Assembly (NCBI RefSeq): GCF_000478585.1 | Contig: NZ_ARWI01000001.1 | Location: forward strand, 620,001 to 684,000 | DNA: 64,000 nucleotides | Direction of reading: 5' to 3' | Source: Thiomicrorhabdus sp. Kp2 | Lineage (GTDB): Bacteria > Pseudomonadota > Gammaproteobacteria > Thiomicrospirales > Thiomicrospiraceae | In this document: positions 1 to 64,000 of the stretch, one piece after another | Layout: every line of letters begins with the position of its first letter | Position numbering within the stretch: the first letter of the stretch is position 1 | Made by a program: the position numbers and the translations under genes | The notes under the pieces: model-generated | Databases searched by the model: none | Told to the model about the DNA's origin: nothing | Seen by the model: only the letters and a program-made list of their open reading frames with translations

Positions 1-878
1 CGTCGGGCTAAATACCGAGGATCTACACCGCCATCTAACATGCGTACCAACCAATATAAAGCGGCATTGGCATCTGAGCCTCTTATCGATTTATGCAGTG
101 CTGATATTTGGTCGTAAAAGGCTTCTCCGCCTTTATCAAAACGCCTTACACCACCTTGAATCACCTCTTTACAGTTTTCGGTCGTTAAAGTGACCAGGCC
201 TGGTAAGTCTGCTCTTACTTCAAATTCGGCAAAATCAATAACTTGTTCTAAGCTATTCAATAAACGTCTTGCATCGCCATCAGCAGCTTCAATTAAGAGC
301 TCTTTGGCTTTATCTTCTATTTCAAGCGTAACGGTTTCATCAATGCTTAAATCTTGTTCAAGTAACGCACGTCCTCGTTCAAGTACTTGTTCGAGTTCGT
401 CATCTTCTAAAACACGTAAAACATAAACTTTAGCACGAGATAGCAAGGCGTTATTGAGTTCAAACGAGGGGTTTTCGGTGGTCGCGCCAATAAATACAAA
501 GGTGCCGTCCTCTACAAACGGCAAAAATGCGTCTTGCTGTGCTTTATTAAAACGATGTACTTCATCTACAAAAAGTAATGTACCTTGTTTAAATTGTTCA
601 CGGTGAAGTTTGGCTTTTTCAACTGCGGCTCTCACCTCTTTCACGCCATCTAATACGGCCGATAAGTTTATGAACTGCAAATCAGATTGCAAAGCAATCA
701 AACGTGCTAAGGTGGTTTTACCTACCCCAGGTGGCCCCCAAAAAACCATAGAGTGTAAACGCCCTGAGTTGAGCATTCGGGATAAGGCACGCTTTTCACC
801 TAATAGGTGTGTTTGCCCAACGTAATCTTCAAGTGTTTTAGGACGTAAACGATCCGAAAGCGGTTGGTAAACAGACAT
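1..878 (-). CDS. rarA: Replication-associated recombination protein A (AAA+ ATPase), 3' end cut by window edge
   Basis: RarA/MgsA is a clamp-loader-like AAA+ ATPase that acts at stalled replication forks. I read this frame from the DNA: it opens MSVYQPLSDRLRPKTL and has Walker A GPPGVGKT at about residues 48-55, Walker B with LLFVDEVHR near residue 100 and the sensor-1 stretch GATTENPSFE. About 292 of the usual 440 or so residues are in the window; the C-terminal tetramerisation part lies beyond base 1. The ATG overlaps the lolA stop by one base (TAATG), so the two are translationally coupled. The ftsK-lolA-rarA order is common in gammaproteobacteria. A CAGGCCTG palindrome copy lies inside the gene at 191-206. 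Family identification is firm. Confidence 0.95.
   Translation of the reverse strand, partial: MSVYQPLSDRLRPKTLEDYVGQTHLLGEKRALSRMLNSGRLHSMVFWGPPGVGKTTLARLIALQSDLQFINLSAVLDGVKEVRAAVEKAKLHREQFKQGTLLFVDEVHRFNKAQQDAFLPFVEDGTFVFIGATTENPSFELNNALLSRAKVYVLRVLEDDELEQVLERGRALLEQDLSIDETVTLEIEDKAKELLIEAADGDARRLLNSLEQVIDFAEFEVRADLPGLVTLTTENCKEVIQGGVRRFDKGGEAFYDQISALHKSIRGSDANAALYWLVRMLDGGVDPRYLAR
191..206. repeat. Dispersed palindrome copy in rarA
   Basis: TGACCAGGCCTGGTAA, one mismatch; encodes LPGLVT in rarA. Confidence 0.85.
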
Positions 879-1516
879 TATTGCGGAGTACCGACCAAAT
901 CAGCCCCTTCAGGCAACTGAAACTGAAAATGCGTGTAAGGAATCACTTGATTGGATTGAATATTGGTAAATTTTACTTTGGTAATGTTATCGGCACTTTG
1001 ATACATCCACACCTCAACCATCTCACCGTCTTTCATCCCCACTTCAATGCTTTGAAAGTAAGTCGCTTGTTTAGGGGTGAGGTTAAACCATCTCAAGCCA
1101 CTTTTATCACCCGATTCGATAATGGTAAACTTATCTTGAATCGGTTCTTTATAAAGCAACCAACTTAAAGGTAGCTCTGCTTTAACATCATTAATTGGGC
1201 GCACGGTTACCTGATCCAGGTCTAAATCGTAAACCCAAAGATTCGTGCCATCCACCACAATCTTTTGCTCTTCTGGCTGAAAATATTGCCAGGTTAATTG
1301 ACCAGGCCTGTTAAGTTCAAAATGCCCCGTAGATTTATTTAATGTAAACAACGCTTCATCTGGTTGAGTTTGCACAAAATCCGCTTTAAAGGTTTGTAAC
1401 TGGTTTACATAGTCTTGTAGGTCTTTACCTGGTTTTTCTTTGCCATTTACCTGAGTGCTAATCGTAAGCGATGCAGTCATTAGCAGACTGAACAATAGTT
1501 TAGAAATACATTTCAC
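878..1516 (-). CDS. lolA: Outer-membrane lipoprotein carrier protein LolA
   Basis: This is the periplasmic chaperone that carries lipoproteins from LolCDE to LolB at the outer membrane. The 212-residue product starts with a Sec signal peptide (MKCISKLLFSLLMTASLTIS, cleavage expected near residue 25) and has the LolA features FKADFVQTQ, then LNRPGQLTWQY and an IVVDGTNLWVYDLDLDQVTV-like stretch typical of the unclosed beta-barrel. Length is normal. It sits between ftsK and rarA in the usual order and overlaps the rarA start by one base. The RPG part of LNRPGQ is encoded by a degenerate copy of the dispersed palindrome (1299-1314). Confidence 0.95.
   Translation of the reverse strand: MKCISKLLFSLLMTASLTISTQVNGKEKPGKDLQDYVNQLQTFKADFVQTQPDEALFTLNKSTGHFELNRPGQLTWQYFQPEEQKIVVDGTNLWVYDLDLDQVTVRPINDVKAELPLSWLLYKEPIQDKFTIIESGDKSGLRWFNLTPKQATYFQSIEVGMKDGEMVEVWMYQSADNITKVKFTNIQSNQVIPYTHFQFQLPEGADLVGTPQ
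1299..1314. repeat. Dispersed palindrome copy in lolA
   Basis: TGACCAGGCCTGTTAA, two mismatches; encodes NRPGQ. Confidence 0.75.
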
Positions 1517-1589
1517 GTTGGATAACCTTATTTAGTAATGGTGTTTAATGATGTTGTTTAAAAACATTTTTTAACAGAAGAGCTTTGTT

Positions 1590-4145
1590 TTAAGATTCTT
1601 GTGGTTTAGGCGCAAGAACTTCACGATTTCCATTTGAACCCGCTGTAGAAACTACCCCAGCAGATTCCATTGCCTCCACAATACGAGCCGCTCGGTTATA
1701 ACCAATTTTAAAACGACGTTGAACCGATGAGATGGAAACCCTTCTACCTTGAACCACAAATTCTACCGCTTCATCATAAAGAGCATCTTGTTCAGCATCA
1801 CCATCATCCAAGCCATTTCCATCTGTACCACTACTGGCTTGGGTTATGGTTTCTAAGTACTGTGGCTTGCCCTGCGACTTCACAAATTCAGCGACTTTAT
1901 GCACCTCTTCGTCGGTCATATAAGCCCCATGCACACGCTTTGGCGAACCTGAACCAGGAGGCATAAAGAGCATATCGCCCATACCAAGCAGCTGCTCTGC
2001 GCCACCTTGGTCAAGAATAGTACGAGAGTCAATTTTGGTATTTACCATAAAAGAGATTCGGGTTGGAATATTGGCCTTAATTAGCCCAGTAATCACGTTA
2101 ACCGATGGTCTCTGAGTAGCTAAAATCAAATGGATTCCAGCAGCACGTGCTTTTTGCGCAATACGGGCAATCAACTGTTCAACCTCTTTACCTACCACCA
2201 TAATCATATCGGCAAATTCATCAACCACCACCACAATAAAAGGCAGTGGCTCAAGAGTCGGTGGAGCTTCACTCATTTCATGACCAAAATTAGCTGCTTG
2301 TTGATATAACGGGTCAATAATTGGCTGACCTTTTTTAATGGCATCGTTCACTTTTAAGTTATAACCCGCAATATTTCTAACACCCAGTTTGGCCATTAGC
2401 TGATAACGTCTGTCCATTTCAAACACACACCAACGTAATGCGTTAGCGGCATCACTCATATCCGTTACCACAGGGGTTAATAAATGTGGAATATCTTCAT
2501 AAATAGAGAGCTCCAACATTTTTGGGTCAACCATAATTAAACGAACTTGTTCAGCCGTACTTTTATATAGCAGACTCAAAATCATGCTGTTAACCCCAAC
2601 CGACTTACCAGACCCTGTGGTACCTGCTACTAATAAGTGAGGCATTTTTGCAATATCCGCAACTACAGGCTTTCCTGCAATGTCTTTACCTAAAGCAACC
2701 GTTAACGGTGAGGACGCTGATTGGAACTCTTCTGAAGCTAAAACTTCTCTAAAGCCCACAATTTCACGCTGTTCATTAGGAATTTCAATACCCACTACCG
2801 CTTTACCTGGAATAACATCAACCACTCGCACGGACTGAACAGATAATACTCGTGCCAAGTCTTTTGCCAGGTTATTGATTTGGCTCACCTTAACACCAGG
2901 CGCAGGCAAGATTTCAAAACGTGTAACAACAGGGCCTGGTTGAACCGATTCCACTTGAACCGTTACACCAAATTCAAGTAAACGTTGCTCTAATAAACCA
3001 GATAAAGCCGTCAATTCATCCTTACTAAAGCCTTCATCATAACTGGGAGGCATATCAAGCAAATCTAATTTAGGAAGCTCGGCTTTTTCTACAATCTGAG
3101 AGGGAGAAGACGCCATTTGTTTTGTGCCCACCGTTAATCCTGGCGTAGTGGGTTTGCTGGAAGATGTTGATGTAGATGGAGTTATTTCTGAAGGAGTCAA
3201 TTCATCAGCTGTTACAAGGACTTGATTCTGCTCCTCATCAGAAGCCTCTGATTTTGAAGCCTCATCGTTGTAAACAGGTGTACTAATAATGGGACTTTGA
3301 ACAGAAGTATTAGGGGATGTTTCTCGTTGGTTTTGTTGCGTATCATTGCCTTTTGTCGGCAAGACTTTAGCTAGCCATTTTTTTCTCGCTTCGGCCGCAT
3401 CACTGCTTGGTGCCAGATTACTCACACCCTGCTTAACTTGGTGATGAATCTTTTGAACGCCCTGTTTAACACTGTCTGACTCCATGACCTTATCTTTAAA
3501 TATATTCGTCACTTTATCGGTTAATTTAACCGCGGCTTTTCCAGTAAATTCAATAATGGTTAACCATGAGCAACTACTCAACATACTAAAAGCCACTGCA
3601 AATAAAATCAGCAGAATTAATGTTGCGCCTAATAGATCCACAGAACCAACCAAGGCATTGCTCAGCTCATAACCTAAAACACCACCCGCAGAGTATGGCA
3701 AGGTAATGAGTGTGTCTGGTTGCATATAGAGATTTGCCAGGCCTGCCCCTGAAGAGATCATGAGCAGTAACCCCAAAAGACTTAATATAAAACGAAGATA
3801 GTCAAGTTCATTACCTGTTCTTATCTTTAAGGTTACCCAGCCTGCCAATAAAATTCCAAATGGAATTAAAAATCCAAATACACCAAAAACATAGAGCAAC
3901 ATAGAGGAAATCCATGCACCAGTGTGACCGCCATAATTTTGCACTGACTGACTTTCACCCACAGAATCAAATCCCGAATCCGTTGGTGAAAAACTAAATA
4001 AAACAATAAATAAGAAAAAGGCTAAACCAATACAACTAAGCACTACGCCGTCTTTTAATATCCAGCCAAAACGTTTTAAAGTGGTGACTTTTTCACCGCT
4101 TTGCGAGTCAGGTTTATTTTCTATTTTTGCAGATTTAAAAGCCAT
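1590..4145 (-). CDS. ftsK: DNA translocase FtsK
   Basis: FtsK is the septal DNA pump that clears chromosome dimers at division and activates XerCD at dif. The 851-residue product has several N-terminal membrane segments in about the first 200 residues, a low-complexity Ser/Thr/Pro/Gln linker (about 250-370), and the alpha/beta/gamma motor. Walker A GTTGSGKS is near residue 507 and Walker B VVVVDEFADM near 640. The C-terminal winged helix with YNRAARIVEAMES (about 800-830) is the gamma domain that reads KOPS. The length is intermediate because the linker is shorter than in E. coli. It is divergent from trxB, with 216 bp between them, and lolA follows 73 bp downstream. Confidence 0.96.
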   Translation of the reverse strand: MAFKSAKIENKPDSQSGEKVTTLKRFGWILKDGVVLSCIGLAFFLFIVLFSFSPTDSGFDSVGESQSVQNYGGHTGAWISSMLLYVFGVFGFLIPFGILLAGWVTLKIRTGNELDYLRFILSLLGLLLMISSGAGLANLYMQPDTLITLPYSAGGVLGYELSNALVGSVDLLGATLILLILFAVAFSMLSSCSWLTIIEFTGKAAVKLTDKVTNIFKDKVMESDSVKQGVQKIHHQVKQGVSNLAPSSDAAEARKKWLAKVLPTKGNDTQQNQRETSPNTSVQSPIISTPVYNDEASKSEASDEEQNQVLVTADELTPSEITPSTSTSSSKPTTPGLTVGTKQMASSPSQIVEKAELPKLDLLDMPPSYDEGFSKDELTALSGLLEQRLLEFGVTVQVESVQPGPVVTRFEILPAPGVKVSQINNLAKDLARVLSVQSVRVVDVIPGKAVVGIEIPNEQREIVGFREVLASEEFQSASSPLTVALGKDIAGKPVVADIAKMPHLLVAGTTGSGKSVGVNSMILSLLYKSTAEQVRLIMVDPKMLELSIYEDIPHLLTPVVTDMSDAANALRWCVFEMDRRYQLMAKLGVRNIAGYNLKVNDAIKKGQPIIDPLYQQAANFGHEMSEAPPTLEPLPFIVVVVDEFADMIMVVGKEVEQLIARIAQKARAAGIHLILATQRPSVNVITGLIKANIPTRISFMVNTKIDSRTILDQGGAEQLLGMGDMLFMPPGSGSPKRVHGAYMTDEEVHKVAEFVKSQGKPQYLETITQASSGTDGNGLDDGDAEQDALYDEAVEFVVQGRRVSISSVQRRFKIGYNRAARIVEAMESAGVVSTAGSNGNREVLAPKPQES
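3734..3749. repeat. Degenerate dispersed palindrome in ftsK
   Basis: CAGGCCTG core (3738-3745) with poor flanks; encodes AGLAN. Confidence 0.55.
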
Positions 4146-5309
<1,164 letters not shown>

Positions 5310-5334
5310 TCGACTTCAAAATCATAGAATGCAC

Positions 5335-5350
5335 TTACCAGGCCTGGTAA
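5335..5350. repeat. Dispersed palindrome, perfect copy (intergenic)
   Basis: TTACCAGGCCTGGTAA. The symmetry extends to 22 bp here (CAC before, GTG after, 5332-5353). It lies between trxB and the FKBP gene. It is not followed by a T tract, so it is not a standard terminator. Confidence 0.9.
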
Positions 5351-5407
5351 GTGTATTTTACACATGCATTAAATCCACATAACCCCAATACACTTAAAGG
5401 CAATTAA

Positions 5408-6097
5408 ATGAAAAAGATTCTATTTTTATCATTAGGCTTACTTGCATCACAAAATGTAATTGCAGCTGACCCTCTAGCAACAACTGAACAAAAAGCCAGT
5501 TACACTTTAGGCAGTGATTTAGCCAAAAACTTTGCCCAGCAAGGCCTAGAAATTGATATCAAGGCTTTTACACTTGGTTTAGAAGATGCCTTAAACAACC
5601 GTCAACCACGTCTAACAGAAGACGAAATGATGAAAGCGATTACTGAAGTCAAAAAAGGCATGATGCAAAAACAAATAGCTCAGCGTAAAGTTGAAGGCGA
5701 GCAAAATAATAAAGAAGGTAAAGCTTTTTTAACTGAAAATGCTAAAAAATCGGGTGTAAAAACACTTGATAACGGCATTCAATACAAGGTCATTAAAGAA
5801 GGTAAAGGTAACTCACCAACCGAAGACGATACTATTTTTGCTCACTACCAGGGTAGCTTTATTGATGGCAAGGTTTTTGATAGCTCATATAAACGTGGCA
5901 CACCATTGAAGTTTCAAATGAGTAACGTGATTAAAGGATGGGGTGAAGTCCTTAAAATGATGAAGCCTGGTGACAAATGGGAAGTCGTGATTCCATCTGA
6001 CTTAGCCTATGGTGAAAAAGGGGCTGGAGAAACCATTGGGCCTAATAAAACCCTTTTATTTACTATTGAATTAATTCAATTTGATAAAGCAGAATAA
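5408..6097 (+). CDS. FKBP-type peptidyl-prolyl cis-trans isomerase, exported (FkpA/Mip-like)
   Basis: This is a periplasmic or surface proline isomerase and chaperone. The 229-residue product has a Sec signal peptide ending near ASQNVIAADP (cleavage about residue 20), an alpha-helical N-terminal dimerisation domain (about 25-120) and a C-terminal FKBP domain (about 125-225) with VFDSSYKRGTP, VIKGWGEVLKMMKPG and IPSDLAYGEKGAG, which form the isomerase pocket. Domain order and length match FkpA, Mip and FklB. I cannot tell FkpA from Mip without comparison, so no symbol is given. It is followed by an intrinsic terminator. Confidence 0.9.
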   Translation: MKKILFLSLGLLASQNVIAADPLATTEQKASYTLGSDLAKNFAQQGLEIDIKAFTLGLEDALNNRQPRLTEDEMMKAITEVKKGMMQKQIAQRKVEGEQNNKEGKAFLTENAKKSGVKTLDNGIQYKVIKEGKGNSPTEDDTIFAHYQGSFIDGKVFDSSYKRGTPLKFQMSNVIKGWGEVLKMMKPGDKWEVVIPSDLAYGEKGAGETIGPNKTLLFTIELIQFDKAE

Positions 6098-6132
6098 CAC
6101 CGCTCTAAAAAGCTGCACCCTTTATTTTAGAT

Positions 6133-6172
6133 AAAAAAAACCCCAGTCAAGACTCGCTTAAACTGGGGGGTT
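6133..6172 (-). terminator. Intrinsic terminator between convergent genes
   Basis: The arms ACCCCAGT and ACTGGGG (with a GG bulge) enclose a 13-nt loop, and a run of eight A bases at the left becomes the U tract on the minus strand. It ends the minus-strand NIF3-like gene; the stem could also halt plus-strand transcription from the FKBP gene. Confidence 0.75.
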
Positions 6173-6352
6173 CCATAATAAGGGGAACAATCTTAGCTCT
6201 TTTAGAGGAGTGTTGTAATGAAACAACGCTGCCATATTAATCTAACAATCAAAACATATCAATAACTTCTAATATAAAAAGTCTTACAATATTTTGAACC
6301 GCTCAGACTTTGTTAATATTTAAACTTTCGCACAAATATCCTCAGCATACTT
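6173..6352. other. Intergenic region with no gene seen
   Basis: AT-rich spacer. It carries an 18-bp sequence (6261-6278, AATAACTTCTAATATAAA) that recurs at 12657-12674 in another spacer. A 15-codon frame at 6218 with a fair ribosome site is too short to support. Confidence 0.4.
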
Positions 6353-6670
6353 TCAACTAAAAACATCTATTATCTCAACCACATCGAATGCTGGAGTTTC
6401 ATAAGGATGAGATGCTTTCAGCGCTTTAATCACAGCATGAGTGCACGATTTTTGCACCACCATTTCTACACGATACTCTTCAATTTTCTCTAACTGATTT
6501 ATCTCACCCAAAAAAGCATGACTGCCTTTTAAAGGCCGAAACTGACCCTGGCCTTTAACTTGCCAAGCACACTGGTCATAATGACCAATATGCCCAGCCC
6601 CTGCATTAAACATCTGCTCTTTGACACTTTCTAAGTGTGTCTCTGGTACATAAAAAGTGATTTTATACAT
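6353..6670 (-). CDS. Stand-alone NIF3 C-terminal-like (YqfO insert-domain) protein
   Basis: The 105-residue product has the small PII/CutA-like fold sequence found as the insert domain of NIF3/YqfO proteins: it opens MYKITFYVPETHLESVKEQM, has GAGHIGHYDQCAW in the middle and ends with SHPYETPAFDVVEI, whose HPYETPAFDV box is diagnostic. The function of the free-standing form is not established; metal or nucleotide sensing is only a guess from the fold. It is a single gene facing away from the next plus-strand gene and ends at the terminator at 6133-6172. Confidence 0.8.
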   Translation of the reverse strand: MYKITFYVPETHLESVKEQMFNAGAGHIGHYDQCAWQVKGQGQFRPLKGSHAFLGEINQLEKIEEYRVEMVVQKSCTHAVIKALKASHPYETPAFDVVEIIDVFS

Positions 6671-6774
6671 AGATTTCCCCTAAAAAGTTCTTTTATATTC
6701 AAGAAATTCAATACAATATGGTCAAAATATTAAATCAAAAATTTACACAACATACTTTGAATAAAGGAAATAAT

Positions 6775-7041
6775 ATGCGCTTAATTCTTATAACCTATGC
6801 CGTTATTCTATCTTTAGGAATCACAGCAATGCTAACAGGTTGGCACTATTTAGCGAATATAGCAGGCTTTATTTCAGCCGTTGGTTTTATGCTAGTCTTC
6901 TTCAAAGACAGGGCTGATGAGGAAACTGAACAAGAGGTGAAAATGCGCCGTTACTGGTATGCTGTGTTTGCAACTGGGGTTTTCTTTAGCCTGATTTTTG
7001 GTAGCTTTTGGAACAACCACATGGGGAATATGGCGATTTAA
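6775..7041 (+). CDS. Small integral membrane protein, unknown function
   Basis: The 88-residue product starts at the ATG at 6775, chosen because AAAGGAAATAAT precedes it; an upstream in-frame ATG at 6718 has no comparable ribosome site and would add 19 polar residues. Three hydrophobic segments are visible: about 1-22 (LILITYAVILSLGITAML), 25-43 and 64-80 (AVFATGVFFSLIFG), with a charged loop DRADEETEQEVKMRR between the second and third. I do not recognise a family. It ends 85 bp before a bidirectional terminator. Confidence 0.6.
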   Translation: MRLILITYAVILSLGITAMLTGWHYLANIAGFISAVGFMLVFFKDRADEETEQEVKMRRYWYAVFATGVFFSLIFGSFWNNHMGNMAI

Positions 7042-7125
7042 AGCGGTAATTCATCAAGAATTTACAATTAAGCCTGTAAAAAAGTTTGAGACAATAAATG
7101 ATTATCCAGACTAAATAGAACATAC

Positions 7126-7150
7126 AAAAAAACCCCGTAAAGGGGCTTTT
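7126..7150. terminator. Bidirectional intrinsic terminator
   Basis: A short CCCC-GTAAA-GGGG stem is flanked by seven A bases on the left and TTTT on the right. It can serve both the small membrane protein gene (plus) and the receptor gene (minus), which converge here. Confidence 0.75.
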
Positions 7151-7169
7151 AACAGTAAAACTATTTAGT

Positions 7170-8426
7170 TTAAAACAGTTCTATTTCACCTTCATCCATA
7201 CTTTCTGTATTCACTCGGCTCATTCTATGCGACTCAATCTCTTCACGCTTTTGATGAATTCGAGCTCTAAACTCTTCAACACGTTGTTTATGCTCTTCTT
7301 CCGATTGTGCAGGGGTTTCTTGATTTTCTATAAGGAAATGGTTAATTTCGTTAGAGAAACGGTTCAAGTTATCTAAATGACTCATCACCTGCTCAACAAG
7401 CTGTCTTACAATATCCTCAAACTGCAAAGAGCGCACCGCATTAGAAACACTCAATTCAATCTCTGAAATCATGCCAGACACATCACCTAGTTTAGATGAA
7501 ATACCATCATTCATCTCCTCAAGATCTCCTAACATGGTGCCCACTTTATTTTGTGATGAGACAGCATGTTCCATGTCTTTAGAGGCCGTTTCACTTACAA
7601 TATTTCTAACTTGATCCACCGTCACCCGAGCTTGCTCTGCTTGCTTACGAATTTGCTCATTCAGAACATTTGAGCTTAAAGAGAGTTTACGAACTTCGTC
7701 TGCAACAACCGCAAAGCCACGTCCAGCTTCGCCAGCCCTAGCCGCTTCAATAGCTGCATTTAAGGCCAATAAGTTAGTTTGGTCTGCAATCCCTTTAACA
7801 TCTTCTAGTAAATGAAAGATAGACTCAATTTGACCAACCATCTCATCTATTTTTGAGACCGTTTGATTACTACGTTCACTCGCATTGGTGAGTAAATCAA
7901 TTAAATACTGTAAAACGACCTTAATTTCTGATGAAAACTTTTGAATACTCATCTCATCTGAAGAATCACCGCCCCCTAAGTTATCGAGCAAAGAGACAAC
8001 TAACTGATATTCTGCCTGGGTTTGTTCATGTAGCCCAGAAAAGCTTCCATTTAATGTATCAATGGCTTCAGAAACCAACGATTTAACCTGGATAAGCTCT
8101 TCTCCAACAACACCAATTTCTCTTTCAATAACGGCATCAACATCATTCATAATAAGTTGTAGAGATTCATCAACCGTTTTCACTCTGACAACGGGCTCTT
8201 TATCAGAAATCGCTTGAGAAGAAGTTTGTACTGTTAAAGCGGCTTGACCCTCTTCCTGTGCTGTTGTCTGTGTTGACTTGGCAAAGTTTGCCACTAACAA
8301 TGTCCATGCAATTGAAACCAGCACCAGCATAATGGCACCCACATAAGGGATTTCCATAATACTTAAAAACACGCCCAATAACGTGAGCAACCAGGCTGGC
8401 CAGTATGTTTTTATGATATCAAGCAT
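7170..8426 (-). CDS. Methyl-accepting chemotaxis protein without a periplasmic sensor domain
   Basis: This chemoreceptor signals to CheA through CheW. The 418-residue product has two closely spaced membrane helices at about 10-50 ([15 protein letters not shown] and [18 protein letters not shown]), so nearly no periplasmic region, then a long coiled-coil cytoplasmic part. The signalling tip [19 protein letters not shown] and [14 protein letters not shown] are intact near residues 215-255. It ends in EGEIELF rather than the NWETF-type CheR-docking pentapeptide. It has its own sigma-54-type promoter at 8512-8526. The ligand is unknown; the lack of an extracellular sensor suggests cytoplasmic or membrane-state sensing. 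Confidence 0.9.
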
Positions 8427-8511
8427 GAGAGTTTTCCTTAAAACGATTGTTTAAGCCGCATAACAACGACTCAAGTTAACTAGATAGAAGTAAGCTTATA
8501 GACAAAGTTAA

Positions 8512-8526
8512 GCAGTTAATATGCCA
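8512..8526 (-). promoter_or_regulatory. Sigma-54 promoter for the chemoreceptor gene
   Basis: On the minus strand TGGCAT-N5-CTGC has the invariant GG and GC 10 bp apart, about 85 bp upstream of the receptor start at 8426. Confidence 0.7.
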
Positions 8527-8580
8527 AGCATTACCCTTTGTATAAAAGTGTTCTTTATTCCTCTAAATACGCTTAATTCA

Positions 8581-8614
8581 AATAAAAAGCCTACGAAATA
8601 TTTTTCATAGGCTT
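8581..8614 (-). terminator. Intrinsic terminator after cheB
   Basis: Minus-strand reading: AAGCCTA-T-GAAA pairs with TTTC-G-TAGGCTT around a 4-nt loop, followed by TTTTTATT. It ends the cheR-cheB unit 40 bp after the cheB stop. Confidence 0.8.
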
Positions 8615-8655
8615 AGTGATGAGTGAGTTGATAGCGGTATTTTTGAGTATAGAAA

Positions 8656-9780
8656 TTAACGAGCTGCCAACTCCATAATCTTAATTGCAACTTGTTCTAG
8701 TGGCAGTATTGAATCGGCCGCATTAAGCTTAACAGTCTCACCTGGCATCCCCCAAACAACACTGGTTTTTTCATCTTGAGCAATGGTTGGAACACCAACT
8801 TGCTGTAGCTCCTTCATTCCCATAGCACCATCGGCTCCCATCCCCGTAAGAATGACACCTATCGCATTAGGCCCCACATTTTGTACAACACTTCTAAACA
8901 TGACATCAACCGACGGTTTATGACGGTTCACGGGCTCACCATCATTCAATCGACAAATATAACGAGCACCATCTCTTGCAACCATTAAATGTTTATCCCC
9001 AGGCGCTATATAAACATGACCAGGTAAGATTTGTTGGCCATCTTCAGCCTCCATAACGGTCATTTCTGAAACAGTATCCATTCGATTTGCAAAAGGCTTG
9101 CTAAATGCGGCTGGAATGTGTTGAGTTATTACCATTCCAGGAGCACTTGCAGGAAGCCTCATTAAAACCTCTTTAATAGCCTCTGTGCCTCCTGTTGAAG
9201 CACCAAGGGCAATAATTTTATCAGTGGTTTTAAAATGCCTGTTACTAAATGTTGATTTAGGGATAACTGCATCAGCTGAGTGTTTCTGTACAATAGGGCT
9301 TCCCGTAGTAGCTACTGTTGGTTTACGATTTTGGTTTGCTACATATCGAGCGTACTGTCGCTCTAGCATTGACTTACTGACTCTTGCAGCTGTTTTCACT
9401 TTTCTACAAATTTCAACCGTATAGTCTTCAAAAGTATGTGCTAAATCTATTTTAGGTTTAGTGACAAAATCGACCGCACCTAAATCCATGGCTTCAAACG
9501 TTACATCAGCCCCCTTTTCAGTTAAGGTCGAGACCATGACGACAGGCACGGGATGCAATCGCATCAAGTTTTTTAGAAATGTCACACCATCCATTTTAGG
9601 CATTTCAACATCTAAAGTTAAAACATCGGGATGCAGTTGCTTGATTTTTTCACGTGCATCATAAGGGTCTGATGCAGTTCCAACGACGGTTAGAGCTGGA
9701 TCGGTTGATAACATTTCTTGTAACATCTGTCTGACTAAAGCAGAGTCATCAACGATTAAAACTTTAATTGGCGTAGTCAC
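8656..9780 (-). CDS. cheB: Chemotaxis protein-glutamate methylesterase/deamidase CheB
   Basis: CheB removes methyl groups from receptor glutamates and deamidates glutamines, giving adaptation. The 374-residue product has an N-terminal receiver domain (acidic pair D11 D12, phospho-acceptor D57 in TLDVEMP, conserved Lys in FVTKPK) and a C-terminal esterase domain. The catalytic triad is visible: Ser in GASTGG (about 195), His in ITQHIPAAF (about 219) and Asp in LTGMGADGA (about 313). Length is normal. It follows cheR by 62 bp and shares its predicted sigma-54 promoter. Its action on receptors complements CheR directly upstream. Confidence 0.97.
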   Translation of the reverse strand: MTTPIKVLIVDDSALVRQMLQEMLSTDPALTVVGTASDPYDAREKIKQLHPDVLTLDVEMPKMDGVTFLKNLMRLHPVPVVMVSTLTEKGADVTFEAMDLGAVDFVTKPKIDLAHTFEDYTVEICRKVKTAARVSKSMLERQYARYVANQNRKPTVATTGSPIVQKHSADAVIPKSTFSNRHFKTTDKIIALGASTGGTEAIKEVLMRLPASAPGMVITQHIPAAFSKPFANRMDTVSEMTVMEAEDGQQILPGHVYIAPGDKHLMVARDGARYICRLNDGEPVNRHKPSVDVMFRSVVQNVGPNAIGVILTGMGADGAMGMKELQQVGVPTIAQDEKTSVVWGMPGETVKLNAADSILPLEQVAIKIMELAAR

Positions 9781-9842
9781 TGTATTCCTTTTTCTTAATG
9801 CGTTTTTTTATAGGCTGATTAAAATTTTACATCAATCTATTA

Positions 9843-10670
9843 TCAATGTAATTTTTTATATATCGTTTGCCCTAATAATTCGAAGCGGTCACACACTTTG
9901 TATAGTGATTCAGAGTGCCCAATAAATAGATGGCCATTATCAGGTAAACGATCTGCATAACGATTAAATAATTTACTTTGCGTTGGCTTATCAAAGTAGA
10001 TTACGACATTTCGGCAAAAAATCACATCAATGGCATCTTTTATAGGCCACTCACTCATTAAATTAAGCTGATCAAATTCAATAACGTCTTGCAATTCAGG
10101 TTTTACTTTGACCAACCCCTCTTGAGAACCTGTTCCTTTTAAAAACCAACGTTTTTTTCGCTCTTCAGTCACGCCTTTTAAACGATCTATTTGGTAAACG
10201 CCACGTTGTCCTGTGTCTACGACATTTGAGTCTAAGTCGGTTGCAATCACTTTTGCATCCCATCCAGCTGGCACCGTTTCTTTTAAGATAATTGCAATTG
10301 AGTAAGGTTCTTCACCCGTAGAACAACCTGCAGACCAAACTCGAATCTTTTTTTTGCTTTGATTCGCTTTTACCAGGCCTGGTATAACCGTATTTGCAAG
10401 ATATTCAAAATGATGGTTTTCTCTAAAGAAGAAGGTTAAGTTGGTAGTAATCGCATTGATTAGATGAACAAATTCTGACTCACCTTGAGCTTCAACATAG
10501 TTTAAATATTCTGCAAATGTTTGCATATTTAAAAAGCGAATGCGCTTTGATAACCGATTGTAAACTAAGTTCTTTTTTGACTCATTTAAATCAATACCTG
10601 CATAATCATAGACAATTTTTTTAACACGATTAAAGTCGCCATCCTGAAAATTAAATTCGCGCTCGCTCAT
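9843..10670 (-). CDS. cheR: Chemotaxis protein methyltransferase CheR
   Basis: CheR methylates receptor glutamates using S-adenosylmethionine. The 275-residue product has the all-helical N-terminal domain (about 10-80) and the SAM-binding domain with IRVWSAGCSTGEEPYSIA near residue 115, the acidic loop ATDLDSNVV and the late motif DVIFCRNVVIYFDKPTQ. Length is typical of single-domain CheR. It begins 220 bp from the divergent FliK-like gene with a candidate sigma-54 promoter in that gap. Residues IPGLVK are encoded by a near-perfect copy of the dispersed palindrome (10370-10385). Confidence 0.97.
   Translation of the reverse strand: MSEREFNFQDGDFNRVKKIVYDYAGIDLNESKKNLVYNRLSKRIRFLNMQTFAEYLNYVEAQGESEFVHLINAITTNLTFFFRENHHFEYLANTVIPGLVKANQSKKKIRVWSAGCSTGEEPYSIAIILKETVPAGWDAKVIATDLDSNVVDTGQRGVYQIDRLKGVTEERKKRWFLKGTGSQEGLVKVKPELQDVIEFDQLNLMSEWPIKDAIDVIFCRNVVIYFDKPTQSKLFNRYADRLPDNGHLFIGHSESLYKVCDRFELLGQTIYKKLH
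10370..10385. repeat. Dispersed palindrome copy in cheR
   Basis: TTACCAGGCCTGGTAT, one mismatch; encodes IPGLVK. Confidence 0.85.
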
Positions 10671-10710
10671 CTTTTGCCTTACCTTAAATAACGTTTAATA
10701 ACGATTGAAA

Positions 10711-10725
10711 GCAATAAGTTAGCCT
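10711..10725 (-). promoter_or_regulatory. Candidate sigma-54 promoter for cheR-cheB
   Basis: On the minus strand AGGCTA-N5-TTGC keeps GG and GC at the right distance but lacks the leading T. It lies about 40 bp upstream of cheR. The same 221-bp gap has an 8-bp inverted repeat (ATTTAGTT-A-AACTAAAT, 10745-10761), a possible operator; no convincing promoter for the FliK-like gene was found. Confidence 0.55.
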
Positions 10726-10891
10726 ATTATTCACAATGAACTTAATTTAGTTAAACTAAATCAACGCTAATCTTGTCGTTTTCCTGTAAAGTTATAATTC
10801 AAAAGATATTATAGCTGAAAGCGATAGAGGCAAATAAAAGCTATGCACACAAAAAACATATAACACCTTAATTGATGAATGTATTTAAGCC

Positions 10892-11938
10892 ATGGTCACA
10901 ATTTCAAATAGCTACCTAAACACTCAGGCATTGACAGTAAAAACCAATAGCTCTGTCGAGAGCCTATTAAAGCTAGGACAAATACTTAATGCCAACATTC
11001 AATCTGTAAGCGGCAATAAAGTGCAATTAACCATCGGTAATCAAACCCTAATTGCCACAAGCAAAACCCCCATTCAAGAAACGGGAACCATTCAGGTAAA
11101 AGTTAACCAAGTTAAACCCGATTTACAGTTAGTTATTGTTACCCCCCAAAATAAACAAACCACTTCAACACCTACAACACAAACGTTACAAGCGGCCTAT
11201 CGGCAATTTATTCCATTACAAGCACCTCTAACTCAAGTATTTCAACAAATTACAGTATTGCAATCTTTGCCACCTAGCCTGCAAGCTCCAGTTCAACAAC
11301 TGTTAGATTTAGTTTCTAAATCCAACCAATCTATTAGTGGCGACACCCTAAAACAAAAATTGGCTAATAGCGGTTTATTTTTAGAGTCAAAACTTAGCTC
11401 TGGAAAAACGCTCGATATCAGCTCTGTTAGAAACGATGTTAAAGCTCAAATATTACAACTACAACAGCAAGTTAGTGCGATTCAACAGCAAACGAGTTCG
11501 AGTGCGCTTACCAAACTGGCAACCCTCTTAGACCAAGCTCTTAGCCGCATTACCGTTCAACAGATACAAATGTTTGAAAACCCCAATATTACGCCACTAG
11601 AAATCCCATTTGAAAGAGACAAAAAAGCGGACAACGATCAGATTGAAATTAGACAAAACAAGCAAGAAGATAAGGACAACTGGGAAGCTTATATAGACTT
11701 GACCCTTCCTCAAGGATTACTATCCGTTAAATTAAGGCTTTCAGAAGAAAATGAACTTGATAGCTATATTTGGACAGAAACTGAAGAATTAAAAAATATT
11801 GTTGAAAACGATATTAACATCTTAAAAGAGTTATTAGTGTCCAACGAAATAAATCTAAAAACCATGCTTATCTCGCCAAACAAACCTAAAAAAACTGATA
11901 GCTCTACTAAAATAGCACTAATTGACATTAAAATTTAA
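10892..11938 (+). CDS. FliK-like (hook-length control related) protein
   Basis: The 348-residue product is Gln/Thr/Ser-rich in the middle (runs such as QLQQQVSAIQQQTSSS). Its N-terminus (VQLTIGNQTLIATS, then TGTIQVKVNQVKPDLQLVIV) resembles the second, FliK-related protein found beside a small FlhB-like protein in several gammaproteobacteria. The C-terminus has a compact beta-rich segment (WEAYIDLTLPQGLLSVKLRL) like the FliK hook domain in a degenerate form. It is distinct from the true fliK at 31083-32627. The assignment rests on context and general character, and the exact role is unknown. The FlhB-like partner lies 1.5 kb downstream beyond three chemotaxis genes. Confidence 0.6.
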   Translation: MVTISNSYLNTQALTVKTNSSVESLLKLGQILNANIQSVSGNKVQLTIGNQTLIATSKTPIQETGTIQVKVNQVKPDLQLVIVTPQNKQTTSTPTTQTLQAAYRQFIPLQAPLTQVFQQITVLQSLPPSLQAPVQQLLDLVSKSNQSISGDTLKQKLANSGLFLESKLSSGKTLDISSVRNDVKAQILQLQQQVSAIQQQTSSSALTKLATLLDQALSRITVQQIQMFENPNITPLEIPFERDKKADNDQIEIRQNKQEDKDNWEAYIDLTLPQGLLSVKLRLSEENELDSYIWTETEELKNIVENDINILKELLVSNEINLKTMLISPNKPKKTDSSTKIALIDIKI

Positions 11939-11954
11939 ACCCACACAGTTCTTT

Positions 11955-11969
11955 TGGCAATGTTATTGC
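11955..11969 (+). promoter_or_regulatory. Sigma-54 promoter for the cheW-receiver-STAS-flhB-like unit
   Basis: TGGCAA-N5-TTGC with exact -24/-12 spacing lies in the 165-bp gap before cheW at 12104 and is the only such site there. Confidence 0.7.
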
Positions 11970-12103
11970 TTCTTCATCAAAAAAGTTCAACATAACTATC
12001 TTTAAGAGATTTTTTAATAACTTAATTCAACAAAACTAGACCTTTTGAATTGAATCAGTTAACTTACCCTAAACCATGAAACAACCAAAAGAGAGATAGC
12101 AGC

Positions 12104-12628
12104 ATGGATAAAGATTTGGATGCCATTCAAAAAAACATTGAAAACAACGAATCTGCAGACGATCAAGTTTTAAGCTTTGTATTGGGTGATGAAGAATATG
12201 GTGTAGACATATTGAGAGTTCAAGAGATTAAAGGTTGGGAAAAAACAACTGCCATACCAAACACCCCTGCCTTTGTTATGGGAGTAATTAACCTTAGGGG
12301 TTCTGTTGTTCCAATTGTTGATCTACGAGTACGCTTTGGCTTAAAAGAAGTCACATACAATGATTCAACCGTGGTAATTATCGTGCGCTCTGTAAACAGT
12401 TCTGGTGCACAAAAAATCATCGGTCTTGTAGTTGATGGCGTTTCAGATGTTTATGCCTTAAATAGATCAGAATTACAAATCGCCCCGGAAATGGGGGGCA
12501 CAATACATACAGACTATGTCAATGGATTGGCCACTGTTTCAGATAAAATGGTTATTGTTCTGCATGTTGACCAATTAATTAACGATGGTATTTTGACTTC
12601 AATTAAAAAAGCCTTAAACATCGAATAG
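12104..12628 (+). CDS. cheW: Chemotaxis coupling protein CheW (first of two)
   Basis: CheW couples receptors to CheA in the polar array. The 174-residue product has an acidic N-terminal tail (about 1-22) and a full CheW domain: LSFVLGDEEYGVDILRVQEIKGW, then TAIPNTPAFVMGVINLRGSV, VPIVDLRVRFGL and IGLVVDGVSDVYAL. It has normal length and a clear AGAGAG ribosome site. It heads a plus-strand cassette with a single-domain receiver and a STAS protein, expressed from a sigma-54 site at 11955. A second cheW lies at 13934-14428 next to cheA, so the two may serve different arrays or be partly redundant. Confidence 0.93.
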   Translation: MDKDLDAIQKNIENNESADDQVLSFVLGDEEYGVDILRVQEIKGWEKTTAIPNTPAFVMGVINLRGSVVPIVDLRVRFGLKEVTYNDSTVVIIVRSVNSSGAQKIIGLVVDGVSDVYALNRSELQIAPEMGGTIHTDYVNGLATVSDKMVIVLHVDQLINDGILTSIKKALNIE

Positions 12629-12698
12629 TCGTCTGTATAATAAATAACAAATAATTAATAACTTCTAATATAAATTTACGAAAAGTGAGAGTGTTAAG

Positions 12699-13058
12699 AT
12701 GGCAAAGATTTTAGCTGTTGATGATTCTAAATCTATGAGACAAATGGTAAGCATGTCCCTTAAATCAGCAGGACATGATGTAACTGAAGCTGAAGATGGC
12801 GCTGTGGCTTTAAGTATAGCTCAGCAAAATCAGTTTGACTTAATTGTTACAGATATCAATATGCCTAACATGAATGGAATTGAATTAATCACTGCTCTTC
12901 GAGCTATGCCAAATTTTAAATTCACTCCGATTTTATGTTTAACCACTGAGTCTTCTGGTGATATGAAAACCAAAGGTAAAGAAGCGGGTGCAACAGGCTG
13001 GATTGTCAAACCTTTTAGTCCAGAAAAACTGTTGTCAGTTATTAACCGAGTACTTTAA
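12699..13058 (+). CDS. Single-domain response regulator (CheY-like)
   Basis: The 119-residue receiver opens MAKILAVDDSKSMRQMVSMS and carries the acidic pair at D8-D9, the phospho-acceptor Asp in VTDINMP (about 53), Thr in CLTTES and the Lys in WIVKPFSP. It is of the type found next to STAS and CheA genes in many proteobacterial chemotaxis clusters rather than the motor-binding CheY, which is at 17425-17826. It lies between cheW and a STAS gene with short spacers (70 and 44 bp). The likely job is as a phosphate sink or regulator of the STAS partner; that part is inference. Confidence 0.88.
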   Translation: MAKILAVDDSKSMRQMVSMSLKSAGHDVTEAEDGAVALSIAQQNQFDLIVTDINMPNMNGIELITALRAMPNFKFTPILCLTTESSGDMKTKGKEAGATGWIVKPFSPEKLLSVINRVL

Positions 13059-13102
13059 GCACTACTTAGCGTTTAAAGCCGTTAAATAAGGTATTAATTA
13101 AT

Positions 13103-13375
13103 ATGAGTAATATCATTCAACTTCCAGAGAACTTAACCATTCACCATATTGAGGGTCACTTCAACGAACTAAATAAAAAGTTTAACGATATGGGAGATGA
13201 GATCACATTTCAAGCCTCTGCCGTTGAAACCATTGATACATCTGGCCTTCAAACTTTGCTTGTTTTAGTAAAAGCAGCAGTAGAGAATGGTAAAAAAGTG
13301 GTCTGGCAAGATGTACCAGAAACTCTGAAATTAAATGCTGAAAAACTCGGTATTGCTTCTGAACTTTCTCTATAA
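13103..13375 (+). CDS. STAS-domain protein
   Basis: The 90-residue single-domain protein resembles anti-sigma-factor antagonists. It has the beta start NIIQLPENLTIHHIEGHF and the key loop VETIDTSGLQTLLVLVKAA, where the DTSG Ser/Thr is the usual phosphorylation site. STAS proteins of this kind accompany chemotaxis operons, but their role there is poorly defined. No anti-sigma kinase (RsbW-type) is encoded in the window. It follows the receiver gene by 44 bp and ends directly at an intrinsic terminator. Confidence 0.85.
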   Translation: MSNIIQLPENLTIHHIEGHFNELNKKFNDMGDEITFQASAVETIDTSGLQTLLVLVKAAVENGKKVVWQDVPETLKLNAEKLGIASELSL

Positions 13376-13398
13376 AAAACGGCTATAAGCCGTTTTTT
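13375..13398. terminator. Intrinsic terminator after the STAS gene
   Basis: ACGGCT-ATA-AGCCGT stem with A bases before and TTTTTT after; it overlaps the last base of the STAS stop codon. It lies only 23 bp before the FlhB-like gene, so that gene is read through, reinitiated or weakly expressed. Confidence 0.85.
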
Positions 13399-13420
13399 TA
13401 TCCCCTCCTTTCTTACGAAT

Positions 13421-13750
13421 ATGAAAGAAACCAAAACACTCACTGATTCCTTTGCCATATCACTCGAATATGAAGGTTCTGGCGCTCCTAAAGTCACGGC
13501 TAAAGGTAGAGGATATATTGCCGAAGAGATTATCAATACGGCTAGAAAAAACAATATTCCAATTCAAAGTGACCCTAATCTTGTTGGTTTATTGAGTCAA
13601 GTTGAACTTAACCAAGAAATTCCAGAAACACTCTATGAAGCAGTGGCTCAAGTTCTCATATTTGCCTATCAAATCAGCGGAAAATCGCCAATAGACCACG
13701 CGCCTATCAATTCAGAAACGACAAAAAACAAAGATAACACCAACAAATAA
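13421..13750 (+). CDS. FlhB C-terminal-domain-like protein (FhlB/EscU type)
   Basis: The 109-residue product matches only the cytoplasmic C-terminal domain of FlhB: AISLEYEGSGAPKVTAKGRGYIAEEI, then NNIPIQSDPNLVGLL and EIPETLYEAVAQVLIFAYQ. It has no membrane segments and no NPTH self-cleavage site; the region begins just after where the cleavage would fall. Related FhlB proteins can partly replace the cleaved C-terminal part of FlhB in export switching. The full-length FlhB is at 22793-23917. It pairs logically with the FliK-like gene at 10892. The ribosome site is weak and a terminator lies just upstream. Confidence 0.82.
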   Translation: MKETKTLTDSFAISLEYEGSGAPKVTAKGRGYIAEEIINTARKNNIPIQSDPNLVGLLSQVELNQEIPETLYEAVAQVLIFAYQISGKSPIDHAPINSETTKNKDNTNK

Positions 13751-13852
13751 TCTCACGACCGCTTGTATACTCCTCTATTCCTCTATATGTAATCGATGTT
13801 AAAAGTAAAACATTAAACGGCTTTATACAAGTTCATGAATAAAACCTAAAGC

Positions 13853-13910
13853 AAAAAGCCGCACCTTAATGAGTTAAATATGACATCTAACCATAAGATA
13901 CGGCTTTAAA
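13853..13910. terminator. Long bidirectional terminator hairpin
   Basis: AAAAAGCCG pairs with CGGCTTT, and the inner part continues with CTTA/TAAG and GTTA/TAAC pairings around an AT-rich loop. A and T tracts lie on both outer sides. It separates the convergent FlhB-like (plus) and cheA-cheW (minus) units. Confidence 0.7.
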
Positions 13911-13933
13911 AACCTACATAAACAGCGATGAGA

Positions 13934-14428
13934 TTAACTAAACATATTGTCTACTTCTATCAAGATAATCACATTATCTTCAAAATGAGCAATCCCTTGA
14001 ATATAGGAAGAGGCATTGTCCTTACTGGCTGACAAGGCTTCAAATTTATTTTCTGGAATATCTTTCACTTCCATAACAAAATCAACCAACATTCCAACGG
14101 TTTTTTCATCATCTAACTCAACAATAATGATTCGAGACAAATCATTTATCTCTTTTGGGGGCATTCCATACATAACCCGAGTATCAATGACGGTAACAAT
14201 AACACCACGTACATTAATCACACCCAAAATATTATAATCAGAACCTTCCACTTTTCGGATGGTGCCAACCCTCAATACCTCTCGGATTTTCTTAACCTGT
14301 ATACCATAAATCTCATTCTCTAATGTAAACAAGACACAACGAGCACTAGGTCCAGTATATTCATCCTCATCATCCAAGGCTCTCGCTCCACGAGAAGAAG
14401 ATGAAAGAGATTCTTTAACTAATTGCAT
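13934..14428 (-). CDS. cheW: Chemotaxis coupling protein CheW (second)
   Basis: The 164-residue product has a CheW domain from about residue 28: CVLFTLENEIYGIQVKKIREVL, then YNILGVINVRGVIVTVIDTRVMYGM and GMLVDFVMEVKDIP. A short Ser/Asp-rich tail (LSSSSRGARALDDEDEY) precedes it. It lies 11 bp downstream of cheA and shares the cheA promoter, so it is the likely main coupling protein for this CheA. It ends just before a bidirectional terminator. Confidence 0.93.
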   Translation of the reverse strand: MQLVKESLSSSSRGARALDDEDEYTGPSARCVLFTLENEIYGIQVKKIREVLRVGTIRKVEGSDYNILGVINVRGVIVTVIDTRVMYGMPPKEINDLSRIIIVELDDEKTVGMLVDFVMEVKDIPENKFEALSASKDNASSYIQGIAHFEDNVIILIEVDNMFS

Positions 14429-14439
14429 TCATACTCTCC

Positions 14440-16512
14440 TTACTGAAAACGCTGCACAACACCAGGTAAATCTAAAATAAGCGCAATATTACCATTACCA
14501 GTAATGGTTGCTCCTGCATAACCATGAACATGTTTTAGACCTACACCTAAAGGCTTGATGACAACCTCTTCTTGACCATTGACTTGATCAACGACCAAGC
14601 CCGCACGCTGATTACCAACAGAAACGATAATAACCTTGTCTCCACGATAATCGTCTTTTACCACATCGGGTGACAACCATTCTGACAAGAAAAACAAAGG
14701 CACACTTCGATTACGTAAACGTACCATCATTGCACCATCAATCCTGTTCGTTTTACTACCATCATAGTCAAAAATTTCTTGAACACTCGTTAATGGAATC
14801 GCATAGCTATCATTACCAAATGACACCATTAGTGTTGGTAAAATAGCCAATGTCAAAGGAACTCGAATGCTGATTTCCGTTCCCTGTCCCAGAACGGAAT
14901 GAATATCAATGCTACCATTAAGCTTGGTAATCATATTCTTAACAACATCCATCCCTACGCCACGACCAGAGATGTCGCTAATCTGTTCAGCTGTTGAGAA
15001 ACCCGCTGATAAAATAAGCTCAAAAGCAGACTTATCATCTAACTGATTCGCAGTAAGCTCATCCATCATGCCTTTTTCTACCGCTTTACGACGCAGTAAA
15101 TCAGGATCCATTCCTTTCCCATCATCGGTAATGGATAGTAATATATGATCCCCTTCTTGCTGGGCCGCAAGAACCACCGTTCCTTTTTTAGGTTTACCTG
15201 CTGCAATACGCTCTTCTGGCATTTCTACACCATGGTCAACAGAGTTACGGACTAAGTGGACTAAGGGGTCAGCTAATGCTTCGACCAAGTTTTTATCTAA
15301 ATCGGTTTCTTCACCACGTAACTCTAAATCGATCTCTTTTCCAAGTTTTCTCGCTAAGTCACGCACAACTCGAGGGAAGCGTCCAAAAACCTTCTTAACG
15401 GGTTGCATTCGCGTTTTCATCACAGATGCTTGTAAATCTGTAGTGACATGATCGAGATTACCAACAGCGTTAGAGATTTCTTCAATATTGCGTTCTGCAC
15501 CTCTAAGCGTTAGCAAACGATTACGAACTAAAACAAGCTCACCCACTAAGTTCATAATTTCATCTAAACGTTTAGTATCAACACGAACCGTAGATTCTGC
15601 TGTATTTTTTGCAGGAGCTTTAGGACTGGGTGCACTAGTTGATTTACTCTGTGCTACAGGAGCGGATGCTTCTTTAGCCGCTTTTTGAACAGCTACTGGA
15701 TCTGGTGAAAACTCTATAATCGGTTCAGGTATAGATACTGGTGAACCATTAATCTCACTTTCTAAAACATCACGCTGATTAAGTAAAGCTTCAAACTCAT
15801 CATCTGTCATATCGCCATCAGGATCAAGGCTTTCATCTAGCGATAAGCCTGGTGAAGACTGGAGTTCTGATTCGACGGAGCCAGTAGCATCCCTTTGATT
15901 TAATAAGGCCTCAAACTCTTCATCTGTCATATCTCCATCAGGGTCAACACCATCAGCTAGTTGAAGGCCTGATTCAGGCTTAGGTTCTTGAGCACTGGTA
16001 GGATGACTATCTCTTTGATTCAATAAAGCTTCAAACTCTTCATCTGTCATATCTCCGTCAGGATCGACTCCATCAGCAAGTTGCAAATGAGACTCCTCTT
16101 GGGGTTCTTCAGCAACTGGCGGAGATATTACCTTCCCCTTAGTCAAAGCATCTAGCTCTTCAAGAAGTTGCGGGTTATTTTCAGGTAACTCTCTTTCACC
16201 ATCATTCAGCAAATCAATTGAGTCACTAATAACATCAAAAGCGCGCAAAATCACATCTGCTGCAACCGCATCGTAACTTACATCACCATTTCGAATTTTA
16301 TCAAATACGTTTTCTGCTCGGTGACAAACTTCAATAAGAGGTGTAATACCTAAGAAACCAGCACCACCTTTAACAGTATGAAAACCTCTAAACACTGCAT
16401 TAAGCAGATCAGAATCAGTAGGTGAATGTTCCAAATCGACTAACTGCCCATTTAGTTGATCGACCAACTCTGATGCTTCAACTAAAAAGTCTTGTAAAAT
16501 TTCTTCATCCAC
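14440..16512 (-). CDS. cheA: Chemotaxis histidine kinase CheA with triplicated acidic linker motif
   Basis: CheA autophosphorylates under receptor control and passes phosphate to CheY and CheB. The 690-residue product has an HPt domain with the phosphorylated H45 in FRGFHTVKGG, a long linker (about 125-300), the dimerisation domain (TVRVDTKRLDEIMNLVGELV, about 320-385), the HATPase domain (VRNSVDHG, SITDDGKGMD, GRGVGMDVVK) and a C-terminal CheW-like domain. In place of a clear P2 domain the linker holds three 40-residue repeats, each with DPDGDMTD(D/E)EFEALLNQRD. These look like the EIDALL-type CheY-docking peptide of FliM. A sigma-54 site lies about 70 bp upstream. Confidence 0.96.
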   Translation of the reverse strand: MDEEILQDFLVEASELVDQLNGQLVDLEHSPTDSDLLNAVFRGFHTVKGGAGFLGITPLIEVCHRAENVFDKIRNGDVSYDAVAADVILRAFDVISDSIDLLNDGERELPENNPQLLEELDALTKGKVISPPVAEEPQEESHLQLADGVDPDGDMTDEEFEALLNQRDSHPTSAQEPKPESGLQLADGVDPDGDMTDEEFEALLNQRDATGSVESELQSSPGLSLDESLDPDGDMTDDEFEALLNQRDVLESEINGSPVSIPEPIIEFSPDPVAVQKAAKEASAPVAQSKSTSAPSPKAPAKNTAESTVRVDTKRLDEIMNLVGELVLVRNRLLTLRGAERNIEEISNAVGNLDHVTTDLQASVMKTRMQPVKKVFGRFPRVVRDLARKLGKEIDLELRGEETDLDKNLVEALADPLVHLVRNSVDHGVEMPEERIAAGKPKKGTVVLAAQQEGDHILLSITDDGKGMDPDLLRRKAVEKGMMDELTANQLDDKSAFELILSAGFSTAEQISDISGRGVGMDVVKNMITKLNGSIDIHSVLGQGTEISIRVPLTLAILPTLMVSFGNDSYAIPLTSVQEIFDYDGSKTNRIDGAMMVRLRNRSVPLFFLSEWLSPDVVKDDYRGDKVIIVSVGNQRAGLVVDQVNGQEEVVIKPLGVGLKHVHGYAGATITGNGNIALILDLPGVVQRFQ
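15771..16080 (-). repeat. Three 120-bp-period tandem repeats within cheA
   Basis: Well conserved 70-bp cores at 15771-15840, 15891-15960 and 16011-16080 are exactly 120 bp apart. They encode (approximately residues 225-247, 185-207 and 145-167) the peptide core DMTDEEFEALLNQRD. The spacers between cores differ, so selection probably keeps the core. Confidence 0.9.
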
Positions 16513-16581
16513 AGTTTCACCTCTTGGTCGTTATCTATACCGTCTTATAAAATTAACACGGAATTTAATAACATAAACAAA

Positions 16582-16596
16582 GCAATCCTTATGCCA
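16582..16596 (-). promoter_or_regulatory. Sigma-54 promoter for cheA-cheW
   Basis: On the minus strand TGGCAT-N5-TTGC, a near-consensus -24/-12 element about 70 bp upstream of cheA. Confidence 0.75.
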
Positions 16597-16646
16597 GGAA
16601 CAAAATTAAAAACTTACTAAGAAGCTCAAATAAACGCTAGTAAATC

Positions 16647-17327
16647 TTAAATGCCTAAATCACTCAGTAGATCATCAATATCTTCTTGTGATTCCACAAT
16701 GTCTTTTTTAGAATTTTGAGTAACATTAGGCCCAACACCGTGCATTTCTTTTGATTTCTGCTCCTGCTCACTCAATACCCTATCAGGAATAGCATGATAA
16801 TCATGACCAGAGTTTTCGATTAACTGAATCAAACTTTGCTCTAAAGAACTAATAACAAAAATCACCCTGTTTAATACCTGGCCTGTTAAGTCTTGGTATG
16901 ACTGTGCAAGCATGATATTTGTTAAATTTTCGCTTACTTTCGCTACCTCATGTTTGATTACATCAATCTCTTCTGCAGACACCTCTGCTTTTAATAGCGT
17001 CTGAACACTATCCAAATGCTGTAAAGCTTCTTCAGCGGTATCTAAAGTCTGATTACTCGCTTGTTCAGTCGTTTGAATAACGTACTCTAAACGCTCAGTT
17101 GCATCAGGAATATCATGCTTGGTTTGCATAAAAAGTGCATTATCATCAATATGATCTAAAGTTAAATGTAAGTTGTCCGTCAAAGCACTTAGTTGCTGAA
17201 AGAGCTCTGATTCCCGAATTTGGGTCATCTCATCAATAATTTGTATTGTTTTTTTATGATTATTTTCTTCTAGAGCTTCGACCAAGGCCTTAGCTTGCTG
17301 AATATTGATTTGAGATGCTTTATTCAT
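16647..17327 (-). CDS. cheZ: Protein phosphatase CheZ
   Basis: CheZ dephosphorylates CheY-P. The 226-residue product is mostly helical, with the catalytic region LAQSYQDLTGQVLNR (Gln in DLTGQ is the catalytic residue) and the C-terminal CheY-binding peptide SQEDIDDLLSDLGI. I start it at the ATG at 17327, preceded by AAGGAAG, rather than seven codons upstream at 17348. It follows cheY but a strong terminator-like hairpin lies between them, ending about 25 bp before the start codon, so cheZ may be expressed at a lower level than cheY. Confidence 0.93.
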   Translation of the reverse strand: MNKASQINIQQAKALVEALEENNHKKTIQIIDEMTQIRESELFQQLSALTDNLHLTLDHIDDNALFMQTKHDIPDATERLEYVIQTTEQASNQTLDTAEEALQHLDSVQTLLKAEVSAEEIDVIKHEVAKVSENLTNIMLAQSYQDLTGQVLNRVIFVISSLEQSLIQLIENSGHDYHAIPDRVLSEQEQKSKEMHGVGPNVTQNSKKDIVESQEDIDDLLSDLGI

Positions 17328-17352
17328 TAATAACTTCCTTATAAACAACTAC

Positions 17353-17395
17353 AAAAAAAGCCCAATTACTGAGGTTATTCAGTAATGAGCTTTTT
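17353..17395 (-). terminator. Terminator-like hairpin between cheY and cheZ
   Basis: Minus strand: AAAAAGC then ATTACTGA pairs with TCAGTAAT then GCTTTTTTT, with a 2-nt internal mismatch. It is symmetric enough to work in both directions, although cheY and cheZ point the same way. Confidence 0.75.
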
Positions 17396-17424
17396 GATTT
17401 AATTCGAAATTTCAACAACAATAT

Positions 17425-17826
17425 TCACAAAGACTGTGCTGAAATCCGTTCAAAAATAGCGTAAATTTTTTCATTTAGGGTAGCGGCCGTAAAGGGTTTA
17501 ACAATGTAATCATCTACACCTGCTTCAGTGGCTTCAATAATTTGTGATCTTTTAGCTTCTGCACTGATTAACAAAAAAGGCGTGTTTTTTACAGAAGGTT
17601 CGTTACGCACTTTTTTTAAAAGTTCCAAACCCGTCATATTAGGCATATTCCAGTCACAAACAATAAAGTCATAATGGGCTGTCTGAATCATAGCCCATGC
17701 TTTAACGCCATCTTCTGCTTCTTCAAAATGGCTAAAACCCAACTCTCGTAGCAAGTCTTTAACAATGGTACGCATTGTAGAAAAATCATCCACAACAAGA
17801 ATTTTCATACCTTGGTTAATCTGCAC
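17425..17826 (-). CDS. cheY: Chemotaxis response regulator CheY
   Basis: CheY-P binds FliM/FliN and changes motor rotation. The 133-residue receiver contains MKILVVDDFSTMRTIVKDLL, the phospho-acceptor Asp in VCDWNMPNMTG, SAEAKR and the Lys in YIVKPFTA. The frame opens with GTG at 17826; an internal ATG at 17808 would give a protein starting directly with MKILVV. I prefer the GTG because GGCGGG lies about 6 bp before it. It follows fliA, as in many polar-flagellate gammaproteobacteria, and is the motor CheY, unlike the receiver at 12699. Confidence 0.93.
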   Translation of the reverse strand: MQINQGMKILVVDDFSTMRTIVKDLLRELGFSHFEEAEDGVKAWAMIQTAHYDFIVCDWNMPNMTGLELLKKVRNEPSVKNTPFLLISAEAKRSQIIEATEAGVDDYIVKPFTAATLNEKIYAIFERISAQSL

Positions 17827-17867
17827 AATGAACCCGCCATTTCAAAAAACACATTTCCAATATTCTC

Positions 17868-18593
17868 TTACAACCAATTTACCATTCTAGAACGAATTCG
17901 TTTAATTGCCTGGCTATGTATTTGACTCACTCTTGATTCACTGACTTCTAACACTTCGCCAATCTCTTTAAGATTTAACTCTTCATCATAATATAGAGCC
18001 ATTACCAGTTTTTCTTTTTCTGGAAGATTACCTATCTCAGAGGCTAAGGCCTGTTGAAAACCACTTTCTGAAAGCTCTGCAAAAGGTGTTTGGCTTCCCC
18101 CAATAATTTTGCCTTCGGAAAGCTCTTCATGGTCTGGTTCATCAATAGATAGGAGTTGCGCAGAACTTGTATCTTGTAAGATATGGTAGTACTGTTCAAT
18201 TTCGACCCCCATCTCGATAGCGATTTCTTCATCCCGAGCTTCTCGCCCGACTTTCACTTCTACACGATGGATTGCATCACTGACTTCACGGGATTTACGA
18301 TGCACTGAGCGCGGAGTCCAATCCCCCTTTCTAATTTCGTCAAGCATCGCCCCACGAATGCGAATTCCCGCGTAAGTTTCAAAACTTGCCCCTTGATTGG
18401 CATTGAATTTCTGCATCGCTTCAATCAAGCCGATAATACCTGATTGGATTAAGTCATCAACAAAAACACTATCAGGTAAACGCCCTTTTAAATGATAGGC
18501 TATACGCTTTACTAGAGGCAAATACGATTCTAAATCAAGTAATTCATTACTCGACTGCTTTTGGACTTGCTCATAAACGTGTGTACCGCTCAT
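17868..18593 (-). CDS. fliA: Flagellar sigma factor FliA (sigma-28)
   Basis: FliA directs RNA polymerase to late flagellar genes. The 241-residue product has sigma region 2 (LPLVKRIAYHLKGRLP, then VDDLIQSGIIGLIEAM and FETYAGIRIRGAMLDEIRKGDW), region 3 and region 4 (LPEKEKLVMALYYDEELNLKEIGEVL with VSESRVSQIHSQA). Length is standard. A matching sigma-28 promoter is visible before the flagellin at 47723-48544. It follows flhG by 26 bp and precedes cheY. No flgM anti-sigma gene is in the window. Confidence 0.96.
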   Translation of the reverse strand: MSGTHVYEQVQKQSSNELLDLESYLPLVKRIAYHLKGRLPDSVFVDDLIQSGIIGLIEAMQKFNANQGASFETYAGIRIRGAMLDEIRKGDWTPRSVHRKSREVSDAIHRVEVKVGREARDEEIAIEMGVEIEQYYHILQDTSSAQLLSIDEPDHEELSEGKIIGGSQTPFAELSESGFQQALASEIGNLPEKEKLVMALYYDEELNLKEIGEVLEVSESRVSQIHSQAIKRIRSRMVNWL

Positions 18594-18619
18594 TCTCTAT
18601 TTCACCCTTTATTGACGTC

Positions 18620-19498
18620 TTAACGCCCAGAATTAAACAAGTTTTCAACAAAAAATTGTAAGTAACCCGTTACGCCTCTTGGAATTGGCCATCTTTGTAT
18701 TTGTTGCGCCATACTTTTAAACGATTGTGCTGCATCGCTATTTGGCTTATATACGGTAACGGGAATTTGCCTCTGGACAGCTTCTCGCAAATCATGATCA
18801 AAAGGCACCGTTCCAAGATAATCAATACTGACATCTAAAAACTGCTCACACACTTTTGCAAACTTTTCATAAAGCTGCCTACCATGCGCAGGAGAGCGAC
18901 TCATATTCGCTAGAAGTCTGAACTGTGTGAGTTGGTAGTCACGACTTAACACCTTAACTAATGCGTAAGCATCCGTAATAGAAGCGGGCTCATCAGTCAC
19001 TACAACGACCACTTCTTGAGCGGCTCGGCAAAAACTAACCACGCTATCCGCAATACCTGCAGCAGTATCAACAATTAAAATATCAAGTTCACCATTCAAT
19101 TCAGAAAAGGCATTAATAATACCCGCATTTTCCATGGCACTCAGTTGTGCCATTCTGCGAACCCCTGAGGCCGCTGGAATAATTTTCAAACCACCTGGGC
19201 CTTCAACAATCACTTCTTGTAATGTTTTTTCACCATCTAGCACATGAGATAAATTATATTTCGTTTGCAGGCCTAACATAATATCTACGTTTGCCAGCCC
19301 CATATCGGCATCCATTAACAAAACTCTATTACCAAGCTTTGATAGTGACACACCTAAGTTCACAGAAACATTCGTTTTACCCACTCCCCCTTTACCACTG
19401 GCGACGGCAATCACTCTAACAGGCTGTTGGGGCTTTTCATGTGTAGGTGTTTTATTGGCATGCATTGCACGTAATCCTGCTGCTTGATCATTGAGCAC
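18620..19498 (-). CDS. flhG: Flagellar number regulator FlhG (FleN, MinD-like ATPase)
   Basis: FlhG limits the number of polar flagella, binding FliM/FliN and antagonising FlhF and the master regulator. The 292-residue product has the deviant Walker A ASGKGGVGKTNVSVNLG near residue 32, LLMDADMGLANVDIMLGL and IVDTAAGI. An N-terminal DQAAGLRAM helix is the motif that stimulates FlhF GTPase in this family. It starts with GTG and overlaps flhF by 11 bp. FlhF plus FlhG imply a polar flagellum in this organism. Confidence 0.95.
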   Translation of the reverse strand: MLNDQAAGLRAMHANKTPTHEKPQQPVRVIAVASGKGGVGKTNVSVNLGVSLSKLGNRVLLMDADMGLANVDIMLGLQTKYNLSHVLDGEKTLQEVIVEGPGGLKIIPAASGVRRMAQLSAMENAGIINAFSELNGELDILIVDTAAGIADSVVSFCRAAQEVVVVVTDEPASITDAYALVKVLSRDYQLTQFRLLANMSRSPAHGRQLYEKFAKVCEQFLDVSIDYLGTVPFDHDLREAVQRQIPVTVYKPNSDAAQSFKSMAQQIQRWPIPRGVTGYLQFFVENLFNSGR

Positions 19499-20660
19499 TT
19501 GAAATCTCCTTACCTAATCCTAAACGAAAGGCTTGCTCATTTTGATTACTTTCTGTATTTTGCTGACCTAGTACAATCACTCGATCAATAAATTCTCTGG
19601 TTCTCACAGATTCTAGGTCCTCTGGTACTCTTTGCCCATTCGATAAATAGGCAATCGGCAATTGTTCTTCAATTAATACTGTCAGCACATTACCTAATTG
19701 TAAGGCTTCATCCACTTTGGTCAAGATACAACCTGTTAATACAATCTGGTTAAATGATTTTACTATATCTTTCATAACAGATAACTGTGTTGCTGCCGAC
19801 ATAACTAAATAATTCCTGACGGTGGTCACTCCTTCATGTCCTGAAGTCACTTGTTGAGAAAGCTGTAAATCCCTTTGACTCATGCCAGCCGTGTCAATCA
19901 AAATTAATTTTTTATTCGCTAAGGATGCAAGCAATGCATATAACTCTCCTTGCGTTTTAGCGACATGAACAGGAACATTAATCAATTCTGCAAATGTTTT
20001 TAATTGCGCCTGAGCCCCAATCTTATAACAGTCCGTTGTAATCAGAGCCAGCTCGTTTGGGCTGTTTCGCATCACAAAACGACTAGCAATTTTTGCTATA
20101 GTCGTTGTTTTACCAACACCCGTTGGGCCAACTAAAGCAAAAATCCCACCTCGGTCGATCATATCCCTTTCCAAAACAGGAATTTGACTCTCCATTTCTG
20201 CCAATATAGTTGACCAGGCCTGTTGATTCACTACAGGTAGAGCATTGACTAACTTTTCACTTAAATTCCAGCCAACTCCCAGCTTAACTAAACGTTTAAT
20301 CAACTCAATTCTTGCAGGATCATTTTGTTCTGCCTGATTCCAAGCAAGACCTGACAATTGATTTTCAAGCAAGGCACGAACAGCCTTTAACTCTTCTGCC
20401 ATATTGCCTAACTCGGGGCTCGCTTGTTGAGGTGAGGAATTAAACTGTGTGTTTGACATCTCTGGGGAGTGATAAGAACTCCCCTGCGTTTTAGACTTCT
20501 CTTGGTTAGACTGATTCGAATCAGGGTCTAATGCCGCGACAATCTCAACACCATCCTCTGTATCTTTTGTAGACAAAATCACAGCATCATCGCCATGTTC
20601 GTCCCTCACGAGATTCATCGCCTGGCGCATATTAGGTGCAAAATAACGCTTTATTTTCAA
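19488..20660 (-). CDS. flhF: Flagellar biosynthesis SRP-type GTPase FlhF
   Basis: FlhF marks the pole and recruits FliF. The 390-residue product has a basic N-terminal B domain (MKIKRYFAPNMRQAMNLVR), a variable middle, and the NG GTPase domain with GPTGVGKTTTIAKIA near residue 178, LITTDCYKIGAQ, LILIDTAGMSQRD and LTKVDEALQLG. It lies 1 bp from flhA and overlaps flhG. The residues NQQAWS are encoded by a copy of the dispersed palindrome at 20211-20226. Confidence 0.95.
   Translation of the reverse strand: MKIKRYFAPNMRQAMNLVRDEHGDDAVILSTKDTEDGVEIVAALDPDSNQSNQEKSKTQGSSYHSPEMSNTQFNSSPQQASPELGNMAEELKAVRALLENQLSGLAWNQAEQNDPARIELIKRLVKLGVGWNLSEKLVNALPVVNQQAWSTILAEMESQIPVLERDMIDRGGIFALVGPTGVGKTTTIAKIASRFVMRNSPNELALITTDCYKIGAQAQLKTFAELINVPVHVAKTQGELYALLASLANKKLILIDTAGMSQRDLQLSQQVTSGHEGVTTVRNYLVMSAATQLSVMKDIVKSFNQIVLTGCILTKVDEALQLGNVLTVLIEEQLPIAYLSNGQRVPEDLESVRTREFIDRVIVLGQQNTESNQNEQAFRLGLGKEISSAQ
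20211..20226. repeat. Degenerate dispersed palindrome in flhF
   Basis: ACCAGGCCTG core; encodes QQAWS in a third reading frame. Confidence 0.65.
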
Positions 20661-20661
20661 G

Positions 20662-22752
20662 TTATCCTCCCTGACCTACGCTTGCGACTACACTGATCTG
20701 TCGATTTTCTGGCACCTCAGAATACGCTAAAATATACAGAGTTGGCAAACTATACCTAAACAGTCTTGCCAATTGCGCTCTAATTTGCGGAGCAACCAGC
20801 AATACAGCGGATTGGCCAGACATTTCCATTTTCTGCGATTCTTCTTTTAGCGTGCCGTGCAATCTTTCTGCCAGGCCTGGTTCAATCGCGAGCTGACCTT
20901 CTGGCGCGCCTTGAGTTGCTTGGAGCAATATCTGTTCCAAGCTAGGGTCCAAAGTAATGACTTTTAACTCTTCATCTTGACCAACGATGTCTTGAATAAT
21001 GGAACGTCCTAAAGCGGTACGTACGTGAATCGTTAAGTCAGCGGCATCTTGTGTCTGACCAGACTGCTTAGTTAAGGTTTCTAAAATGGTACGCATATCG
21101 CGAATTGAAACCTTCTCCCGCAAAAGATTCTGTAATACTTTAACTAAAGTCGCAAGTGATAACTTGTCAGGCACAAGCTCTGTTACTAATTTTGGAGAGG
21201 CGTTTTTTACTTTATCTAATAGTTGCTGAACCTCATCATGCCCAAGTAATTCAAAAGCATAATCTTGAATAAGCTGACTAACATGGGTTGCTACAACCGT
21301 GCTTGAGTCAACAACCGTATAACCAAGCGCCTGAGCTTGGTCTTGATCAGAAGGAGCAATCCAAACGGCATCAAGTCCAAAAGTTGGATCTTTGGTTACC
21401 GTTCCTGCGATTTCTCCAAACACTTGCCCAGGATTAATGGCAAGCTCACGTTCAGGGAATACCTCTCCATCACCTGCTGGAACGCCCATCAACATCACTC
21501 GGTATTGATTAGGTTTTAAATCTAAATTATCACGAATATGAACAGGAGGTACTAAAAAGCCCAGTTCTTGTGAAACTTTACGTCGTACCCCTTTAACTCG
21601 ATCTAATAATTGGCCATTTTGAGCTTGATCTACCATCGGAATTAGTCGGTAACCGACTTCTAAACCTAGCACATCTACCGATTGAACATCGTCCCAACTT
21701 AAGTCGGCAGGTTTTGATTCAACTTCTTCTGGGATTTCAATAGGCTCAGTCTGCAACCCCTCTTTTTTCTGTTTATGGATAAGATAAGCTCCACCTCCAG
21801 CCACACTTGCGAAAGCTAGAAATGCGAAGTTTGGCATACCTGGTATTAACCCTAAAAATCCAACAATCCCTGCTGCCGTTCCTAAAGCTTTTGGGTTAGC
21901 AAACATCTGTAACTGAATCTGCTCACCCATGTCTTTTTTATCACCACCTGTAACACGGGTCACAATAATGGCTGTGGCAGTAGAGAGTAATAAGGCTGGA
22001 ATTTGAGCGACAAGCCCATCACCTAACGTCAAGATGGTATAAACCTGGGCAGCATTACTGAATGAGAGGTCGTGCTGCCCGACACCTATCGCAAACCCAC
22101 CAATCAAGTTAATGAATAATATAATAATTCCAGCGATGGCGTCACCACGAACAAATTTACTTGCCCCATCCATCGAACCATAAAATTCTGCCTCAGTCGC
22201 AATTTCAGCACGTCTGACTTGCGCTTCCTCTTGCGTAATTAGGCCAGCATTTAAATCGGCATCAATGGCCATCTGTTTACCTGGCATGGAATCCAAAGTA
22301 AATCGTGCGCTGACTTCTGCAACTCGCCCAGCCCCTTTCGTTATAACCACAAAGTTAATAACAACCAATATCGCAAAGACGACTAAACCTACCGCATAAT
22401 TTCCACCAATTACAAACTCACCAAAAGCGGCAATGACTTCCCCTGCTGAAGCTCCCCCTGTGTGCCCCTCTAAAAGAATAACCCTGGTTGAGGCGATATT
22501 AAGAGAAAGCCTAAATAAGGTTGCCAGTAAAATAATGGTTGGAAAAACAGCAAAATCCAAAGGTCTTTTGGCATACAAGGTAACCATTAATACCACAAGA
22601 GAAAGTGCAATATTGAAGGTAAAGAATATATCAAGTAAAAAAGGAGGGAGCGGTATTGTAACCATACCCAATAGAGCCAGCACAGCAATTGGTACACCCA
22701 AGCTGCTAGCCATGCTCTGTTTTGCTTTATTGAGTAATTGAGTAAAGTTCAT
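20662..22752 (-). CDS. flhA: Flagellar type III export protein FlhA
   Basis: FlhA forms the nonameric export ring and uses proton motive force. The 696-residue product has about eight N-terminal membrane helices (to about residue 330), including the FHIPEP-type loop region LDSMPGKQMAIDADLNAG, then a large cytoplasmic domain that binds chaperone-substrate pairs. Length is standard. It follows flhB and precedes flhF in the usual order. EPGLAE in the C-terminal domain is encoded by a degenerate palindrome copy at 20868-20883. Confidence 0.97.
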   Translation of the reverse strand: MNFTQLLNKAKQSMASSLGVPIAVLALLGMVTIPLPPFLLDIFFTFNIALSLVVLMVTLYAKRPLDFAVFPTIILLATLFRLSLNIASTRVILLEGHTGGASAGEVIAAFGEFVIGGNYAVGLVVFAILVVINFVVITKGAGRVAEVSARFTLDSMPGKQMAIDADLNAGLITQEEAQVRRAEIATEAEFYGSMDGASKFVRGDAIAGIIILFINLIGGFAIGVGQHDLSFSNAAQVYTILTLGDGLVAQIPALLLSTATAIIVTRVTGGDKKDMGEQIQLQMFANPKALGTAAGIVGFLGLIPGMPNFAFLAFASVAGGGAYLIHKQKKEGLQTEPIEIPEEVESKPADLSWDDVQSVDVLGLEVGYRLIPMVDQAQNGQLLDRVKGVRRKVSQELGFLVPPVHIRDNLDLKPNQYRVMLMGVPAGDGEVFPERELAINPGQVFGEIAGTVTKDPTFGLDAVWIAPSDQDQAQALGYTVVDSSTVVATHVSQLIQDYAFELLGHDEVQQLLDKVKNASPKLVTELVPDKLSLATLVKVLQNLLREKVSIRDMRTILETLTKQSGQTQDAADLTIHVRTALGRSIIQDIVGQDEELKVITLDPSLEQILLQATQGAPEGQLAIEPGLAERLHGTLKEESQKMEMSGQSAVLLVAPQIRAQLARLFRYSLPTLYILAYSEVPENRQISVVASVGQGG
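20868..20883. repeat. Degenerate dispersed palindrome in flhA
   Basis: GCCAGGCCTGGT core; encodes EPGLAE. Confidence 0.7.
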
Positions 22753-22792
22753 TAATTGAGTAAATAACCAAAAGTATTATGATTTAAATTTA

Positions 22793-23917
22793 TCATTCCG
22801 TTTTCATCTCAGGAGGTATCGGCAAACGAGCAAAATCCACTTCGTCGGCCTTTCCCATCTCTTTAAGCTGATAAATGTAAGCGAGTACAGAGGCAACGGC
22901 TTTAAATAAATCGTATGGTATAGGACGATCTATTTCTGCATTATAGTATAAAGCCCTTGCTAAAGGTGGCGCTTCTACAATGCTAATATTATTCTCTTTT
23001 GCAATCGTTCTAATCTGTGCGGCCATAAAGTCTACCCCCATAGCTAAAACCATAGGTTCCTGCATGCTTTCAGGGTCGTATTTAAGCGCCACGGCAAAAT
23101 GTGTGGGGTTGGTAATAATGACATCGGCTTCTGGCACCTTTTGCATCATTCTACGTTGGGACATCTCTCTTTGAACCTGTCTAATACGGCCTTTTACCTC
23201 TGGATTACCCTCTTGTTGTTTGTACTCCTCTTTCACTTCTTGCTTAGTCATTTTGAGCTGTTTATTATGATCCCAAAGTTGAAAAGGGACATCGATTGCT
23301 GCCACAATTAATAACGATAAACTGACAAAAATAAACGCCTGAACAATTAAACTTCCCGAATGCGCCATGGCAAACTTCAGAGGCTCAATCCCCAGAACTA
23401 AAACTTCAGCAAAAGTGAAGTATAAAAAATAGGTTGCCATAGCCATTACCAAGCTGAACTTAGCAAAGGCTTTCAATAACTCTAACAACGCTTTAACAGA
23501 AAACATGCGCTTAATGCCTGATATTGGGTTTAACTTACTGGCTTTTGGCGCTAAGGCTTTGGCACTAAAAGCCCAACCACCCAACAATATAGGAGAAACT
23601 AACGCAATAAACATCATGACTAAAATGAACGGTAACATCAGATAAATCGCTTTGATAATCAACGCGATAATTAAATCAAACATTTTTTGAGTATCGAAAG
23701 CAATATCACGATCAAAACTAATGCCCTTAATCATCATATCAATAAAATCTTGCATCATTGCCCCACCATATAGCAGCATAAATATGGCCGCTGATAAGGT
23801 AATCAACAAGGTGGTTAATTCTTTTGAACGTGGTATCTGCCCTTTATCTCGAGCATCATCCAATTTTTTCTGGGTAGGTTCTTCGGATTTTTCACTGCCG
23901 TCAGCATTTTCAGCCAT
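22793..23917 (-). CDS. flhB: Flagellar export switch protein FlhB
   Basis: FlhB is the export-gate component whose self-cleavage switches specificity from hook to filament substrates. The 374-residue product has the N-terminal SEEPTQKKLDDARDKGQIPRS sequence (shown in part), four membrane helices (about 30-205) and the cytoplasmic domain with the autocleavage site NPTHFAVALKY near residue 270. It ends in a short tail. It lies 3 bp downstream of fliR. A cytoplasmic-domain-only paralogue is at 13421-13750. Confidence 0.97.
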   Translation of the reverse strand: MAENADGSEKSEEPTQKKLDDARDKGQIPRSKELTTLLITLSAAIFMLLYGGAMMQDFIDMMIKGISFDRDIAFDTQKMFDLIIALIIKAIYLMLPFILVMMFIALVSPILLGGWAFSAKALAPKASKLNPISGIKRMFSVKALLELLKAFAKFSLVMAMATYFLYFTFAEVLVLGIEPLKFAMAHSGSLIVQAFIFVSLSLLIVAAIDVPFQLWDHNKQLKMTKQEVKEEYKQQEGNPEVKGRIRQVQREMSQRRMMQKVPEADVIITNPTHFAVALKYDPESMQEPMVLAMGVDFMAAQIRTIAKENNISIVEAPPLARALYYNAEIDRPIPYDLFKAVASVLAYIYQLKEMGKADEVDFARLPIPPEMKTE

Positions 23918-23920
23918 GAC

Positions 23921-24697
23921 TTACTCCGTTAAACGCAACTGACTAATAACATCGACAGCGCGATGAATTAACTCTTGAAGGTGTGGTAAAACAATTGGCG
24001 TTGTTAGCGACAACATTACCAGGCCTGCTAACAGGGTAACAGGAAAACCAACCGCAAAGATATTTAACGAGGGGGCTGCTCGTGTGACCACGCCAAAAGA
24101 GACGTTAATCAATAATAAAGCGGTTATTGCTGGCAAAGCAACCAACACCCCAGCAGTAAACATATAACTACCAAATTCTACCAACAACCACAAACTATCT
24201 GTATTAAAAAAGTGTATGCCTATTGGCAGGTATTCAAAGCTATCCGCCATTACCTGAATGACTAATAGATGACCATTTAAAGCTAAAAACAGTAGCGTCA
24301 CGACAATGGTAAAATACTGAGAAACAACTGGTGAGTTAACCCCCGTTCCAGGATCAACCATTTGCGCAAAGGCCAAACCCATTCCCATTGAGATTAAATG
24401 CCCCGCAATAACAAAAGCCTGAAAAACAACCAAAAACACCAGCCCCATTGCCAAACCGATTAACATCTGCTGCAAAATATATAGAACACCTTGCCAAGTA
24501 AATGGATCAACAGGAGGTGGCATTGAGAGAGATGGCGCAATAACGAGTGTTAAAAAAAAGGTTAAAATAACTCTAGAACGTACAGGAACAGACCTAAGTC
24601 CGTACAAAGGAATAATAGAGAGCATTGCACCAATTCTTACAAATGGGTAGAAGTACAAACCAACCAGCTGTAAAAATTCTGGATAGTTAAATGACAT
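23921..24697 (-). CDS. fliR: Flagellar export gate protein FliR
   Basis: FliR is part of the FliPQR export gate. The 258-residue product has about six hydrophobic stretches, e.g. VILTFFLTLVIAPSLSM and MLIGLAMGLVFLVVFQAFVIA, and the typical GMGLAFAQMVDPGTGVNSPVVSQ loop. Length is normal. It is 4 bp downstream of fliQ. LAGLVM is encoded over a near-perfect palindrome copy at 24016-24031. Confidence 0.96.
   Translation of the reverse strand: MSFNYPEFLQLVGLYFYPFVRIGAMLSIIPLYGLRSVPVRSRVILTFFLTLVIAPSLSMPPPVDPFTWQGVLYILQQMLIGLAMGLVFLVVFQAFVIAGHLISMGMGLAFAQMVDPGTGVNSPVVSQYFTIVVTLLFLALNGHLLVIQVMADSFEYLPIGIHFFNTDSLWLLVEFGSYMFTAGVLVALPAITALLLINVSFGVVTRAAPSLNIFAVGFPVTLLAGLVMLSLTTPIVLPHLQELIHRAVDVISQLRLTE
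24016..24031. repeat. Dispersed palindrome copy in fliR
   Basis: TTACCAGGCCTGCTAA, one mismatch; encodes LAGLVM. Confidence 0.85.
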
Positions 24698-24701
24698 GAC
24701 A

Positions 24702-24974
24702 CTAACCGATTAAGGCTGGAATATTTTGATACAACTCTCGGGTAAACGAAATTAACGTTGTTAACATCCAAGGCCCTGCTACAACTAAAGCGATACCCAC
24801 AATGGCTAACTTAGGTATAAAACTTAAGGTCATCTCATTAATTTGTGTTGCTGCTTGAAACATACCTACCAGCAAACCAATCAAGAGTGCAGGAATTAAA
24901 AGCGGAGCGGCTAACATTGCCGTCACTTCTAGCATTCGCTGCCCTAATGTTAAAACGAATTCTTCTTGCATCAT
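24702..24974 (-). CDS. fliQ: Flagellar export gate protein FliQ
   Basis: The 90-residue gate component has two membrane hairpins (LLIPALLIGLLVGMFQAATQI and LAIVGIALVVAGPWMLTTLI), standard for FliQ. Two adjacent in-frame ATGs overlap the fliP stop (ATATGATG), showing translational coupling; the first is used here. Gene order fliP-Q-R is canonical. Confidence 0.96.
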   Translation of the reverse strand: MMQEEFVLTLGQRMLEVTAMLAAPLLIPALLIGLLVGMFQAATQINEMTLSFIPKLAIVGIALVVAGPWMLTTLISFTRELYQNIPALIG

Positions 24975-25723
24975 ATCCCCCCAGGCACAACAAAACTATT
25001 TGCCAAAGTACCCACGACTAATGCCCAACCATCAATAAGGACAAACAGCATAAGTTTAAAAGGTAAAGAGATAATCATGGGAGATAACATCATCATCCCC
25101 ATAGACATCAATAAACTTGCTACAACAAGGTCAATAATTAAAAATGGAATGAACAGCATAAAACCAATCTGAAAAGCGGTTTTTAATTCACTGGTCATAA
25201 AAGCAGGAATCAAGACTTTAAATGGCACATTTTGTGGATCCGTTAAAGTGACATCCGCCATTTCTGCAAACATACCTAAATCATCCTCTCTGGTTTGTTG
25301 CAGCATAAATTGATGCATAGGGATTGCACCTAGCTCCACGGCCTTTTGGAATTGAATCTCTTCTTCAAGGTAAGGGGCTACAGCCGTGTCATATACCTTA
25401 TCTAATACAGGTGTCATAATAAATAAAGTTAAAAACAGTGATAAACCAATTAACACTTGGTTTGAAGGCGTTTGCATCGTACCCAGAGCCTGTCTCAGTA
25501 AAGCTAAAACAATAACAATCCTTAAAAAAGAGGTCGTTGCAATTAAGGCAGCTGGAAGCAACGTCAGCCCCGTCATCAATAACAGAATCTGTATTGTTAA
25601 GGTGTAATCCTGATTGCCTGTCGCATCCGTTTCAACTGTAAACGCGGGGATACCTGGCATAGCCCAAGATAAAATAGGAAAGAAAGCGAGTATAAAAAAG
25701 AGAGATGATTTAATTATCTTCAC
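24971..25723 (-). CDS. fliP: Flagellar export gate protein FliP
   Basis: FliP forms the core of the export gate. The 250-residue product begins with a signal peptide (KSSLFFILAFFPILSWA, cleavage near residue 22), as FliP usually does, followed by four membrane segments with TSFLRIVIVLALLRQALG, then IGLSLFLTLFIMTPV, and the C-terminal FLIIDLVVASLLMSMGMMML. It overlaps fliO at its start and fliQ at its end. Confidence 0.97.
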   Translation of the reverse strand: MKIIKSSLFFILAFFPILSWAMPGIPAFTVETDATGNQDYTLTIQILLLMTGLTLLPAALIATTSFLRIVIVLALLRQALGTMQTPSNQVLIGLSLFLTLFIMTPVLDKVYDTAVAPYLEEEIQFQKAVELGAIPMHQFMLQQTREDDLGMFAEMADVTLTDPQNVPFKVLIPAFMTSELKTAFQIGFMLFIPFLIIDLVVASLLMSMGMMMLSPMIISLPFKLMLFVLIDGWALVVGTLANSFVVPGGI

Positions 25724-26165
25724 GAGGCTGCTGGCTCTTTCCCTTAGATTTTATGGCTTCTTGAAGCCTTTGCGAAAATTGGCTGGATACAGGGACATTA
25801 TCCTGTACTTTAATAGGTTCTTCAAGCTGATGTAACCGACTGATTCGATTAGAGGTGACTCCAACAAGGATTTGTTCTTGTCCCACTTGTAACAGTAAAA
25901 TGCGCTCTCTTTGTCCAACTGACAAAGCACCAAGAACTTTAAGATTACCATCAGCGACCCCTGGAAACCTACCATAACGCCTTAGCAACCAAGCGGAGAC
26001 AAAAATAATAAGTAAAACTAAAACCAAAGACAAGACAATCTGCCCAAAGTATTCACTGGGCTGAGTAACCTTTTCTCCAATCTCAGCGCTTTTAGTTTCA
26101 GCAGCTACCCATGCAGACTGTAGAAATAAAAAGCCTGTTAACCAGGCCTGCTTCATTAAACTCAT
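25710..26165 (-). CDS. fliO: Flagellar export assembly protein FliO
   Basis: The 151-residue product has an N-terminal signal-like segment, one membrane helix (LVLVLLIIFVSAWLLRRYG, about 45-66) and the FliO cytoplasmic part LKVLGALSVGQRERILLLQVG. FliO helps FliP assemble. It lies 4 bp after fliN and overlaps fliP by 14 bp. Near its start KQAWLT is encoded by a palindrome copy (26139-26154). Confidence 0.92.
   Translation of the reverse strand: MSLMKQAWLTGFLFLQSAWVAAETKSAEIGEKVTQPSEYFGQIVLSLVLVLLIIFVSAWLLRRYGRFPGVADGNLKVLGALSVGQRERILLLQVGQEQILVGVTSNRISRLHQLEEPIKVQDNVPVSSQFSQRLQEAIKSKGKSQQPREDN
26139..26154. repeat. Degenerate dispersed palindrome in fliO
   Basis: AACCAGGCCTG core; encodes KQAWLT. 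Confidence 0.65.
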
Positions 26166-26169
26166 AAGA

Positions 26170-26622
26170 TTATTTTAGCTTCTTAATTCGTTCTTGAGGA
26201 CTCACTACATCCGTCAAGCGAACACCAAACTTATCATTAATTACCACAACTTCACCATGTGCGATTAAAGTGCCATTAACTAATAGATCTAACGGTTCAC
26301 CAGCAAGACGATCCATTTCTACAACTGAACCCTGAGTATAAGAAAGCAAGTTACGAATAGAGACTTTTGCTCTACCAATCTCCAGCTGAAGGGTTACAGG
26401 AATGTCCATTAGGACATCTAAATCCACTTTATCTTTGCTATTACCGCGCTCTGCATTTAGCTCGTCAAATGCAGCAGAACTGATTGATTCAGCGCCCATC
26501 GCTTCTGCTGTAGTCTGTTCAGCTAAAGCATCTCCCCAATCAGCGTCAGCCGAACTCCCTTCAGCATCAGCTTGTTCCGCTAAGGCGTCTCCCCACGCAC
26601 TTAAATCATCTTCATCACTCAT
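26170..26622 (-). CDS. fliN: Flagellar motor switch protein FliN
   Basis: FliN builds the lower C-ring and helps CheY binding and export. I start at the ATG at 26622 (AAGGAG seven bases before it), giving 150 residues; an ATG six codons upstream has no such site. The SpoA domain is C-terminal (MDIPVTLQLEIGRAKVSIRN, then GSVVEMDRLAGEPLDLLVNG). The N-terminal tail carries a duplicated acidic motif, AWGDALAEQ and DWGDALAEQ. It overlaps the fliM end by 8 bp. Confidence 0.95.
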   Translation of the reverse strand: MSDEDDLSAWGDALAEQADAEGSSADADWGDALAEQTTAEAMGAESISSAAFDELNAERGNSKDKVDLDVLMDIPVTLQLEIGRAKVSIRNLLSYTQGSVVEMDRLAGEPLDLLVNGTLIAHGEVVVINDKFGVRLTDVVSPQERIKKLK

Positions 26623-27634
26623 CGTACCACTCCTTAACATTCTCTATCGTTCGCTCTTGATAAGCGGGGTGACGTAAAATTTCTTCTATTTTTACGGCTT
26701 TTTTGTCATGGCTTTCACCAAGTTTACCGCGCATTATGGCAATATTTTCTGCTTTAACGGTGACTCGTTTAGGCATTTCTAACGGAATGATATCGCCCTT
26801 TTCCATTTTCAGTAAGTCATCAACATTCATTTTTAACTCAGCCAAGCTTACACTCAAATCAATTTCAATGTTTTTGGCTTCCTCTTTGAGGGTTCTTGAC
26901 CAACGGTTATCACTTTCGCCTTGAAGGTTCTGCATCCCCTCTTCAAGCTTGTCACGAACAGGCTCAAGCATGGCATAAGGCATAACAATATCAACACGAC
27001 CTTCAACCCCTTCAAAACGAACATTGATTGGGCTGACTACAATCATATCTGTTGGATCAACAATACCAGCAAATTTTGGATTCATTTCAGAGTGCATGTA
27101 CTCTATTTCGATATCCATAACAGGCCCCCATGCTTTACGCATGTTTTCTGAAGTGATATCAAGAATACTTCTAACCATACTCATCTCAACGGGAGTATAT
27201 TCTCGCCCTTCAATTTTGAATGGTAACAATCCTGTTCCACCAAAATAAATATCTACAGCTGTAAAAATGAGTTTTGAGTCTAGGGTAAATAAAGAAACCC
27301 CGTTTAATGGATTGATTCGATAAATATTTAAACTGGTAGGTACAAATAAATTACGTAAGTAATCAATCATTTTAATGATTTTAACTTCACCCGCAGTCAC
27401 TTCTACACTCGCCATAATCATCTCATTGAAATGGCGCTGAAACCCTCGTGCAAAACGTTCATTAATAATATCTAAGGCAGGCAGACGCCCACGAACAATT
27501 CGTTCCTGATTTGTGAAGTCATAGACTTTGGCACTCTGTCCTCCTGAAGTATCATCACCTTCAGTTTCAACATCGCCGCCACCCATCCCTTTTAATAGGG
27601 CATCAACTTCATCTTGACTTAGAATATCATCCAT
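26615..27634 (-). CDS. fliM: Flagellar motor switch protein FliM
   Basis: FliM is the C-ring protein that receives CheY-P. The 339-residue product opens with the CheY-docking peptide DDILSQDEVDALLKGMGG, followed by a Gly/Asp-rich linker, the CheC-like middle domain (about 45-235, with LPALDIINERFARGFQRH) and the C-terminal SpoA domain (about 250-330). Length is normal. It lies 10 bp after fliL. Confidence 0.97.
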   Translation of the reverse strand: MDDILSQDEVDALLKGMGGGDVETEGDDTSGGQSAKVYDFTNQERIVRGRLPALDIINERFARGFQRHFNEMIMASVEVTAGEVKIIKMIDYLRNLFVPTSLNIYRINPLNGVSLFTLDSKLIFTAVDIYFGGTGLLPFKIEGREYTPVEMSMVRSILDITSENMRKAWGPVMDIEIEYMHSEMNPKFAGIVDPTDMIVVSPINVRFEGVEGRVDIVMPYAMLEPVRDKLEEGMQNLQGESDNRWSRTLKEEAKNIEIDLSVSLAELKMNVDDLLKMEKGDIIPLEMPKRVTVKAENIAIMRGKLGESHDKKAVKIEEILRHPAYQERTIENVKEWYDE

Positions 27635-27644
27635 TTAAATCGCC

Positions 27645-28250
27645 TTACTGCATGACAAAACGAGTCATGTAAACATCTTCTAATAAATCTGGATAAATAT
27701 TGTGTTTTTCTAACACTTTACGTGTAACGTCCAAAATCTCGGCACGCAATTTATCAGGACCATCAGGTTTCGTTAACTCATTGTAATGTTGGTTTCTTAG
27801 GAGGCGTTCAATATCATTTTTTAGAATGGGGCGCAAATGCTCCATTTCACCCGTGTCACTTACTAATTGTGAATAATATGACATAAATTTTAAATCCACG
27901 GCTAAAAACTTCGCTTGACCATCTCCATAAAAGTTAACGACAAACTTATCCATCGTAAAGTAACTTGGCGGCGCTTCTGGAGCAGGTGGTTCAAACTGCT
28001 TATATTTAGAAGAATATTCTTTAGCGTGGCTATCGCTATCACCCTCTCCATGATCATCGTCTGAGCCGTGTTCTGCAGAAGCATGCATTTCAGTACCAGC
28101 TGATGTATCATCGGAGTGTTTATCACCACTTAGCAATAAAAACGCCATCACCCCAATTCCCACTAAAAGAAGAATTACCACAACAAGTAGGACAATTATC
28201 AGTCCTTTACCACCGCTCTTTTTTTCTTCTTTTACTTCTTCTTCAGACAT
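27645..28250 (-). CDS. fliL: Flagellar basal-body-associated protein FliL
   Basis: FliL associates with the stator and supports torque. The 201-residue product has one N-terminal membrane helix (GLIIVLLVVVILLLVGIGVM, about 14-35), a His/Asp-rich periplasmic linker (HASAEHGSDDDHGEGDSDSH) longer than usual, and a C-terminal FliL domain (YFTMDKFVVNFYGDG... MTRFVMQ end). The His/Asp-rich linker is unusual and could bind metal, but that is only a suggestion. It follows motB by 23 bp. Confidence 0.93.
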   Translation of the reverse strand: MSEEEVKEEKKSGGKGLIIVLLVVVILLLVGIGVMAFLLLSGDKHSDDTSAGTEMHASAEHGSDDDHGEGDSDSHAKEYSSKYKQFEPPAPEAPPSYFTMDKFVVNFYGDGQAKFLAVDLKFMSYYSQLVSDTGEMEHLRPILKNDIERLLRNQHYNELTKPDGPDKLRAEILDVTRKVLEKHNIYPDLLEDVYMTRFVMQ

Positions 28251-28273
28251 GGTTATCCTTCCTTCTCATTAAA

Positions 28274-29155
28274 TTAATAAGGTGTCAGTTGCAGTTGTTT
28301 ATTTAAGTCTTCTGCCTCGGGAGCATCACTTAAACTACGTAATCGCTCTTCGGCCTCTTTATTCAAAACAATAATACTAATTCTTCTATTTCTGGGATTA
28401 TACGGATTTTCTTTATCAAACGGCACGGTATCAGACATTCCTACCGCTTGGGCAATTTGATTGCTATTTACTCCCCCTTTAAGAAGTAAACGTCTCGCTG
28501 CGTTTGCTCTATCTGCAGACAACTCCCAGTTAGTATATTCAGAGCTATTATGATAACCAGAAGAATCGGTATGGCCAGCAATACTGATCTTATTATTGGT
28601 CGTTGCCAAGACCTTACCCACTTCTTGCAATAGCTTTGACGCATACTCTTTTGGTAAATCAACCCCCGACCCAAACATTGGACGCTTTCGATCATCTAAA
28701 ATTTGTACTTGCAAACCATTGGGGGTTACATCAATCTTCAACTGTTCTTTTAACTGACTTAAAGAATCACTCTCAGCAATTTGCTTTTCCAATTCAAGCT
28801 TCATCGCCTCCATCTGAGCTTTTTCTTCAGCCTTTCCTGAACCGTCTTCATTACCTTCTTGACCTTTTGGCGAGTCTTTAAAACCTCCCATATCAATCAT
28901 CGCATCTGATGTTCGTCCAGCCTCTTTTGACTCAACCAAAGACATTGGAGAGGACTCAATGACGGTTGGATCTCTAAAGAATTCAGCCATCGCCTTCATC
29001 TCTTCATCATTTGTTCCACCCAAAACCCATAACATCAAGAAAAATGCTGCTGTTGCCGTCATAAAATCGGCAAAGGCAATTTTCCATGCCCCACCATGTG
29101 CTGAGTGTGGACACTTATTTAAACGTTTTATGATTATGGATTGTTCATCACTCAT
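28274..29155 (-). CDS. motB: Flagellar motor stator protein MotB
   Basis: MotB anchors the stator to peptidoglycan and carries the ion-binding Asp. The 293-residue product has one membrane helix with WKIAFADFMTATAAFFLML, where D30 is the channel Asp, a charged periplasmic linker, and a C-terminal OmpA-like domain (about 165-275) with SIAGHTDSSGYHN and NRRISIIVL. It lies 26 bp after motA. Placement of motAB inside the fli operon, between a receptor gene and fliL, is unusual. Whether protons or sodium are used cannot be settled here. Confidence 0.94.
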   Translation of the reverse strand: MSDEQSIIIKRLNKCPHSAHGGAWKIAFADFMTATAAFFLMLWVLGGTNDEEMKAMAEFFRDPTVIESSPMSLVESKEAGRTSDAMIDMGGFKDSPKGQEGNEDGSGKAEEKAQMEAMKLELEKQIAESDSLSQLKEQLKIDVTPNGLQVQILDDRKRPMFGSGVDLPKEYASKLLQEVGKVLATTNNKISIAGHTDSSGYHNSSEYTNWELSADRANAARRLLLKGGVNSNQIAQAVGMSDTVPFDKENPYNPRNRRISIIVLNKEAEERLRSLSDAPEAEDLNKQLQLTPY

Positions 29156-29181
29156 AACGATTCGATTATCTTATTTTGCAA

Positions 29182-30033
29182 TTATTTTTGACTTTGTAAA
29201 AATTCATCAACTTCCGTAAATGTAGGACGTTCATGACTAGGTACCGCTTTACGACCAAACTCAACCGCAACCTGTGGTGCATAACCGTTTAAATTAGCCA
29301 TTAAACAGGTTTTAATCACGCCAAAAAAAGCACCCTCCGCCTCTGCTCGGTTGGCTAATTCAGATGAAATAGGAGCAATAAATCCGTAAGCAATCAAGAT
29401 ACCCAAAAAAGTACCCACTAGAGCTACCGACATATGGTGAGCAATCTCCATTGGTCCTGCATCAAGGTAACTCATGGTAATGACAATCCCTAATACCGCA
29501 GCAACAATACCAAATGCAGGTAGCGCCTCTGAAACTTTACCAATCGCTGCACTCGGCATCATCGCTTCATGGTGGTGAGCATCAAGCTCAAGAATCATTA
29601 AATCTTCTAACTGATAAGGGTTACTCGCGCCACTAATCATTAGTCTTAAGTAATCACAAATAAAGTCAATCGCATGATGATCAGCAGCCACCTTTGGCGC
29701 ACTATTAAAAAGCTCACTTGAATGCGGGTCTTCTACATCTGCCTCAATTGACATTAAACCTTCTCTACGTGCCTTGTTAAAGATTTTAAACATCAACCCC
29801 AATAATTCCATAAACAACTCTTTGTTTACATGATGAGGCTTAGCAAGCCCGAGACTTTTTCCAAAACCTGCTTTAACAACCCAACCTGGGTTTGCAATAA
29901 TATAAGCACCCAATGCACCACCACAGATAATAACCATCTCTAGTGGTTGAATCATGATACCTATACTACCGTGTGGTAAGTAACCACCCAATAGGGTACC
30001 GATTACAACAAGTGTACCGACTATTGCCTTCAT
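29182..30033 (-). CDS. motA: Flagellar motor stator protein MotA
   Basis: MotA is the pentameric stator subunit that contacts FliG. The 283-residue product has four membrane segments (about 2-20, 30-50, 165-190 and 200-222), a cytoplasmic loop with the charged region near KIFNKARREGLMSIEADVEDP, and GIVAAVLGIVITMSYLD, which forms part of the channel. Length and features match the long E. coli-type MotA. It lies 47 bp downstream of the embedded receptor gene. Confidence 0.95.
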   Translation of the reverse strand: MKAIVGTLVVIGTLLGGYLPHGSIGIMIQPLEMVIICGGALGAYIIANPGWVVKAGFGKSLGLAKPHHVNKELFMELLGLMFKIFNKARREGLMSIEADVEDPHSSELFNSAPKVAADHHAIDFICDYLRLMISGASNPYQLEDLMILELDAHHHEAMMPSAAIGKVSEALPAFGIVAAVLGIVITMSYLDAGPMEIAHHMSVALVGTFLGILIAYGFIAPISSELANRAEAEGAFFGVIKTCLMANLNGYAPQVAVEFGRKAVPSHERPTFTEVDEFLQSQK

Positions 30034-30080
30034 TTATTTTTTCCTACTTTTTGGTGCTTATAATTATGTTTTTTTTCTAA

Positions 30081-31073
30081 TTAACTGCGTTGAATCACAC
30101 TGGATAATTCTTCCTGCGCAGATTTTAACTCAGAAAGGTCTGCGACAATACCATTAAATATCTCATTAACACGGCCTGCTTGCTCTTGTGTTGAACCGAC
30201 TCGGTTCTGCCCACTCTCCATTACCTGAACCGCATTTCGTGCACGCTGCTGTAATTCTTCAATAATACTTTGTATTTCAGTTGTCGCCTGCTGAGTTTTA
30301 CCAGCCAATATTCTAACCTCATCCGCCACGACGGCAAAACCTCGGCCATGCTCACCCGCTCGTGCAGCCTCAATCGCCGCATTTAACGCTAACAAATTAG
30401 TTTGCTCCGCAATATCTCTAATTAACACCAATACCGTTCCGATATTACTACTGTCTTCTTCTAAGCGTTTAATAACGCCTGAAGCATGAATCACCTCATC
30501 GGTTAAACCACTGACTTCAGAAATAACGTTGCCAGCTGATTCCATACCTTCAGAAGAACCAGCATTAAGTGCTTGAAGCTTAGAAGCCAATTTTTGTGAC
30601 AATAGAAGTAATTCACTATTATCAAATGCCGTAACTGCCGCAGGCATCTCATGTTGCTGCGCATAACATGCGGCTAGCGTTTCATTCAATTCTTCCATTT
30701 GACTTTCTAAGTCAGCAACCTTCGATTCTGCAGTAGATTTTTCAATCATCTCTTTTGTAACCTGACTTGAGGCAAGTTCTAAAAGATCATTTAAGGCACT
30801 GGTTAATTTAGGATCGGCGTTTGCCACACTTACTGTCGTAGCTAAATCTTTTTCACCGATAATTTTTCGAAGTGAGTCAACAACCTCTGTTTGATCACAA
30901 GCACCAGATTTGTTACACATCATTAAATAAACCAATGCCCCAGTAATTACACCTGCAACCACCATTGCCATCATGACAAAGCCAACCGTTGGAATTCCAG
31001 CAATTTCAGAACCCGCATAAGCGTTGGTAACGCCTAAGCTCAACAATACAGAAATACTTTTTACAAATTTCAT
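30081..31073 (-). CDS. Short methyl-accepting chemotaxis-like protein embedded in the fli operon
   Basis: The 330-residue product starts with a Sec-like signal ([20 protein letters not shown], possible cleavage after residue 20), has only about 10 periplasmic residues, then one membrane helix ([21 protein letters not shown], about 31-51) and a cytoplasmic coiled coil. The tip [19 protein letters not shown] with [14 protein letters not shown] is fully conserved (about 223-258). No ligand-binding or HAMP domain is present. It sits 9 bp after fliK and 47 bp before motA, so it is cotranscribed with motor genes. Function is unknown; a link between the stator or motor and the array is a guess. Confidence 0.88.
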
Positions 31074-31082
31074 CTCTCGCTC

Positions 31083-32627
31083 CTAAGCGTAAAAATCGAC
31101 AATATTATCGGTTGTGATAGCATTTTGAGTCATGGTGTTTTCAGATAATTCGATGTCACTTTCATCTTGGGGTAATGACATTGAATTGCCGCCAGCACTA
31201 CCCTCTTTATTTTGAGAAAAATTGGAATGCTCGCCAATATCAACCGAAGCCAGATTAATACCAGATTGTTCAAGCATCTCTCTCAAACGAGGTAAAGCAC
31301 TTTCCATGGCTTCACGCGTTGTTAGGTGCTGGGCGTTCATTGTGACATGCATTTGTTGTTCTTTATCCATATGTAACTTTACCTGAACTGGGCCAAGTTT
31401 CTCAGGATTCAAAGTAATTTGCGCTTGTTGCACTTGGTTATTCGCCATAAAAACAACACGTTGCCCTAAAGCTTGTCCCCACTGTGGAGACTTAACAGGC
31501 ACTACTATTGTTTGTAGCCCAAGTGGTAATTGCCCACGCCGCTCTGTTGAAAGCATGTCTACACCCAGCAAGCCATCTTTAGATTCTACTTTTGAAAGCG
31601 ATTCATCAACTGTATTAACAATCATTTTTTGCTCAAGATTTTGGGCTCTCTGTTCTTTAAACTGCATAGATTGCTGAGGACTTGAAAACGACTGTTGTGG
31701 ATTATTTTGACTATTGCTTTGTGCACTGTTTTGCGAAGGATTTGATGACTGAGCCATTTCACTACCAGAGCTACTCCATTGTGTGGCTGAACTAGAGTGA
31801 GTCGATGAACTTACAACCGATGATTGAGTATTCCCAGGAGGCACGCTCACAGCTGTTTGGCCATGAGCCGAAGTTACATTCGTCATTCCCTGACTATTAA
31901 CAGCGACATTTTGATTATTCACCAAACCTGCTTGAACAAATTCTTCTTGTCCATCGATTACAGTCTCACCAACTTGATTAACTGGCTTTGCAACGTCTAT
32001 ATCTATAGAGCCATCATCCACTTTATAGTTGACATTAATATCGTGCCCACCCTCCAAGCTACTCACAGACTCAATCAACTCACCATTCTCATGAACACTG
32101 TTCATAGCTGAGAGGTATGGATCAGACAGCATCTTTTCAGATACAGCCACTTGATCATCAGATAAAGGAATTTTTGGCATTTCCCCCTGATTTTCCAGCA
32201 CTTTACTCACTACACCCATAATATTTGAATCTGATAAAGTCAAAGAATTCTGACCCACCTCAGAACCAGAGGATAAAACCTTCTCTTGCAGAGTTACCAG
32301 GCCTGGTAACTTTGCAATTGCCATATCAGAAACATCATTAAGGACGTTCACATCCATTTCTGTAACTAAAGCAAGGCCTGAAGCAGGTAACACAGCCCCT
32401 TCTAAACTATCATTCAAAGAAGCTGTAAGAAGCAGGTTTGACTCTTCATCTAACTGCACAACTGACTTATCAGCGCTTAATTCTTTACCTTTTACACCAT
32501 TGAACATTGAGGCAAAAAGTTCTGAAAACTTTGCACTTTGTGGCAACCCTTGCCCACTATCCGTCATATCAACAGCTTGAAAAGGTTGTTCAACATGTGA
32601 AGATTTGGCATTTATAAGCATATTCAT
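31083..32627 (-). CDS. fliK: Flagellar hook-length control protein FliK
   Basis: FliK measures the hook and triggers the FlhB switch. The 514-residue product has a long disordered Ser/Gln/Asn-rich region (about 250-350), and the conserved C-terminal hook domain (about 375-470) with QWGQALGQRVVFMANNQVQQ and AQITLNPEKLGPVQVKLHM. Length is within the FliK range. A sigma-54-type element lies 36 bp upstream, so it may begin a secondary transcription unit. A perfect palindrome copy in the N-terminal part encodes LPGLVT (32294-32309). Confidence 0.93.
   Translation of the reverse strand: MNMLINAKSSHVEQPFQAVDMTDSGQGLPQSAKFSELFASMFNGVKGKELSADKSVVQLDEESNLLLTASLNDSLEGAVLPASGLALVTEMDVNVLNDVSDMAIAKLPGLVTLQEKVLSSGSEVGQNSLTLSDSNIMGVVSKVLENQGEMPKIPLSDDQVAVSEKMLSDPYLSAMNSVHENGELIESVSSLEGGHDINVNYKVDDGSIDIDVAKPVNQVGETVIDGQEEFVQAGLVNNQNVAVNSQGMTNVTSAHGQTAVSVPPGNTQSSVVSSSTHSSSATQWSSSGSEMAQSSNPSQNSAQSNSQNNPQQSFSSPQQSMQFKEQRAQNLEQKMIVNTVDESLSKVESKDGLLGVDMLSTERRGQLPLGLQTIVVPVKSPQWGQALGQRVVFMANNQVQQAQITLNPEKLGPVQVKLHMDKEQQMHVTMNAQHLTTREAMESALPRLREMLEQSGINLASVDIGEHSNFSQNKEGSAGGNSMSLPQDESDIELSENTMTQNAITTDNIVDFYA
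32294..32309. repeat. Dispersed palindrome, perfect copy in fliK
   Basis: TTACCAGGCCTGGTAA, symmetry extended by one G/C pair; encodes LPGLVT. Confidence 0.9.
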
Positions 32628-32662
32628 CTCTTATCTTGACTGTGAATTGTAGTTTCAGAAAA

Positions 32663-32677
32663 GCAATATACATGCCC
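32663..32677 (-). promoter_or_regulatory. Candidate internal sigma-54 promoter before fliK
   Basis: On the minus strand GGGCAT-N5-TTGC keeps GG/GC spacing, in the 83-bp gap between fliJ and fliK. It would allow separate expression of fliK and the genes after it. Confidence 0.6.
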
Positions 32678-32710
32678 AACATTTAAAATCTGCATAAACA
32701 GAAAAGAGAA

Positions 32711-33199
32711 CTACCCAGAATTATTTTTATTTTGAATGTATTTTTGCGCTGACAGCTCATCTAACATACGCTGTTCTTGCCGGTTTATTTGCGCTTGTTC
32801 GTTATTGCTAATACGTTTTAAAAGAGCCTCCAAAGACTTAACTCTGGCACGCTTTTCTATCCAATTATCTTTAGCAAGACTTTGCATTTTTTCAGACTCT
32901 TCAACTTGATTTCGTTGTGCAACGAGTGCTTGGCTCAGTTTATCTGAAAAGGCATTATAGGTTTGCAACTGTATTGGAGAGATACTATTCACTGAACTGG
33001 GCTTTTTAGCATATTCGTCACAGTATGACTGCAAGGATTCAAGTTGCTGTTTCGCATCAGCCAATTTAGATTGCATATAAGCATAGGTTTGCGCGGCCTG
33101 ATCTAATTCGACTTCAGCAAGTTCAACGATTTTTCTTACTCTTTGTAATCTACGTGACACAAAACTGTTCCATTTGCCGAAGGAAAACTTTGAAAACAC
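32711..33199 (-). CDS. fliJ: Flagellar export chaperone FliJ
   Basis: The 162-residue, almost wholly coiled-coil protein lies directly after fliI. FliJ is the central stalk of the FliH-FliI ATPase. Sequence is poorly conserved in the family, so position and the all-helical charged pattern (e.g. QRVRKIVELAEVELDQAAQT and NRQEQRMLDELSAQK) carry the call. Length fits. Confidence 0.88.
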   Translation of the reverse strand: MFSKFSFGKWNSFVSRRLQRVRKIVELAEVELDQAAQTYAYMQSKLADAKQQLESLQSYCDEYAKKPSSVNSISPIQLQTYNAFSDKLSQALVAQRNQVEESEKMQSLAKDNWIEKRARVKSLEALLKRISNNEQAQINRQEQRMLDELSAQKYIQNKNNSG

Positions 33200-33231
33200 A
33201 GCAACTAAATCTTACTGCTTTCAATAAAAAA

Positions 33232-34578
33232 CTAACTCAATGTTGCTTTCAAACTTTCTAATGACTGCTCAACAGAAAAGTGCTCATGAATCCCCTGAGA
33301 TAAATAACTGTTTAATGCAGGATGTTTGGCTATAGACTCATCTATAACAGGGTCGGCCCCTCTCCGATAAGCACCAACACTAATTAAATCGTGATTTTGC
33401 TGGTAGGTTGAATAGAGGTTCTTAAACTTTCTGGCTAAACTTAATTGCTCATCAGAAACAATATCAACCATAACTCGGCTAATCGATGACTCAACATCTA
33501 TGGCTGGATAACGCCCACTATCTGCAATCTCCCTTGAGAGCACAATATGTCCATCCAAAACACCACGAGCTGAATCCACAATAGGGTCAGATTGATCATC
33601 CCCTTCTGCTAAAACCGTGTAGATAGCGGTTATTGAACCACCACCCATTTTTCCATTTCCAGCACGCTCAACCAATTGTGGAAGTTTTGCAAAAACGGAT
33701 GGCGGATAACCTTTACTGGCAGGTGGTTCACCAACCGCCAAAGCAATCTCACGCTGTGCTTGAGCAAATCGGGTTAATGAATCCATTAAAAGCAGTACAT
33801 TTTTGCCTTGTTCTCTAAAATATTCTGCTATAGCCGTTGCTAACATAGCACCATGTAATCGCATAAGAGGAGGATCATCCGCAGGCGTAGCGACAACTAC
33901 AGAGCGCTTCAAACCTTCTTCACCTAAGTTATTTCTAACAAACTCATTCACTTCTCGACCACGCTCACCAACAAGCCCAACCACAACCACATCTGCATCG
34001 GTAAAACGGGTCATCATACCAAGTAGTACGCTTTTACCGACCCCTGTTCCAGCCATCAAACCGATTCGTTGGCCTTTACCTAATGTCAATAAACCATTTA
34101 TCGCCTTAACCCCAACATCCAACGGTTCATTAATCGGGTGACGACTTAATGGATTAATGCGCTGACCAGATAATGACACATAATCCGTAGTCTCAATAGC
34201 TCCAAGACCATCTAATGCTTCACCTGTTCCACTCACTACTCGGCCTAACATAGCGTAACCCACTCCGACTTTAACACCTCCATCAATGGGAAGCACTTCG
34301 GCATTAGGTTCCAGTCCATTTGTGTCACCAATTGGCATTAAAAAAAGACGACCATCATGAAAACCAACCACTTCAGCTTCTATTGGCATTAATTCATTTC
34401 CACGCATAATTTGACAGCGAGAGCCAATCGGTGCAAAAGTCCCCACCACCTCTAAAGTCATACCTACCATACGAACTAAACGCCCAGCCACTTTTAAAGA
34501 CTGAGGTTTAATACTACTGTTCGTTAAATGAGTTAATTTATCACTGAGGTTTTGATTGAGTTGCTTTGCAAGTTCCAT
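33232..34578 (-). CDS. fliI: Flagellum-specific ATPase FliI
   Basis: FliI energises export-substrate handling. The 448-residue product resembles the F1 beta subunit: Walker A GLMAGTGVGKSVLLG near residue 170, GERGREVNEFV, Walker B NVLLLMDSLTRFAQAQRE and the GEPPASKGYPPSVFAKLPQL loop typical of type III ATPases. Length and motifs are standard. It follows fliH by 45 bp. Confidence 0.97.
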   Translation of the reverse strand: MELAKQLNQNLSDKLTHLTNSSIKPQSLKVAGRLVRMVGMTLEVVGTFAPIGSRCQIMRGNELMPIEAEVVGFHDGRLFLMPIGDTNGLEPNAEVLPIDGGVKVGVGYAMLGRVVSGTGEALDGLGAIETTDYVSLSGQRINPLSRHPINEPLDVGVKAINGLLTLGKGQRIGLMAGTGVGKSVLLGMMTRFTDADVVVVGLVGERGREVNEFVRNNLGEEGLKRSVVVATPADDPPLMRLHGAMLATAIAEYFREQGKNVLLLMDSLTRFAQAQREIALAVGEPPASKGYPPSVFAKLPQLVERAGNGKMGGGSITAIYTVLAEGDDQSDPIVDSARGVLDGHIVLSREIADSGRYPAIDVESSISRVMVDIVSDEQLSLARKFKNLYSTYQQNHDLISVGAYRRGADPVIDESIAKHPALNSYLSQGIHEHFSVEQSLESLKATLS

Positions 34579-34623
34579 ACTTATCTTCTTATAAATATAT
34601 TAAGGAAGAATTTTGAGGCTTGT

Positions 34624-35409
34624 TTAGGCTTCATGATTGGCCTGAGAGTCGGTTTCTGATACATCTTGAGAAACCTGTTCAGCTATATCGTCATATCGAG
34701 CAATCCAACTATTCAAAATAGTTGAATAATCTTGCTTAACAATACATGTTCCTACTTCAACATGACTATTTTCATGTAGCGACCATTTCTCAGAAATAGA
34801 GGGTTGCGAAATTTGTATAAAGGCTAAATCATCAGGATGTAGATAGATATTAATCTCACTGGATGACTCTGGTAAAGCTAAAACGGATTCTTTAATGGTA
34901 TTTAAAACCCACTCTTTATCCGACGTCACGTCTCGCTTTATGACGGTTTTTGCAACATGCAAAGCAAAACCAACCAGTTCAGCATAAATTTTCTGCTCAA
35001 GCGATTCAAACGGTTTATTTAAGGTAGAAAGAATGGAGTCAAACTGTGCTAACTTGGGTTGAAGTGTTTCCATTACTTCAGCTTTAGCCTCTGATTCACC
35101 TTGCCTTTTTCCTTCTTCTTGCCCCTTTAACAAACCTTCTTGATAACCTTTTTCAAAGGCTTTGTCATACGCTTCTTGTTTTAAGAGTTCAGCTTGTTTT
35201 TGAATTTGCGGCTGCATTTCTTGTTGAATACGTTGATAAGCCTCATCAGAGAGCTTTTTTTCATTCAACGCTTCAACTTCTTCAAAACTCGAAAGTTTCC
35301 AAGTCTCAATGTTAGGCGCTTTCAACTCTGAAGACTGCAACAATTTAGCGACAGCTGGTTCGGTTTCATTTGCCTCAAATTTTGGTGTTTGTTTTGACTC
35401 ATCAACCAC
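34624..35409 (-). CDS. fliH: Flagellar assembly protein FliH
   Basis: FliH is the peripheral stalk and regulator of FliI. The 261-residue product is charged and helical, with a Gly-spaced helix KAFEKGYQEGLLKGQEEGK (repeated GxxxG as in the family, about 83-102) and a C-terminal domain with FALHVAKTVIKRDV and YLHPDDLAFI. The start codon is GTG immediately after the fliG stop, with GAGGAG inside fliG as ribosome site. Confidence 0.93.
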   Translation of the reverse strand: MVDESKQTPKFEANETEPAVAKLLQSSELKAPNIETWKLSSFEEVEALNEKKLSDEAYQRIQQEMQPQIQKQAELLKQEAYDKAFEKGYQEGLLKGQEEGKRQGESEAKAEVMETLQPKLAQFDSILSTLNKPFESLEQKIYAELVGFALHVAKTVIKRDVTSDKEWVLNTIKESVLALPESSSEINIYLHPDDLAFIQISQPSISEKWSLHENSHVEVGTCIVKQDYSTILNSWIARYDDIAEQVSQDVSETDSQANHEA

Positions 35410-36432
35410 CTACACGAACTCCTCTCCACCACCTGGCATCATAAGTTTCTCTTCATCCGCTAAACGACGCACTGTTTGTATAATCGTTCTTTGCGCATCT
35501 TCAACTGCACTTAACTTAACAGGACCACCCGTCTCTAAGTCATCACGCATAATATCGGCTTGTCGTTTTGAAAGGTTCGAAAGGAACTTCTCTTTAATGG
35601 CTGTATCAGCACCTTTAAGAGCAACAATCAACACATCACTTGGCACCTCAGCAACCAGTGTTTGAATACCTCTATCATCAATCCCTTCGATATCGTCAAA
35701 GACAAACATTTTATCTTGAATACCTTTACTAACCTCTTCATGCTCAATTGCAATATCGTCAAGAATACGTGAATCTACCCCACCACCAACTAAGTTCAAG
35801 ATTTCTGCTGCTCGCTTCTCTCCGCCAATAGTCGCCAGCTTACCACCCTCTCCATCACTGGATGCATTTTCTAATACGTCATTTAAATCAAATAAGGCAC
35901 GAGGCTGAATCGTCGTTAAAGTCGCTATACGGTAAATAACTTCTGCCTGAAAACGTTCTGGAATCCCTCTCAATACTTCAGCTGCTTGATCTGAGTCAAA
36001 ATAAGATAAAACAATAGCAACCACCTGAGGATGTTCATTACGTAACATATTGGAAATGGTGGAGGGATGCTGCCACTTAAGCGCTTCTAACCCCTTAACT
36101 TGATCACCAAGGAGTGCTGCATCCATAAGATGACCACCACCATCACCGAGCGCATCAGCCATAAGTGATTGCGCGTATTCACTCGGATCTACGCCAAGTG
36201 CGTCTTCACCCAGTTCATTTAAGAAAGACCGCATTACAGCATGTATATCTTTATGCGATACATTATCAACAGAGGTCATGGCTGAACCAATTTGTTGAAC
36301 TTCTCTTGGGTTAAGATGCTTCAATACTTTTGCCGCGGAATCTTTACCTAAAGAGAGTAACAATATTGCTGCCTTATCAAGTTTAGAAATATCTCTTTCT
36401 TTACCCATTTCTTCAATTACTGATTCAGGCAT
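35410..36432 (-). CDS. fliG: Flagellar motor switch protein FliG
   Basis: FliG links the MS ring to the C ring and contacts MotA. The 340-residue product has the N-terminal FliF-binding domain (about 10-110), a middle domain with the EHPQVVAIVLSYF motif and a C-terminal torque domain with MFVFDDIEGIDDRGIQTLV and KFLSNLSKRQADIMRDDLE, which contain the charged torque residues. Length is normal; it is 1 bp from fliF and abuts fliH. Confidence 0.97.
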   Translation of the reverse strand: MPESVIEEMGKERDISKLDKAAILLLSLGKDSAAKVLKHLNPREVQQIGSAMTSVDNVSHKDIHAVMRSFLNELGEDALGVDPSEYAQSLMADALGDGGGHLMDAALLGDQVKGLEALKWQHPSTISNMLRNEHPQVVAIVLSYFDSDQAAEVLRGIPERFQAEVIYRIATLTTIQPRALFDLNDVLENASSDGEGGKLATIGGEKRAAEILNLVGGGVDSRILDDIAIEHEEVSKGIQDKMFVFDDIEGIDDRGIQTLVAEVPSDVLIVALKGADTAIKEKFLSNLSKRQADIMRDDLETGGPVKLSAVEDAQRTIIQTVRRLADEEKLMMPGGGEEFV

Positions 36433-36433
36433 T

Positions 36434-38125
36434 TTAATCTCCAGACATCCATTGCTTAATTACATGCGCTGCAACTTTTGGATCTGATGCAACAATCGCT
36501 CTCACCTTCTCTAAAAGTTCGTGTTCAGCTTCAGACTCCGCTTCAGATTCAACTGCGGTTTGTTCAACCTCTTCATTCATCTGTTCAAGCGCTTTAGAAA
36601 TTTCATCTACATTTTCGAGCTCTTCCTCTTCCTCAGGCACATCTTCTGGGTACTCTAAGTAAGTTTCCTCTTTCTTCGATAGGTCACGCAACATAGGACG
36701 TATCACGCCAAAAATAATAATCAGAACCGCCAACCCTGCCAACAATTGTTTGATTAAATCCCAGAACCAAGACTCTTGCCAAATTGGCGTCATCTCAAGC
36801 TCTTCAGCAGGTGCTACCACAAACGAAGCATTTACCACACTCAATGTATCACCACGAGTTTCATCCAAGCCAACAGTATCACTAACCAAACGTCTATAAC
36901 GCAGCAATTCCTCTTCAGCTAACGGCTGTCTTACAATCTCACCATTTTCATCAAGACTGGTTTTATCATCCAAAACAACCGCTACGGATAATCTATGAAT
37001 ATTTCCAACCGAATTTTTTATATGACTAATTGTTTTGTCTAACTCATAATTCCTAGTCTTCTTTTCACTCGAACTTTTTAAGTTAGGATCGCCATCAGGC
37101 GTATAACCTTCTTCAGGTGCAAGCCCCGCTCTTGGTGGCTGATTGGTTAATGCGCCAGGGATTCCTGTTGGCCCTTGATTACGATTAATTTCTTTCACCT
37201 CCTGCTCTGAACGGATTGCCTCAGGATCAGGTTCATAATTTTCACGGGTTTGTTCTTGTTGCGTAAAATCAAGTTCAGCCGTAACTTGTGCACGAACTTT
37301 ACTCTCGCCTCCAACAATAGGAGCTAATAAACGAATAATACGACTTGATAGAGTTTCTTCAACTTGGCGAGTGTAATCTAGCTGCTTCATACTCATATTA
37401 AGCATGCCAGTATTTGAAGTTGAGTTTGTAAGAAGGTTACCATGCTGATCAACAACCGTGACTGACTTGGCGTCCATATTAGGAATACTGGATGCGACTA
37501 AGTAAACAATGGCACTCACTTGCTCTTCATTAAGCGTCCGACCTGGATATAATTTGACAACCACTGAAGCAGAGGGTTTTTGTTGTTTTCTAACAAAAAC
37601 AGAACGTTTAGGTAAACCGAGCATAACTCTAGCCGATTTCACTGAATTAATTGATGAGACGGATTTAGCCAATTCACCTTCAAGAGCTCGATGATATCTT
37701 GTTGTCTCTTTGAACTGCGAAATACCAAAACCTTGATCAATATCTAACAGTTGATACCCAGTTGCGGCTTGTTTTGGGTAACCAGCAGCCGCTAATTTAA
37801 TACGTAAAGAGTGAACCAAGTCATTGGGAACTAAAATACCGCCACTGCTATGATCTATTTGATACTTAACCCCTTCTTGATCTAAAGTCTGAACGATTTC
37901 ATTCATATCTTTAGCATCGACACTCCCAAAAAGAAGAGTATAAGGTGTGTTTTGTGACCAAAGAACAATACCAACCACTAAGGCAAGAGAGGCTGCAAGC
38001 GCAATAACCAGGCTAACTTGTTTAGCAACAGAAAGGGATGTGAGATTATTTAATAGCGTAGCACCCGCCCCTGAAGGGGGTTGAGTGTTAAGGGAGTTGT
38101 CGGCAGATGCTTGTTGATTGGCCAT
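36434..38125 (-). CDS. fliF: Flagellar MS-ring protein FliF
   Basis: FliF forms the membrane ring on which the flagellum is built. The 563-residue product has two membrane helices (VSLVIALAASLALVVGIVLW near 35-55 and LIKQLLAGLAVLIIIFGVI near 458-476), the ring-building motifs between them, and an acidic C-terminal tail that binds FliG (ending VAAHVIKQWMSGD). Length is standard. It is 58 bp downstream of fliE. Confidence 0.97.
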   Translation of the reverse strand: MANQQASADNSLNTQPPSGAGATLLNNLTSLSVAKQVSLVIALAASLALVVGIVLWSQNTPYTLLFGSVDAKDMNEIVQTLDQEGVKYQIDHSSGGILVPNDLVHSLRIKLAAAGYPKQAATGYQLLDIDQGFGISQFKETTRYHRALEGELAKSVSSINSVKSARVMLGLPKRSVFVRKQQKPSASVVVKLYPGRTLNEEQVSAIVYLVASSIPNMDAKSVTVVDQHGNLLTNSTSNTGMLNMSMKQLDYTRQVEETLSSRIIRLLAPIVGGESKVRAQVTAELDFTQQEQTRENYEPDPEAIRSEQEVKEINRNQGPTGIPGALTNQPPRAGLAPEEGYTPDGDPNLKSSSEKKTRNYELDKTISHIKNSVGNIHRLSVAVVLDDKTSLDENGEIVRQPLAEEELLRYRRLVSDTVGLDETRGDTLSVVNASFVVAPAEELEMTPIWQESWFWDLIKQLLAGLAVLIIIFGVIRPMLRDLSKKEETYLEYPEDVPEEEEELENVDEISKALEQMNEEVEQTAVESEAESEAEHELLEKVRAIVASDPKVAAHVIKQWMSGD

Positions 38126-38183
38126 TATAGAATCTTCTTGTCTTTAAAATTTACGCAGTTGAGCTAGAAAAGTATCCAACTCA

Positions 38184-38540
38184 CTACAAAGGCATATTTA
38201 TTACATCTTTATAGGCTTCAACGAGCTTGTTTCTTACCTGAGTCATTGCTTGAAAAGAGAGACTCGCCTTTTGCACTTGAAGCATAACTTCAGATAATTC
38301 CATTTCAGGATCACCCTGTTCAAAAGCATTTTTCATGTCGCCCGCTTTATGCTGCTCATGGTTTACAGATTGAACAGACTGCGCTAATAACTCGGCAAAA
38401 TTCGCCGCTTTATCTTGACCACTTTGTGCTGTTTCAGCGACATCCGCAACAGGTTTAGCTTCTGCTTGAGCAGCTAAAGAGCGCATTTGTAACATTAAAC
38501 TTTGTGTATCAATCGGATTCATCTGTTCTATTAACTCCAA
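38184..38540 (-). CDS. fliE: Flagellar hook-basal body protein FliE
   Basis: FliE joins the MS ring to the rod. The 118-residue product has a variable N-terminus and the conserved C-terminal part [20 protein letters not shown] with a short hydrophobic end. It is the first gene of the long fli operon and has a near-consensus sigma-54 promoter 71 bp upstream. Confidence 0.93.
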
Positions 38541-38610
38541 ATAGAAATACCGCCATTTCTATTAATTCTAAAGAATGTGACTTATTATCACATATTTTAG
38601 ACCTCTTTCA

Positions 38611-38625
38611 GCAATTGACATGCCA
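38611..38625 (-). promoter_or_regulatory. Sigma-54 promoter of the fliE operon
   Basis: On the minus strand TGGCAT-N5-TTGC, the best match with the cheA site, in the gap between flrC and fliE. Confidence 0.82.
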
Positions 38626-38690
38626 TATTTCTGTCAAAAAACAGACATAACACTAAACTAAGTTTAAAAGAGGCCGATAACAGGTTACTT

Positions 38691-40094
38691 TTAAGGAACG
38701 TCAACCCCTTGTTCTTTTAGTTTGGCAATTTTATAACGTAAAGTTCTGGGGCTAATATTTAATGCTTCTGCTGTTTTTTGCCTATGCCCTGAGTTTTGAC
38801 GTAAAGTTTCTAATATCATCTCTGTCTCGCGCGCTTTAAGATCCATCGGCAACTCAAGAGGTTTAAAATCATTCACCCGTATCTCATCACCTTGTTCTTG
38901 CAGTGAATCTTTAGCCACTTCTTCATTCGATGATTCACTATCGGCAGGGTTCATTAAAGAGTGTAGCGCATCATAACCATCATCCAGCAGAATGTTCTGC
39001 TCTTGAATGGTATCTCCAGACATCATTACCAACGCCCTTTGAATCACATTATCTAATTCTCGAATATTGCCAGGCCAGGTATATTGAATTAAACGTTTCA
39101 TAGCTGGCGCTGATATCATTGGCTGCACTCGTGAAGCACCACAATGTCGTTGAATCAAACGCTCTGCAATGGCGGCGATATCTCTAGGCCTTTCTCGTAG
39201 GGGCGGTAAATGCATTGGAAACACATTCAAACGATAGAATAAGTCATCCCTAAACTCACCATTAGCAATGGCTTTTTTCATATCCACATTTGAAGCACTT
39301 AGCACTCGTACATCAAGCTGAATGGGCTTAGCACTACCAATTCGTTCAACCTCTTTCTCCTGCAAAACACGTAAAATTTTTGCCTGTAAATCGGGTTTCA
39401 TTTCACCAATTTCATCTAAAAATATCGTACCACACTGTGCTTGTTCAAACTTACCTGGCATCGCTTTTGCCGCCCCAGTAAAAGCGCCTTTTTCATAACC
39501 AAACAACATCGCTTCTAACATACTCTCTGGAATAGCCGCGCAGTTGATGGCAACAAAGGGTTGTTTTGCTCGAGGTGACTGCATATGAATGTAGCGTGCA
39601 AGGACTTCTTTTCCTGTACCACTTTCCCCACTAATCAGAACACTCGCCTCACTCTCAGCTACTTTTTTAGACATCGCTTTAAGCTGTTGAGTGGCTGGAT
39701 CAGCAACCACAAAGTCGTCTTCGGAGGAGGCATCACGGTTAAAATACACCTTAGCTTTTTCAACCAGAACATCGGCTTCAAAGGGTTTAACAATATAATC
39801 TACAGCACCTGCTTTCATCGCATCAACGGCCTGTTCTATCGTACCGTAAGCGGTCATTAATACGATTGGCAGATAGGGTTTTACCGCGCGGATTTTAGTC
39901 ATTAAAGTATAACCATCCATTCCATCCATGCGGATATCACTAAAGACCATACCTATTTCATCATTTAAAGCGGCCAAGGCTTCTTCTGCACTACTGACAC
40001 TAATGATTTCAAAGCCATTCAAAGACAAGGTATCAACTAAGGCTTCTTGCAATTCTGAGTCATCTTCCACCACTAAAATTTTAGCAATACTCAT
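38691..40094 (-). CDS. flrC: Sigma-54-dependent flagellar response regulator FlrC/FleR
   Basis: FlrC activates class III (sigma-54) flagellar genes after phosphorylation by FlrB. The 467-residue product has an N-terminal receiver (phospho-acceptor Asp in VFSDIRMDG, Lys in YIVKPFEA), an AAA+ domain with [10 protein letters not shown] and the sigma-54-contact loop GAFTGA, and a C-terminal Fis-type helix-turn-helix (KTAEALNISPRTLRYKIAKL). It overlaps flrB by 4 bp. It could be labelled FleR in Pseudomonas nomenclature. Confidence 0.93.
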   Translation of the reverse strand: MSIAKILVVEDDSELQEALVDTLSLNGFEIISVSSAEEALAALNDEIGMVFSDIRMDGMDGYTLMTKIRAVKPYLPIVLMTAYGTIEQAVDAMKAGAVDYIVKPFEADVLVEKAKVYFNRDASSEDDFVVADPATQQLKAMSKKVAESEASVLISGESGTGKEVLARYIHMQSPRAKQPFVAINCAAIPESMLEAMLFGYEKGAFTGAAKAMPGKFEQAQCGTIFLDEIGEMKPDLQAKILRVLQEKEVERIGSAKPIQLDVRVLSASNVDMKKAIANGEFRDDLFYRLNVFPMHLPPLRERPRDIAAIAERLIQRHCGASRVQPMISAPAMKRLIQYTWPGNIRELDNVIQRALVMMSGDTIQEQNILLDDGYDALHSLMNPADSESSNEEVAKDSLQEQGDEIRVNDFKPLELPMDLKARETEMILETLRQNSGHRQKTAEALNISPRTLRYKIAKLKEQGVDVP

Positions 40095-41245
40095 GAGACT
40101 TCCTTTATAGACGTTAGAGGTAAACGCAAGCCAAATTGCGTACCATAACCAACAATGGATTTAACCCAAACTTCACCATTATGCGCTTCGGCAATAGCTC
40201 GTACTACTGCCAGCCCAAGACCCGTCCCTTTTGCACGACTGGTATAAAAGGGTTCAAATATTTTTTCTAAACGTTCCGCACTGATACCAGGGCCCTTGTC
40301 ACTGACCACTAAATCAACCTTATCTGCTGAGAGTTTATTGACGGTAACGGCAATTTCAGCTTTCTGCCCAACCACATCAATGGCATTACCCACTAAGTTT
40401 TGCAAAGCGGTCATTAAAGCATCTTTATCGCCAGTAACCACCAGGCCTGGTATAAAAGCGTTAAAACGAATGCGACTTTGGGACTGATTAACCTGAGCCT
40501 CAACACTCTGCTCAAGGTTGGCCAAAAGCTCTTCAATTAAAATTTCTTTTTCACTGCCCTTGCCTCCTTTAGCATATTGCAGCATATCTTTAACCAGAGA
40601 TTCTAAATGATTAAGGCTGTTAAGCGCTTTACCTACAAACTTTTCTCTTTTATCATCATCCAAGTGTTCAGAGTTCATTTGTGAAACATAAAGCAATGCG
40701 GAAGAGAGTGGTGTACGAATCTGATGTGCTAAAGAAGCGGCCATTTCGCCCATTGAATGTAAGCGCTGATGGCGACTTACATGCTCTTGAAGCTGTCTAG
40801 CAGATGTCACATCTTGAATGAGCAAAATTCGGCTTGATTCTTTATCTGAAGAGGTTTCGGATAATTGATAAACAATCTTATTATGTGTGATTAATTCACC
40901 TGCGTCATTGGTACTAAGAAACACATTCTTAATCACAATATCCCAATCACGATCAATCGCATCCCTACCTAATATCGTTTGAGCACTCGGGTTCATTTCC
41001 ACAATTTGGTTATGATGATTCAAAACAATAACCCCCGCTGGAAGCAACTCTAAAAGGCGACTTAGACGGTCTGCTACCTGTTTTTTCTCTTGGTCACTCT
41101 TTGCGAGCTGGTTCTGTAAGTGAGCCGCTTGGTTCTGCAAAGCTTCGTAAGAGGTCGTAAGCTGCATAGAGGTTTGGTTAAAGAGTTCAAAAGCCGCCTC
41201 TAACTCTTGTAAACGCTTTTGTTCTTCCATGTCTATTGAATCCAC
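40091..41245 (-). CDS. flrB: Flagellar sensor histidine kinase FlrB/FleS
   Basis: FlrB phosphorylates FlrC. The 384-residue product is cytoplasmic: a coiled coil (about 1-60), a PAS domain (LLPAGVIVLNHHNQIVEMNP, about 65-130), HisKA with the phospho-acceptor His in AASLAHQIRTPLSSAL (near 172) and HATPase with NLVGNAIDV, SDKGPGIS and GTGLGLAVV. It has no membrane helix, as in FlrB and FleS. FIPGLVV is encoded by a palindrome copy at 40438-40453. Confidence 0.93.
   Translation of the reverse strand: MDSIDMEEQKRLQELEAAFELFNQTSMQLTTSYEALQNQAAHLQNQLAKSDQEKKQVADRLSRLLELLPAGVIVLNHHNQIVEMNPSAQTILGRDAIDRDWDIVIKNVFLSTNDAGELITHNKIVYQLSETSSDKESSRILLIQDVTSARQLQEHVSRHQRLHSMGEMAASLAHQIRTPLSSALLYVSQMNSEHLDDDKREKFVGKALNSLNHLESLVKDMLQYAKGGKGSEKEILIEELLANLEQSVEAQVNQSQSRIRFNAFIPGLVVTGDKDALMTALQNLVGNAIDVVGQKAEIAVTVNKLSADKVDLVVSDKGPGISAERLEKIFEPFYTSRAKGTGLGLAVVRAIAEAHNGEVWVKSIVGYGTQFGLRLPLTSIKEVS
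40438..40453. repeat. Degenerate dispersed palindrome in flrB
   Basis: ACCAGGCCTGGTA core; encodes IPGLVV. Confidence 0.75.
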
Positions 41246-41263
41246 TTATTCATTAAACAGCCA

Positions 41264-42364
41264 TTACGATAAATCATACTTTCGAATTTTTTCAACCAAA
41301 GTCGTACGATTGGTTTGCAATAACTTAGCGGCTTGAGAGACGTTTCCATCTGTCTGCGACAAGGCTTTCTGAATCAGTTGAACTTCCATATCAACTAAAT
41401 AGGATTTTAAGTCCAACCCTTCATCTAAATTAGGTGAAGCCAATCCTGTTGCATTCAATGCAACACTAGCATCATTAGAGTTATTCTCTGCAGAATCATC
41501 GATTGCAGTTGGTTCTCTAATGAGATCTACTGTCTCTGTTTTAACATCATTGGTCTCTGCTGTTTTGGCTATTAACAGCTCTGCTGAATCATCAATATCC
41601 ACTTGGTATTTAGCAGGCAAATCATCATAATCAACTGGCAAACCTGGAAACAGAATAGAAAGGCGTTCAGACAAGTTTCCAAGCTCTCGAACATTACCAG
41701 GCCAGGTATAGGTTTGAAGTGCAATTAAGGCTTTTTCAGACAGGGTTGGAACTTTTCGACCCGCCTCCTGAATTTTATTGAACATATAATCCAGCAGTTC
41801 AACAATATCTTCTGGACGCTCTCTTAAAGAAGGCATTTCGATAGGGAATACATTTAGTCGATAGTAAAGGTCTTCACGGAAATCACCCGCTGAAATATTA
41901 TCTTCAAGATTTCTATGCGTTGCTGCAATCACCCTTACATCACACTCAAAACTCTTATTCCCCCCCACTCGTTCATAAATTCTTTCTTGAAGAACTCGAA
42001 GCAGCTTTACCTGCATTGGCAGAGGCATATCACCAATTTCATCCAAAAAGATCGAACCCTTTTCAGCCATTTCAAAACGACCTTTACGAGCCGTTATCGC
42101 CCCAGTAAAAGCCCCTTTTTCATGACCAAAAAGCTCACTTTCCAATAATTCACCTGGAATGGCTCCGCAGTTGATTGGAACAAATGAACGATTAGACCGA
42201 CCTGAAGCGTTATGAAGCGCTTGCGCCACCACCTCTTTACCTGTTCCAGATTCACCAAGAATCAGAACAGTTGCATCGGTTTGCGCTACTTGAAGGATAA
42301 GTTTTTTAACTTGTTGCATCGCGGAACTACTGCCCACGAGTGAAGTAAAAAGTTCTTGAGACAT
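41264..42364 (-). CDS. flrA: Flagellar master regulator FlrA/FleQ-like, without the N-terminal domain
   Basis: FlrA/FleQ is the sigma-54-dependent top regulator of polar flagellar genes. The 366-residue product starts directly with the AAA+ domain ([16 protein letters not shown], Walker [10 protein letters not shown] near residue 38, GAFTGA loop, [12 protein letters not shown]) and ends with a Fis-type helix-turn-helix ([20 protein letters not shown]). FlrA/FleQ are normally about 480 residues with an N-terminal receiver-like domain of about 125 residues, which is absent. The space upstream is occupied by the fliT-like gene, and no frameshifted remnant is seen. A near-consensus sigma-70 promoter lies just upstream. 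Confidence 0.82.
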
Positions 42365-42400
42365 TGAGTCGCCGTTTAATTGATTAACACCTAGGTAACC

Positions 42401-42429
42401 TTTATATACAGGTTTTCCATTGATGTCAA
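42401..42429 (-). promoter_or_regulatory. Sigma-70 promoter for flrA
   Basis: On the minus strand TTGACA, a 17-bp spacer, then TATAAA, about 37 bp upstream of the flrA start. This is the best sigma-70 element in the window and fits a master regulator transcribed by housekeeping polymerase. Confidence 0.8.
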
Positions 42430-42452
42430 AATTTTGGCAACATTTTTTTGGT

Positions 42453-42743
42453 TTATTTTAGATATGACTTTATTGATGAAACACTATTAGCATTTTTTTC
42501 TAAACCTTCTAGAAGTTTCTTTTGCGCCAACTGAATGTTTTCTTGTATCTTTTGATTGTCCGAGATCAATTCATTAGCGATTACATTTAAATCATTACCA
42601 TACGCTTTTTTGGCTTTATCCAGTTTTTGAATCCAATTGGACTCAAGCACGGAATAAAGCGCCCAGTCTTGATTTTCAGAAGCTATCACTAAGTTTTTAG
42701 AATATGACAGCAATGATACTTTTGTTTTTTCTAAATTCACCAA
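42453..42743 (-). CDS. FliT-like small flagellar protein
   Basis: The 96-residue, highly helical protein is encoded 1 bp after fliS. FliT chaperones FliD and sits at this position in many gammaproteobacteria. Sequence conservation in FliT is low; I see helices with [20 protein letters not shown] and [12 protein letters not shown], but no diagnostic motif. The call rests on size, composition and position. Confidence 0.55.
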
Positions 42744-42744
42744 G

Positions 42745-43179
42745 TTATACTCTGAGTCTATCTAACTGTTCTTTACTGGCATTTTTTATATTTTCTGGCA
42801 TTTGCTGCCAAGCATCACTAATCGTTTGAATATGCCCAATCACTTCATCGATCATCTCCACGTTGTTTTTAGCTGATGACTGAAATAGTGTTTGATAACA
42901 ATATCCATATAGACCATTAAGGTTTTGAGCAACTTCGCCACCATGTTCTAAATCCAAATTCCCTCGCAAAGAGGCTAAAATAGCCAATGCTTTATTAATA
43001 TGCTCTGATTTCTTTTCATAGTTTTTTTGCTGGATAAAAACCTTGGCTAGGTTCATATTTTTAATTGCGCCTTCATAAAGCATTTGAATCAGTTTATGTG
43101 GTCCAGCTTCTGAAACCGCTGTTTCGACATAGTTATTAGCATATTGTTGAATAAATTGTTTTTTCAATACTGTATTCAT
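42745..43179 (-). CDS. fliS: Flagellin export chaperone FliS
   Basis: FliS binds flagellin C-termini before export. The 144-residue product has the conserved helical-bundle features QQYANNYVETAVSEAGPHKLI, then MLYEGAIKNMNLAKVFI and GEVAQNLNGLYGYCYQTLFQ. Length is slightly above the usual 130. It lies between fliD and the fliT-like gene. Confidence 0.93.
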   Translation of the reverse strand: MNTVLKKQFIQQYANNYVETAVSEAGPHKLIQMLYEGAIKNMNLAKVFIQQKNYEKKSEHINKALAILASLRGNLDLEHGGEVAQNLNGLYGYCYQTLFQSSAKNNVEMIDEVIGHIQTISDAWQQMPENIKNASKEQLDRLRV

Positions 43180-43215
43180 ATTGCTTCCCTATTGATATTT
43201 TCCTGCCTTGACAAG

Positions 43216-43231
43216 TTACCAGGCCTGGCAA
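43216..43231. repeat. Dispersed palindrome, near-perfect copy (intergenic)
   Basis: TTACCAGGCCTGGCAA, one mismatch, in the 75-bp gap between fliD and fliS. Confidence 0.85.
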
Positions 43232-43254
43232 CCGTATTCTGGCAAGGCTTCAAT

Positions 43255-45576
43255 TTAATTATTGTTATTATTTGAGAAAGTTGCTGTTAAAAAATCACTG
43301 GTTTGTTGTGAACTGGACAGTAATGACTGCAAAGACGAAAACTGCAGTTGATATTTAAGCAATAACGTTTCGTAACGCGCATCAAGCTTTGTGGTTTTTT
43401 CTTCATAGTCTGACAATTTATTTGTTAAAGAGTCAATTCTATCGCTTACCAAACCATTATCGTCACTCAAAAGATTATTAATCGTTTCATTTACTCGGCT
43501 TGCAAATCCTTGAGAAAACACAATATCCCCACGAGACCCTGTTGTACCACCCAGAATCTGAAACTCTAAACCTCTTACATCAGCTGGTTCAGAAGCAATA
43601 ACCGCATAATCAGAGATTTTAATTTTTCTGCCATCTTCGCTATCCGCATAGGCACCTAAACTTAAAGTACCCGCTGCTGTTGTAATGGTACCATCCACAT
43701 TCTGGCCTTGATCGCTTAAGTCTGCACTAAAACCCGCATTGGTGGCATTGCTAAAATTACTCAATGTAACATCGGATGAAACCCCGTAACGATTTGAAAC
43801 CACACTAAAGACGCCACCCTCTGTTGAAACACTCACTGAAGCTCCACTTGATGACGTTTCTGAAAGGTTATTAATCGAGGTACGCATTCTTTCGGCAAAT
43901 TCATTAAGTGTATATTTTCCAGCGCTAATCGTGGCTTGAGTAGCTATTGAACCATCAATGGAAACATCAAAAGAGACCGCAGCACCAGAAAGATCCATAA
44001 GTTGCTCACTCGCATAACTTCCTGAATTAAAACCTTGATTACCTAATAAAGTCGCTGAAGAGACATCAACCGTACCCGTTGTATTCGTAATTTCAAAACG
44101 ACCCTGAGATGGATCATACGCCACACTCACAGCTTGTCCTGTTTGAGTATTAATATCAGACTGTATCTGAGCCGCAACCAAGTCTTTGGTTGCATAAGAA
44201 CCTTGAGTAAAATTGACCTGCGTAGCCACACCACCATTAATGGATATTTGAAACCCAGCACCAGATTCTATATTTAATGCCTGAACAGGATCGTAAACAA
44301 CACCACCAGCAAGACGATACTCATTTGCAGCAAAGGTTGTTGCACCTCCAACGACAGTCGCCTTTTCTGCAAGCTGCGATATATTAACCGCATAGCTACC
44401 AGCCTGAGTCTTATCGCTACTACCTGTCACATTCATAAGAGGATCGGTAGTCTGTCCACTTTTAGCAAAAACATTGGCCAAACCATCTAGGTTGTTGGTT
44501 ATTAGATTATTCAATGTGGTTGTATCCACACTGAGCTTCCCTTCCAAATCGAACGACAAACCCGCCGCTGCCAAAGTATTTGGATCTGTTAACTGAGAGA
44601 TTGCACCACTTAAAGAGTCTCGTATTTGTCCTTTTAAATCTCTCAACAATGAACTACCTGCTAAATCACCAAAAAAAGCGTAGTCTTCAGATGCCGCTTC
44701 ATCTTCTGTTAACTCTTTATAAGACCCTAAATCATCCAAGATAGTATCGAGTTGATTATAAACATCCACAAAGTCTAATACGGTATTACTGATTGTTTCT
44801 GAATCAGAAGAGACCGATAAACTTTGAGTCGATTGCAGCGAGACCGATTTTAAGCTGATTTGGAGACCATCAATCACATCATCAAAGGTATTACTGTTAT
44901 TTGAAACGACCAAACCATTAATACTCATCAGCGCATCTTGAGCTTCAGATGTTGTAGTAAAACCATTGGTATCAAAATCTGCTAAGCCACTTAACGTTAT
45001 CTCAGAGGCTGCTCCAGCTTGTTTTGAAGAAAACATAAGCTGGTAGTTTCCACCATTGTTAATAATGGAGGCATTTACACCATAGTCGCCATTATTGATA
45101 ATATTTTGCAGGCCTTCTAATGTGTTATTGGAGTTATCAATGACAATATTTTGAGTTTGCCCACCCACACCAATTGATAAAGTCCCCATTGAAATAATAT
45201 CGGATGTTGAGCTATAGGATTTATTGGCAACCAATGTATGCGCTTGAGCTAATTGCAATGACTGAACTTGGTAAGAACCTGTTACAGGTACCCCATTAGA
45301 TTGAACAGATATAACGGAATCATCAGATGATGTTACTGCTCGGCCTTGAAACAGCGTTGGCGTAGATAAATTACCTAGATAGCTCTGAAATGCTTCGACA
45401 TTCGATTGAAGGTAATTAAGTGCACTTAATTCAGTATTTGCTTTGGTTTCTTTTGTCTCCAAAGTTGCACGAGGGCTAGCAACACCTGCCTCAGCAAGCA
45501 CCTTGGCCATATTTCCAATATCAAATGTGCTATTTGTTAACGAATTTAAAAGCGTTGTGCCAATTTCGTTTGCCAT
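43255..45576 (-). CDS. fliD: Flagellar filament cap protein FliD (unusually long)
   Basis: FliD forms the filament cap that folds flagellin at the tip. The 773-residue product keeps the family termini: N-terminal FliD domain and the C-terminal coiled coil (RIDSLTNKLSDYEEKTTKLDA... LLLKYQLQFSSLQSLLSSSQQTSDFL, cited in part), plus two or three inserted beta-rich modules in the middle (e.g. GGVATQVNFTQGSYATKDLV and DGSIATQATISAGKYTLNEFAE). Typical FliD is about 450-480 residues, so the surface domains are expanded by some 300. It has its own sigma-54-type promoter and leads fliS and the fliT-like gene. Confidence 0.93.
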   Translation of the reverse strand: MANEIGTTLLNSLTNSTFDIGNMAKVLAEAGVASPRATLETKETKANTELSALNYLQSNVEAFQSYLGNLSTPTLFQGRAVTSSDDSVISVQSNGVPVTGSYQVQSLQLAQAHTLVANKSYSSTSDIISMGTLSIGVGGQTQNIVIDNSNNTLEGLQNIINNGDYGVNASIINNGGNYQLMFSSKQAGAASEITLSGLADFDTNGFTTTSEAQDALMSINGLVVSNNSNTFDDVIDGLQISLKSVSLQSTQSLSVSSDSETISNTVLDFVDVYNQLDTILDDLGSYKELTEDEAASEDYAFFGDLAGSSLLRDLKGQIRDSLSGAISQLTDPNTLAAAGLSFDLEGKLSVDTTTLNNLITNNLDGLANVFAKSGQTTDPLMNVTGSSDKTQAGSYAVNISQLAEKATVVGGATTFAANEYRLAGGVVYDPVQALNIESGAGFQISINGGVATQVNFTQGSYATKDLVAAQIQSDINTQTGQAVSVAYDPSQGRFEITNTTGTVDVSSATLLGNQGFNSGSYASEQLMDLSGAAVSFDVSIDGSIATQATISAGKYTLNEFAERMRTSINNLSETSSSGASVSVSTEGGVFSVVSNRYGVSSDVTLSNFSNATNAGFSADLSDQGQNVDGTITTAAGTLSLGAYADSEDGRKIKISDYAVIASEPADVRGLEFQILGGTTGSRGDIVFSQGFASRVNETINNLLSDDNGLVSDRIDSLTNKLSDYEEKTTKLDARYETLLLKYQLQFSSLQSLLSSSQQTSDFLTATFSNNNNN

Positions 45577-45645
45577 AACCGCCGCTCCTGATCTTATAGA
45601 AGAATGTTTTTATTATATTAGATTTTGATTACTTTGAAATGACAA

Positions 45646-45660
45646 GCACCAAAAATGCCA
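45646..45660 (-). promoter_or_regulatory. Sigma-54 promoter for fliD-fliS-fliT
   Basis: On the minus strand TGGCAT-N5-GTGC with correct spacing, about 70 bp upstream of fliD. Confidence 0.7.
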
Positions 45661-45743
45661 ATCAAAATATTTCTTATACTATCTATAACGGCAATCAACA
45701 GAATACTTTAAGAAAATAAAAAGGTATCGATAAAAATTAGACA

Positions 45744-45768
45744 TAAAAAAAGCGGCCAAAAGACCGCT
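45744..45768 (-). terminator. Intrinsic terminator after flaG
   Basis: Minus strand AGCGG-T-C, TTTT loop, G-G-CCGCT stem followed by TTTTTTT. It ends the flagellin-flaG unit 30 bp after the flaG stop. Confidence 0.82.
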
Positions 45769-45797
45769 AAACACACAAGGGAAATGGTGCCACCATG

Positions 45798-46244
45798 TTA
45801 TACAGTTTCGTTAGCAAACATACCAACGAGTGGCGAATTTTTTTCAGAAGTCTGTTTACCCATCTCTAAGTATTGACCAATACTTTTAGAAATCGCTAAA
45901 AACTCTTCTGTAGGAATCTGACGAATCACTTCACCAGTCTCTCTGTCTTTTACAAAGATGATCATTCTGTCTGAATCTTCATCTTTTTCAAACTCCAAAT
46001 CATTTTGAAGTTTTTTTAACTGAGCGTTAATACCAGCCAACTGGTTATCAATCTCAGTTATATCAATTTGGCCATCAACCTCTTTTGCTTTAGTTTCTGT
46101 AGCTTTTACATTTTGTTGCACGCTGTTTTGTGAAACGTTTTGTTTAGCTGCATCACTCATAGCATTTGAGGTGATGGGAGCTTGTAATTCACCAGAGGGT
46201 ATCTTTATCGGACTATCAGGTCGCATAGAATTTATCATTGCCAT
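45798..46244 (-). CDS. flaG: FlaG-family protein (1)
   Basis: The 148-residue product has a disordered N-terminus and the FlaG C-terminal core: LQNDLEFEKDEDSDRMIIFVKDRETG (cited in part), EVIRQIPTEEFLAISK and a short tail ending SPLVGMFANETV. FlaG proteins affect filament length in other polar-flagellate bacteria. It is followed by a terminator and preceded 27 bp upstream by a second FlaG. Confidence 0.88.
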   Translation of the reverse strand: MAMINSMRPDSPIKIPSGELQAPITSNAMSDAAKQNVSQNSVQQNVKATETKAKEVDGQIDITEIDNQLAGINAQLKKLQNDLEFEKDEDSDRMIIFVKDRETGEVIRQIPTEEFLAISKSIGQYLEMGKQTSEKNSPLVGMFANETV

Positions 46245-46271
46245 ACTTCCCTCCTATATTCAAATCGTCAT

Positions 46272-46676
46272 CTATATGATTTCATTGAATAACACGCCTG
46301 TCAAACTCTCTTTTGTTGATGAGTTACTTTGATGTACTGAATCAAGATAGTCTTGGATGTTTTTCATCATCTTTAACGAATCTTCATTTGGGTACTGTTT
46401 AATTATTTCATCAGTCGTTTTATCAATCACTTTAACTACTGAAGACTGAGTATTTTCATCCACCGAGAAGGTTAACCCTAAACCAAGTTGTTCTAGTTTT
46501 GAATTCACCTGTTCAACCTGGTTTTGGATTGCCTGTTCGGTATCTTGCTGAGTCTTAATGTTTGGAGAGACGACTGAGGCCTCGACCTGCGATGGTTTTA
46601 CTCCAGTTGCGGGTGTTACCACTGGCTTGACTGAATTAGTATCCATTACAGGGGATGACATAGAACTAATATCCAT
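46272..46676 (-). CDS. FlaG-family protein (2)
   Basis: The 134-residue FlaG-like protein has the same plan as its neighbour: an NQVEQVNSKLEQLGLGLTFSV helix-strand unit, then VVKVIDKTTDEIIKQYPNED and a C-terminus ending TGVLFNEII. The two share the (I/L)xxQxP(T/N)E signature and overall size, so a tandem duplication with divergence is likely. It follows the flagellin gene by 52 bp and is read in the same unit. Confidence 0.85.
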   Translation of the reverse strand: MDISSMSSPVMDTNSVKPVVTPATGVKPSQVEASVVSPNIKTQQDTEQAIQNQVEQVNSKLEQLGLGLTFSVDENTQSSVVKVIDKTTDEIIKQYPNEDSLKMMKNIQDYLDSVHQSNSSTKESLTGVLFNEII

Positions 46677-46728
46677 CTCAATCCCTCCTTATACCTTAAT
46701 GCTCGTTGCCTTATTACTCAGCTAAAGC

Positions 46729-47550
46729 TTATCGTAATAGAGCTAAAACATTTTGTGAGTTAGAGTTAGCTTGTGACAACATGCTCATACCTGCCTGCTG
46801 TAGAACTTGTGTACGAGCTAAGTTAGCACTCTCTAATGCAAAGTCAGCATCTTGAATACCTGAACGAGCCGCTGAGATATTTTCACTTACGTTCTGTAAG
46901 TTAGCGACAGTATGCTCAAGACGGTTTTGTACCGCCCCCACACCCGAACGTGCAGTACTTAGTGCTGAAATTTGACCGTCTAAACCAGTAATGGCCGCCG
47001 CAGCATTAGCTGAAGTATCTACACCCAGCGCTGTTACAGCTGTTGCAATCGCTGTTCCACCAATGGTTGTGATGTTAATAGAGTCATTAGCACCATCTTC
47101 CCAACCAACTTGTAAGTTAGTAGAAACCGCTGTATCTAAAACCGATACACCATTAAATTTAGTGGTTGATGAGATACGTGTTAGTTCTGCTGATAAAGCA
47201 TTAAACTCGGCATCCATTGATGCACGGTTAGCCGCAGAGTAGGTTCCGTTTAAAGACTGTACCGCTAGTTCACGTTGACGCTGCATCATGTCGCCCATTT
47301 CTTCAGCCGCACCATCAATAGTTTGTGCCATAGAAATACCGTCATTGGCATTACGAACCGCTTGGTCTGTACCCATGATTTGTGAAGTCATTTTATTTGC
47401 TACAGCTAAACCAGCTGCATCATCTGCCGCACTATTGATACGTAGACCAGAAGTCAAACGTTCCATAGAAACCGCTTGTTCACGACTTGAAACATCAAGT
47501 TGACGAGTTGCGTTAATAGAACTTACATTTGTGTTGATTACCATTGCCAT
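46729..47550 (-). CDS. Flagellin (downstream copy)
   Basis: This is the filament subunit. The 273-residue protein has the D0/D1 N-terminus VINTNVSSINATRQLDVSSR with NSAADDAAGLAVANKM and the C-terminal VANLQNVSENISAARSGIQDADFA with LQQAGMSMLSQAN. Only a short variable region (about 150-205) lies between, so D2/D3 are essentially absent. Thr/Ser residues there (e.g. DSINITTIGGTA) are candidate pseudaminic acid sites. A hairpin region and palindrome precede it. No good sigma-28 -35 element was found upstream, so it may depend on readthrough or another promoter. Confidence 0.95.
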   Translation of the reverse strand: MAMVINTNVSSINATRQLDVSSREQAVSMERLTSGLRINSAADDAAGLAVANKMTSQIMGTDQAVRNANDGISMAQTIDGAAEEMGDMMQRQRELAVQSLNGTYSAANRASMDAEFNALSAELTRISSTTKFNGVSVLDTAVSTNLQVGWEDGANDSINITTIGGTAIATAVTALGVDTSANAAAAITGLDGQISALSTARSGVGAVQNRLEHTVANLQNVSENISAARSGIQDADFALESANLARTQVLQQAGMSMLSQANSNSQNVLALLR

Positions 47551-47587
47551 GATAATTCTCCTTTTTGTAAAGAAACGTTAGTGTTTG

Positions 47588-47632
47588 CCTAGTTGGCTGC
47601 TAACTTTTATGTTATCCGCCAACTAGGTGGCG
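47588..47632 (-). promoter_or_regulatory. Flagellin 5' leader with two mutually exclusive hairpins
   Basis: A 10-bp perfect inverted repeat (arms 47588-47597 and 47618-47627, 20-nt loop) overlaps a second hairpin (arms CGCCA/TGGCG at 47617-47621 and 47628-47632) sharing one arm. It lies between the two flagellin genes, upstream of the AAGGAG ribosome site of the downstream flagellin. It could be a processing, stability or attenuation element. Confidence 0.5.
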
Positions 47633-47699
47633 AATCCTGTTTGGGTTATCGCTCCTTTTCAGAACCAACAACCTAAATTCTTTATATTTTTCAAGCCCT

Positions 47700-47715
47700 T
47701 TACCAGGCCTGGTAA
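47700..47715. repeat. Dispersed palindrome, perfect copy (intergenic)
   Basis: TTACCAGGCCTGGTAA, seven bases after the stop codon of the upstream flagellin gene and before the leader hairpins. Confidence 0.9.
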
Positions 47716-47722
47716 ACAGGTT

Positions 47723-48544
47723 TTACTGTAGAAGTTGCAATACATTTTGAGAGGCTTGGTTAGCCTGACTTAACATGCTCATTCCAGCTTGTTGCAATAC
47801 CTGTGTACGTGCTAAATCTGCACTTTCTTTTGCAAAATCGGCATCTAAAATAGATGAACGTGATGCACTGATGTTTTCACTCACATTTTGTAAGTTAGCT
47901 ACCGTATGTTCTAGTCGGTTTTGAATCGCACCCACTCCTGAACGAGCTGAACTTAATACAGAAATTTGACCATCTAACCCTGTAATAGCGGCCGCTGCAT
48001 TAGCCGAAGTATCGACACCTAGCGCTGTTACAGCTGTTGCAATCGCTGTTCCAGCAATACCTGTTACAACAATCGAGTCTGCAGCATTATCTTGCCACCC
48101 AACATGAATCTCAATTTGAGCCGCTGTATCTAATACAGATACGTTGTTGAATTTGGTTGTGCTTGAGATACGGGTTAATTCTGCTGATAAAGCGTTAAAC
48201 TCTTCATCCATTGATGCACGGTTAGCTGCAGAGTAAGTTCCGTTTAATGACTGAACCGCTAATTCACGTTGACGTTGCATCATGTCACCCATCTCTTCAG
48301 CCGCACCATCAATAGTTTGTGCCATTGAGATACCATCATTGGTGTTTCTAATCGCCATATCTGTACCCATGATTTGGGTTGTCATGGCTGTTGATACCGC
48401 TAATCCAGCTGCGTCATCTGCCGCGCTATTAATTCTTAGACCAGAAGTCAAACGTTCCATTGCCACTGACTGATCACGACTTGAAACATCTAATTGACGA
48501 GTTGCATTGATAGATGCGATATTTGTGTTGATTACCATACTCAT
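47723..48544 (-). CDS. Flagellin (upstream copy)
   Basis: The 273-residue flagellin is the same length as its neighbour and nearly identical in D0/D1. It shares an identical stretch GTAIATAVTALGVDTSANAA in the variable-to-D1 junction, with near-identical DNA there, suggesting gene conversion or recent duplication. The variable segment (AQIEIHVGWQDNAADSIVVT) differs. It has a clear sigma-28 promoter, an AGGGAG ribosome site and a small 5' leader hairpin (48558-48572). It is probably the main FliA-dependent flagellin. Confidence 0.95.
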   Translation of the reverse strand: MSMVINTNIASINATRQLDVSSRDQSVAMERLTSGLRINSAADDAAGLAVSTAMTTQIMGTDMAIRNTNDGISMAQTIDGAAEEMGDMMQRQRELAVQSLNGTYSAANRASMDEEFNALSAELTRISSTTKFNNVSVLDTAAQIEIHVGWQDNAADSIVVTGIAGTAIATAVTALGVDTSANAAAAITGLDGQISVLSSARSGVGAIQNRLEHTVANLQNVSENISASRSSILDADFAKESADLARTQVLQQAGMSMLSQANQASQNVLQLLQ

Positions 48545-48557
48545 GATTTTTCTCCCT

Positions 48558-48572
48558 GTACTTTATAAGTAC
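48558..48572 (-). promoter_or_regulatory. Leader hairpin before flagellin ribosome site
   Basis: GTACTT-loop-AAGTAC inverted repeat directly upstream of AGGGAG; it may stabilise the mRNA. Confidence 0.35.
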
Positions 48573-48639
48573 CATTTGTGTGTTTTACTTGTATTGTGTT
48601 TTTTGCTACTTGAGGCAATGTCTCTTGCCTTCAATTAAC

Positions 48640-48666
48640 TTAACGGAGGGTTTTAAAAAAACTTTA
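48640..48666 (-). promoter_or_regulatory. Sigma-28 (FliA) promoter for the upstream flagellin
   Basis: On the minus strand TAAAGTTT (perfect -35), 11-bp spacer, then TCCGTTAA (6 of 8 against GCCGATAA). Transcript start expected near 48632, with a leader of about 90 nt. Confidence 0.82.
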
Positions 48667-48692
48667 GACTTTTTTTGATATTTTCTTCAGGC

Positions 48693-48721
48693 AAAAAAAA
48701 ACCATTCATAAAGAATGGTTT
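48693..48721 (-). terminator. Intrinsic terminator after maf
   Basis: AAACCATTC-loop-GAATGGTTT stem with a run of A bases at the left, read as TTTTTTT on the minus strand. It ends the pse-maf unit and insulates the flagellin promoter. Confidence 0.85.
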
Positions 48722-48765
48722 GAAGCCTTTGTATTTAGGGGCTTGAAAGATACTTACCGAATGAT

Positions 48766-51219
48766 TTATTCGATTTGAGCATTTAATGAATCAACAAACT
48801 GTTGTATTAATTTTTGATCGAGTTGTGCGTGATTATCTACATTGCTTAGTAACTCATTTGCTAGTTCTACTTGAGCTGATTGAATATAAAACTTGAGTAA
48901 ATGAATAAAAGCCTCGGTATCTTGCATCAATAAAGGATAGCTTTTCAGAGCCTCGATCGCCCCTTTCACATTACCTAGTATCGCTAAAGATTCTGCAAAG
49001 GTCGGTATAAACCGAACATCTTGTTTGCACAAGTTTTCTAAACACTCTAATCCCAGCTCATATTGTTTTTGGGCAAAAGCCAAGCTAAACATCCTTTTAA
49101 GCACGTAGGGGTGATTTTTTTCAGTATCAGCTTCAAGATATTTATTAAGCGCTTGTTCTGGTAGGTTTTGCATTTCAAACAAAACCCCTTGAGCATACAG
49201 TTGAATTTGTTCAAACGTTTCTTTAGGTAAAGAATCAAGCTGAACAATGATCTTTTCAATTGGATGTATTAGGTTCTGCTCATAAGACTTATCAATTTGC
49301 GTAACGTACTCTTGAGGGTTTTGTAAACGTTTATTAAACCTTTCAATCAGCTTACTATCGTCTTTAAGCATCTCTTTATATGTCTTTTCTAATTCCTGAA
49401 CCTCTTTTGGATACCTTGTTTGATAAAATTCCAAATCGTGTTCTGCTAGATGTTCTAGCCAGACATAAAACCGACCAGGCGTATTTCTATTTAGCCATGC
49501 TTGAGAGAGAGTTTTAAAGCTTGTGTTCTCATCCACTTCTGAGCGCCTAAACTCAATCTCTTTTTGCACTTGCTCTAGCTGTTCTAAAAACCCCTGTGAA
49601 CCATTATGTAAACCCGCAAAAAAACCTGTTAATGCATTTATCATCTCTTGGTGAGACATCGACTCTTCAGAATCCACAGGGCTAAGTGACTGCATAAAAT
49701 CTTGATAGGCATAATTAACCATGGTTTGATAATCAACACCAACCTTATGCTCTAACTGCTCTTTTAGTTTAAGCACCTCATTGATTCTTTGTTTCTGCTT
49801 TTTTGGCTCTTTAAATAAAATCGAGGTTAAATGCAGCCCTTTTTTGGCTTTGGAGGTTATCTCATCAAACCATTTAGAGGCAAAATTAACCTCTGTTGTT
49901 AACATCTTTAAAAATGTTTTTTGGGATTGAGCGTCATAATCCAAATAGGGTTTAAAGCTTTCAACCACATCAAATTTACGGCCAGTGAGTTCCACTTGAG
50001 TTAAATTTTGGTAATCAATTCCCTCTATCACTGCCGCGCCTGAGTTAAAGTTATGTACTTCTAAGTTTTTCCAGGTTTTAGAAAGCGTGGCTAATTGCTC
50101 TTCAAATAGATTTCTTGCATCATATAACTGAATATTGGTACCAACACGCTCTCCGCGATAGTTTATCGCATGGGTATCATTGTGATCACGAATCCCCATC
50201 CCAGACTCAATACTACCCGACTCATGGCAGACGCCCTCAAGCGTAAAACAAAAATCAACACCTGCTAGGTATATTTTAGATACACCTAAATACACCGCCA
50301 TACCAAACATCGCATTAGTGACCGTTGGCCCGTCAGAAATAAAGTTTTCTTCACTTCGTAACGCCCAAGGAAACCTCCTACGAGTGTAGGTTTTTAAGCC
50401 TTTCCATTGTTGGATGAGTCTTGGGTATGGGTGTTCTCCTGAAATAAGAATGCTTGTATCTGCAAAATGGTACATCTCTTTAGAGTATTCAAATATCAGC
50501 TCTTGCGGGTCTAAGGTGGCAATAAAATCTGGAACAATACCTTCTTTTAACAGGCGTTTACAAATACGGCTGGCCGCAAAAATCCATACTCGGCTTTGAT
50601 TTTTTTTAAGCCAAGGAATCACATCATCCAAAGAAGGGCCACCCCCTAGAATAACCGCAGGTAACTCGCCTTTTAGCTTGTCTTTTATACTATGTAGCGG
50701 ATGCATGAGATCACACACATTCGCCATTTGCTGATCAAAGACTTTTTTAAAATCTCGATTATCGACTCGATCAATTCTAAAACGATGAAAGTTTTCCTCT
50801 TCTCTTCGATAAATCCCTTGATAAGGCTCTTTGCCCTCTTCGACAATTAAAGACTTCAACAAAATAATGGCATTACGCATGACATAGTCTTGATGTCGCT
50901 CATATAGCAGCTCAAATTCAAACGCTTCAAAACTAAAAAACTCAAACTTACTCTCTGGCATAAACTCAATAGTTTGCTCAATATGGGTAAGTACTTCAGG
51001 AAAGTCTACAAAAACAAACCGTTGACCAGGCGTGGCTATTTGTTGTAAATACTGAACAAGCAACCCTGAATCCGTACCTAAAACAACATACAGCTTATCT
51101 TCGGGTAAGATTCCACCTACGTACTCTTTATAAATTTCTGTAGAACGCGTTTGTGCTATACGTGAAGGAAAGTAGTCTTTTAGTACGATCTCTCCTGCCT
51201 GAGTTTCAATGCTTTGCAT
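48766..51219 (-). CDS. Maf-family flagellin glycosyltransferase (DUF115), large form
   Basis: Motility accessory factors transfer pseudaminic or legionaminic acid onto flagellin. The 817-residue product has the central MAF/DUF115 region with AVILGGGPSLDDVIPWLKKN, then IPDFIATLDPQELIF-like SGEHPYPRLIQ and the FISDGPTVTNAMFGMAVYLG and VDFCFTLEGVCHESGS segments. The N-terminal part is a nucleotide-like domain, and the C-terminal 200 or so residues look TPR-like (e.g. ALNKYLEADTEKNHPYVLKR). Maf proteins are usually about 600-700 residues. It is the last gene of the pse run. Confidence 0.85.
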   Translation of the reverse strand: MQSIETQAGEIVLKDYFPSRIAQTRSTEIYKEYVGGILPEDKLYVVLGTDSGLLVQYLQQIATPGQRFVFVDFPEVLTHIEQTIEFMPESKFEFFSFEAFEFELLYERHQDYVMRNAIILLKSLIVEEGKEPYQGIYRREEENFHRFRIDRVDNRDFKKVFDQQMANVCDLMHPLHSIKDKLKGELPAVILGGGPSLDDVIPWLKKNQSRVWIFAASRICKRLLKEGIVPDFIATLDPQELIFEYSKEMYHFADTSILISGEHPYPRLIQQWKGLKTYTRRRFPWALRSEENFISDGPTVTNAMFGMAVYLGVSKIYLAGVDFCFTLEGVCHESGSIESGMGIRDHNDTHAINYRGERVGTNIQLYDARNLFEEQLATLSKTWKNLEVHNFNSGAAVIEGIDYQNLTQVELTGRKFDVVESFKPYLDYDAQSQKTFLKMLTTEVNFASKWFDEITSKAKKGLHLTSILFKEPKKQKQRINEVLKLKEQLEHKVGVDYQTMVNYAYQDFMQSLSPVDSEESMSHQEMINALTGFFAGLHNGSQGFLEQLEQVQKEIEFRRSEVDENTSFKTLSQAWLNRNTPGRFYVWLEHLAEHDLEFYQTRYPKEVQELEKTYKEMLKDDSKLIERFNKRLQNPQEYVTQIDKSYEQNLIHPIEKIIVQLDSLPKETFEQIQLYAQGVLFEMQNLPEQALNKYLEADTEKNHPYVLKRMFSLAFAQKQYELGLECLENLCKQDVRFIPTFAESLAILGNVKGAIEALKSYPLLMQDTEAFIHLLKFYIQSAQVELANELLSNVDNHAQLDQKLIQQFVDSLNAQIE

Positions 51220-51260
51220 ACATAACCTTAAAATTGTGTGTTGCTATATTTATGTTGTTT

Positions 51261-51878
51261 TTATTTTTTTAACAAAAACCAGTTAACGTCATCGAGTGGA
51301 AAATTTAAATCGGCATGATATACAAATCCATAATCAGCCAGTTTTAAATCTGGATAGAGCGCCATCATCTCTCCCGCAAAATCTCTTTTAAAGTATTTGC
51401 CCTCGTTCCCTCTATACTTCACTTCAACAGGGGTTGGGTTGTAGGATTCGGCAATCAAAATCCATTGACTGCTTGACTCATAAATCTTTTTGTACATTTG
51501 CGGCAATTCATTAGGGTTAATGTGAATTAACACGCCCAAAATCATAGATAAATCATATTGGTTTTTTGAATCGAAATCTAAGGCCGATTGGTGAAAAATC
51601 TCTTTGCAACCACCCCAATTCTCAAGCTGTTCTTTGGCATAAGCATTAATTTCAATAGCCGATAATTCCGCACTAGGCAGTAACCGTTGAATACTTTGTA
51701 AATTTAGCCCAATGTTTGAACCAAACTCAATCACCGAGTCAACTTTGCCTGTTGTTTGAAAAACCTTAGAGAATAAAGCCGTTTTGCTAATTAATAACTG
51801 CTCATCATTATTTCGTTGACTGTATTCATTACCAAATTCACCCGCCCAAAAAGACTCTTGTTCTGTTTTATATTCCAT
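51261..51878 (-). CDS. Pseudaminic acid biosynthesis-associated SAM methyltransferase
   Basis: The 205-residue SAM-dependent methylase opens MEYKTEQESFWAGEFGNEYSQR, a start typical of the methylase family that accompanies pseudaminic acid clusters. It carries the SAM motif VIEFGSNIGLNLQSI (about 65-80) and IEINAYAKEQ. The acceptor is not known; it could modify the sugar nucleotide or the glycan. It lies between pseI and maf with a perfect palindrome copy in the gap. Confidence 0.8.
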   Translation of the reverse strand: MEYKTEQESFWAGEFGNEYSQRNNDEQLLISKTALFSKVFQTTGKVDSVIEFGSNIGLNLQSIQRLLPSAELSAIEINAYAKEQLENWGGCKEIFHQSALDFDSKNQYDLSMILGVLIHINPNELPQMYKKIYESSSQWILIAESYNPTPVEVKYRGNEGKYFKRDFAGEMMALYPDLKLADYGFVYHADLNFPLDDVNWFLLKK

Positions 51879-51922
51879 GATTTATTCCTAATTTTTAGTT
51901 AAAAACGAAAGGCAAACATAAG

Positions 51923-51938
51923 TTACCAGGCCTGGTAA
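51923..51938. repeat. Dispersed palindrome, perfect copy (intergenic)
   Basis: TTACCAGGCCTGGTAA with symmetry extended to 20 bp (51921-51940, AG before and CT after), between pseI and the methylase gene. Confidence 0.9.
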
Positions 51939-51951
51939 CTGTGCTAGATTA

Positions 51952-53001
51952 TTATGATTGCCAATCAGTCATAACTGGCGTCCCACGTTCAATATCTGCG
52001 GGTGCTGTTTTTCCAATGATATTATTTAAATATTTTGGCGCAAGTCCAAAACCTGGTCGAATACTTTTAACGTGCTCGTTAGTTATCATCTCACCCGCTT
52101 TAATGTTTTTTACAAAATACAAAGAACGACGAAATTTAACGTTTGATACTTCGCTTGATTTACGGCCGTAATCGACTTTTCCAAGTGCTTGCCAGGCGGT
52201 TTTTGCTCCATCACACAGCGCTTCTAAATCTTGAGGCTCAAGGGAAAAACTATCGTCAGGCCCTCCCCCATTTCGATCTAAGGTGACATGTTTTTCAATA
52301 ACACAAGCCCCTAACGCAACGCTAGTGATTGCGGTGGTGTTATCCAAAGTATGGTCTGACAAACCGACGGGGAAACCAAACCTGGATTGCATATCAGTTA
52401 TAGTTTTTAAGTTGTAATCTTCCGCAGGCGCAGGATACCCACTCACGCAATGTAATAGAGCTAACTCTTTACAGCCACCTTCTCTGGCTGCATCAACCGC
52501 CTCTTCTATCTCTTGTGCATCAGCCATTCCTGTAGAGATAATCATGGGTTTTCCCGTTTGCGCCACATACTTAATTAACGGTAAATCCACCGCTTCAAAG
52601 CTGGCAATTTTATAAGCTGGTGCGTTTAAATCTTCCAATAAATCTACCGCCGTATTGTCAAACGGGGAGCTAAAGATGGTGATTCCAACTTGTTTAGCGT
52701 AATCAAATAACGGTTTATGCCAATCCCAAGGCGTATAGGCTTCTTCATAAAGTTCATATAAAGAACGTCCTGCCCATAAACCATCAAGCAATTGAAAATC
52801 GGGTAAACCACTATCGATGGTTAAAGTATCAGCTGTGTAGGTCTGCATTTTGACCGCATCGGCACCTTTTTTTTTGGCCATCTCAATAATTTTATAAGCA
52901 TTGCGGATATCGCCATTATGATTCGCCGACATCTCCGCAATAACATAAGGTGGAAACATCGCTCCGATTTGACGTTGGTTTATCGTGATTGTTTTACTCA
53001 T
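51952..53001 (-). CDS. pseI: Pseudaminic acid synthase PseI
   Basis: PseI condenses the 2,4-diamido-trideoxy-altrose with phosphoenolpyruvate to give pseudaminic acid. The product (about 349 residues from the ATG at 53001; GTG at 53007 gives 351) is a NeuB-family protein with IAEMSANHNGDIRNAYKII, VKMQTYTADT, HCVSGYPAPAEDYNL, GLSDHT and IEKHVTLDRNGGGPDDSFSL, and a C-terminal SAF domain (about 285-345). It overlaps the preceding gene by 8 bp. Confidence 0.93.
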   Translation of the reverse strand: MSKTITINQRQIGAMFPPYVIAEMSANHNGDIRNAYKIIEMAKKKGADAVKMQTYTADTLTIDSGLPDFQLLDGLWAGRSLYELYEEAYTPWDWHKPLFDYAKQVGITIFSSPFDNTAVDLLEDLNAPAYKIASFEAVDLPLIKYVAQTGKPMIISTGMADAQEIEEAVDAAREGGCKELALLHCVSGYPAPAEDYNLKTITDMQSRFGFPVGLSDHTLDNTTAITSVALGACVIEKHVTLDRNGGGPDDSFSLEPQDLEALCDGAKTAWQALGKVDYGRKSSEVSNVKFRRSLYFVKNIKAGEMITNEHVKSIRPGFGLAPKYLNNIIGKTAPADIERGTPVMTDWQS

Positions 53002-53635
53002 CAACACTCTCTATTTTCAAAATAAATTTCTTGCCATCTTTATAAAAAAAAGCTGGAAATCGATTAGGGTCACAGACTCTCAATAAATTAAATTGTTCAT
53101 TCAGCGATTTATTGATATCGATTTCACTATCGCATGGTTTTCTTTGTGGCCACGAAGGAGTAAACACTTGTTCACGCTGTTTTATTGGCTCAATACAATT
53201 AAAATTGTTTACCGCAAAATTCATCAACTGAATTTCCGCTGAAAACAACAATTGATTGATTTCGTCATAGAGTGCCGTTGAAGGGATATTGACTGTTAGC
53301 TTCTGCCAAATGTCCCCAGAATCCACAACATCTTCTGCCTCCAACAAACTAACGACGATTTGTTCCGCACCCGTAAGTAAACTCCACACATGAGGGCTCC
53401 ACCCCCGACCCTCTGGCAAATCACTGGCATGAATAACTAATGTTTTCTTAAATTTTTCTCTATCGATTTTATTAATAATTTCGCTACAAGAAATCAAAAA
53501 CAGAATGTCGCCACTTTGTAACTCATCTTTTGAATGTACTATAGAAACTTGGTGTTCTTTTCGCTGGGCACACCACTCTTCAAGCCAAGGATAGATAGGA
53601 TGTTTTTCTGATGAAACTAGAATAGTGACTTTCAT
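52994..53635 (-). CDS. Formyltransferase-like enzyme in the pseudaminic acid cluster (PseJ-like)
   Basis: The 213-residue product has the fold signature of methionyl-tRNA-type formyltransferases: LVIHASDLPEGRGWSPHVW (around residues 85-103) and VVDSGDIWQKL (around 123-133). His of HASDLP and Asp of VDSGD are at the positions of the known catalytic His and Asp; the usual Asn two residues before His is replaced by Val. No PseH-type acetyltransferase is present, so this gene probably formylates the 4-amino group to give a 7-formamido sugar. A PseJ with this activity has been described in Anoxybacillus (from memory). It overlaps pseG by 4 bp and pseI by 8 bp. Confidence 0.75.
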   Translation of the reverse strand: MKVTILVSSEKHPIYPWLEEWCAQRKEHQVSIVHSKDELQSGDILFLISCSEIINKIDREKFKKTLVIHASDLPEGRGWSPHVWSLLTGAEQIVVSLLEAEDVVDSGDIWQKLTVNIPSTALYDEINQLLFSAEIQLMNFAVNNFNCIEPIKQREQVFTPSWPQRKPCDSEIDINKSLNEQFNLLRVCDPNRFPAFFYKDGKKFILKIESVDE

Positions 53636-54714
53636 TTAAGACTCTCTATGACTCGATTAACCCCTAGCCCGTCGGTCACTTTAGCGGATTCAAACGCCAT
53701 TGAAACCTGATCTGTGAGCAATGATTCAAACAGTTCACACAACCGTTCAAAATGATCAAGCGATAATAACTTAACGGCGCTAATTGACTGCAAATTGTGA
53801 GCGATGTTTTTTTGGTTATCGGCCAATACCACCATTAGTGTAGGTAAACCTAAACAACATCTTTCCCAACTAGTCGCCCCAGCGGCTCCAATACATACAT
53901 CCACATGGGCCATCAATTCAGCCATATTATTAACGCCTGAGAGTACATCAACCCGATAAGGTAATGACTGAGCGAGTTCATTTATCTCTTTCAAAAAAGG
54001 GGCTGTTCCTCCCAAGACGACTTGCACATGCAAGTTTTTCGGCAACGAGCAACGAATCAATCCTTGGAGCAATTTACTGGTTACATTATCAGGGTCTACA
54101 CCACCCATTGAAATAAGAAGCGTCTCACAGTTCGCCTTAATTCTGCGCTGTAAACTGTAATCACGCCATTGCGAGAACTCTGGTCTTAACAAGGCGTATT
54201 GCGAGCCGAGTAATAACTGACAGTGCTCAGGCACTCGCGAACGGTAATCCTCCTGCTCCCTGCCAAAGGTTTGATCCAACAACAGATTACATAGATGTTT
54301 ACGATCTGCTAAGTCATCGATAACAAAAAGCTTTTTATAATAAGAGGTTAGTTCCTGTTGCCAGCGGTAATCTATCGCATAATGATCAACAATCAACCAA
54401 TCGACTTTATTGAATTTTGATAGGATTTCTTTACAAGCGAACGCATCGCCCAACTGGCTGTCTCCCAGCCAATCGGCATGAAACAGTTTATCTGTTTTGT
54501 CAGAGTTACCAGGCCTGGTAACATTCAGAGCTTCAAGTAAAAAAACCTCATAGCCTTTTTGTTCAATCAATTGAACCAAGTTCCCCTCATGCGCTCGACA
54601 AATAAATCGAACAGTTGCCCCCTCGTTAACCAGAGCATCGGCAAGTGTTAAGCAACGCATAACATGCCCTGTTCCAATGGTATGTGAGGCGTCGGCTCTT
54701 ATGACAACATGCAC
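53632..54714 (-). CDS. pseG: UDP-sugar hydrolase PseG
   Basis: PseG removes UDP from UDP-2,4-diamido-2,4,6-trideoxy-altrose before PseI. The 360-residue product has a GT-B-like hydrolase fold with IRADASHTIGTGHVMRCLTL (catalytic His near residue 19), ISMGGVDPDN and the C-terminal GAAGATSWERCCLGLPTLMV. It overlaps pseF by 16 bp. VTRPGN is encoded by a perfect palindrome copy. Confidence 0.93.
   Translation of the reverse strand: MHVVIRADASHTIGTGHVMRCLTLADALVNEGATVRFICRAHEGNLVQLIEQKGYEVFLLEALNVTRPGNSDKTDKLFHADWLGDSQLGDAFACKEILSKFNKVDWLIVDHYAIDYRWQQELTSYYKKLFVIDDLADRKHLCNLLLDQTFGREQEDYRSRVPEHCQLLLGSQYALLRPEFSQWRDYSLQRRIKANCETLLISMGGVDPDNVTSKLLQGLIRCSLPKNLHVQVVLGGTAPFLKEINELAQSLPYRVDVLSGVNNMAELMAHVDVCIGAAGATSWERCCLGLPTLMVVLADNQKNIAHNLQSISAVKLLSLDHFERLCELFESLLTDQVSMAFESAKVTDGLGVNRVIESLK
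54506..54521. repeat. Dispersed palindrome, perfect copy in pseG
   Basis: TTACCAGGCCTGGTAA, 18-bp symmetry; encodes VTRPGN. Confidence 0.9.
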
Positions 54715-55424
54715 GAATTTAAGTCCATTTTTGCGAGTACTTGATACATAAGCTCGGCTCTAATCCAATCGTCTTGAGTATCTAAATCCTGAACTAAATA
54801 TCTTGGGAGCACATAAGGAGTTGCTGAATCTGAAAAAAAGAGTTTTTCCTGTTTAAACGCTTCAGGTTCCCCCCAATAGAATTGACCCGCATCGTGATAC
54901 GCTTCTTCTAAATCTTGAGAGCGTACATTGAAGTTTTCTGGATAAAACATTTCAATACGGTTGCTCTCGTTAATCTTAACCGCTCTTTGAATCGGCGAGG
55001 CAAAAGGGGTCACGGTAAAACAGTAATCGGCGTGACTCTTTTTCAACTGTTTATACGATTCTTGCAAATTACAGGCTTGAACAAAAGGAGCGGTGGCATA
55101 GAGCGCGCAGACAGAGTCGAATTTATCCCCACGCTCTTCAAGCCACTCTATCGCATGTTTAATAACAGGAATCGTTCCAGCAAAATCATTGGCTAACTCT
55201 TCGGGTCTTATAAAGGGCACTTGGGCGCCAAAGCTTTTAGCAATTTCAGCGATTTCTGCGTCATCTGTTGAAACAATGACTTTATCAAAACAACCGCTCT
55301 TCAGCGCCGCCTCGATGGAATAGCCAATGATTGGCTTACCTAAAAAATGCTTAATATTCTTGCGGGGGATGCGTTTACTACCACCTCTTGCGGGAATGAC
55401 ACAGAGATTCATCTTGCTGCTCAT
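54699..55424 (-). CDS. pseF: CMP-pseudaminate cytidylyltransferase PseF
   Basis: PseF activates pseudaminate with CTP. The 241-residue product has the nucleotide motif VIPARGGSKRIPRKNIKHF near residue 10 and the GKPIIGYSIEAAL helix. Length is standard. An ATG four codons on is an alternative start, but ATGA overlap with the pseC stop supports the first one. Confidence 0.94.
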   Translation of the reverse strand: MSSKMNLCVIPARGGSKRIPRKNIKHFLGKPIIGYSIEAALKSGCFDKVIVSTDDAEIAEIAKSFGAQVPFIRPEELANDFAGTIPVIKHAIEWLEERGDKFDSVCALYATAPFVQACNLQESYKQLKKSHADYCFTVTPFASPIQRAVKINESNRIEMFYPENFNVRSQDLEEAYHDAGQFYWGEPEAFKQEKLFFSDSATPYVLPRYLVQDLDTQDDWIRAELMYQVLAKMDLNSCMLS

Positions 55425-56581
55425 ATTAAATCTCGTTCCAATATTTTAACCACTTTATCTTGTTCTTGTTCAGTCATGGCGTGAAAAACAGGAATACTAA
55501 TGACTTGCTGATAATAAGCTTCAGCCATAGGAAAATCCCCCTCTGCAAACCCCATTTGTTGATAAAAGGGTTGGGTGTGTATCGGAATATAATGAATATT
55601 CACACCAATACCATGCTCACGAAGCGCTTTAAAAACCTGAGCTCTGGTTTTAAAAATCAGGTTGGTTTGAATGAGTATCGGGTATAGGTGAAAGGATGAA
55701 TCAGTGTCGGCATGCTGAAAAGGTAAAACCAAAGGCAGGTTATGCAACAATTCATCATACCGTTTGGCAAACGCTTGACGAATGCAGACAAATTCATCGA
55801 CACGTTGCATTTGACTAATCCCTAATGCCGCTTGCATTTCAGTCATGCGATAGTTAAAACCTAAATCAACTTGCTGGTAATACCATTCACCCTCCAATGC
55901 CTTTGTCATCAGATGAGGCTCACGCGTCACACCATGACTTCTTAGCAGTTGCATTTTTTCTGCCAGGCCTGGTTGATTTGTGGTGGCAACACCGCCTTCA
56001 CCCGTGGTGACAATCTTAACGGGATGAAAGCTAAACACCGTAATATCCGAATATTGGCAACCACCAATGGGTTTACCTAAATATTTACCGCCAATGGCAT
56101 GAGAGGCGTCTTCAATAATCTTAAAACCGTATTCTAGGCTGAGTTCATAAATACGTTTCATCTCGCAAGACTGGCCTGCAAAATGCACGGGAATCACAAT
56201 TTTAGGTAATTGATTAGTCTGCTTGGCTTGCTTGAGCTTCTCTTCTAAGTGATTGGCACACATGTTGTAAGTGTGTGGATTGATATCCACAAAATTCACT
56301 TTGGCGCCACAATATAACCCGCAGTTTGCTGAAGCAACAAATGAGTTTGGGCTGGTCCAAAGCCAGTCGCCCTCTCCTAGCCCTAAAGCCAAACAAGCAA
56401 TATGCAAGGCGGAGGTTGCACTGTTAACCGCAACCCCATAGTTAGCCCCACAATAGTTGGCAACGGTTTTTTCAAACAAGGGTACTTGCGGGCCTTGGGT
56501 TAAATAGTCTGACTTTAAAACCTCTACGACCGCATCAATATCGGTTTGTGAAATATCTTGCTTACCATAAGGAATCATCAA
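55421..56581 (-). CDS. pseC: UDP-4-amino-4,6-dideoxy-altrose transaminase PseC
   Basis: PseC is a PLP enzyme that transaminates the PseB product. The 386-residue DegT/DnrJ protein has SATSALHIACLALG, the PLP-contact Asp in IEDASHAIGG and the catalytic Lys in VFSFHPVKIVTTGEGG (near 186). Q-P-G-L-A near residue 205 is encoded by a degenerate palindrome copy. It lies 8 bp after pseB and overlaps pseF by 4 bp. Confidence 0.95.
   Translation of the reverse strand: MMIPYGKQDISQTDIDAVVEVLKSDYLTQGPQVPLFEKTVANYCGANYGVAVNSATSALHIACLALGLGEGDWLWTSPNSFVASANCGLYCGAKVNFVDINPHTYNMCANHLEEKLKQAKQTNQLPKIVIPVHFAGQSCEMKRIYELSLEYGFKIIEDASHAIGGKYLGKPIGGCQYSDITVFSFHPVKIVTTGEGGVATTNQPGLAEKMQLLRSHGVTREPHLMTKALEGEWYYQQVDLGFNYRMTEMQAALGISQMQRVDEFVCIRQAFAKRYDELLHNLPLVLPFQHADTDSSFHLYPILIQTNLIFKTRAQVFKALREHGIGVNIHYIPIHTQPFYQQMGFAEGDFPMAEAYYQQVISIPVFHAMTEQEQDKVVKILERDLI
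55960..55975. repeat. Degenerate dispersed palindrome in pseC
   Basis: GCCAGGCCTGGT core; encodes QPGLAE. Confidence 0.7.
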
Positions 56582-56589
56582 CCCAAAGC

Positions 56590-57600
<1,011 letters not shown>

Positions 57601-57619
57601 TTAAGCCATTACGGCGATA

Positions 57620-58915
57620 CTAAGCAGCTAGATTAAGCAGTTCTTTATATCGATGTTTAGCCTGCGTCACTTTTTCTATGTATTTTTTTGTTTCATCCGA
57701 CTGATGACTGTATCTTAAGGTACGATATACCTGGCGCGGGTGCAACTGATTAATCCTTTTAATCGCTTTTTCAGGTGTATTGCCAAACAATTTTAACACC
57801 GTTGATAATCCACCGTTATAAGAGGAAATAGCAACCAATTCTTTGTTTTCTGAATTGCGTATCCCCTTTAAATAAAGGTTATTCAGTAACCCTATATAAG
57901 CCGTACCGACTCTAATATTCTCTTTAGGATTAAACAGTTCCGATTGCGTTGGTTGCCCAACCCGCTGATCAATCAGTTTATAGACATCTCTTCCTGCTGC
58001 ATTGGCTTTAACTTGCATTAAGCCTAAGGCGTTGGATTGACTCACGGCTCGTGGATTAAAAGCACTCTCGACATGCATAATCGCAAAAATAAGCTCTGCA
58101 GATACTTTATATTTTTTAGCATACTCATTTACCCAGGCCTGGTAACTCTTGATTGAATTTGGAATTTGAAGCTCTGTCAAAGGAATCGTTACAACGGTAA
58201 ATACTCCCTGCTCATCTTCTACCTTTTGGCGGTGATTAATTAACAAATATTCAGCATACCTAAACGCTTGCGCTGGGTAACGAATCGGTTTTTTATATTG
58301 ATTGAGTGCCTTCGCATATAAATAAGGCTTTAAACGGGTATCAATCGCAGATGATGAAACTAAATCATCGGCATCTAAATAGTTGGGTTGAACCAATAAT
58401 CGAGATAAAGCTTTTTGCATCTCTCTTTCAGAGTAGTCCGCCGTAAACTCCACCACAACTTCATTGTCTAACTCAACCACGAGGGGGGCGCTTTTATCCG
58501 TTGATTCGATAGCACTTGCGGGCTTACTTATTAAGGTATCAGATGCAAACAACTCATTTTTATTCCCTGTCTGATTTTCATACGGAGTTGAATATGAACG
58601 GTAGTCCAGCCCTGTCTCAGCATCAGCAGCTTTGAACTCTATGGGTGTTGATTTTTTGGCGCTCTCGGCAAGCTCATTATCCAAAATATCTTTTTCGGAG
58701 ATTAAACTAGACCGAGAAGGAAGGTAGTTTTCGGACACAATCGAGCGAAGTCCAATAGCCCCATAAACATGTGTAACCTCTTGTTTATTAGAACCTTTTA
58801 AGGCAGCTGAATTTAAAGTCATCCAATTTTGAAACGACGCCACATAGCTGGCACTCAGCAATATCAGTGCAAACATAAATACGGTTATCGTCATTGTCAT
58901 CATTTGTTTATTCAC
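57620..58915 (-). CDS. MltC-like lytic murein transglycosylase
   Basis: This enzyme cleaves glycan strands of peptidoglycan without hydrolysis. The 431-residue product has an N-terminal membrane anchor (MMTMTITVFMFALILLSASY, about 5-25; no lipobox Cys seen), a DUF3393-like N-terminal domain (about 140-250) and a C-terminal SLT domain with the catalytic Glu in IFAIMHVESAFNPRAVS, then ALGLMQVKANAAGRD and ISSYNGGLSTVLKLF. MltC is usually a lipoprotein of about 360; this one has an extra 100-residue linker. It starts with GTG, and the ribosome site is the arm of a hairpin (next entry). Its place beside flgL and flgJ suggests a flagellar role. Confidence 0.82.
   Translation of the reverse strand: MNKQMMTMTITVFMFALILLSASYVASFQNWMTLNSAALKGSNKQEVTHVYGAIGLRSIVSENYLPSRSSLISEKDILDNELAESAKKSTPIEFKAADAETGLDYRSYSTPYENQTGNKNELFASDTLISKPASAIESTDKSAPLVVELDNEVVVEFTADYSEREMQKALSRLLVQPNYLDADDLVSSSAIDTRLKPYLYAKALNQYKKPIRYPAQAFRYAEYLLINHRQKVEDEQGVFTVVTIPLTELQIPNSIKSYQAWVNEYAKKYKVSAELIFAIMHVESAFNPRAVSQSNALGLMQVKANAAGRDVYKLIDQRVGQPTQSELFNPKENIRVGTAYIGLLNNLYLKGIRNSENKELVAISSYNGGLSTVLKLFGNTPEKAIKRINQLHPRQVYRTLRYSHQSDETKKYIEKVTQAKHRYKELLNLAA
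58130..58145. repeat. Dispersed palindrome copy in the transglycosylase gene
   Basis: TACCCAGGCCTGGTAA; encodes YQAWVN. Confidence 0.75.
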
Positions 58916-58941
58916 AAAAAAACCTCCATATAGGAGGCTTT
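58913..58941 (-). promoter_or_regulatory. Terminator-like hairpin overlapping the ribosome site of the transglycosylase
   Basis: Minus strand: CCTCC-TATAT-GGAGG stem, then TTTTTTT, then the GTG start. The GGAGG arm is the only Shine-Dalgarno-like sequence, 7 bases before the start. The same structure looks like an intrinsic terminator for flgL and would hide the ribosome site if transcription continued. Confidence 0.7.
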
Positions 58942-58979
58942 AGCAAAACAAAGACCAAGTTTACGTGAGATTATCGCCT

Positions 58980-60008
58980 TTACCTTAAATAATTAAATAA
59001 AGACATCTCTTGAACACGCGTAAACACTTGCTGTGCCATTTGTAACGCTGTTTGAGCTTGAGTTAAATCGGTTACCCCTTGAACGACATCCATATCTTCT
59101 AAGCCCATACGACGCTCTTCTAAAGCAATTTTAAATGTTTCACCAGAATCAAACTGTGATTCGATACGGTTTTGACGACCACCAATTTCTGCTCTCACTT
59201 GAGATAATGAATCAATCCCTGTTTTTAAATCCTCAGCAATACCTGCTGGCGGTTCATTACCTGCTAATAATGCATTTTTCAGCTCAACTAACACATTTAA
59301 AATATTCTCATCAGGTGTTCCTGTAAAGGTAGTGGTTGTCGTGATACCAAACACTTCATTACCATTATCAGAAACTCTTACTCGGCTAGGGTCGCCCTGA
59401 TCATCTGCCGTTAATTTATTATCTGAATCAAAACCAATTTGCACAAAACGCGCTCCATAATTAGCTTGTGAGTCCTCAACGGGTGTAACACCATCTGATT
59501 CAACCTGGCCTGCAGCATTCGCACTACCAATATAAGCATAGTAACCAGGGTTATTCACATCTTCAACAAACGCTTTTTCTGCAAACACGCTATTACCCGC
59601 AAACAATAATTCACCTTCAGAGTTTTTATAATTCATACTGCTATGAACTTGCTGAATCAACTGGTTTACTTCTTCACCTGCCGCTTTTCTATCTGCAGCC
59701 GAATAAGTACCGTTGAGCATTTGAATCGTTAATTCTCGAGCTCTTTGAAGTGAATCCACCGTATCTGCTATCGCGGTCTCTTCTTGAACTAGCTGTGCTT
59801 GGGCATATTCACCATTTTTAGCATATTGATCAATCGTGTTCATCGTTCTATTTAATGAGTGGATTTGATTCGATGCAACAGGGTCATCGCTCGGCGCATT
59901 CACTTTTTTACCCGTACTTAATTTTAACTGGGTATCCAATACATCTTGTTGATGTTTTTGAATGGCGTTATAGCCTTGACTATGAAACATACTGGTTGAA
60001 ATTCTCAT
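58980..60008 (-). CDS. flgL: Hook-filament junction protein FlgL (HAP3)
   Basis: FlgL joins hook to filament. The product is 342 residues from the ATG at 60008 (AGAGGAT upstream; a start seven codons earlier has none), with the flagellin-like N-terminus MRISTSMFHSQGYNAI and C-terminal LTQAQTALQMAQQVFTRV. The middle contains the flagellin-like ELTIQMLNGTYSAADR. It lies 4 bp after flgK. Confidence 0.95.
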   Translation of the reverse strand: MRISTSMFHSQGYNAIQKHQQDVLDTQLKLSTGKKVNAPSDDPVASNQIHSLNRTMNTIDQYAKNGEYAQAQLVQEETAIADTVDSLQRARELTIQMLNGTYSAADRKAAGEEVNQLIQQVHSSMNYKNSEGELLFAGNSVFAEKAFVEDVNNPGYYAYIGSANAAGQVESDGVTPVEDSQANYGARFVQIGFDSDNKLTADDQGDPSRVRVSDNGNEVFGITTTTTFTGTPDENILNVLVELKNALLAGNEPPAGIAEDLKTGIDSLSQVRAEIGGRQNRIESQFDSGETFKIALEERRMGLEDMDVVQGVTDLTQAQTALQMAQQVFTRVQEMSLFNYLR

Positions 60009-60012
60009 AATT

Positions 60013-61803
60013 TTATCCTCTGACCACACCTAATAGCGTTTGAAACAATGATTGTGATGTAGAAATAATTTGTGCTGCCGCTTCATAAGCTTGCTGATAT
60101 TTTATAAGGTTAGCCGCTTCTTCATCTAAGCTCACGCCTGAGATTGAATCTCTTTGTTGAACAAGTTGCGTAAAAACATTATTTTGTGCTGTCTGCTGTA
60201 TTTCAGAACTTCTTACATACATTCCCACATTGGTTGCCATTTTAGAATAACCACCTAATAAGGTTTCTGAAGCTTGACCACTCTCATCCGAAAACAAAAT
60301 TTTTGCCGATTGTAAGCTCGCCATATTGGCAATATTGACATTATCACCCTCTGCAGCGGGTGTTGGATTGGTATCTGCAGGATCTGGAGATTGTCCGCGT
60401 GTAGCAAGTGAATCTTCATCTTTAAGAGCCACTGCAAAGTTTTGTAAAATCTCTTGATGCGGTTTTACTAAAAAGCTATCACCCGCTACATTGGTATTGG
60501 CACTTAAATCAAATAATAACCCATCTAATTGATAGGTATTAGGCGCCGCTCCAGCCGTAGGCGTGAGTTCTTCTTGGGTATGTTTATCATAGAATTTGTA
60601 GCCAGCACCATCGGCTTTAATTTCATATTCACGGGAGGTGAACTGACCAATTTGAGACATAGCATTGTCTAAATAAGTTTGCTTTTGTGCATAAGTCCCA
60701 GCTTCTGGCAAAGTATAAGGTGGTTCAGACACACCTTGATTAGGGTTAAAGCTAACCATAATATCACTGCCGTCTTGAGCGTTGCTCTTGGCCGCTAAAA
60801 CGCCGTCAATATTTAACGGTTCAAATAGGTTTCCGCCTGGCTGGTCATTTGAATCGTAGCCTTGATAATGTTGCCAGTTCATTGAGGCAACCATACCGTT
60901 TAAGGTTACACCCAAGTCATTTTGCGCTTGATCAAGCATATTGGTTCTAAAGTCCAAGACACCGCCCAATTCACCGCCTTTAATACGGTCACTTACCACT
61001 TGGGTTGTGCCATTAATGGTCATGTAGAGCTCAACTCGACCTTCATTTTGGTAAGGGCTTAAATCCGCTTTCAGTGGCACAATTTTATTGTCTGCTAATA
61101 ATGGTAAACGACCATCACTTAAAAAAACCTCAACCTGACCACCCTCGGTTTCTGAAGATTTAATGTCAATATATTGGCTAAGTTCCATAACCGCTTGATC
61201 ACGCTGATCAAGTAAGTCATTGGGTAGCTGCTGTGAATTATTTAAAGAATTTGCTACTTGAACATTAATCTTTTGAATGGTTTCTAAACGCTCATTAATT
61301 TCAGTCGTTAAACCTGTTATTTGATTGTTCACCTGGTCTTGCGTATCGTTAAGAACCGAAGTTAAGTTTTGAATATGACTACTTAAACTACCTGCATCAT
61401 CTAATACCAATTGACGACTGGTTGAAGAAGTGGGATTACTGGCTAAATTCTGCAGTGAATCAAAAAAACCTTGCATAAATTCTTGCACACCACTGTCATT
61501 TCCAGAAATGACCCCCTCAACCTGAGTCGACAAACTTAACTGTGTGTCATAACGATTCAATATTGCATGACTATTAATTAATTGTGACTGTATGTATTCC
61601 GCATTAATACGTTCAACTGAATCGACTTGCGCGCCCCCACCCATAAATGACGGACCCACAATATTAGGCGAGTTACTTAAAATTTCAGCACGCTGGCGAC
61701 TGTACCCTTCAGTACTCACATTGGCCACATTATGACTCGTTACATCCAATGCATTTTTAAAGGCCATGGTTGCTGATGAACCTATCGTTAACATATCAGC
61801 CAT
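60013..61803 (-). CDS. flgK: Hook-filament junction protein FlgK (HAP1)
   Basis: FlgK is the first junction protein above the hook. The 596-residue product has the rod/hook N-terminal motif ALDVTSHNVANVSTEGYSRQ and the C-terminal SGVSLDEEAANLIKYQQAYEAAAQII, both diagnostic. Length is within the family range. It lies 45 bp after flgJ; a 7-bp hairpin (TATTCTG-GT-CAGAATA, 61814-61829) lies just before its AGGAG ribosome site. Confidence 0.97.
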   Translation of the reverse strand: MADMLTIGSSATMAFKNALDVTSHNVANVSTEGYSRQRAEILSNSPNIVGPSFMGGGAQVDSVERINAEYIQSQLINSHAILNRYDTQLSLSTQVEGVISGNDSGVQEFMQGFFDSLQNLASNPTSSTSRQLVLDDAGSLSSHIQNLTSVLNDTQDQVNNQITGLTTEINERLETIQKINVQVANSLNNSQQLPNDLLDQRDQAVMELSQYIDIKSSETEGGQVEVFLSDGRLPLLADNKIVPLKADLSPYQNEGRVELYMTINGTTQVVSDRIKGGELGGVLDFRTNMLDQAQNDLGVTLNGMVASMNWQHYQGYDSNDQPGGNLFEPLNIDGVLAAKSNAQDGSDIMVSFNPNQGVSEPPYTLPEAGTYAQKQTYLDNAMSQIGQFTSREYEIKADGAGYKFYDKHTQEELTPTAGAAPNTYQLDGLLFDLSANTNVAGDSFLVKPHQEILQNFAVALKDEDSLATRGQSPDPADTNPTPAAEGDNVNIANMASLQSAKILFSDESGQASETLLGGYSKMATNVGMYVRSSEIQQTAQNNVFTQLVQQRDSISGVSLDEEAANLIKYQQAYEAAAQIISTSQSLFQTLLGVVRG

Positions 61804-61848
61804 AACGCGCTCCTATTCTGGTCAGAATATTTTTGAAAAAAATTTCAA

Positions 61849-62313
61849 TTAGTTAATATTTCTTAATTTTAAAACGGCTTCTGTAGAGTTTGGTACATTC
61901 AAGTTATCCAAAGCTATTTCTTGCTTATTATGCTCTACCTCTGACTCCTGCGATGTTGTTTTGGTAGTTGCAGGTATACTAGGTAAAAGTTGTTCTACTA
62001 TTTTATCGGCAAAACCTAGAGTTCCTTTAGCCGCTAAATCTTGAGATAACTGTTTATCATGCCAATCTTTATAAAAATCACCTTGATTTCCATCTAACCA
62101 ACCATCATCAAAACTGACTTTTCTGGCCTCTTTGAAAACCTGTTGGACAAATATCGCTTCAAATTGTTCAGCCACAGGCTTGAGTGCTGAACGTTGATCT
62201 TCACGAGCTTGTTGTTTTAACGTTTCTAACCCTTGAATATTGACATAATTTTGATGGGCTTGCGGTGTATCAGTATTTTTTGAAAACGCTAAGGGATTAT
62301 TATTGATTTCCAT
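61849..62313 (-). CDS. flgJ: Rod-capping protein FlgJ, single-domain (no muramidase)
   Basis: FlgJ caps the growing rod. The 154-residue product has only the N-terminal rod-binding domain (VAEQFEAIFVQQVFKEARK, FYKDWHDKQLSQDLAAKGTLGFA). The beta-N-acetylglucosaminidase domain of about 150 residues found in two-domain FlgJ of enterics is missing; a short polar tail follows. It is not a truncation by frameshift, since the flgK ribosome site follows directly. The transglycosylase at 57620-58915 may supply the missing wall-cleaving activity. Confidence 0.93.
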   Translation of the reverse strand: MEINNNPLAFSKNTDTPQAHQNYVNIQGLETLKQQAREDQRSALKPVAEQFEAIFVQQVFKEARKVSFDDGWLDGNQGDFYKDWHDKQLSQDLAAKGTLGFADKIVEQLLPSIPATTKTTSQESEVEHNKQEIALDNLNVPNSTEAVLKLRNIN

Positions 62314-62332
62314 TCATTTTACTCCTAGATGA

Positions 62333-63433
62333 CTAAATAATCATCAAATCCGCTTTTAAGGCACCCGACTGTTTTAATGCTTCTAAAATAGCCACCAAAT
62401 CACCAGGAGCTGCACCTACCTTATTTACCGCTTGAACAATATCATTTAAAGATACGCCCTCTGGAAATTTAAACATTCTACCCGTACCATTTTGCTCAAC
62501 ACCCACTACTGTGTTTGGCGTTACAGCTGTATTGCCACCCGCAAACGGGTTTGGTTGTGAAACTTCAGCCGATTCAGAAATTTTGACAGTCAGCCCACCA
62601 TGCGTCACTGCCGCAGGACTCACTCTAACGTTTTGTCCAATGACTACGGTACCCGTTCTCGAGTTCACAATAATTTTGGCAGCACTTTGACCTGGTGTGA
62701 CTTCAATATTTTCTAAAATTGATAAAAACGCAACACGTTGATTAGGTAAGCGCGGCGCCATCACTTCGACCGATTCACCATCTAGTGCACTGGCCGTGCC
62801 TGCTCCTAACTGCTCATTGATTGCATTAACTAAATTAGAGGCGGTTGTAAAGTCAGCATCTTTTAGGTTTAAAGTAATCGTATTCCCTAATTCAAACCCT
62901 GTATTTACCGTTCTTTCAACCATAGCACCATCAGGAATTCGCCCAACACTTGGGACATTAATGGTAATTCTTGAACCATCTGCACCACTCGCATCTAGGC
63001 CCCCTACAACTAAGTTCCCCTGGCCTAAAGCGTAAACATTTCCGTCAACCCCTTTTAACGGAGTCAACAGCAAAGTACCGCCACGTAAGCTTTTAGCGTT
63101 ACCTAGTGATGAAACAGTAATATCAATCTTTTGACCGGATTTAGCAAAGGCAGGTAATTCAGCGTGAACTGCCACTGCAGCGATGTTTTTAGAGTTGGTT
63201 TTAACACCTGCTGGCACTTTAATACCGAACTTATTTAACATACTCAGTAAACTCTGCTCGGCAAACGGGGTTTTATCGCCAGAGCCATTTAAGCCAACCA
63301 CCAGACCATAGCCAACGAGTTGGTTAGAACGAACGCCTCCGACATTAGCAATATCCTTGACTCTTTCTGCATAACTGTAACTGCTCCAAGAGAGAAGCAA
63401 TGTCAAAAAGATGACTATTTGTTTGCTGTACAT
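62333..63433 (-). CDS. flgI: Flagellar P-ring protein FlgI
   Basis: FlgI builds the periplasmic P ring. The 366-residue product has a signal peptide ([17 protein letters not shown], cleavage about 22), then [20 protein letters not shown], which is the family hallmark, and a C-terminal [24 protein letters not shown]. It lies 19 bp before flgJ and has a sigma-54-type promoter. Confidence 0.97.
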
Positions 63434-63540
63434 ATTATTTCCCCTACCTATGTAGTGTTTTATCTGGTTAAAACGGTTTTTTATATTTTTTTAAACCTCT
63501 GCTTCTAACGAGCAGATAGGTTTATCCTATGTGATTAAAA

Positions 63541-63555
63541 GCATAGGCTATGCCA
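63541..63555 (-). promoter_or_regulatory. Sigma-54 promoter for flgI-J-K-L
   Basis: On the minus strand TGGCAT-N5-ATGC with correct spacing, about 110 bp upstream of flgI; the site also contains a 6-bp inverted repeat. Confidence 0.65.
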
Positions 63556-63636
63556 AATAAATAAAAAAGTTAAAGCTTTTCGTAACTTGGCCGATAATAA
63601 GGCTTTTTAAAAAACACATAAAATGAAATCGAAAAG

Positions 63637-63652
63637 TTACCAGGCCTGGTAA
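63637..63652. repeat. Dispersed palindrome, perfect copy (intergenic)
   Basis: TTACCAGGCCTGGTAA in the flgI-flgH spacer. Confidence 0.9.
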
Positions 63653-63673
63653 ATCACAGAGAAGATTAAAAAA

Positions 63674-63720
63674 TGAAAAAACCGACCTGCAAAAAGGAGA
63701 TTTAAAAACAGGTCGGTAAA
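63674..63720 (-). terminator. Intrinsic terminator after flgH
   Basis: ACCGACCTG and CAGGTCGGT 9-bp arms around an A-rich loop, with a run of A bases at the left read as TTTTTT on the minus strand. Confidence 0.82.
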
Positions 63721-63727
63721 AACGGAA

Positions 63728-63747
63728 AAGCACATGTAAACGTGCTT
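63728..63747 (-). other. Small hairpin upstream of the flgH terminator
   Basis: AAGCAC-8 nt-GTGCTT inverted repeat between the flgH stop and the terminator; role unknown. Confidence 0.4.
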
Positions 63748-63828
63748 GTTTCAATACTGAAATGATTTAGCTCGCATTCTAACGTAGAGTTGAAAAAAAG
63801 CCAAATATTTACATATAGTTACTGACTT

Positions 63829-64000
63829 TTAAAGAGGCCAATATTTAGTCAACCACTGAGTACCAACACCTGCACGTGCTGAGTCGCCTGTCATTCCTAC
63901 ATCTTTGTAAACTAGGCGAACATCGGCTACTTTTTCAGAAGCGATCGTGTTATCTGGCTGAATATCTTCTGGACGAATAATACCTGCAAATTGCACAACC
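63829..64000 (-). CDS. flgH: Flagellar L-ring protein FlgH, C-terminal fragment (5' end beyond window)
   Basis: FlgH is the outer-membrane L-ring lipoprotein. I read about 57 codons on the minus strand: VVQFAGIIRPEDIQPDNTI, then SEKVADVRLVYKD and a C-terminus ending TQWLTKYWPL before TAA at 63829-63831. The RPEDI...DNT...DVRLVY pattern matches the FlgH C-terminus. The rest of the gene lies past base 64000. Confidence 0.93.
   Translation of the reverse strand, partial: VVQFAGIIRPEDIQPDNTIASEKVADVRLVYKDVGMTGDSARAGVGTQWLTKYWPL

Follow-up and report, generated by a model that had tools for sequence, protein, structure and literature searches.

A dispersed palindrome with a strict 8-bp core in Thiomicrorhabdus sp. 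Kp2 and related Thiomicrospiraceae: a candidate genome-wide self-recognition signal

The stretch of DNA analysed here (the window, 64 kb; bases 620001–684000 of a single 2,725,706-bp contig) belongs to the sulfur-oxidising bacterium Thiomicrorhabdus sp. Kp2 and carries, among others, lolA, ftsK, cheR, flhF, flhA, fliR, fliO, fliK, a flagellin gene and flgI. Scattered within and between these genes are 19 copies of the palindromic octamer CAGGCCTG, hereafter the core, six of which extend to a perfect 16-mer (Table 1). Dinucleotide shuffling of the window (100 shuffles) gave 0.54 ± 0.69 cores and never more than three, in agreement with the estimate of fewer than one in the initial annotation. 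Fourteen copies are genic and five intergenic, four of the latter being perfect. The genic copies are read in all three frames as unrelated peptides, PGL or AGL in eight, RPG in three and QAW in three, which rules out a protein-level motif; the number, position, frame and placement of all copies agree with what had been listed initially. Site-bearing genes were identified by Pfam matches, apart from the gene at the left edge, assigned as RarA-like by eye only, and the ORF initially called pseG, for which the Pfam search gave no match. Three further 16-mers with two to three mismatches (16874, 39067 and 41694) have no core and count only as near misses, and an Rfam search of the window returned no family at the gathering threshold.

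Table 1. Palindrome copies and the associated predicted hairpin in the 64-kb window.
Position	Feature	Strand	Context
191..206 (core 195-202)	Palindrome copy TGACCAGGCCTGGTAA		Partial left-edge gene, RarA-like by eye; ADLPGLV (PGL)
1299..1314	Palindrome copy		lolA (LolA Pfam); NRPG
3734..3749	Palindrome copy		ftsK (FtsK Pfam); AGL
5325..5360	Predicted hairpin, terminator-like	+	16-bp stem, loop GGCC; encloses the 5335 copy
5335..5350	Perfect 16-mer		Between reductase-like gene (stop 5309) and FKBP gene (start 5408)
10370..10385	Palindrome copy		cheR (CheR Pfam); PGL
20211..20226	Palindrome copy		flhF (SRP54-type GTPase Pfam); QAW
20868..20883	Palindrome copy		flhA (FHIPEP Pfam); PGL
24016..24031	Palindrome copy		fliR (FliR family Pfam); AGL
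26139..26154	Palindrome copy		fliO (FliO Pfam); QAW
32294..32309	Perfect 16-mer		fliK (FliK Pfam); PGL
40438..40453	Palindrome copy		Histidine kinase gene (Pfam), initially called flrB; PGL
43216..43231	Palindrome copy, one mismatch		Intergenic
47700..47715	Perfect 16-mer		Intergenic, with a flagellin ORF to the right
51923..51938	Perfect 16-mer		Intergenic
54506..54521	Perfect 16-mer		ORF initially called pseG, without Pfam match; TRPG
55960..55975	Palindrome copy		DegT-type aminotransferase gene, initially called pseC; PGL
56822..56837	Palindrome copy		Polysaccharide epimerase gene, initially called pseB; IRPG
58130..58145	Palindrome copy		Lytic transglycosylase gene (SLT Pfam); QAW
63637..63652	Perfect 16-mer		Intergenic, beyond flgI

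The palindrome is spread over the whole genome, as the initial annotation had supposed. The complete contig contains the perfect 16-mer 155 times and its inner 12-mer, ACCAGGCCTGGT, 557 times. In a sample of 844 kb (39 stretches plus the window, 31% of the genome), we counted 355 cores against 9.4 expected under an order-2 Markov model, a 38-fold excess that extrapolates to a total of ~1,150 cores per genome. The 8-bp core is present in full or not at all: versions with a single mismatch occur at chance (200 seen, 207 expected in the same 844 kb) and therefore form no cloud of decayed forms. Across the first 464 kb of the sample, AGGCCT fills all 41 of the 41 TTACC-N6-GGTAA frames, and no half-site spacing of 1–8 bp occurs. 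AGGCCT outside the core is likewise at chance (264 in total, 198 of them in cores, with 65 expected from base composition). Around the core the consensus extends over ~22 bp, AAnTTACCAGGCCTGGTAAnTT, with GGTAAnTT on either side, T-rich edges and a preference that weakens outward, alike in genic and intergenic copies. The outward degeneration described initially thus applies to the flanks but not to the core, and the consensus spans ~22 bp rather than 16. Unlike the core, the 10-mer CCAGGCCTGG is accompanied by one-mismatch forms in excess (76 seen, 3.7 expected).

With genes called by a simple longest-ORF rule, 240 of 352 scored sites are genic and 112 intergenic, the coding share of bases being 88.7% and the noncoding share ~11%. 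Intergenic copies favour gene 3′ ends, lying in convergent gaps 27 times (17.4 expected) and in divergent gaps 12 times (29.8 expected). Their flanks show extra pairing at position 5, where no consensus exists (53 of 112 vs 29.5 ± 4.7), and at position 8 (46 vs 32.8 ± 4.5), and their predicted folds are more stable than those of flank-shuffled copies (−9.2 vs −5.0 kcal/mol). The copy at 5335, 25 bases past a stop codon, folds at −19.9 kcal/mol (z −5.24), with 0 of 200 shuffles as stable; for the other five perfect 16-mers of Table 1 the predicted folds are weaker (z −0.5 to −2.4). Genic flanks show a modest paired excess at positions 2–4 in the first 464 kb, which in 844 kb survives at position 3 only (z 2.6). 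Compensatory pairing with both sides off consensus shows no excess in genic copies (12 of 22 vs 9.2, 6 of 24 vs 8.9, 33 of 68 vs 29.2 and 19 of 46 vs 19.7), so that their paired excess is explained by a mixture of strong and weak sites. This genic pattern speaks for recognition on duplex DNA at sites of differing strength, and rules out an RNA hairpin for genic copies. The initial view that a hairpin was the less likely form is accordingly borne out by the genic copies, but not by the intergenic subset, with its added complementarity and its bias towards gene 3′ ends.

Carriers also often keep sites at orthologous positions. Eleven pairs of carrier or core-bearing species were compared over the ~20-kb flagellar region, where aligned site pairs are few and non-independent (the flhF copy recurs in many); 25 of 44 sites were kept, comprising 17 of 20 in four carrier pairs (4/5, 4/4, 6/7 and 3/4) and 8 of 24 in seven further pairs; GC-rich control 8-mers were kept in 5–19% of cases. 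In ten comparisons with species that have no motif at this locus, most of these species being judged from one 19–21 kb locus, 0 of 28 sites were kept, with controls at 3–7%. Because this is not below the controls, it points to loss of protection rather than active removal. Three genera, Thiomicrorhabdus, Hydrogenovibrio and Thiomicrospira, share the flhF copy; in relatives with a motif-less locus the same site reads CAGGCTTG, CAGGCATG, CTGGCCTG or is further off (one to three changes). Selection at the DNA level, first suggested by the three reading frames with unrelated peptides, is supported. On such comparisons the element looks old, kept as DNA where it is active and lost elsewhere, and we infer that the direction of change was loss rather than repeated gain.

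Relatives were found with FlhF in Thiomicrorhabdus, Hydrogenovibrio, Thiomicrospira and Sulfurivirga. Among 62 Thiomicrospiraceae genomes, 27 contain 84–718 copies of ACCAGGCCTGGT, four contain 16–38 and 31 contain 0–6, and in 80 genomes from elsewhere in the class the count is 0 or 1. We refer to the 27 genomes together with the dialect genomes G024, G005, G018 and G026 as carriers (n = 31), leaving out G008 (38 copies), for which the sample was too small. Smaller samples from other carriers gave, when pooled, 221 cores where 13.0 were expected and 206 one-off cores where 256 were expected; core enrichment was lowest in two GC-rich Hydrogenovibrio (4-fold) and reached 45-fold. The 12-mer occurs 333 times in G028 (tentatively Thiomicrorhabdus arctica), 289 times in G033 and 16 times in G018; G028 is a low-density carrier, its 80-kb sample containing 10 cores along with 29 one-off cores (22.3 expected). 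Within Sulfurivirga, G037 (tentatively S. caldicuralii) has no ACCAGGCCTGGT, and a 20-kb locus from another member (L149) has three cores. On an FtsK tree of 50 genomes, a quick search on one gene in which 14 of 47 inner branches are weak, carrier state changes at least six times when the bound is set at 80 copies of the 12-mer, dialect genomes thus being scored as non-carriers. The perfect 16-mer is also present in four viral contigs of IMG/VR.

Some relatives have reworded the palindrome. G024, one of the 31 genomes with few or no ACCAGGCCTGGT, contains ACCGGCCGGT 1,025 times, whereas none of the 59 other genomes examined has more than 15 copies. In a 140-kb sample of this genome we found 66 copies of CCGGCCGG and one of CAGGCCTG, with TAAA flanks and one-off cores not in excess (17 vs 21.9 expected). 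Of six alignable dialect sites, one falls where another genome has CAGGCCTG, namely in ftsK of G022. Two other sampled species, tentatively T. chilensis and Thiomicrorhabdus sp. zzn3, lean towards ACAGGCCTGT while retaining the core. In samples of 20–40 kb each, in which weak signals could be missed, the motif-less genomes G003, G020, G025, G031, G053 and G057 yielded no comparably enriched palindrome. G055 was left out of this comparison because its AGCCGGCT, found 18 times in 20 kb alongside non-palindromic 8-mers at equal count, looks like a local repeat.

Among genes linked to uptake, ComEC is too widespread to discriminate carriers: 30 of the 31 have it, as do 25 of 29 non-carriers, making 55 of 60 genomes, and E. 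coli has it too; the sole carrier without it, G006, is a draft of 82% completeness. ComP_DUS (PF16732), a model that may miss distant pilins, had no match over the cut-off in the 60 genomes and one weak match below it. FimT-like GspH matched in three genomes only, all motif-less. A motif scan of sampled Kp2 DNA also picked out four prepilin-like genes, all in one 20-kb stretch (L044).

The symmetry of the palindrome and its all-or-none core together point to a dimeric reader, the kind of DNA-binding protein that had been proposed from the window. We suggest that the palindrome may serve throughout the genome as a self-recognition signal, and that its reader would be a sequence-specific protein, probably a dimer, acting on double-stranded DNA. 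Signal-bearing alleles would be favoured, most likely through preferential uptake and recombination of signal-bearing DNA. The signal could in this way spread and be repaired at many scattered places; a shift in the specificity of the reader would let a new dialect accumulate, and loss of the reader would leave existing copies to erode. Intergenic copies at gene ends may in part have been co-opted as transcription-terminator hairpins. An uptake-type signal akin to the uptake sequences of Neisseriaceae and Pasteurellaceae is, tentatively, the best explanation, since re-specification to ~1,000 mostly non-coinciding sites, repeated absence and intergenic hairpins are uptake-sequence-like behaviour. 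Against it stand the non-discriminating ComEC, the lack of a ComP_DUS homologue and of any reader gene among those searched, and two contrasts with the DUS and USS as described, which are not palindromic by themselves and have one-mismatch forms in excess. More doubtful, although possible, is the specific form in which Thiomicrospiraceae evolved an independent and fully palindromic self-recognition lineage, with a dimeric receptor or gatekeeper favouring DNA that carries the all-or-none octamer; palindrome dialects could then act as species barriers among sulfur oxidisers.

The palindrome points to a protein that reads the cell's own DNA, and related species that keep, lack or reword one strict palindrome are natural replicates in which the reader should be a gene lost or altered in step with it. 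Uptake biased by a scattered motif has been described mainly for Neisseriaceae and Pasteurellaceae, and a palindromic, dimer-readable signal would allow a direct test of why such motifs accumulate, be it through uptake, repair or chromosome organisation.

The main rival, which we consider unlikely but rank next, is that a dimeric, chromosome-organising (nucleoid-associated) protein binds at the evenly spread copies, each of which would be under weak selection. Noc, SlmA, MatP and ParB are dimeric proteins with palindromic sites of little or no spacer and with regional bias. The palindrome resembles such sites in its spacer-free symmetry, and the strict core, the graded 22-bp flanks with T-rich edges and the genic copies without compensatory pairs all suit this reading. 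Its distribution fits evenly spread sites as well: core density is even from stretch to stretch (43 stretches; chi-square 49.2, df 42, p 0.21), neither rises nor falls away from the likely origin at 1.58 Mb (rho −0.02, p 0.92), and in the first 464 kb core spacing is not distinguishable from random. The same flat density leaves no regional bias around origin or terminus of the MatP, ParB, Noc or SlmA kind and rules out a chromosome-end or origin signal; a segregation signal, which had been among the initial proposals, is not supported. For Noc, SlmA and MatP, as examples of known dispersed-site proteins, the sites number in the tens, unlike the ~1,000 copies here. A protein with so many sites seems hard to lose several times, and re-specifying ~1,000 of them to ACCGGCCGGT, with one of six alignable sites coinciding with an old one, would be hard.

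We judge it less likely, and rather improbable, that this is a HIP1-type palindrome linked to an orphan DNA methyltransferase and a methylation-dependent process, although a methyltransferase had been among the initial suggestions. The octamer is strict, palindromic and massively over-represented, and HIP1 and its alternative palindromes accompany methyltransferases in the account of PMC4390886. However, no family among the four Pfam families searched (PF00145, PF01555, PF02384 and PF02086) tracks the palindrome. Some PF02384 match occurs in many carriers, and G024 has two; in G033 a borderline PF02384 hit is the only one. G024 has no PF00145 or PF01555 match, and its 8-bp core contains no adenine. 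PF01555 is unmatched in 19 of 31 carriers, and PF00145, searched in 60 genomes including 17 of the 31 carriers, is unmatched in 11 of those 17 and below the cut-off in a twelfth. G028 and G018 match none of the four families, and recent methyltransferase loss is possible in these low-density genomes.

Improbable too is biased repair or recombination, rather than uptake, that creates and restores the palindrome, for example at a nuclease or recombination hotspot. That one-off cores form no cloud implies that the palindrome is strongly restored or under purifying selection, and new-dialect sites arise mostly elsewhere than at old ones, both of which would fit. Chi-like signals are not palindromes and are recognised on a single strand, and half-sites by themselves are not enriched here, being at chance outside cores: 43 for CCTGGTAA (38.5 expected), 34 for GCCTGGTA (27.9), 127 for GCCTGGT (119.7) and 349 for CCTGGT (420.5). 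A Chi-like one-strand signal is thus ruled out, and we know of no enzyme with the specificity of the palindrome. Finally, an RNA-level hairpin or terminator family (UUACCA-GGCC-UGGUAA) is highly improbable, for although the intergenic pairing, stable folds and convergent-gap preference, the 5335 hairpin and the residual genic paired excess favour it, most copies are genic without compensatory excess, the strict part would be the loop and the other five perfect window copies fold weakly.

We found no report of the palindrome in the open-licence PubMed Central papers searched, and the 12-mer ACCAGGCCTGGT appears in none of them. REP/BIME elements are extragenic hairpins and usually longer; here 240 of 352 copies are genic and the half-sites have no spacer. 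The Pasteurellaceae USS has AT-rich flanks and an association with terminators. It is, like the palindrome, a scattered motif with dialects, two being described (PMC12616744, PMC1939737), but in those accounts it is non-palindromic and its one-mismatch forms are in excess (PMC1939737). Reported observed/expected ratios for one-mismatch forms are ~3 for the H. influenzae USS, ~5.8 for the N. gonorrhoeae DUS and ~11 for the 10-mer HIP1 (PMC1939737). One-off forms of the 8-bp core are, by contrast, not in excess, a comparison that is inexact since the published ratios cover whole motifs, and one-off forms of the 10-mer in Kp2 are in excess as well.

The conceptual likeness to HIP1 proposed initially is upheld. 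Both are massively over-represented palindromic octamers, and HIP1, too, has alternative palindromes in some relatives (PMC4390886). They differ in sequence and host, HIP1 being GCGATCGC in cyanobacteria and the present core CAGGCCTG in Thiomicrorhabdus and its kin, and in that the latter is tracked by none of the four methyltransferase families and has flanks graded to ~22 bp. Because the methyltransferase link was absent in the families searched, we do not class it as a HIP element; likewise, because no ComP receptor homologue exceeded the cut-off in 60 genomes, we do not class it as a DUS. It also differs from the Neisseriaceae DUS in belonging to a different bacterial group and in that every copy is palindromic at the core, DUS and USS not being palindromes by themselves as they are described. 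The likeness to the DUS is nevertheless broad. As reported in PMC3630211, the DUS occurs in about one to six thousand genic and intergenic copies, forms terminator pairs and has species dialects, one made by base insertion, and some family members lack it. Similarly, the palindrome is a short motif in strong excess both within genes and between them, with dialects among relatives, relatives without it, and intergenic copies linked to terminators, here by sequence, position and predicted fold only. Simonsiella and Kingella even carry overlapping, dyad-symmetric DUS pairs, for which the authors hint at a dimer mechanism (PMC3630211).

In a 464 kb sample of the Thiomicrorhabdus sp. Kp2 genome, comprising the window and the sampled stretches L031-L050, CCGG was depleted approximately twentyfold relative to the expectation from base composition (35 observed, 717 expected), and GATC was likewise low (646 against 1661). 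The CCGG depletion, taken with the match to a cytosine-C5 methyltransferase gene in this genome, perhaps reflects a CCGG restriction system.

The reversals of GC skew sign indicate that the replication origin probably lies close to the minus-to-plus switch rather than at base 1. A single 20-kb stretch, L044, contained four prepilin-like reading frames and only four palindrome cores.

Coordinates of features in the Thiomicrorhabdus sp. Kp2 genome
Feature	Position
Cytosine-C5 methyltransferase gene match	1920679-1921653
Stretch with prepilin-like reading frames (L044)	1820001-1840000
GC skew sign switch, plus to minus	near 0.18 Mb
GC skew sign switch, minus to plus	near 1.58 Mb

Other palindromes were enriched in loci of 7-21 kb, where TGATCA and TGGCCA (L130, L134 and L146-L149) and CAGCTG (L146-L148) occurred approximately three to ten times above base-composition expectation, an excess that may stem from codon usage. 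Two relatives without the palindrome family, G031 and G014, are sisters in the FtsK phylogeny; the near-complete genome G031 gave no ComEC match, and G014 gave one. The exact 16-mer was also found once in each of four IMG/VR contigs (L301-L304).
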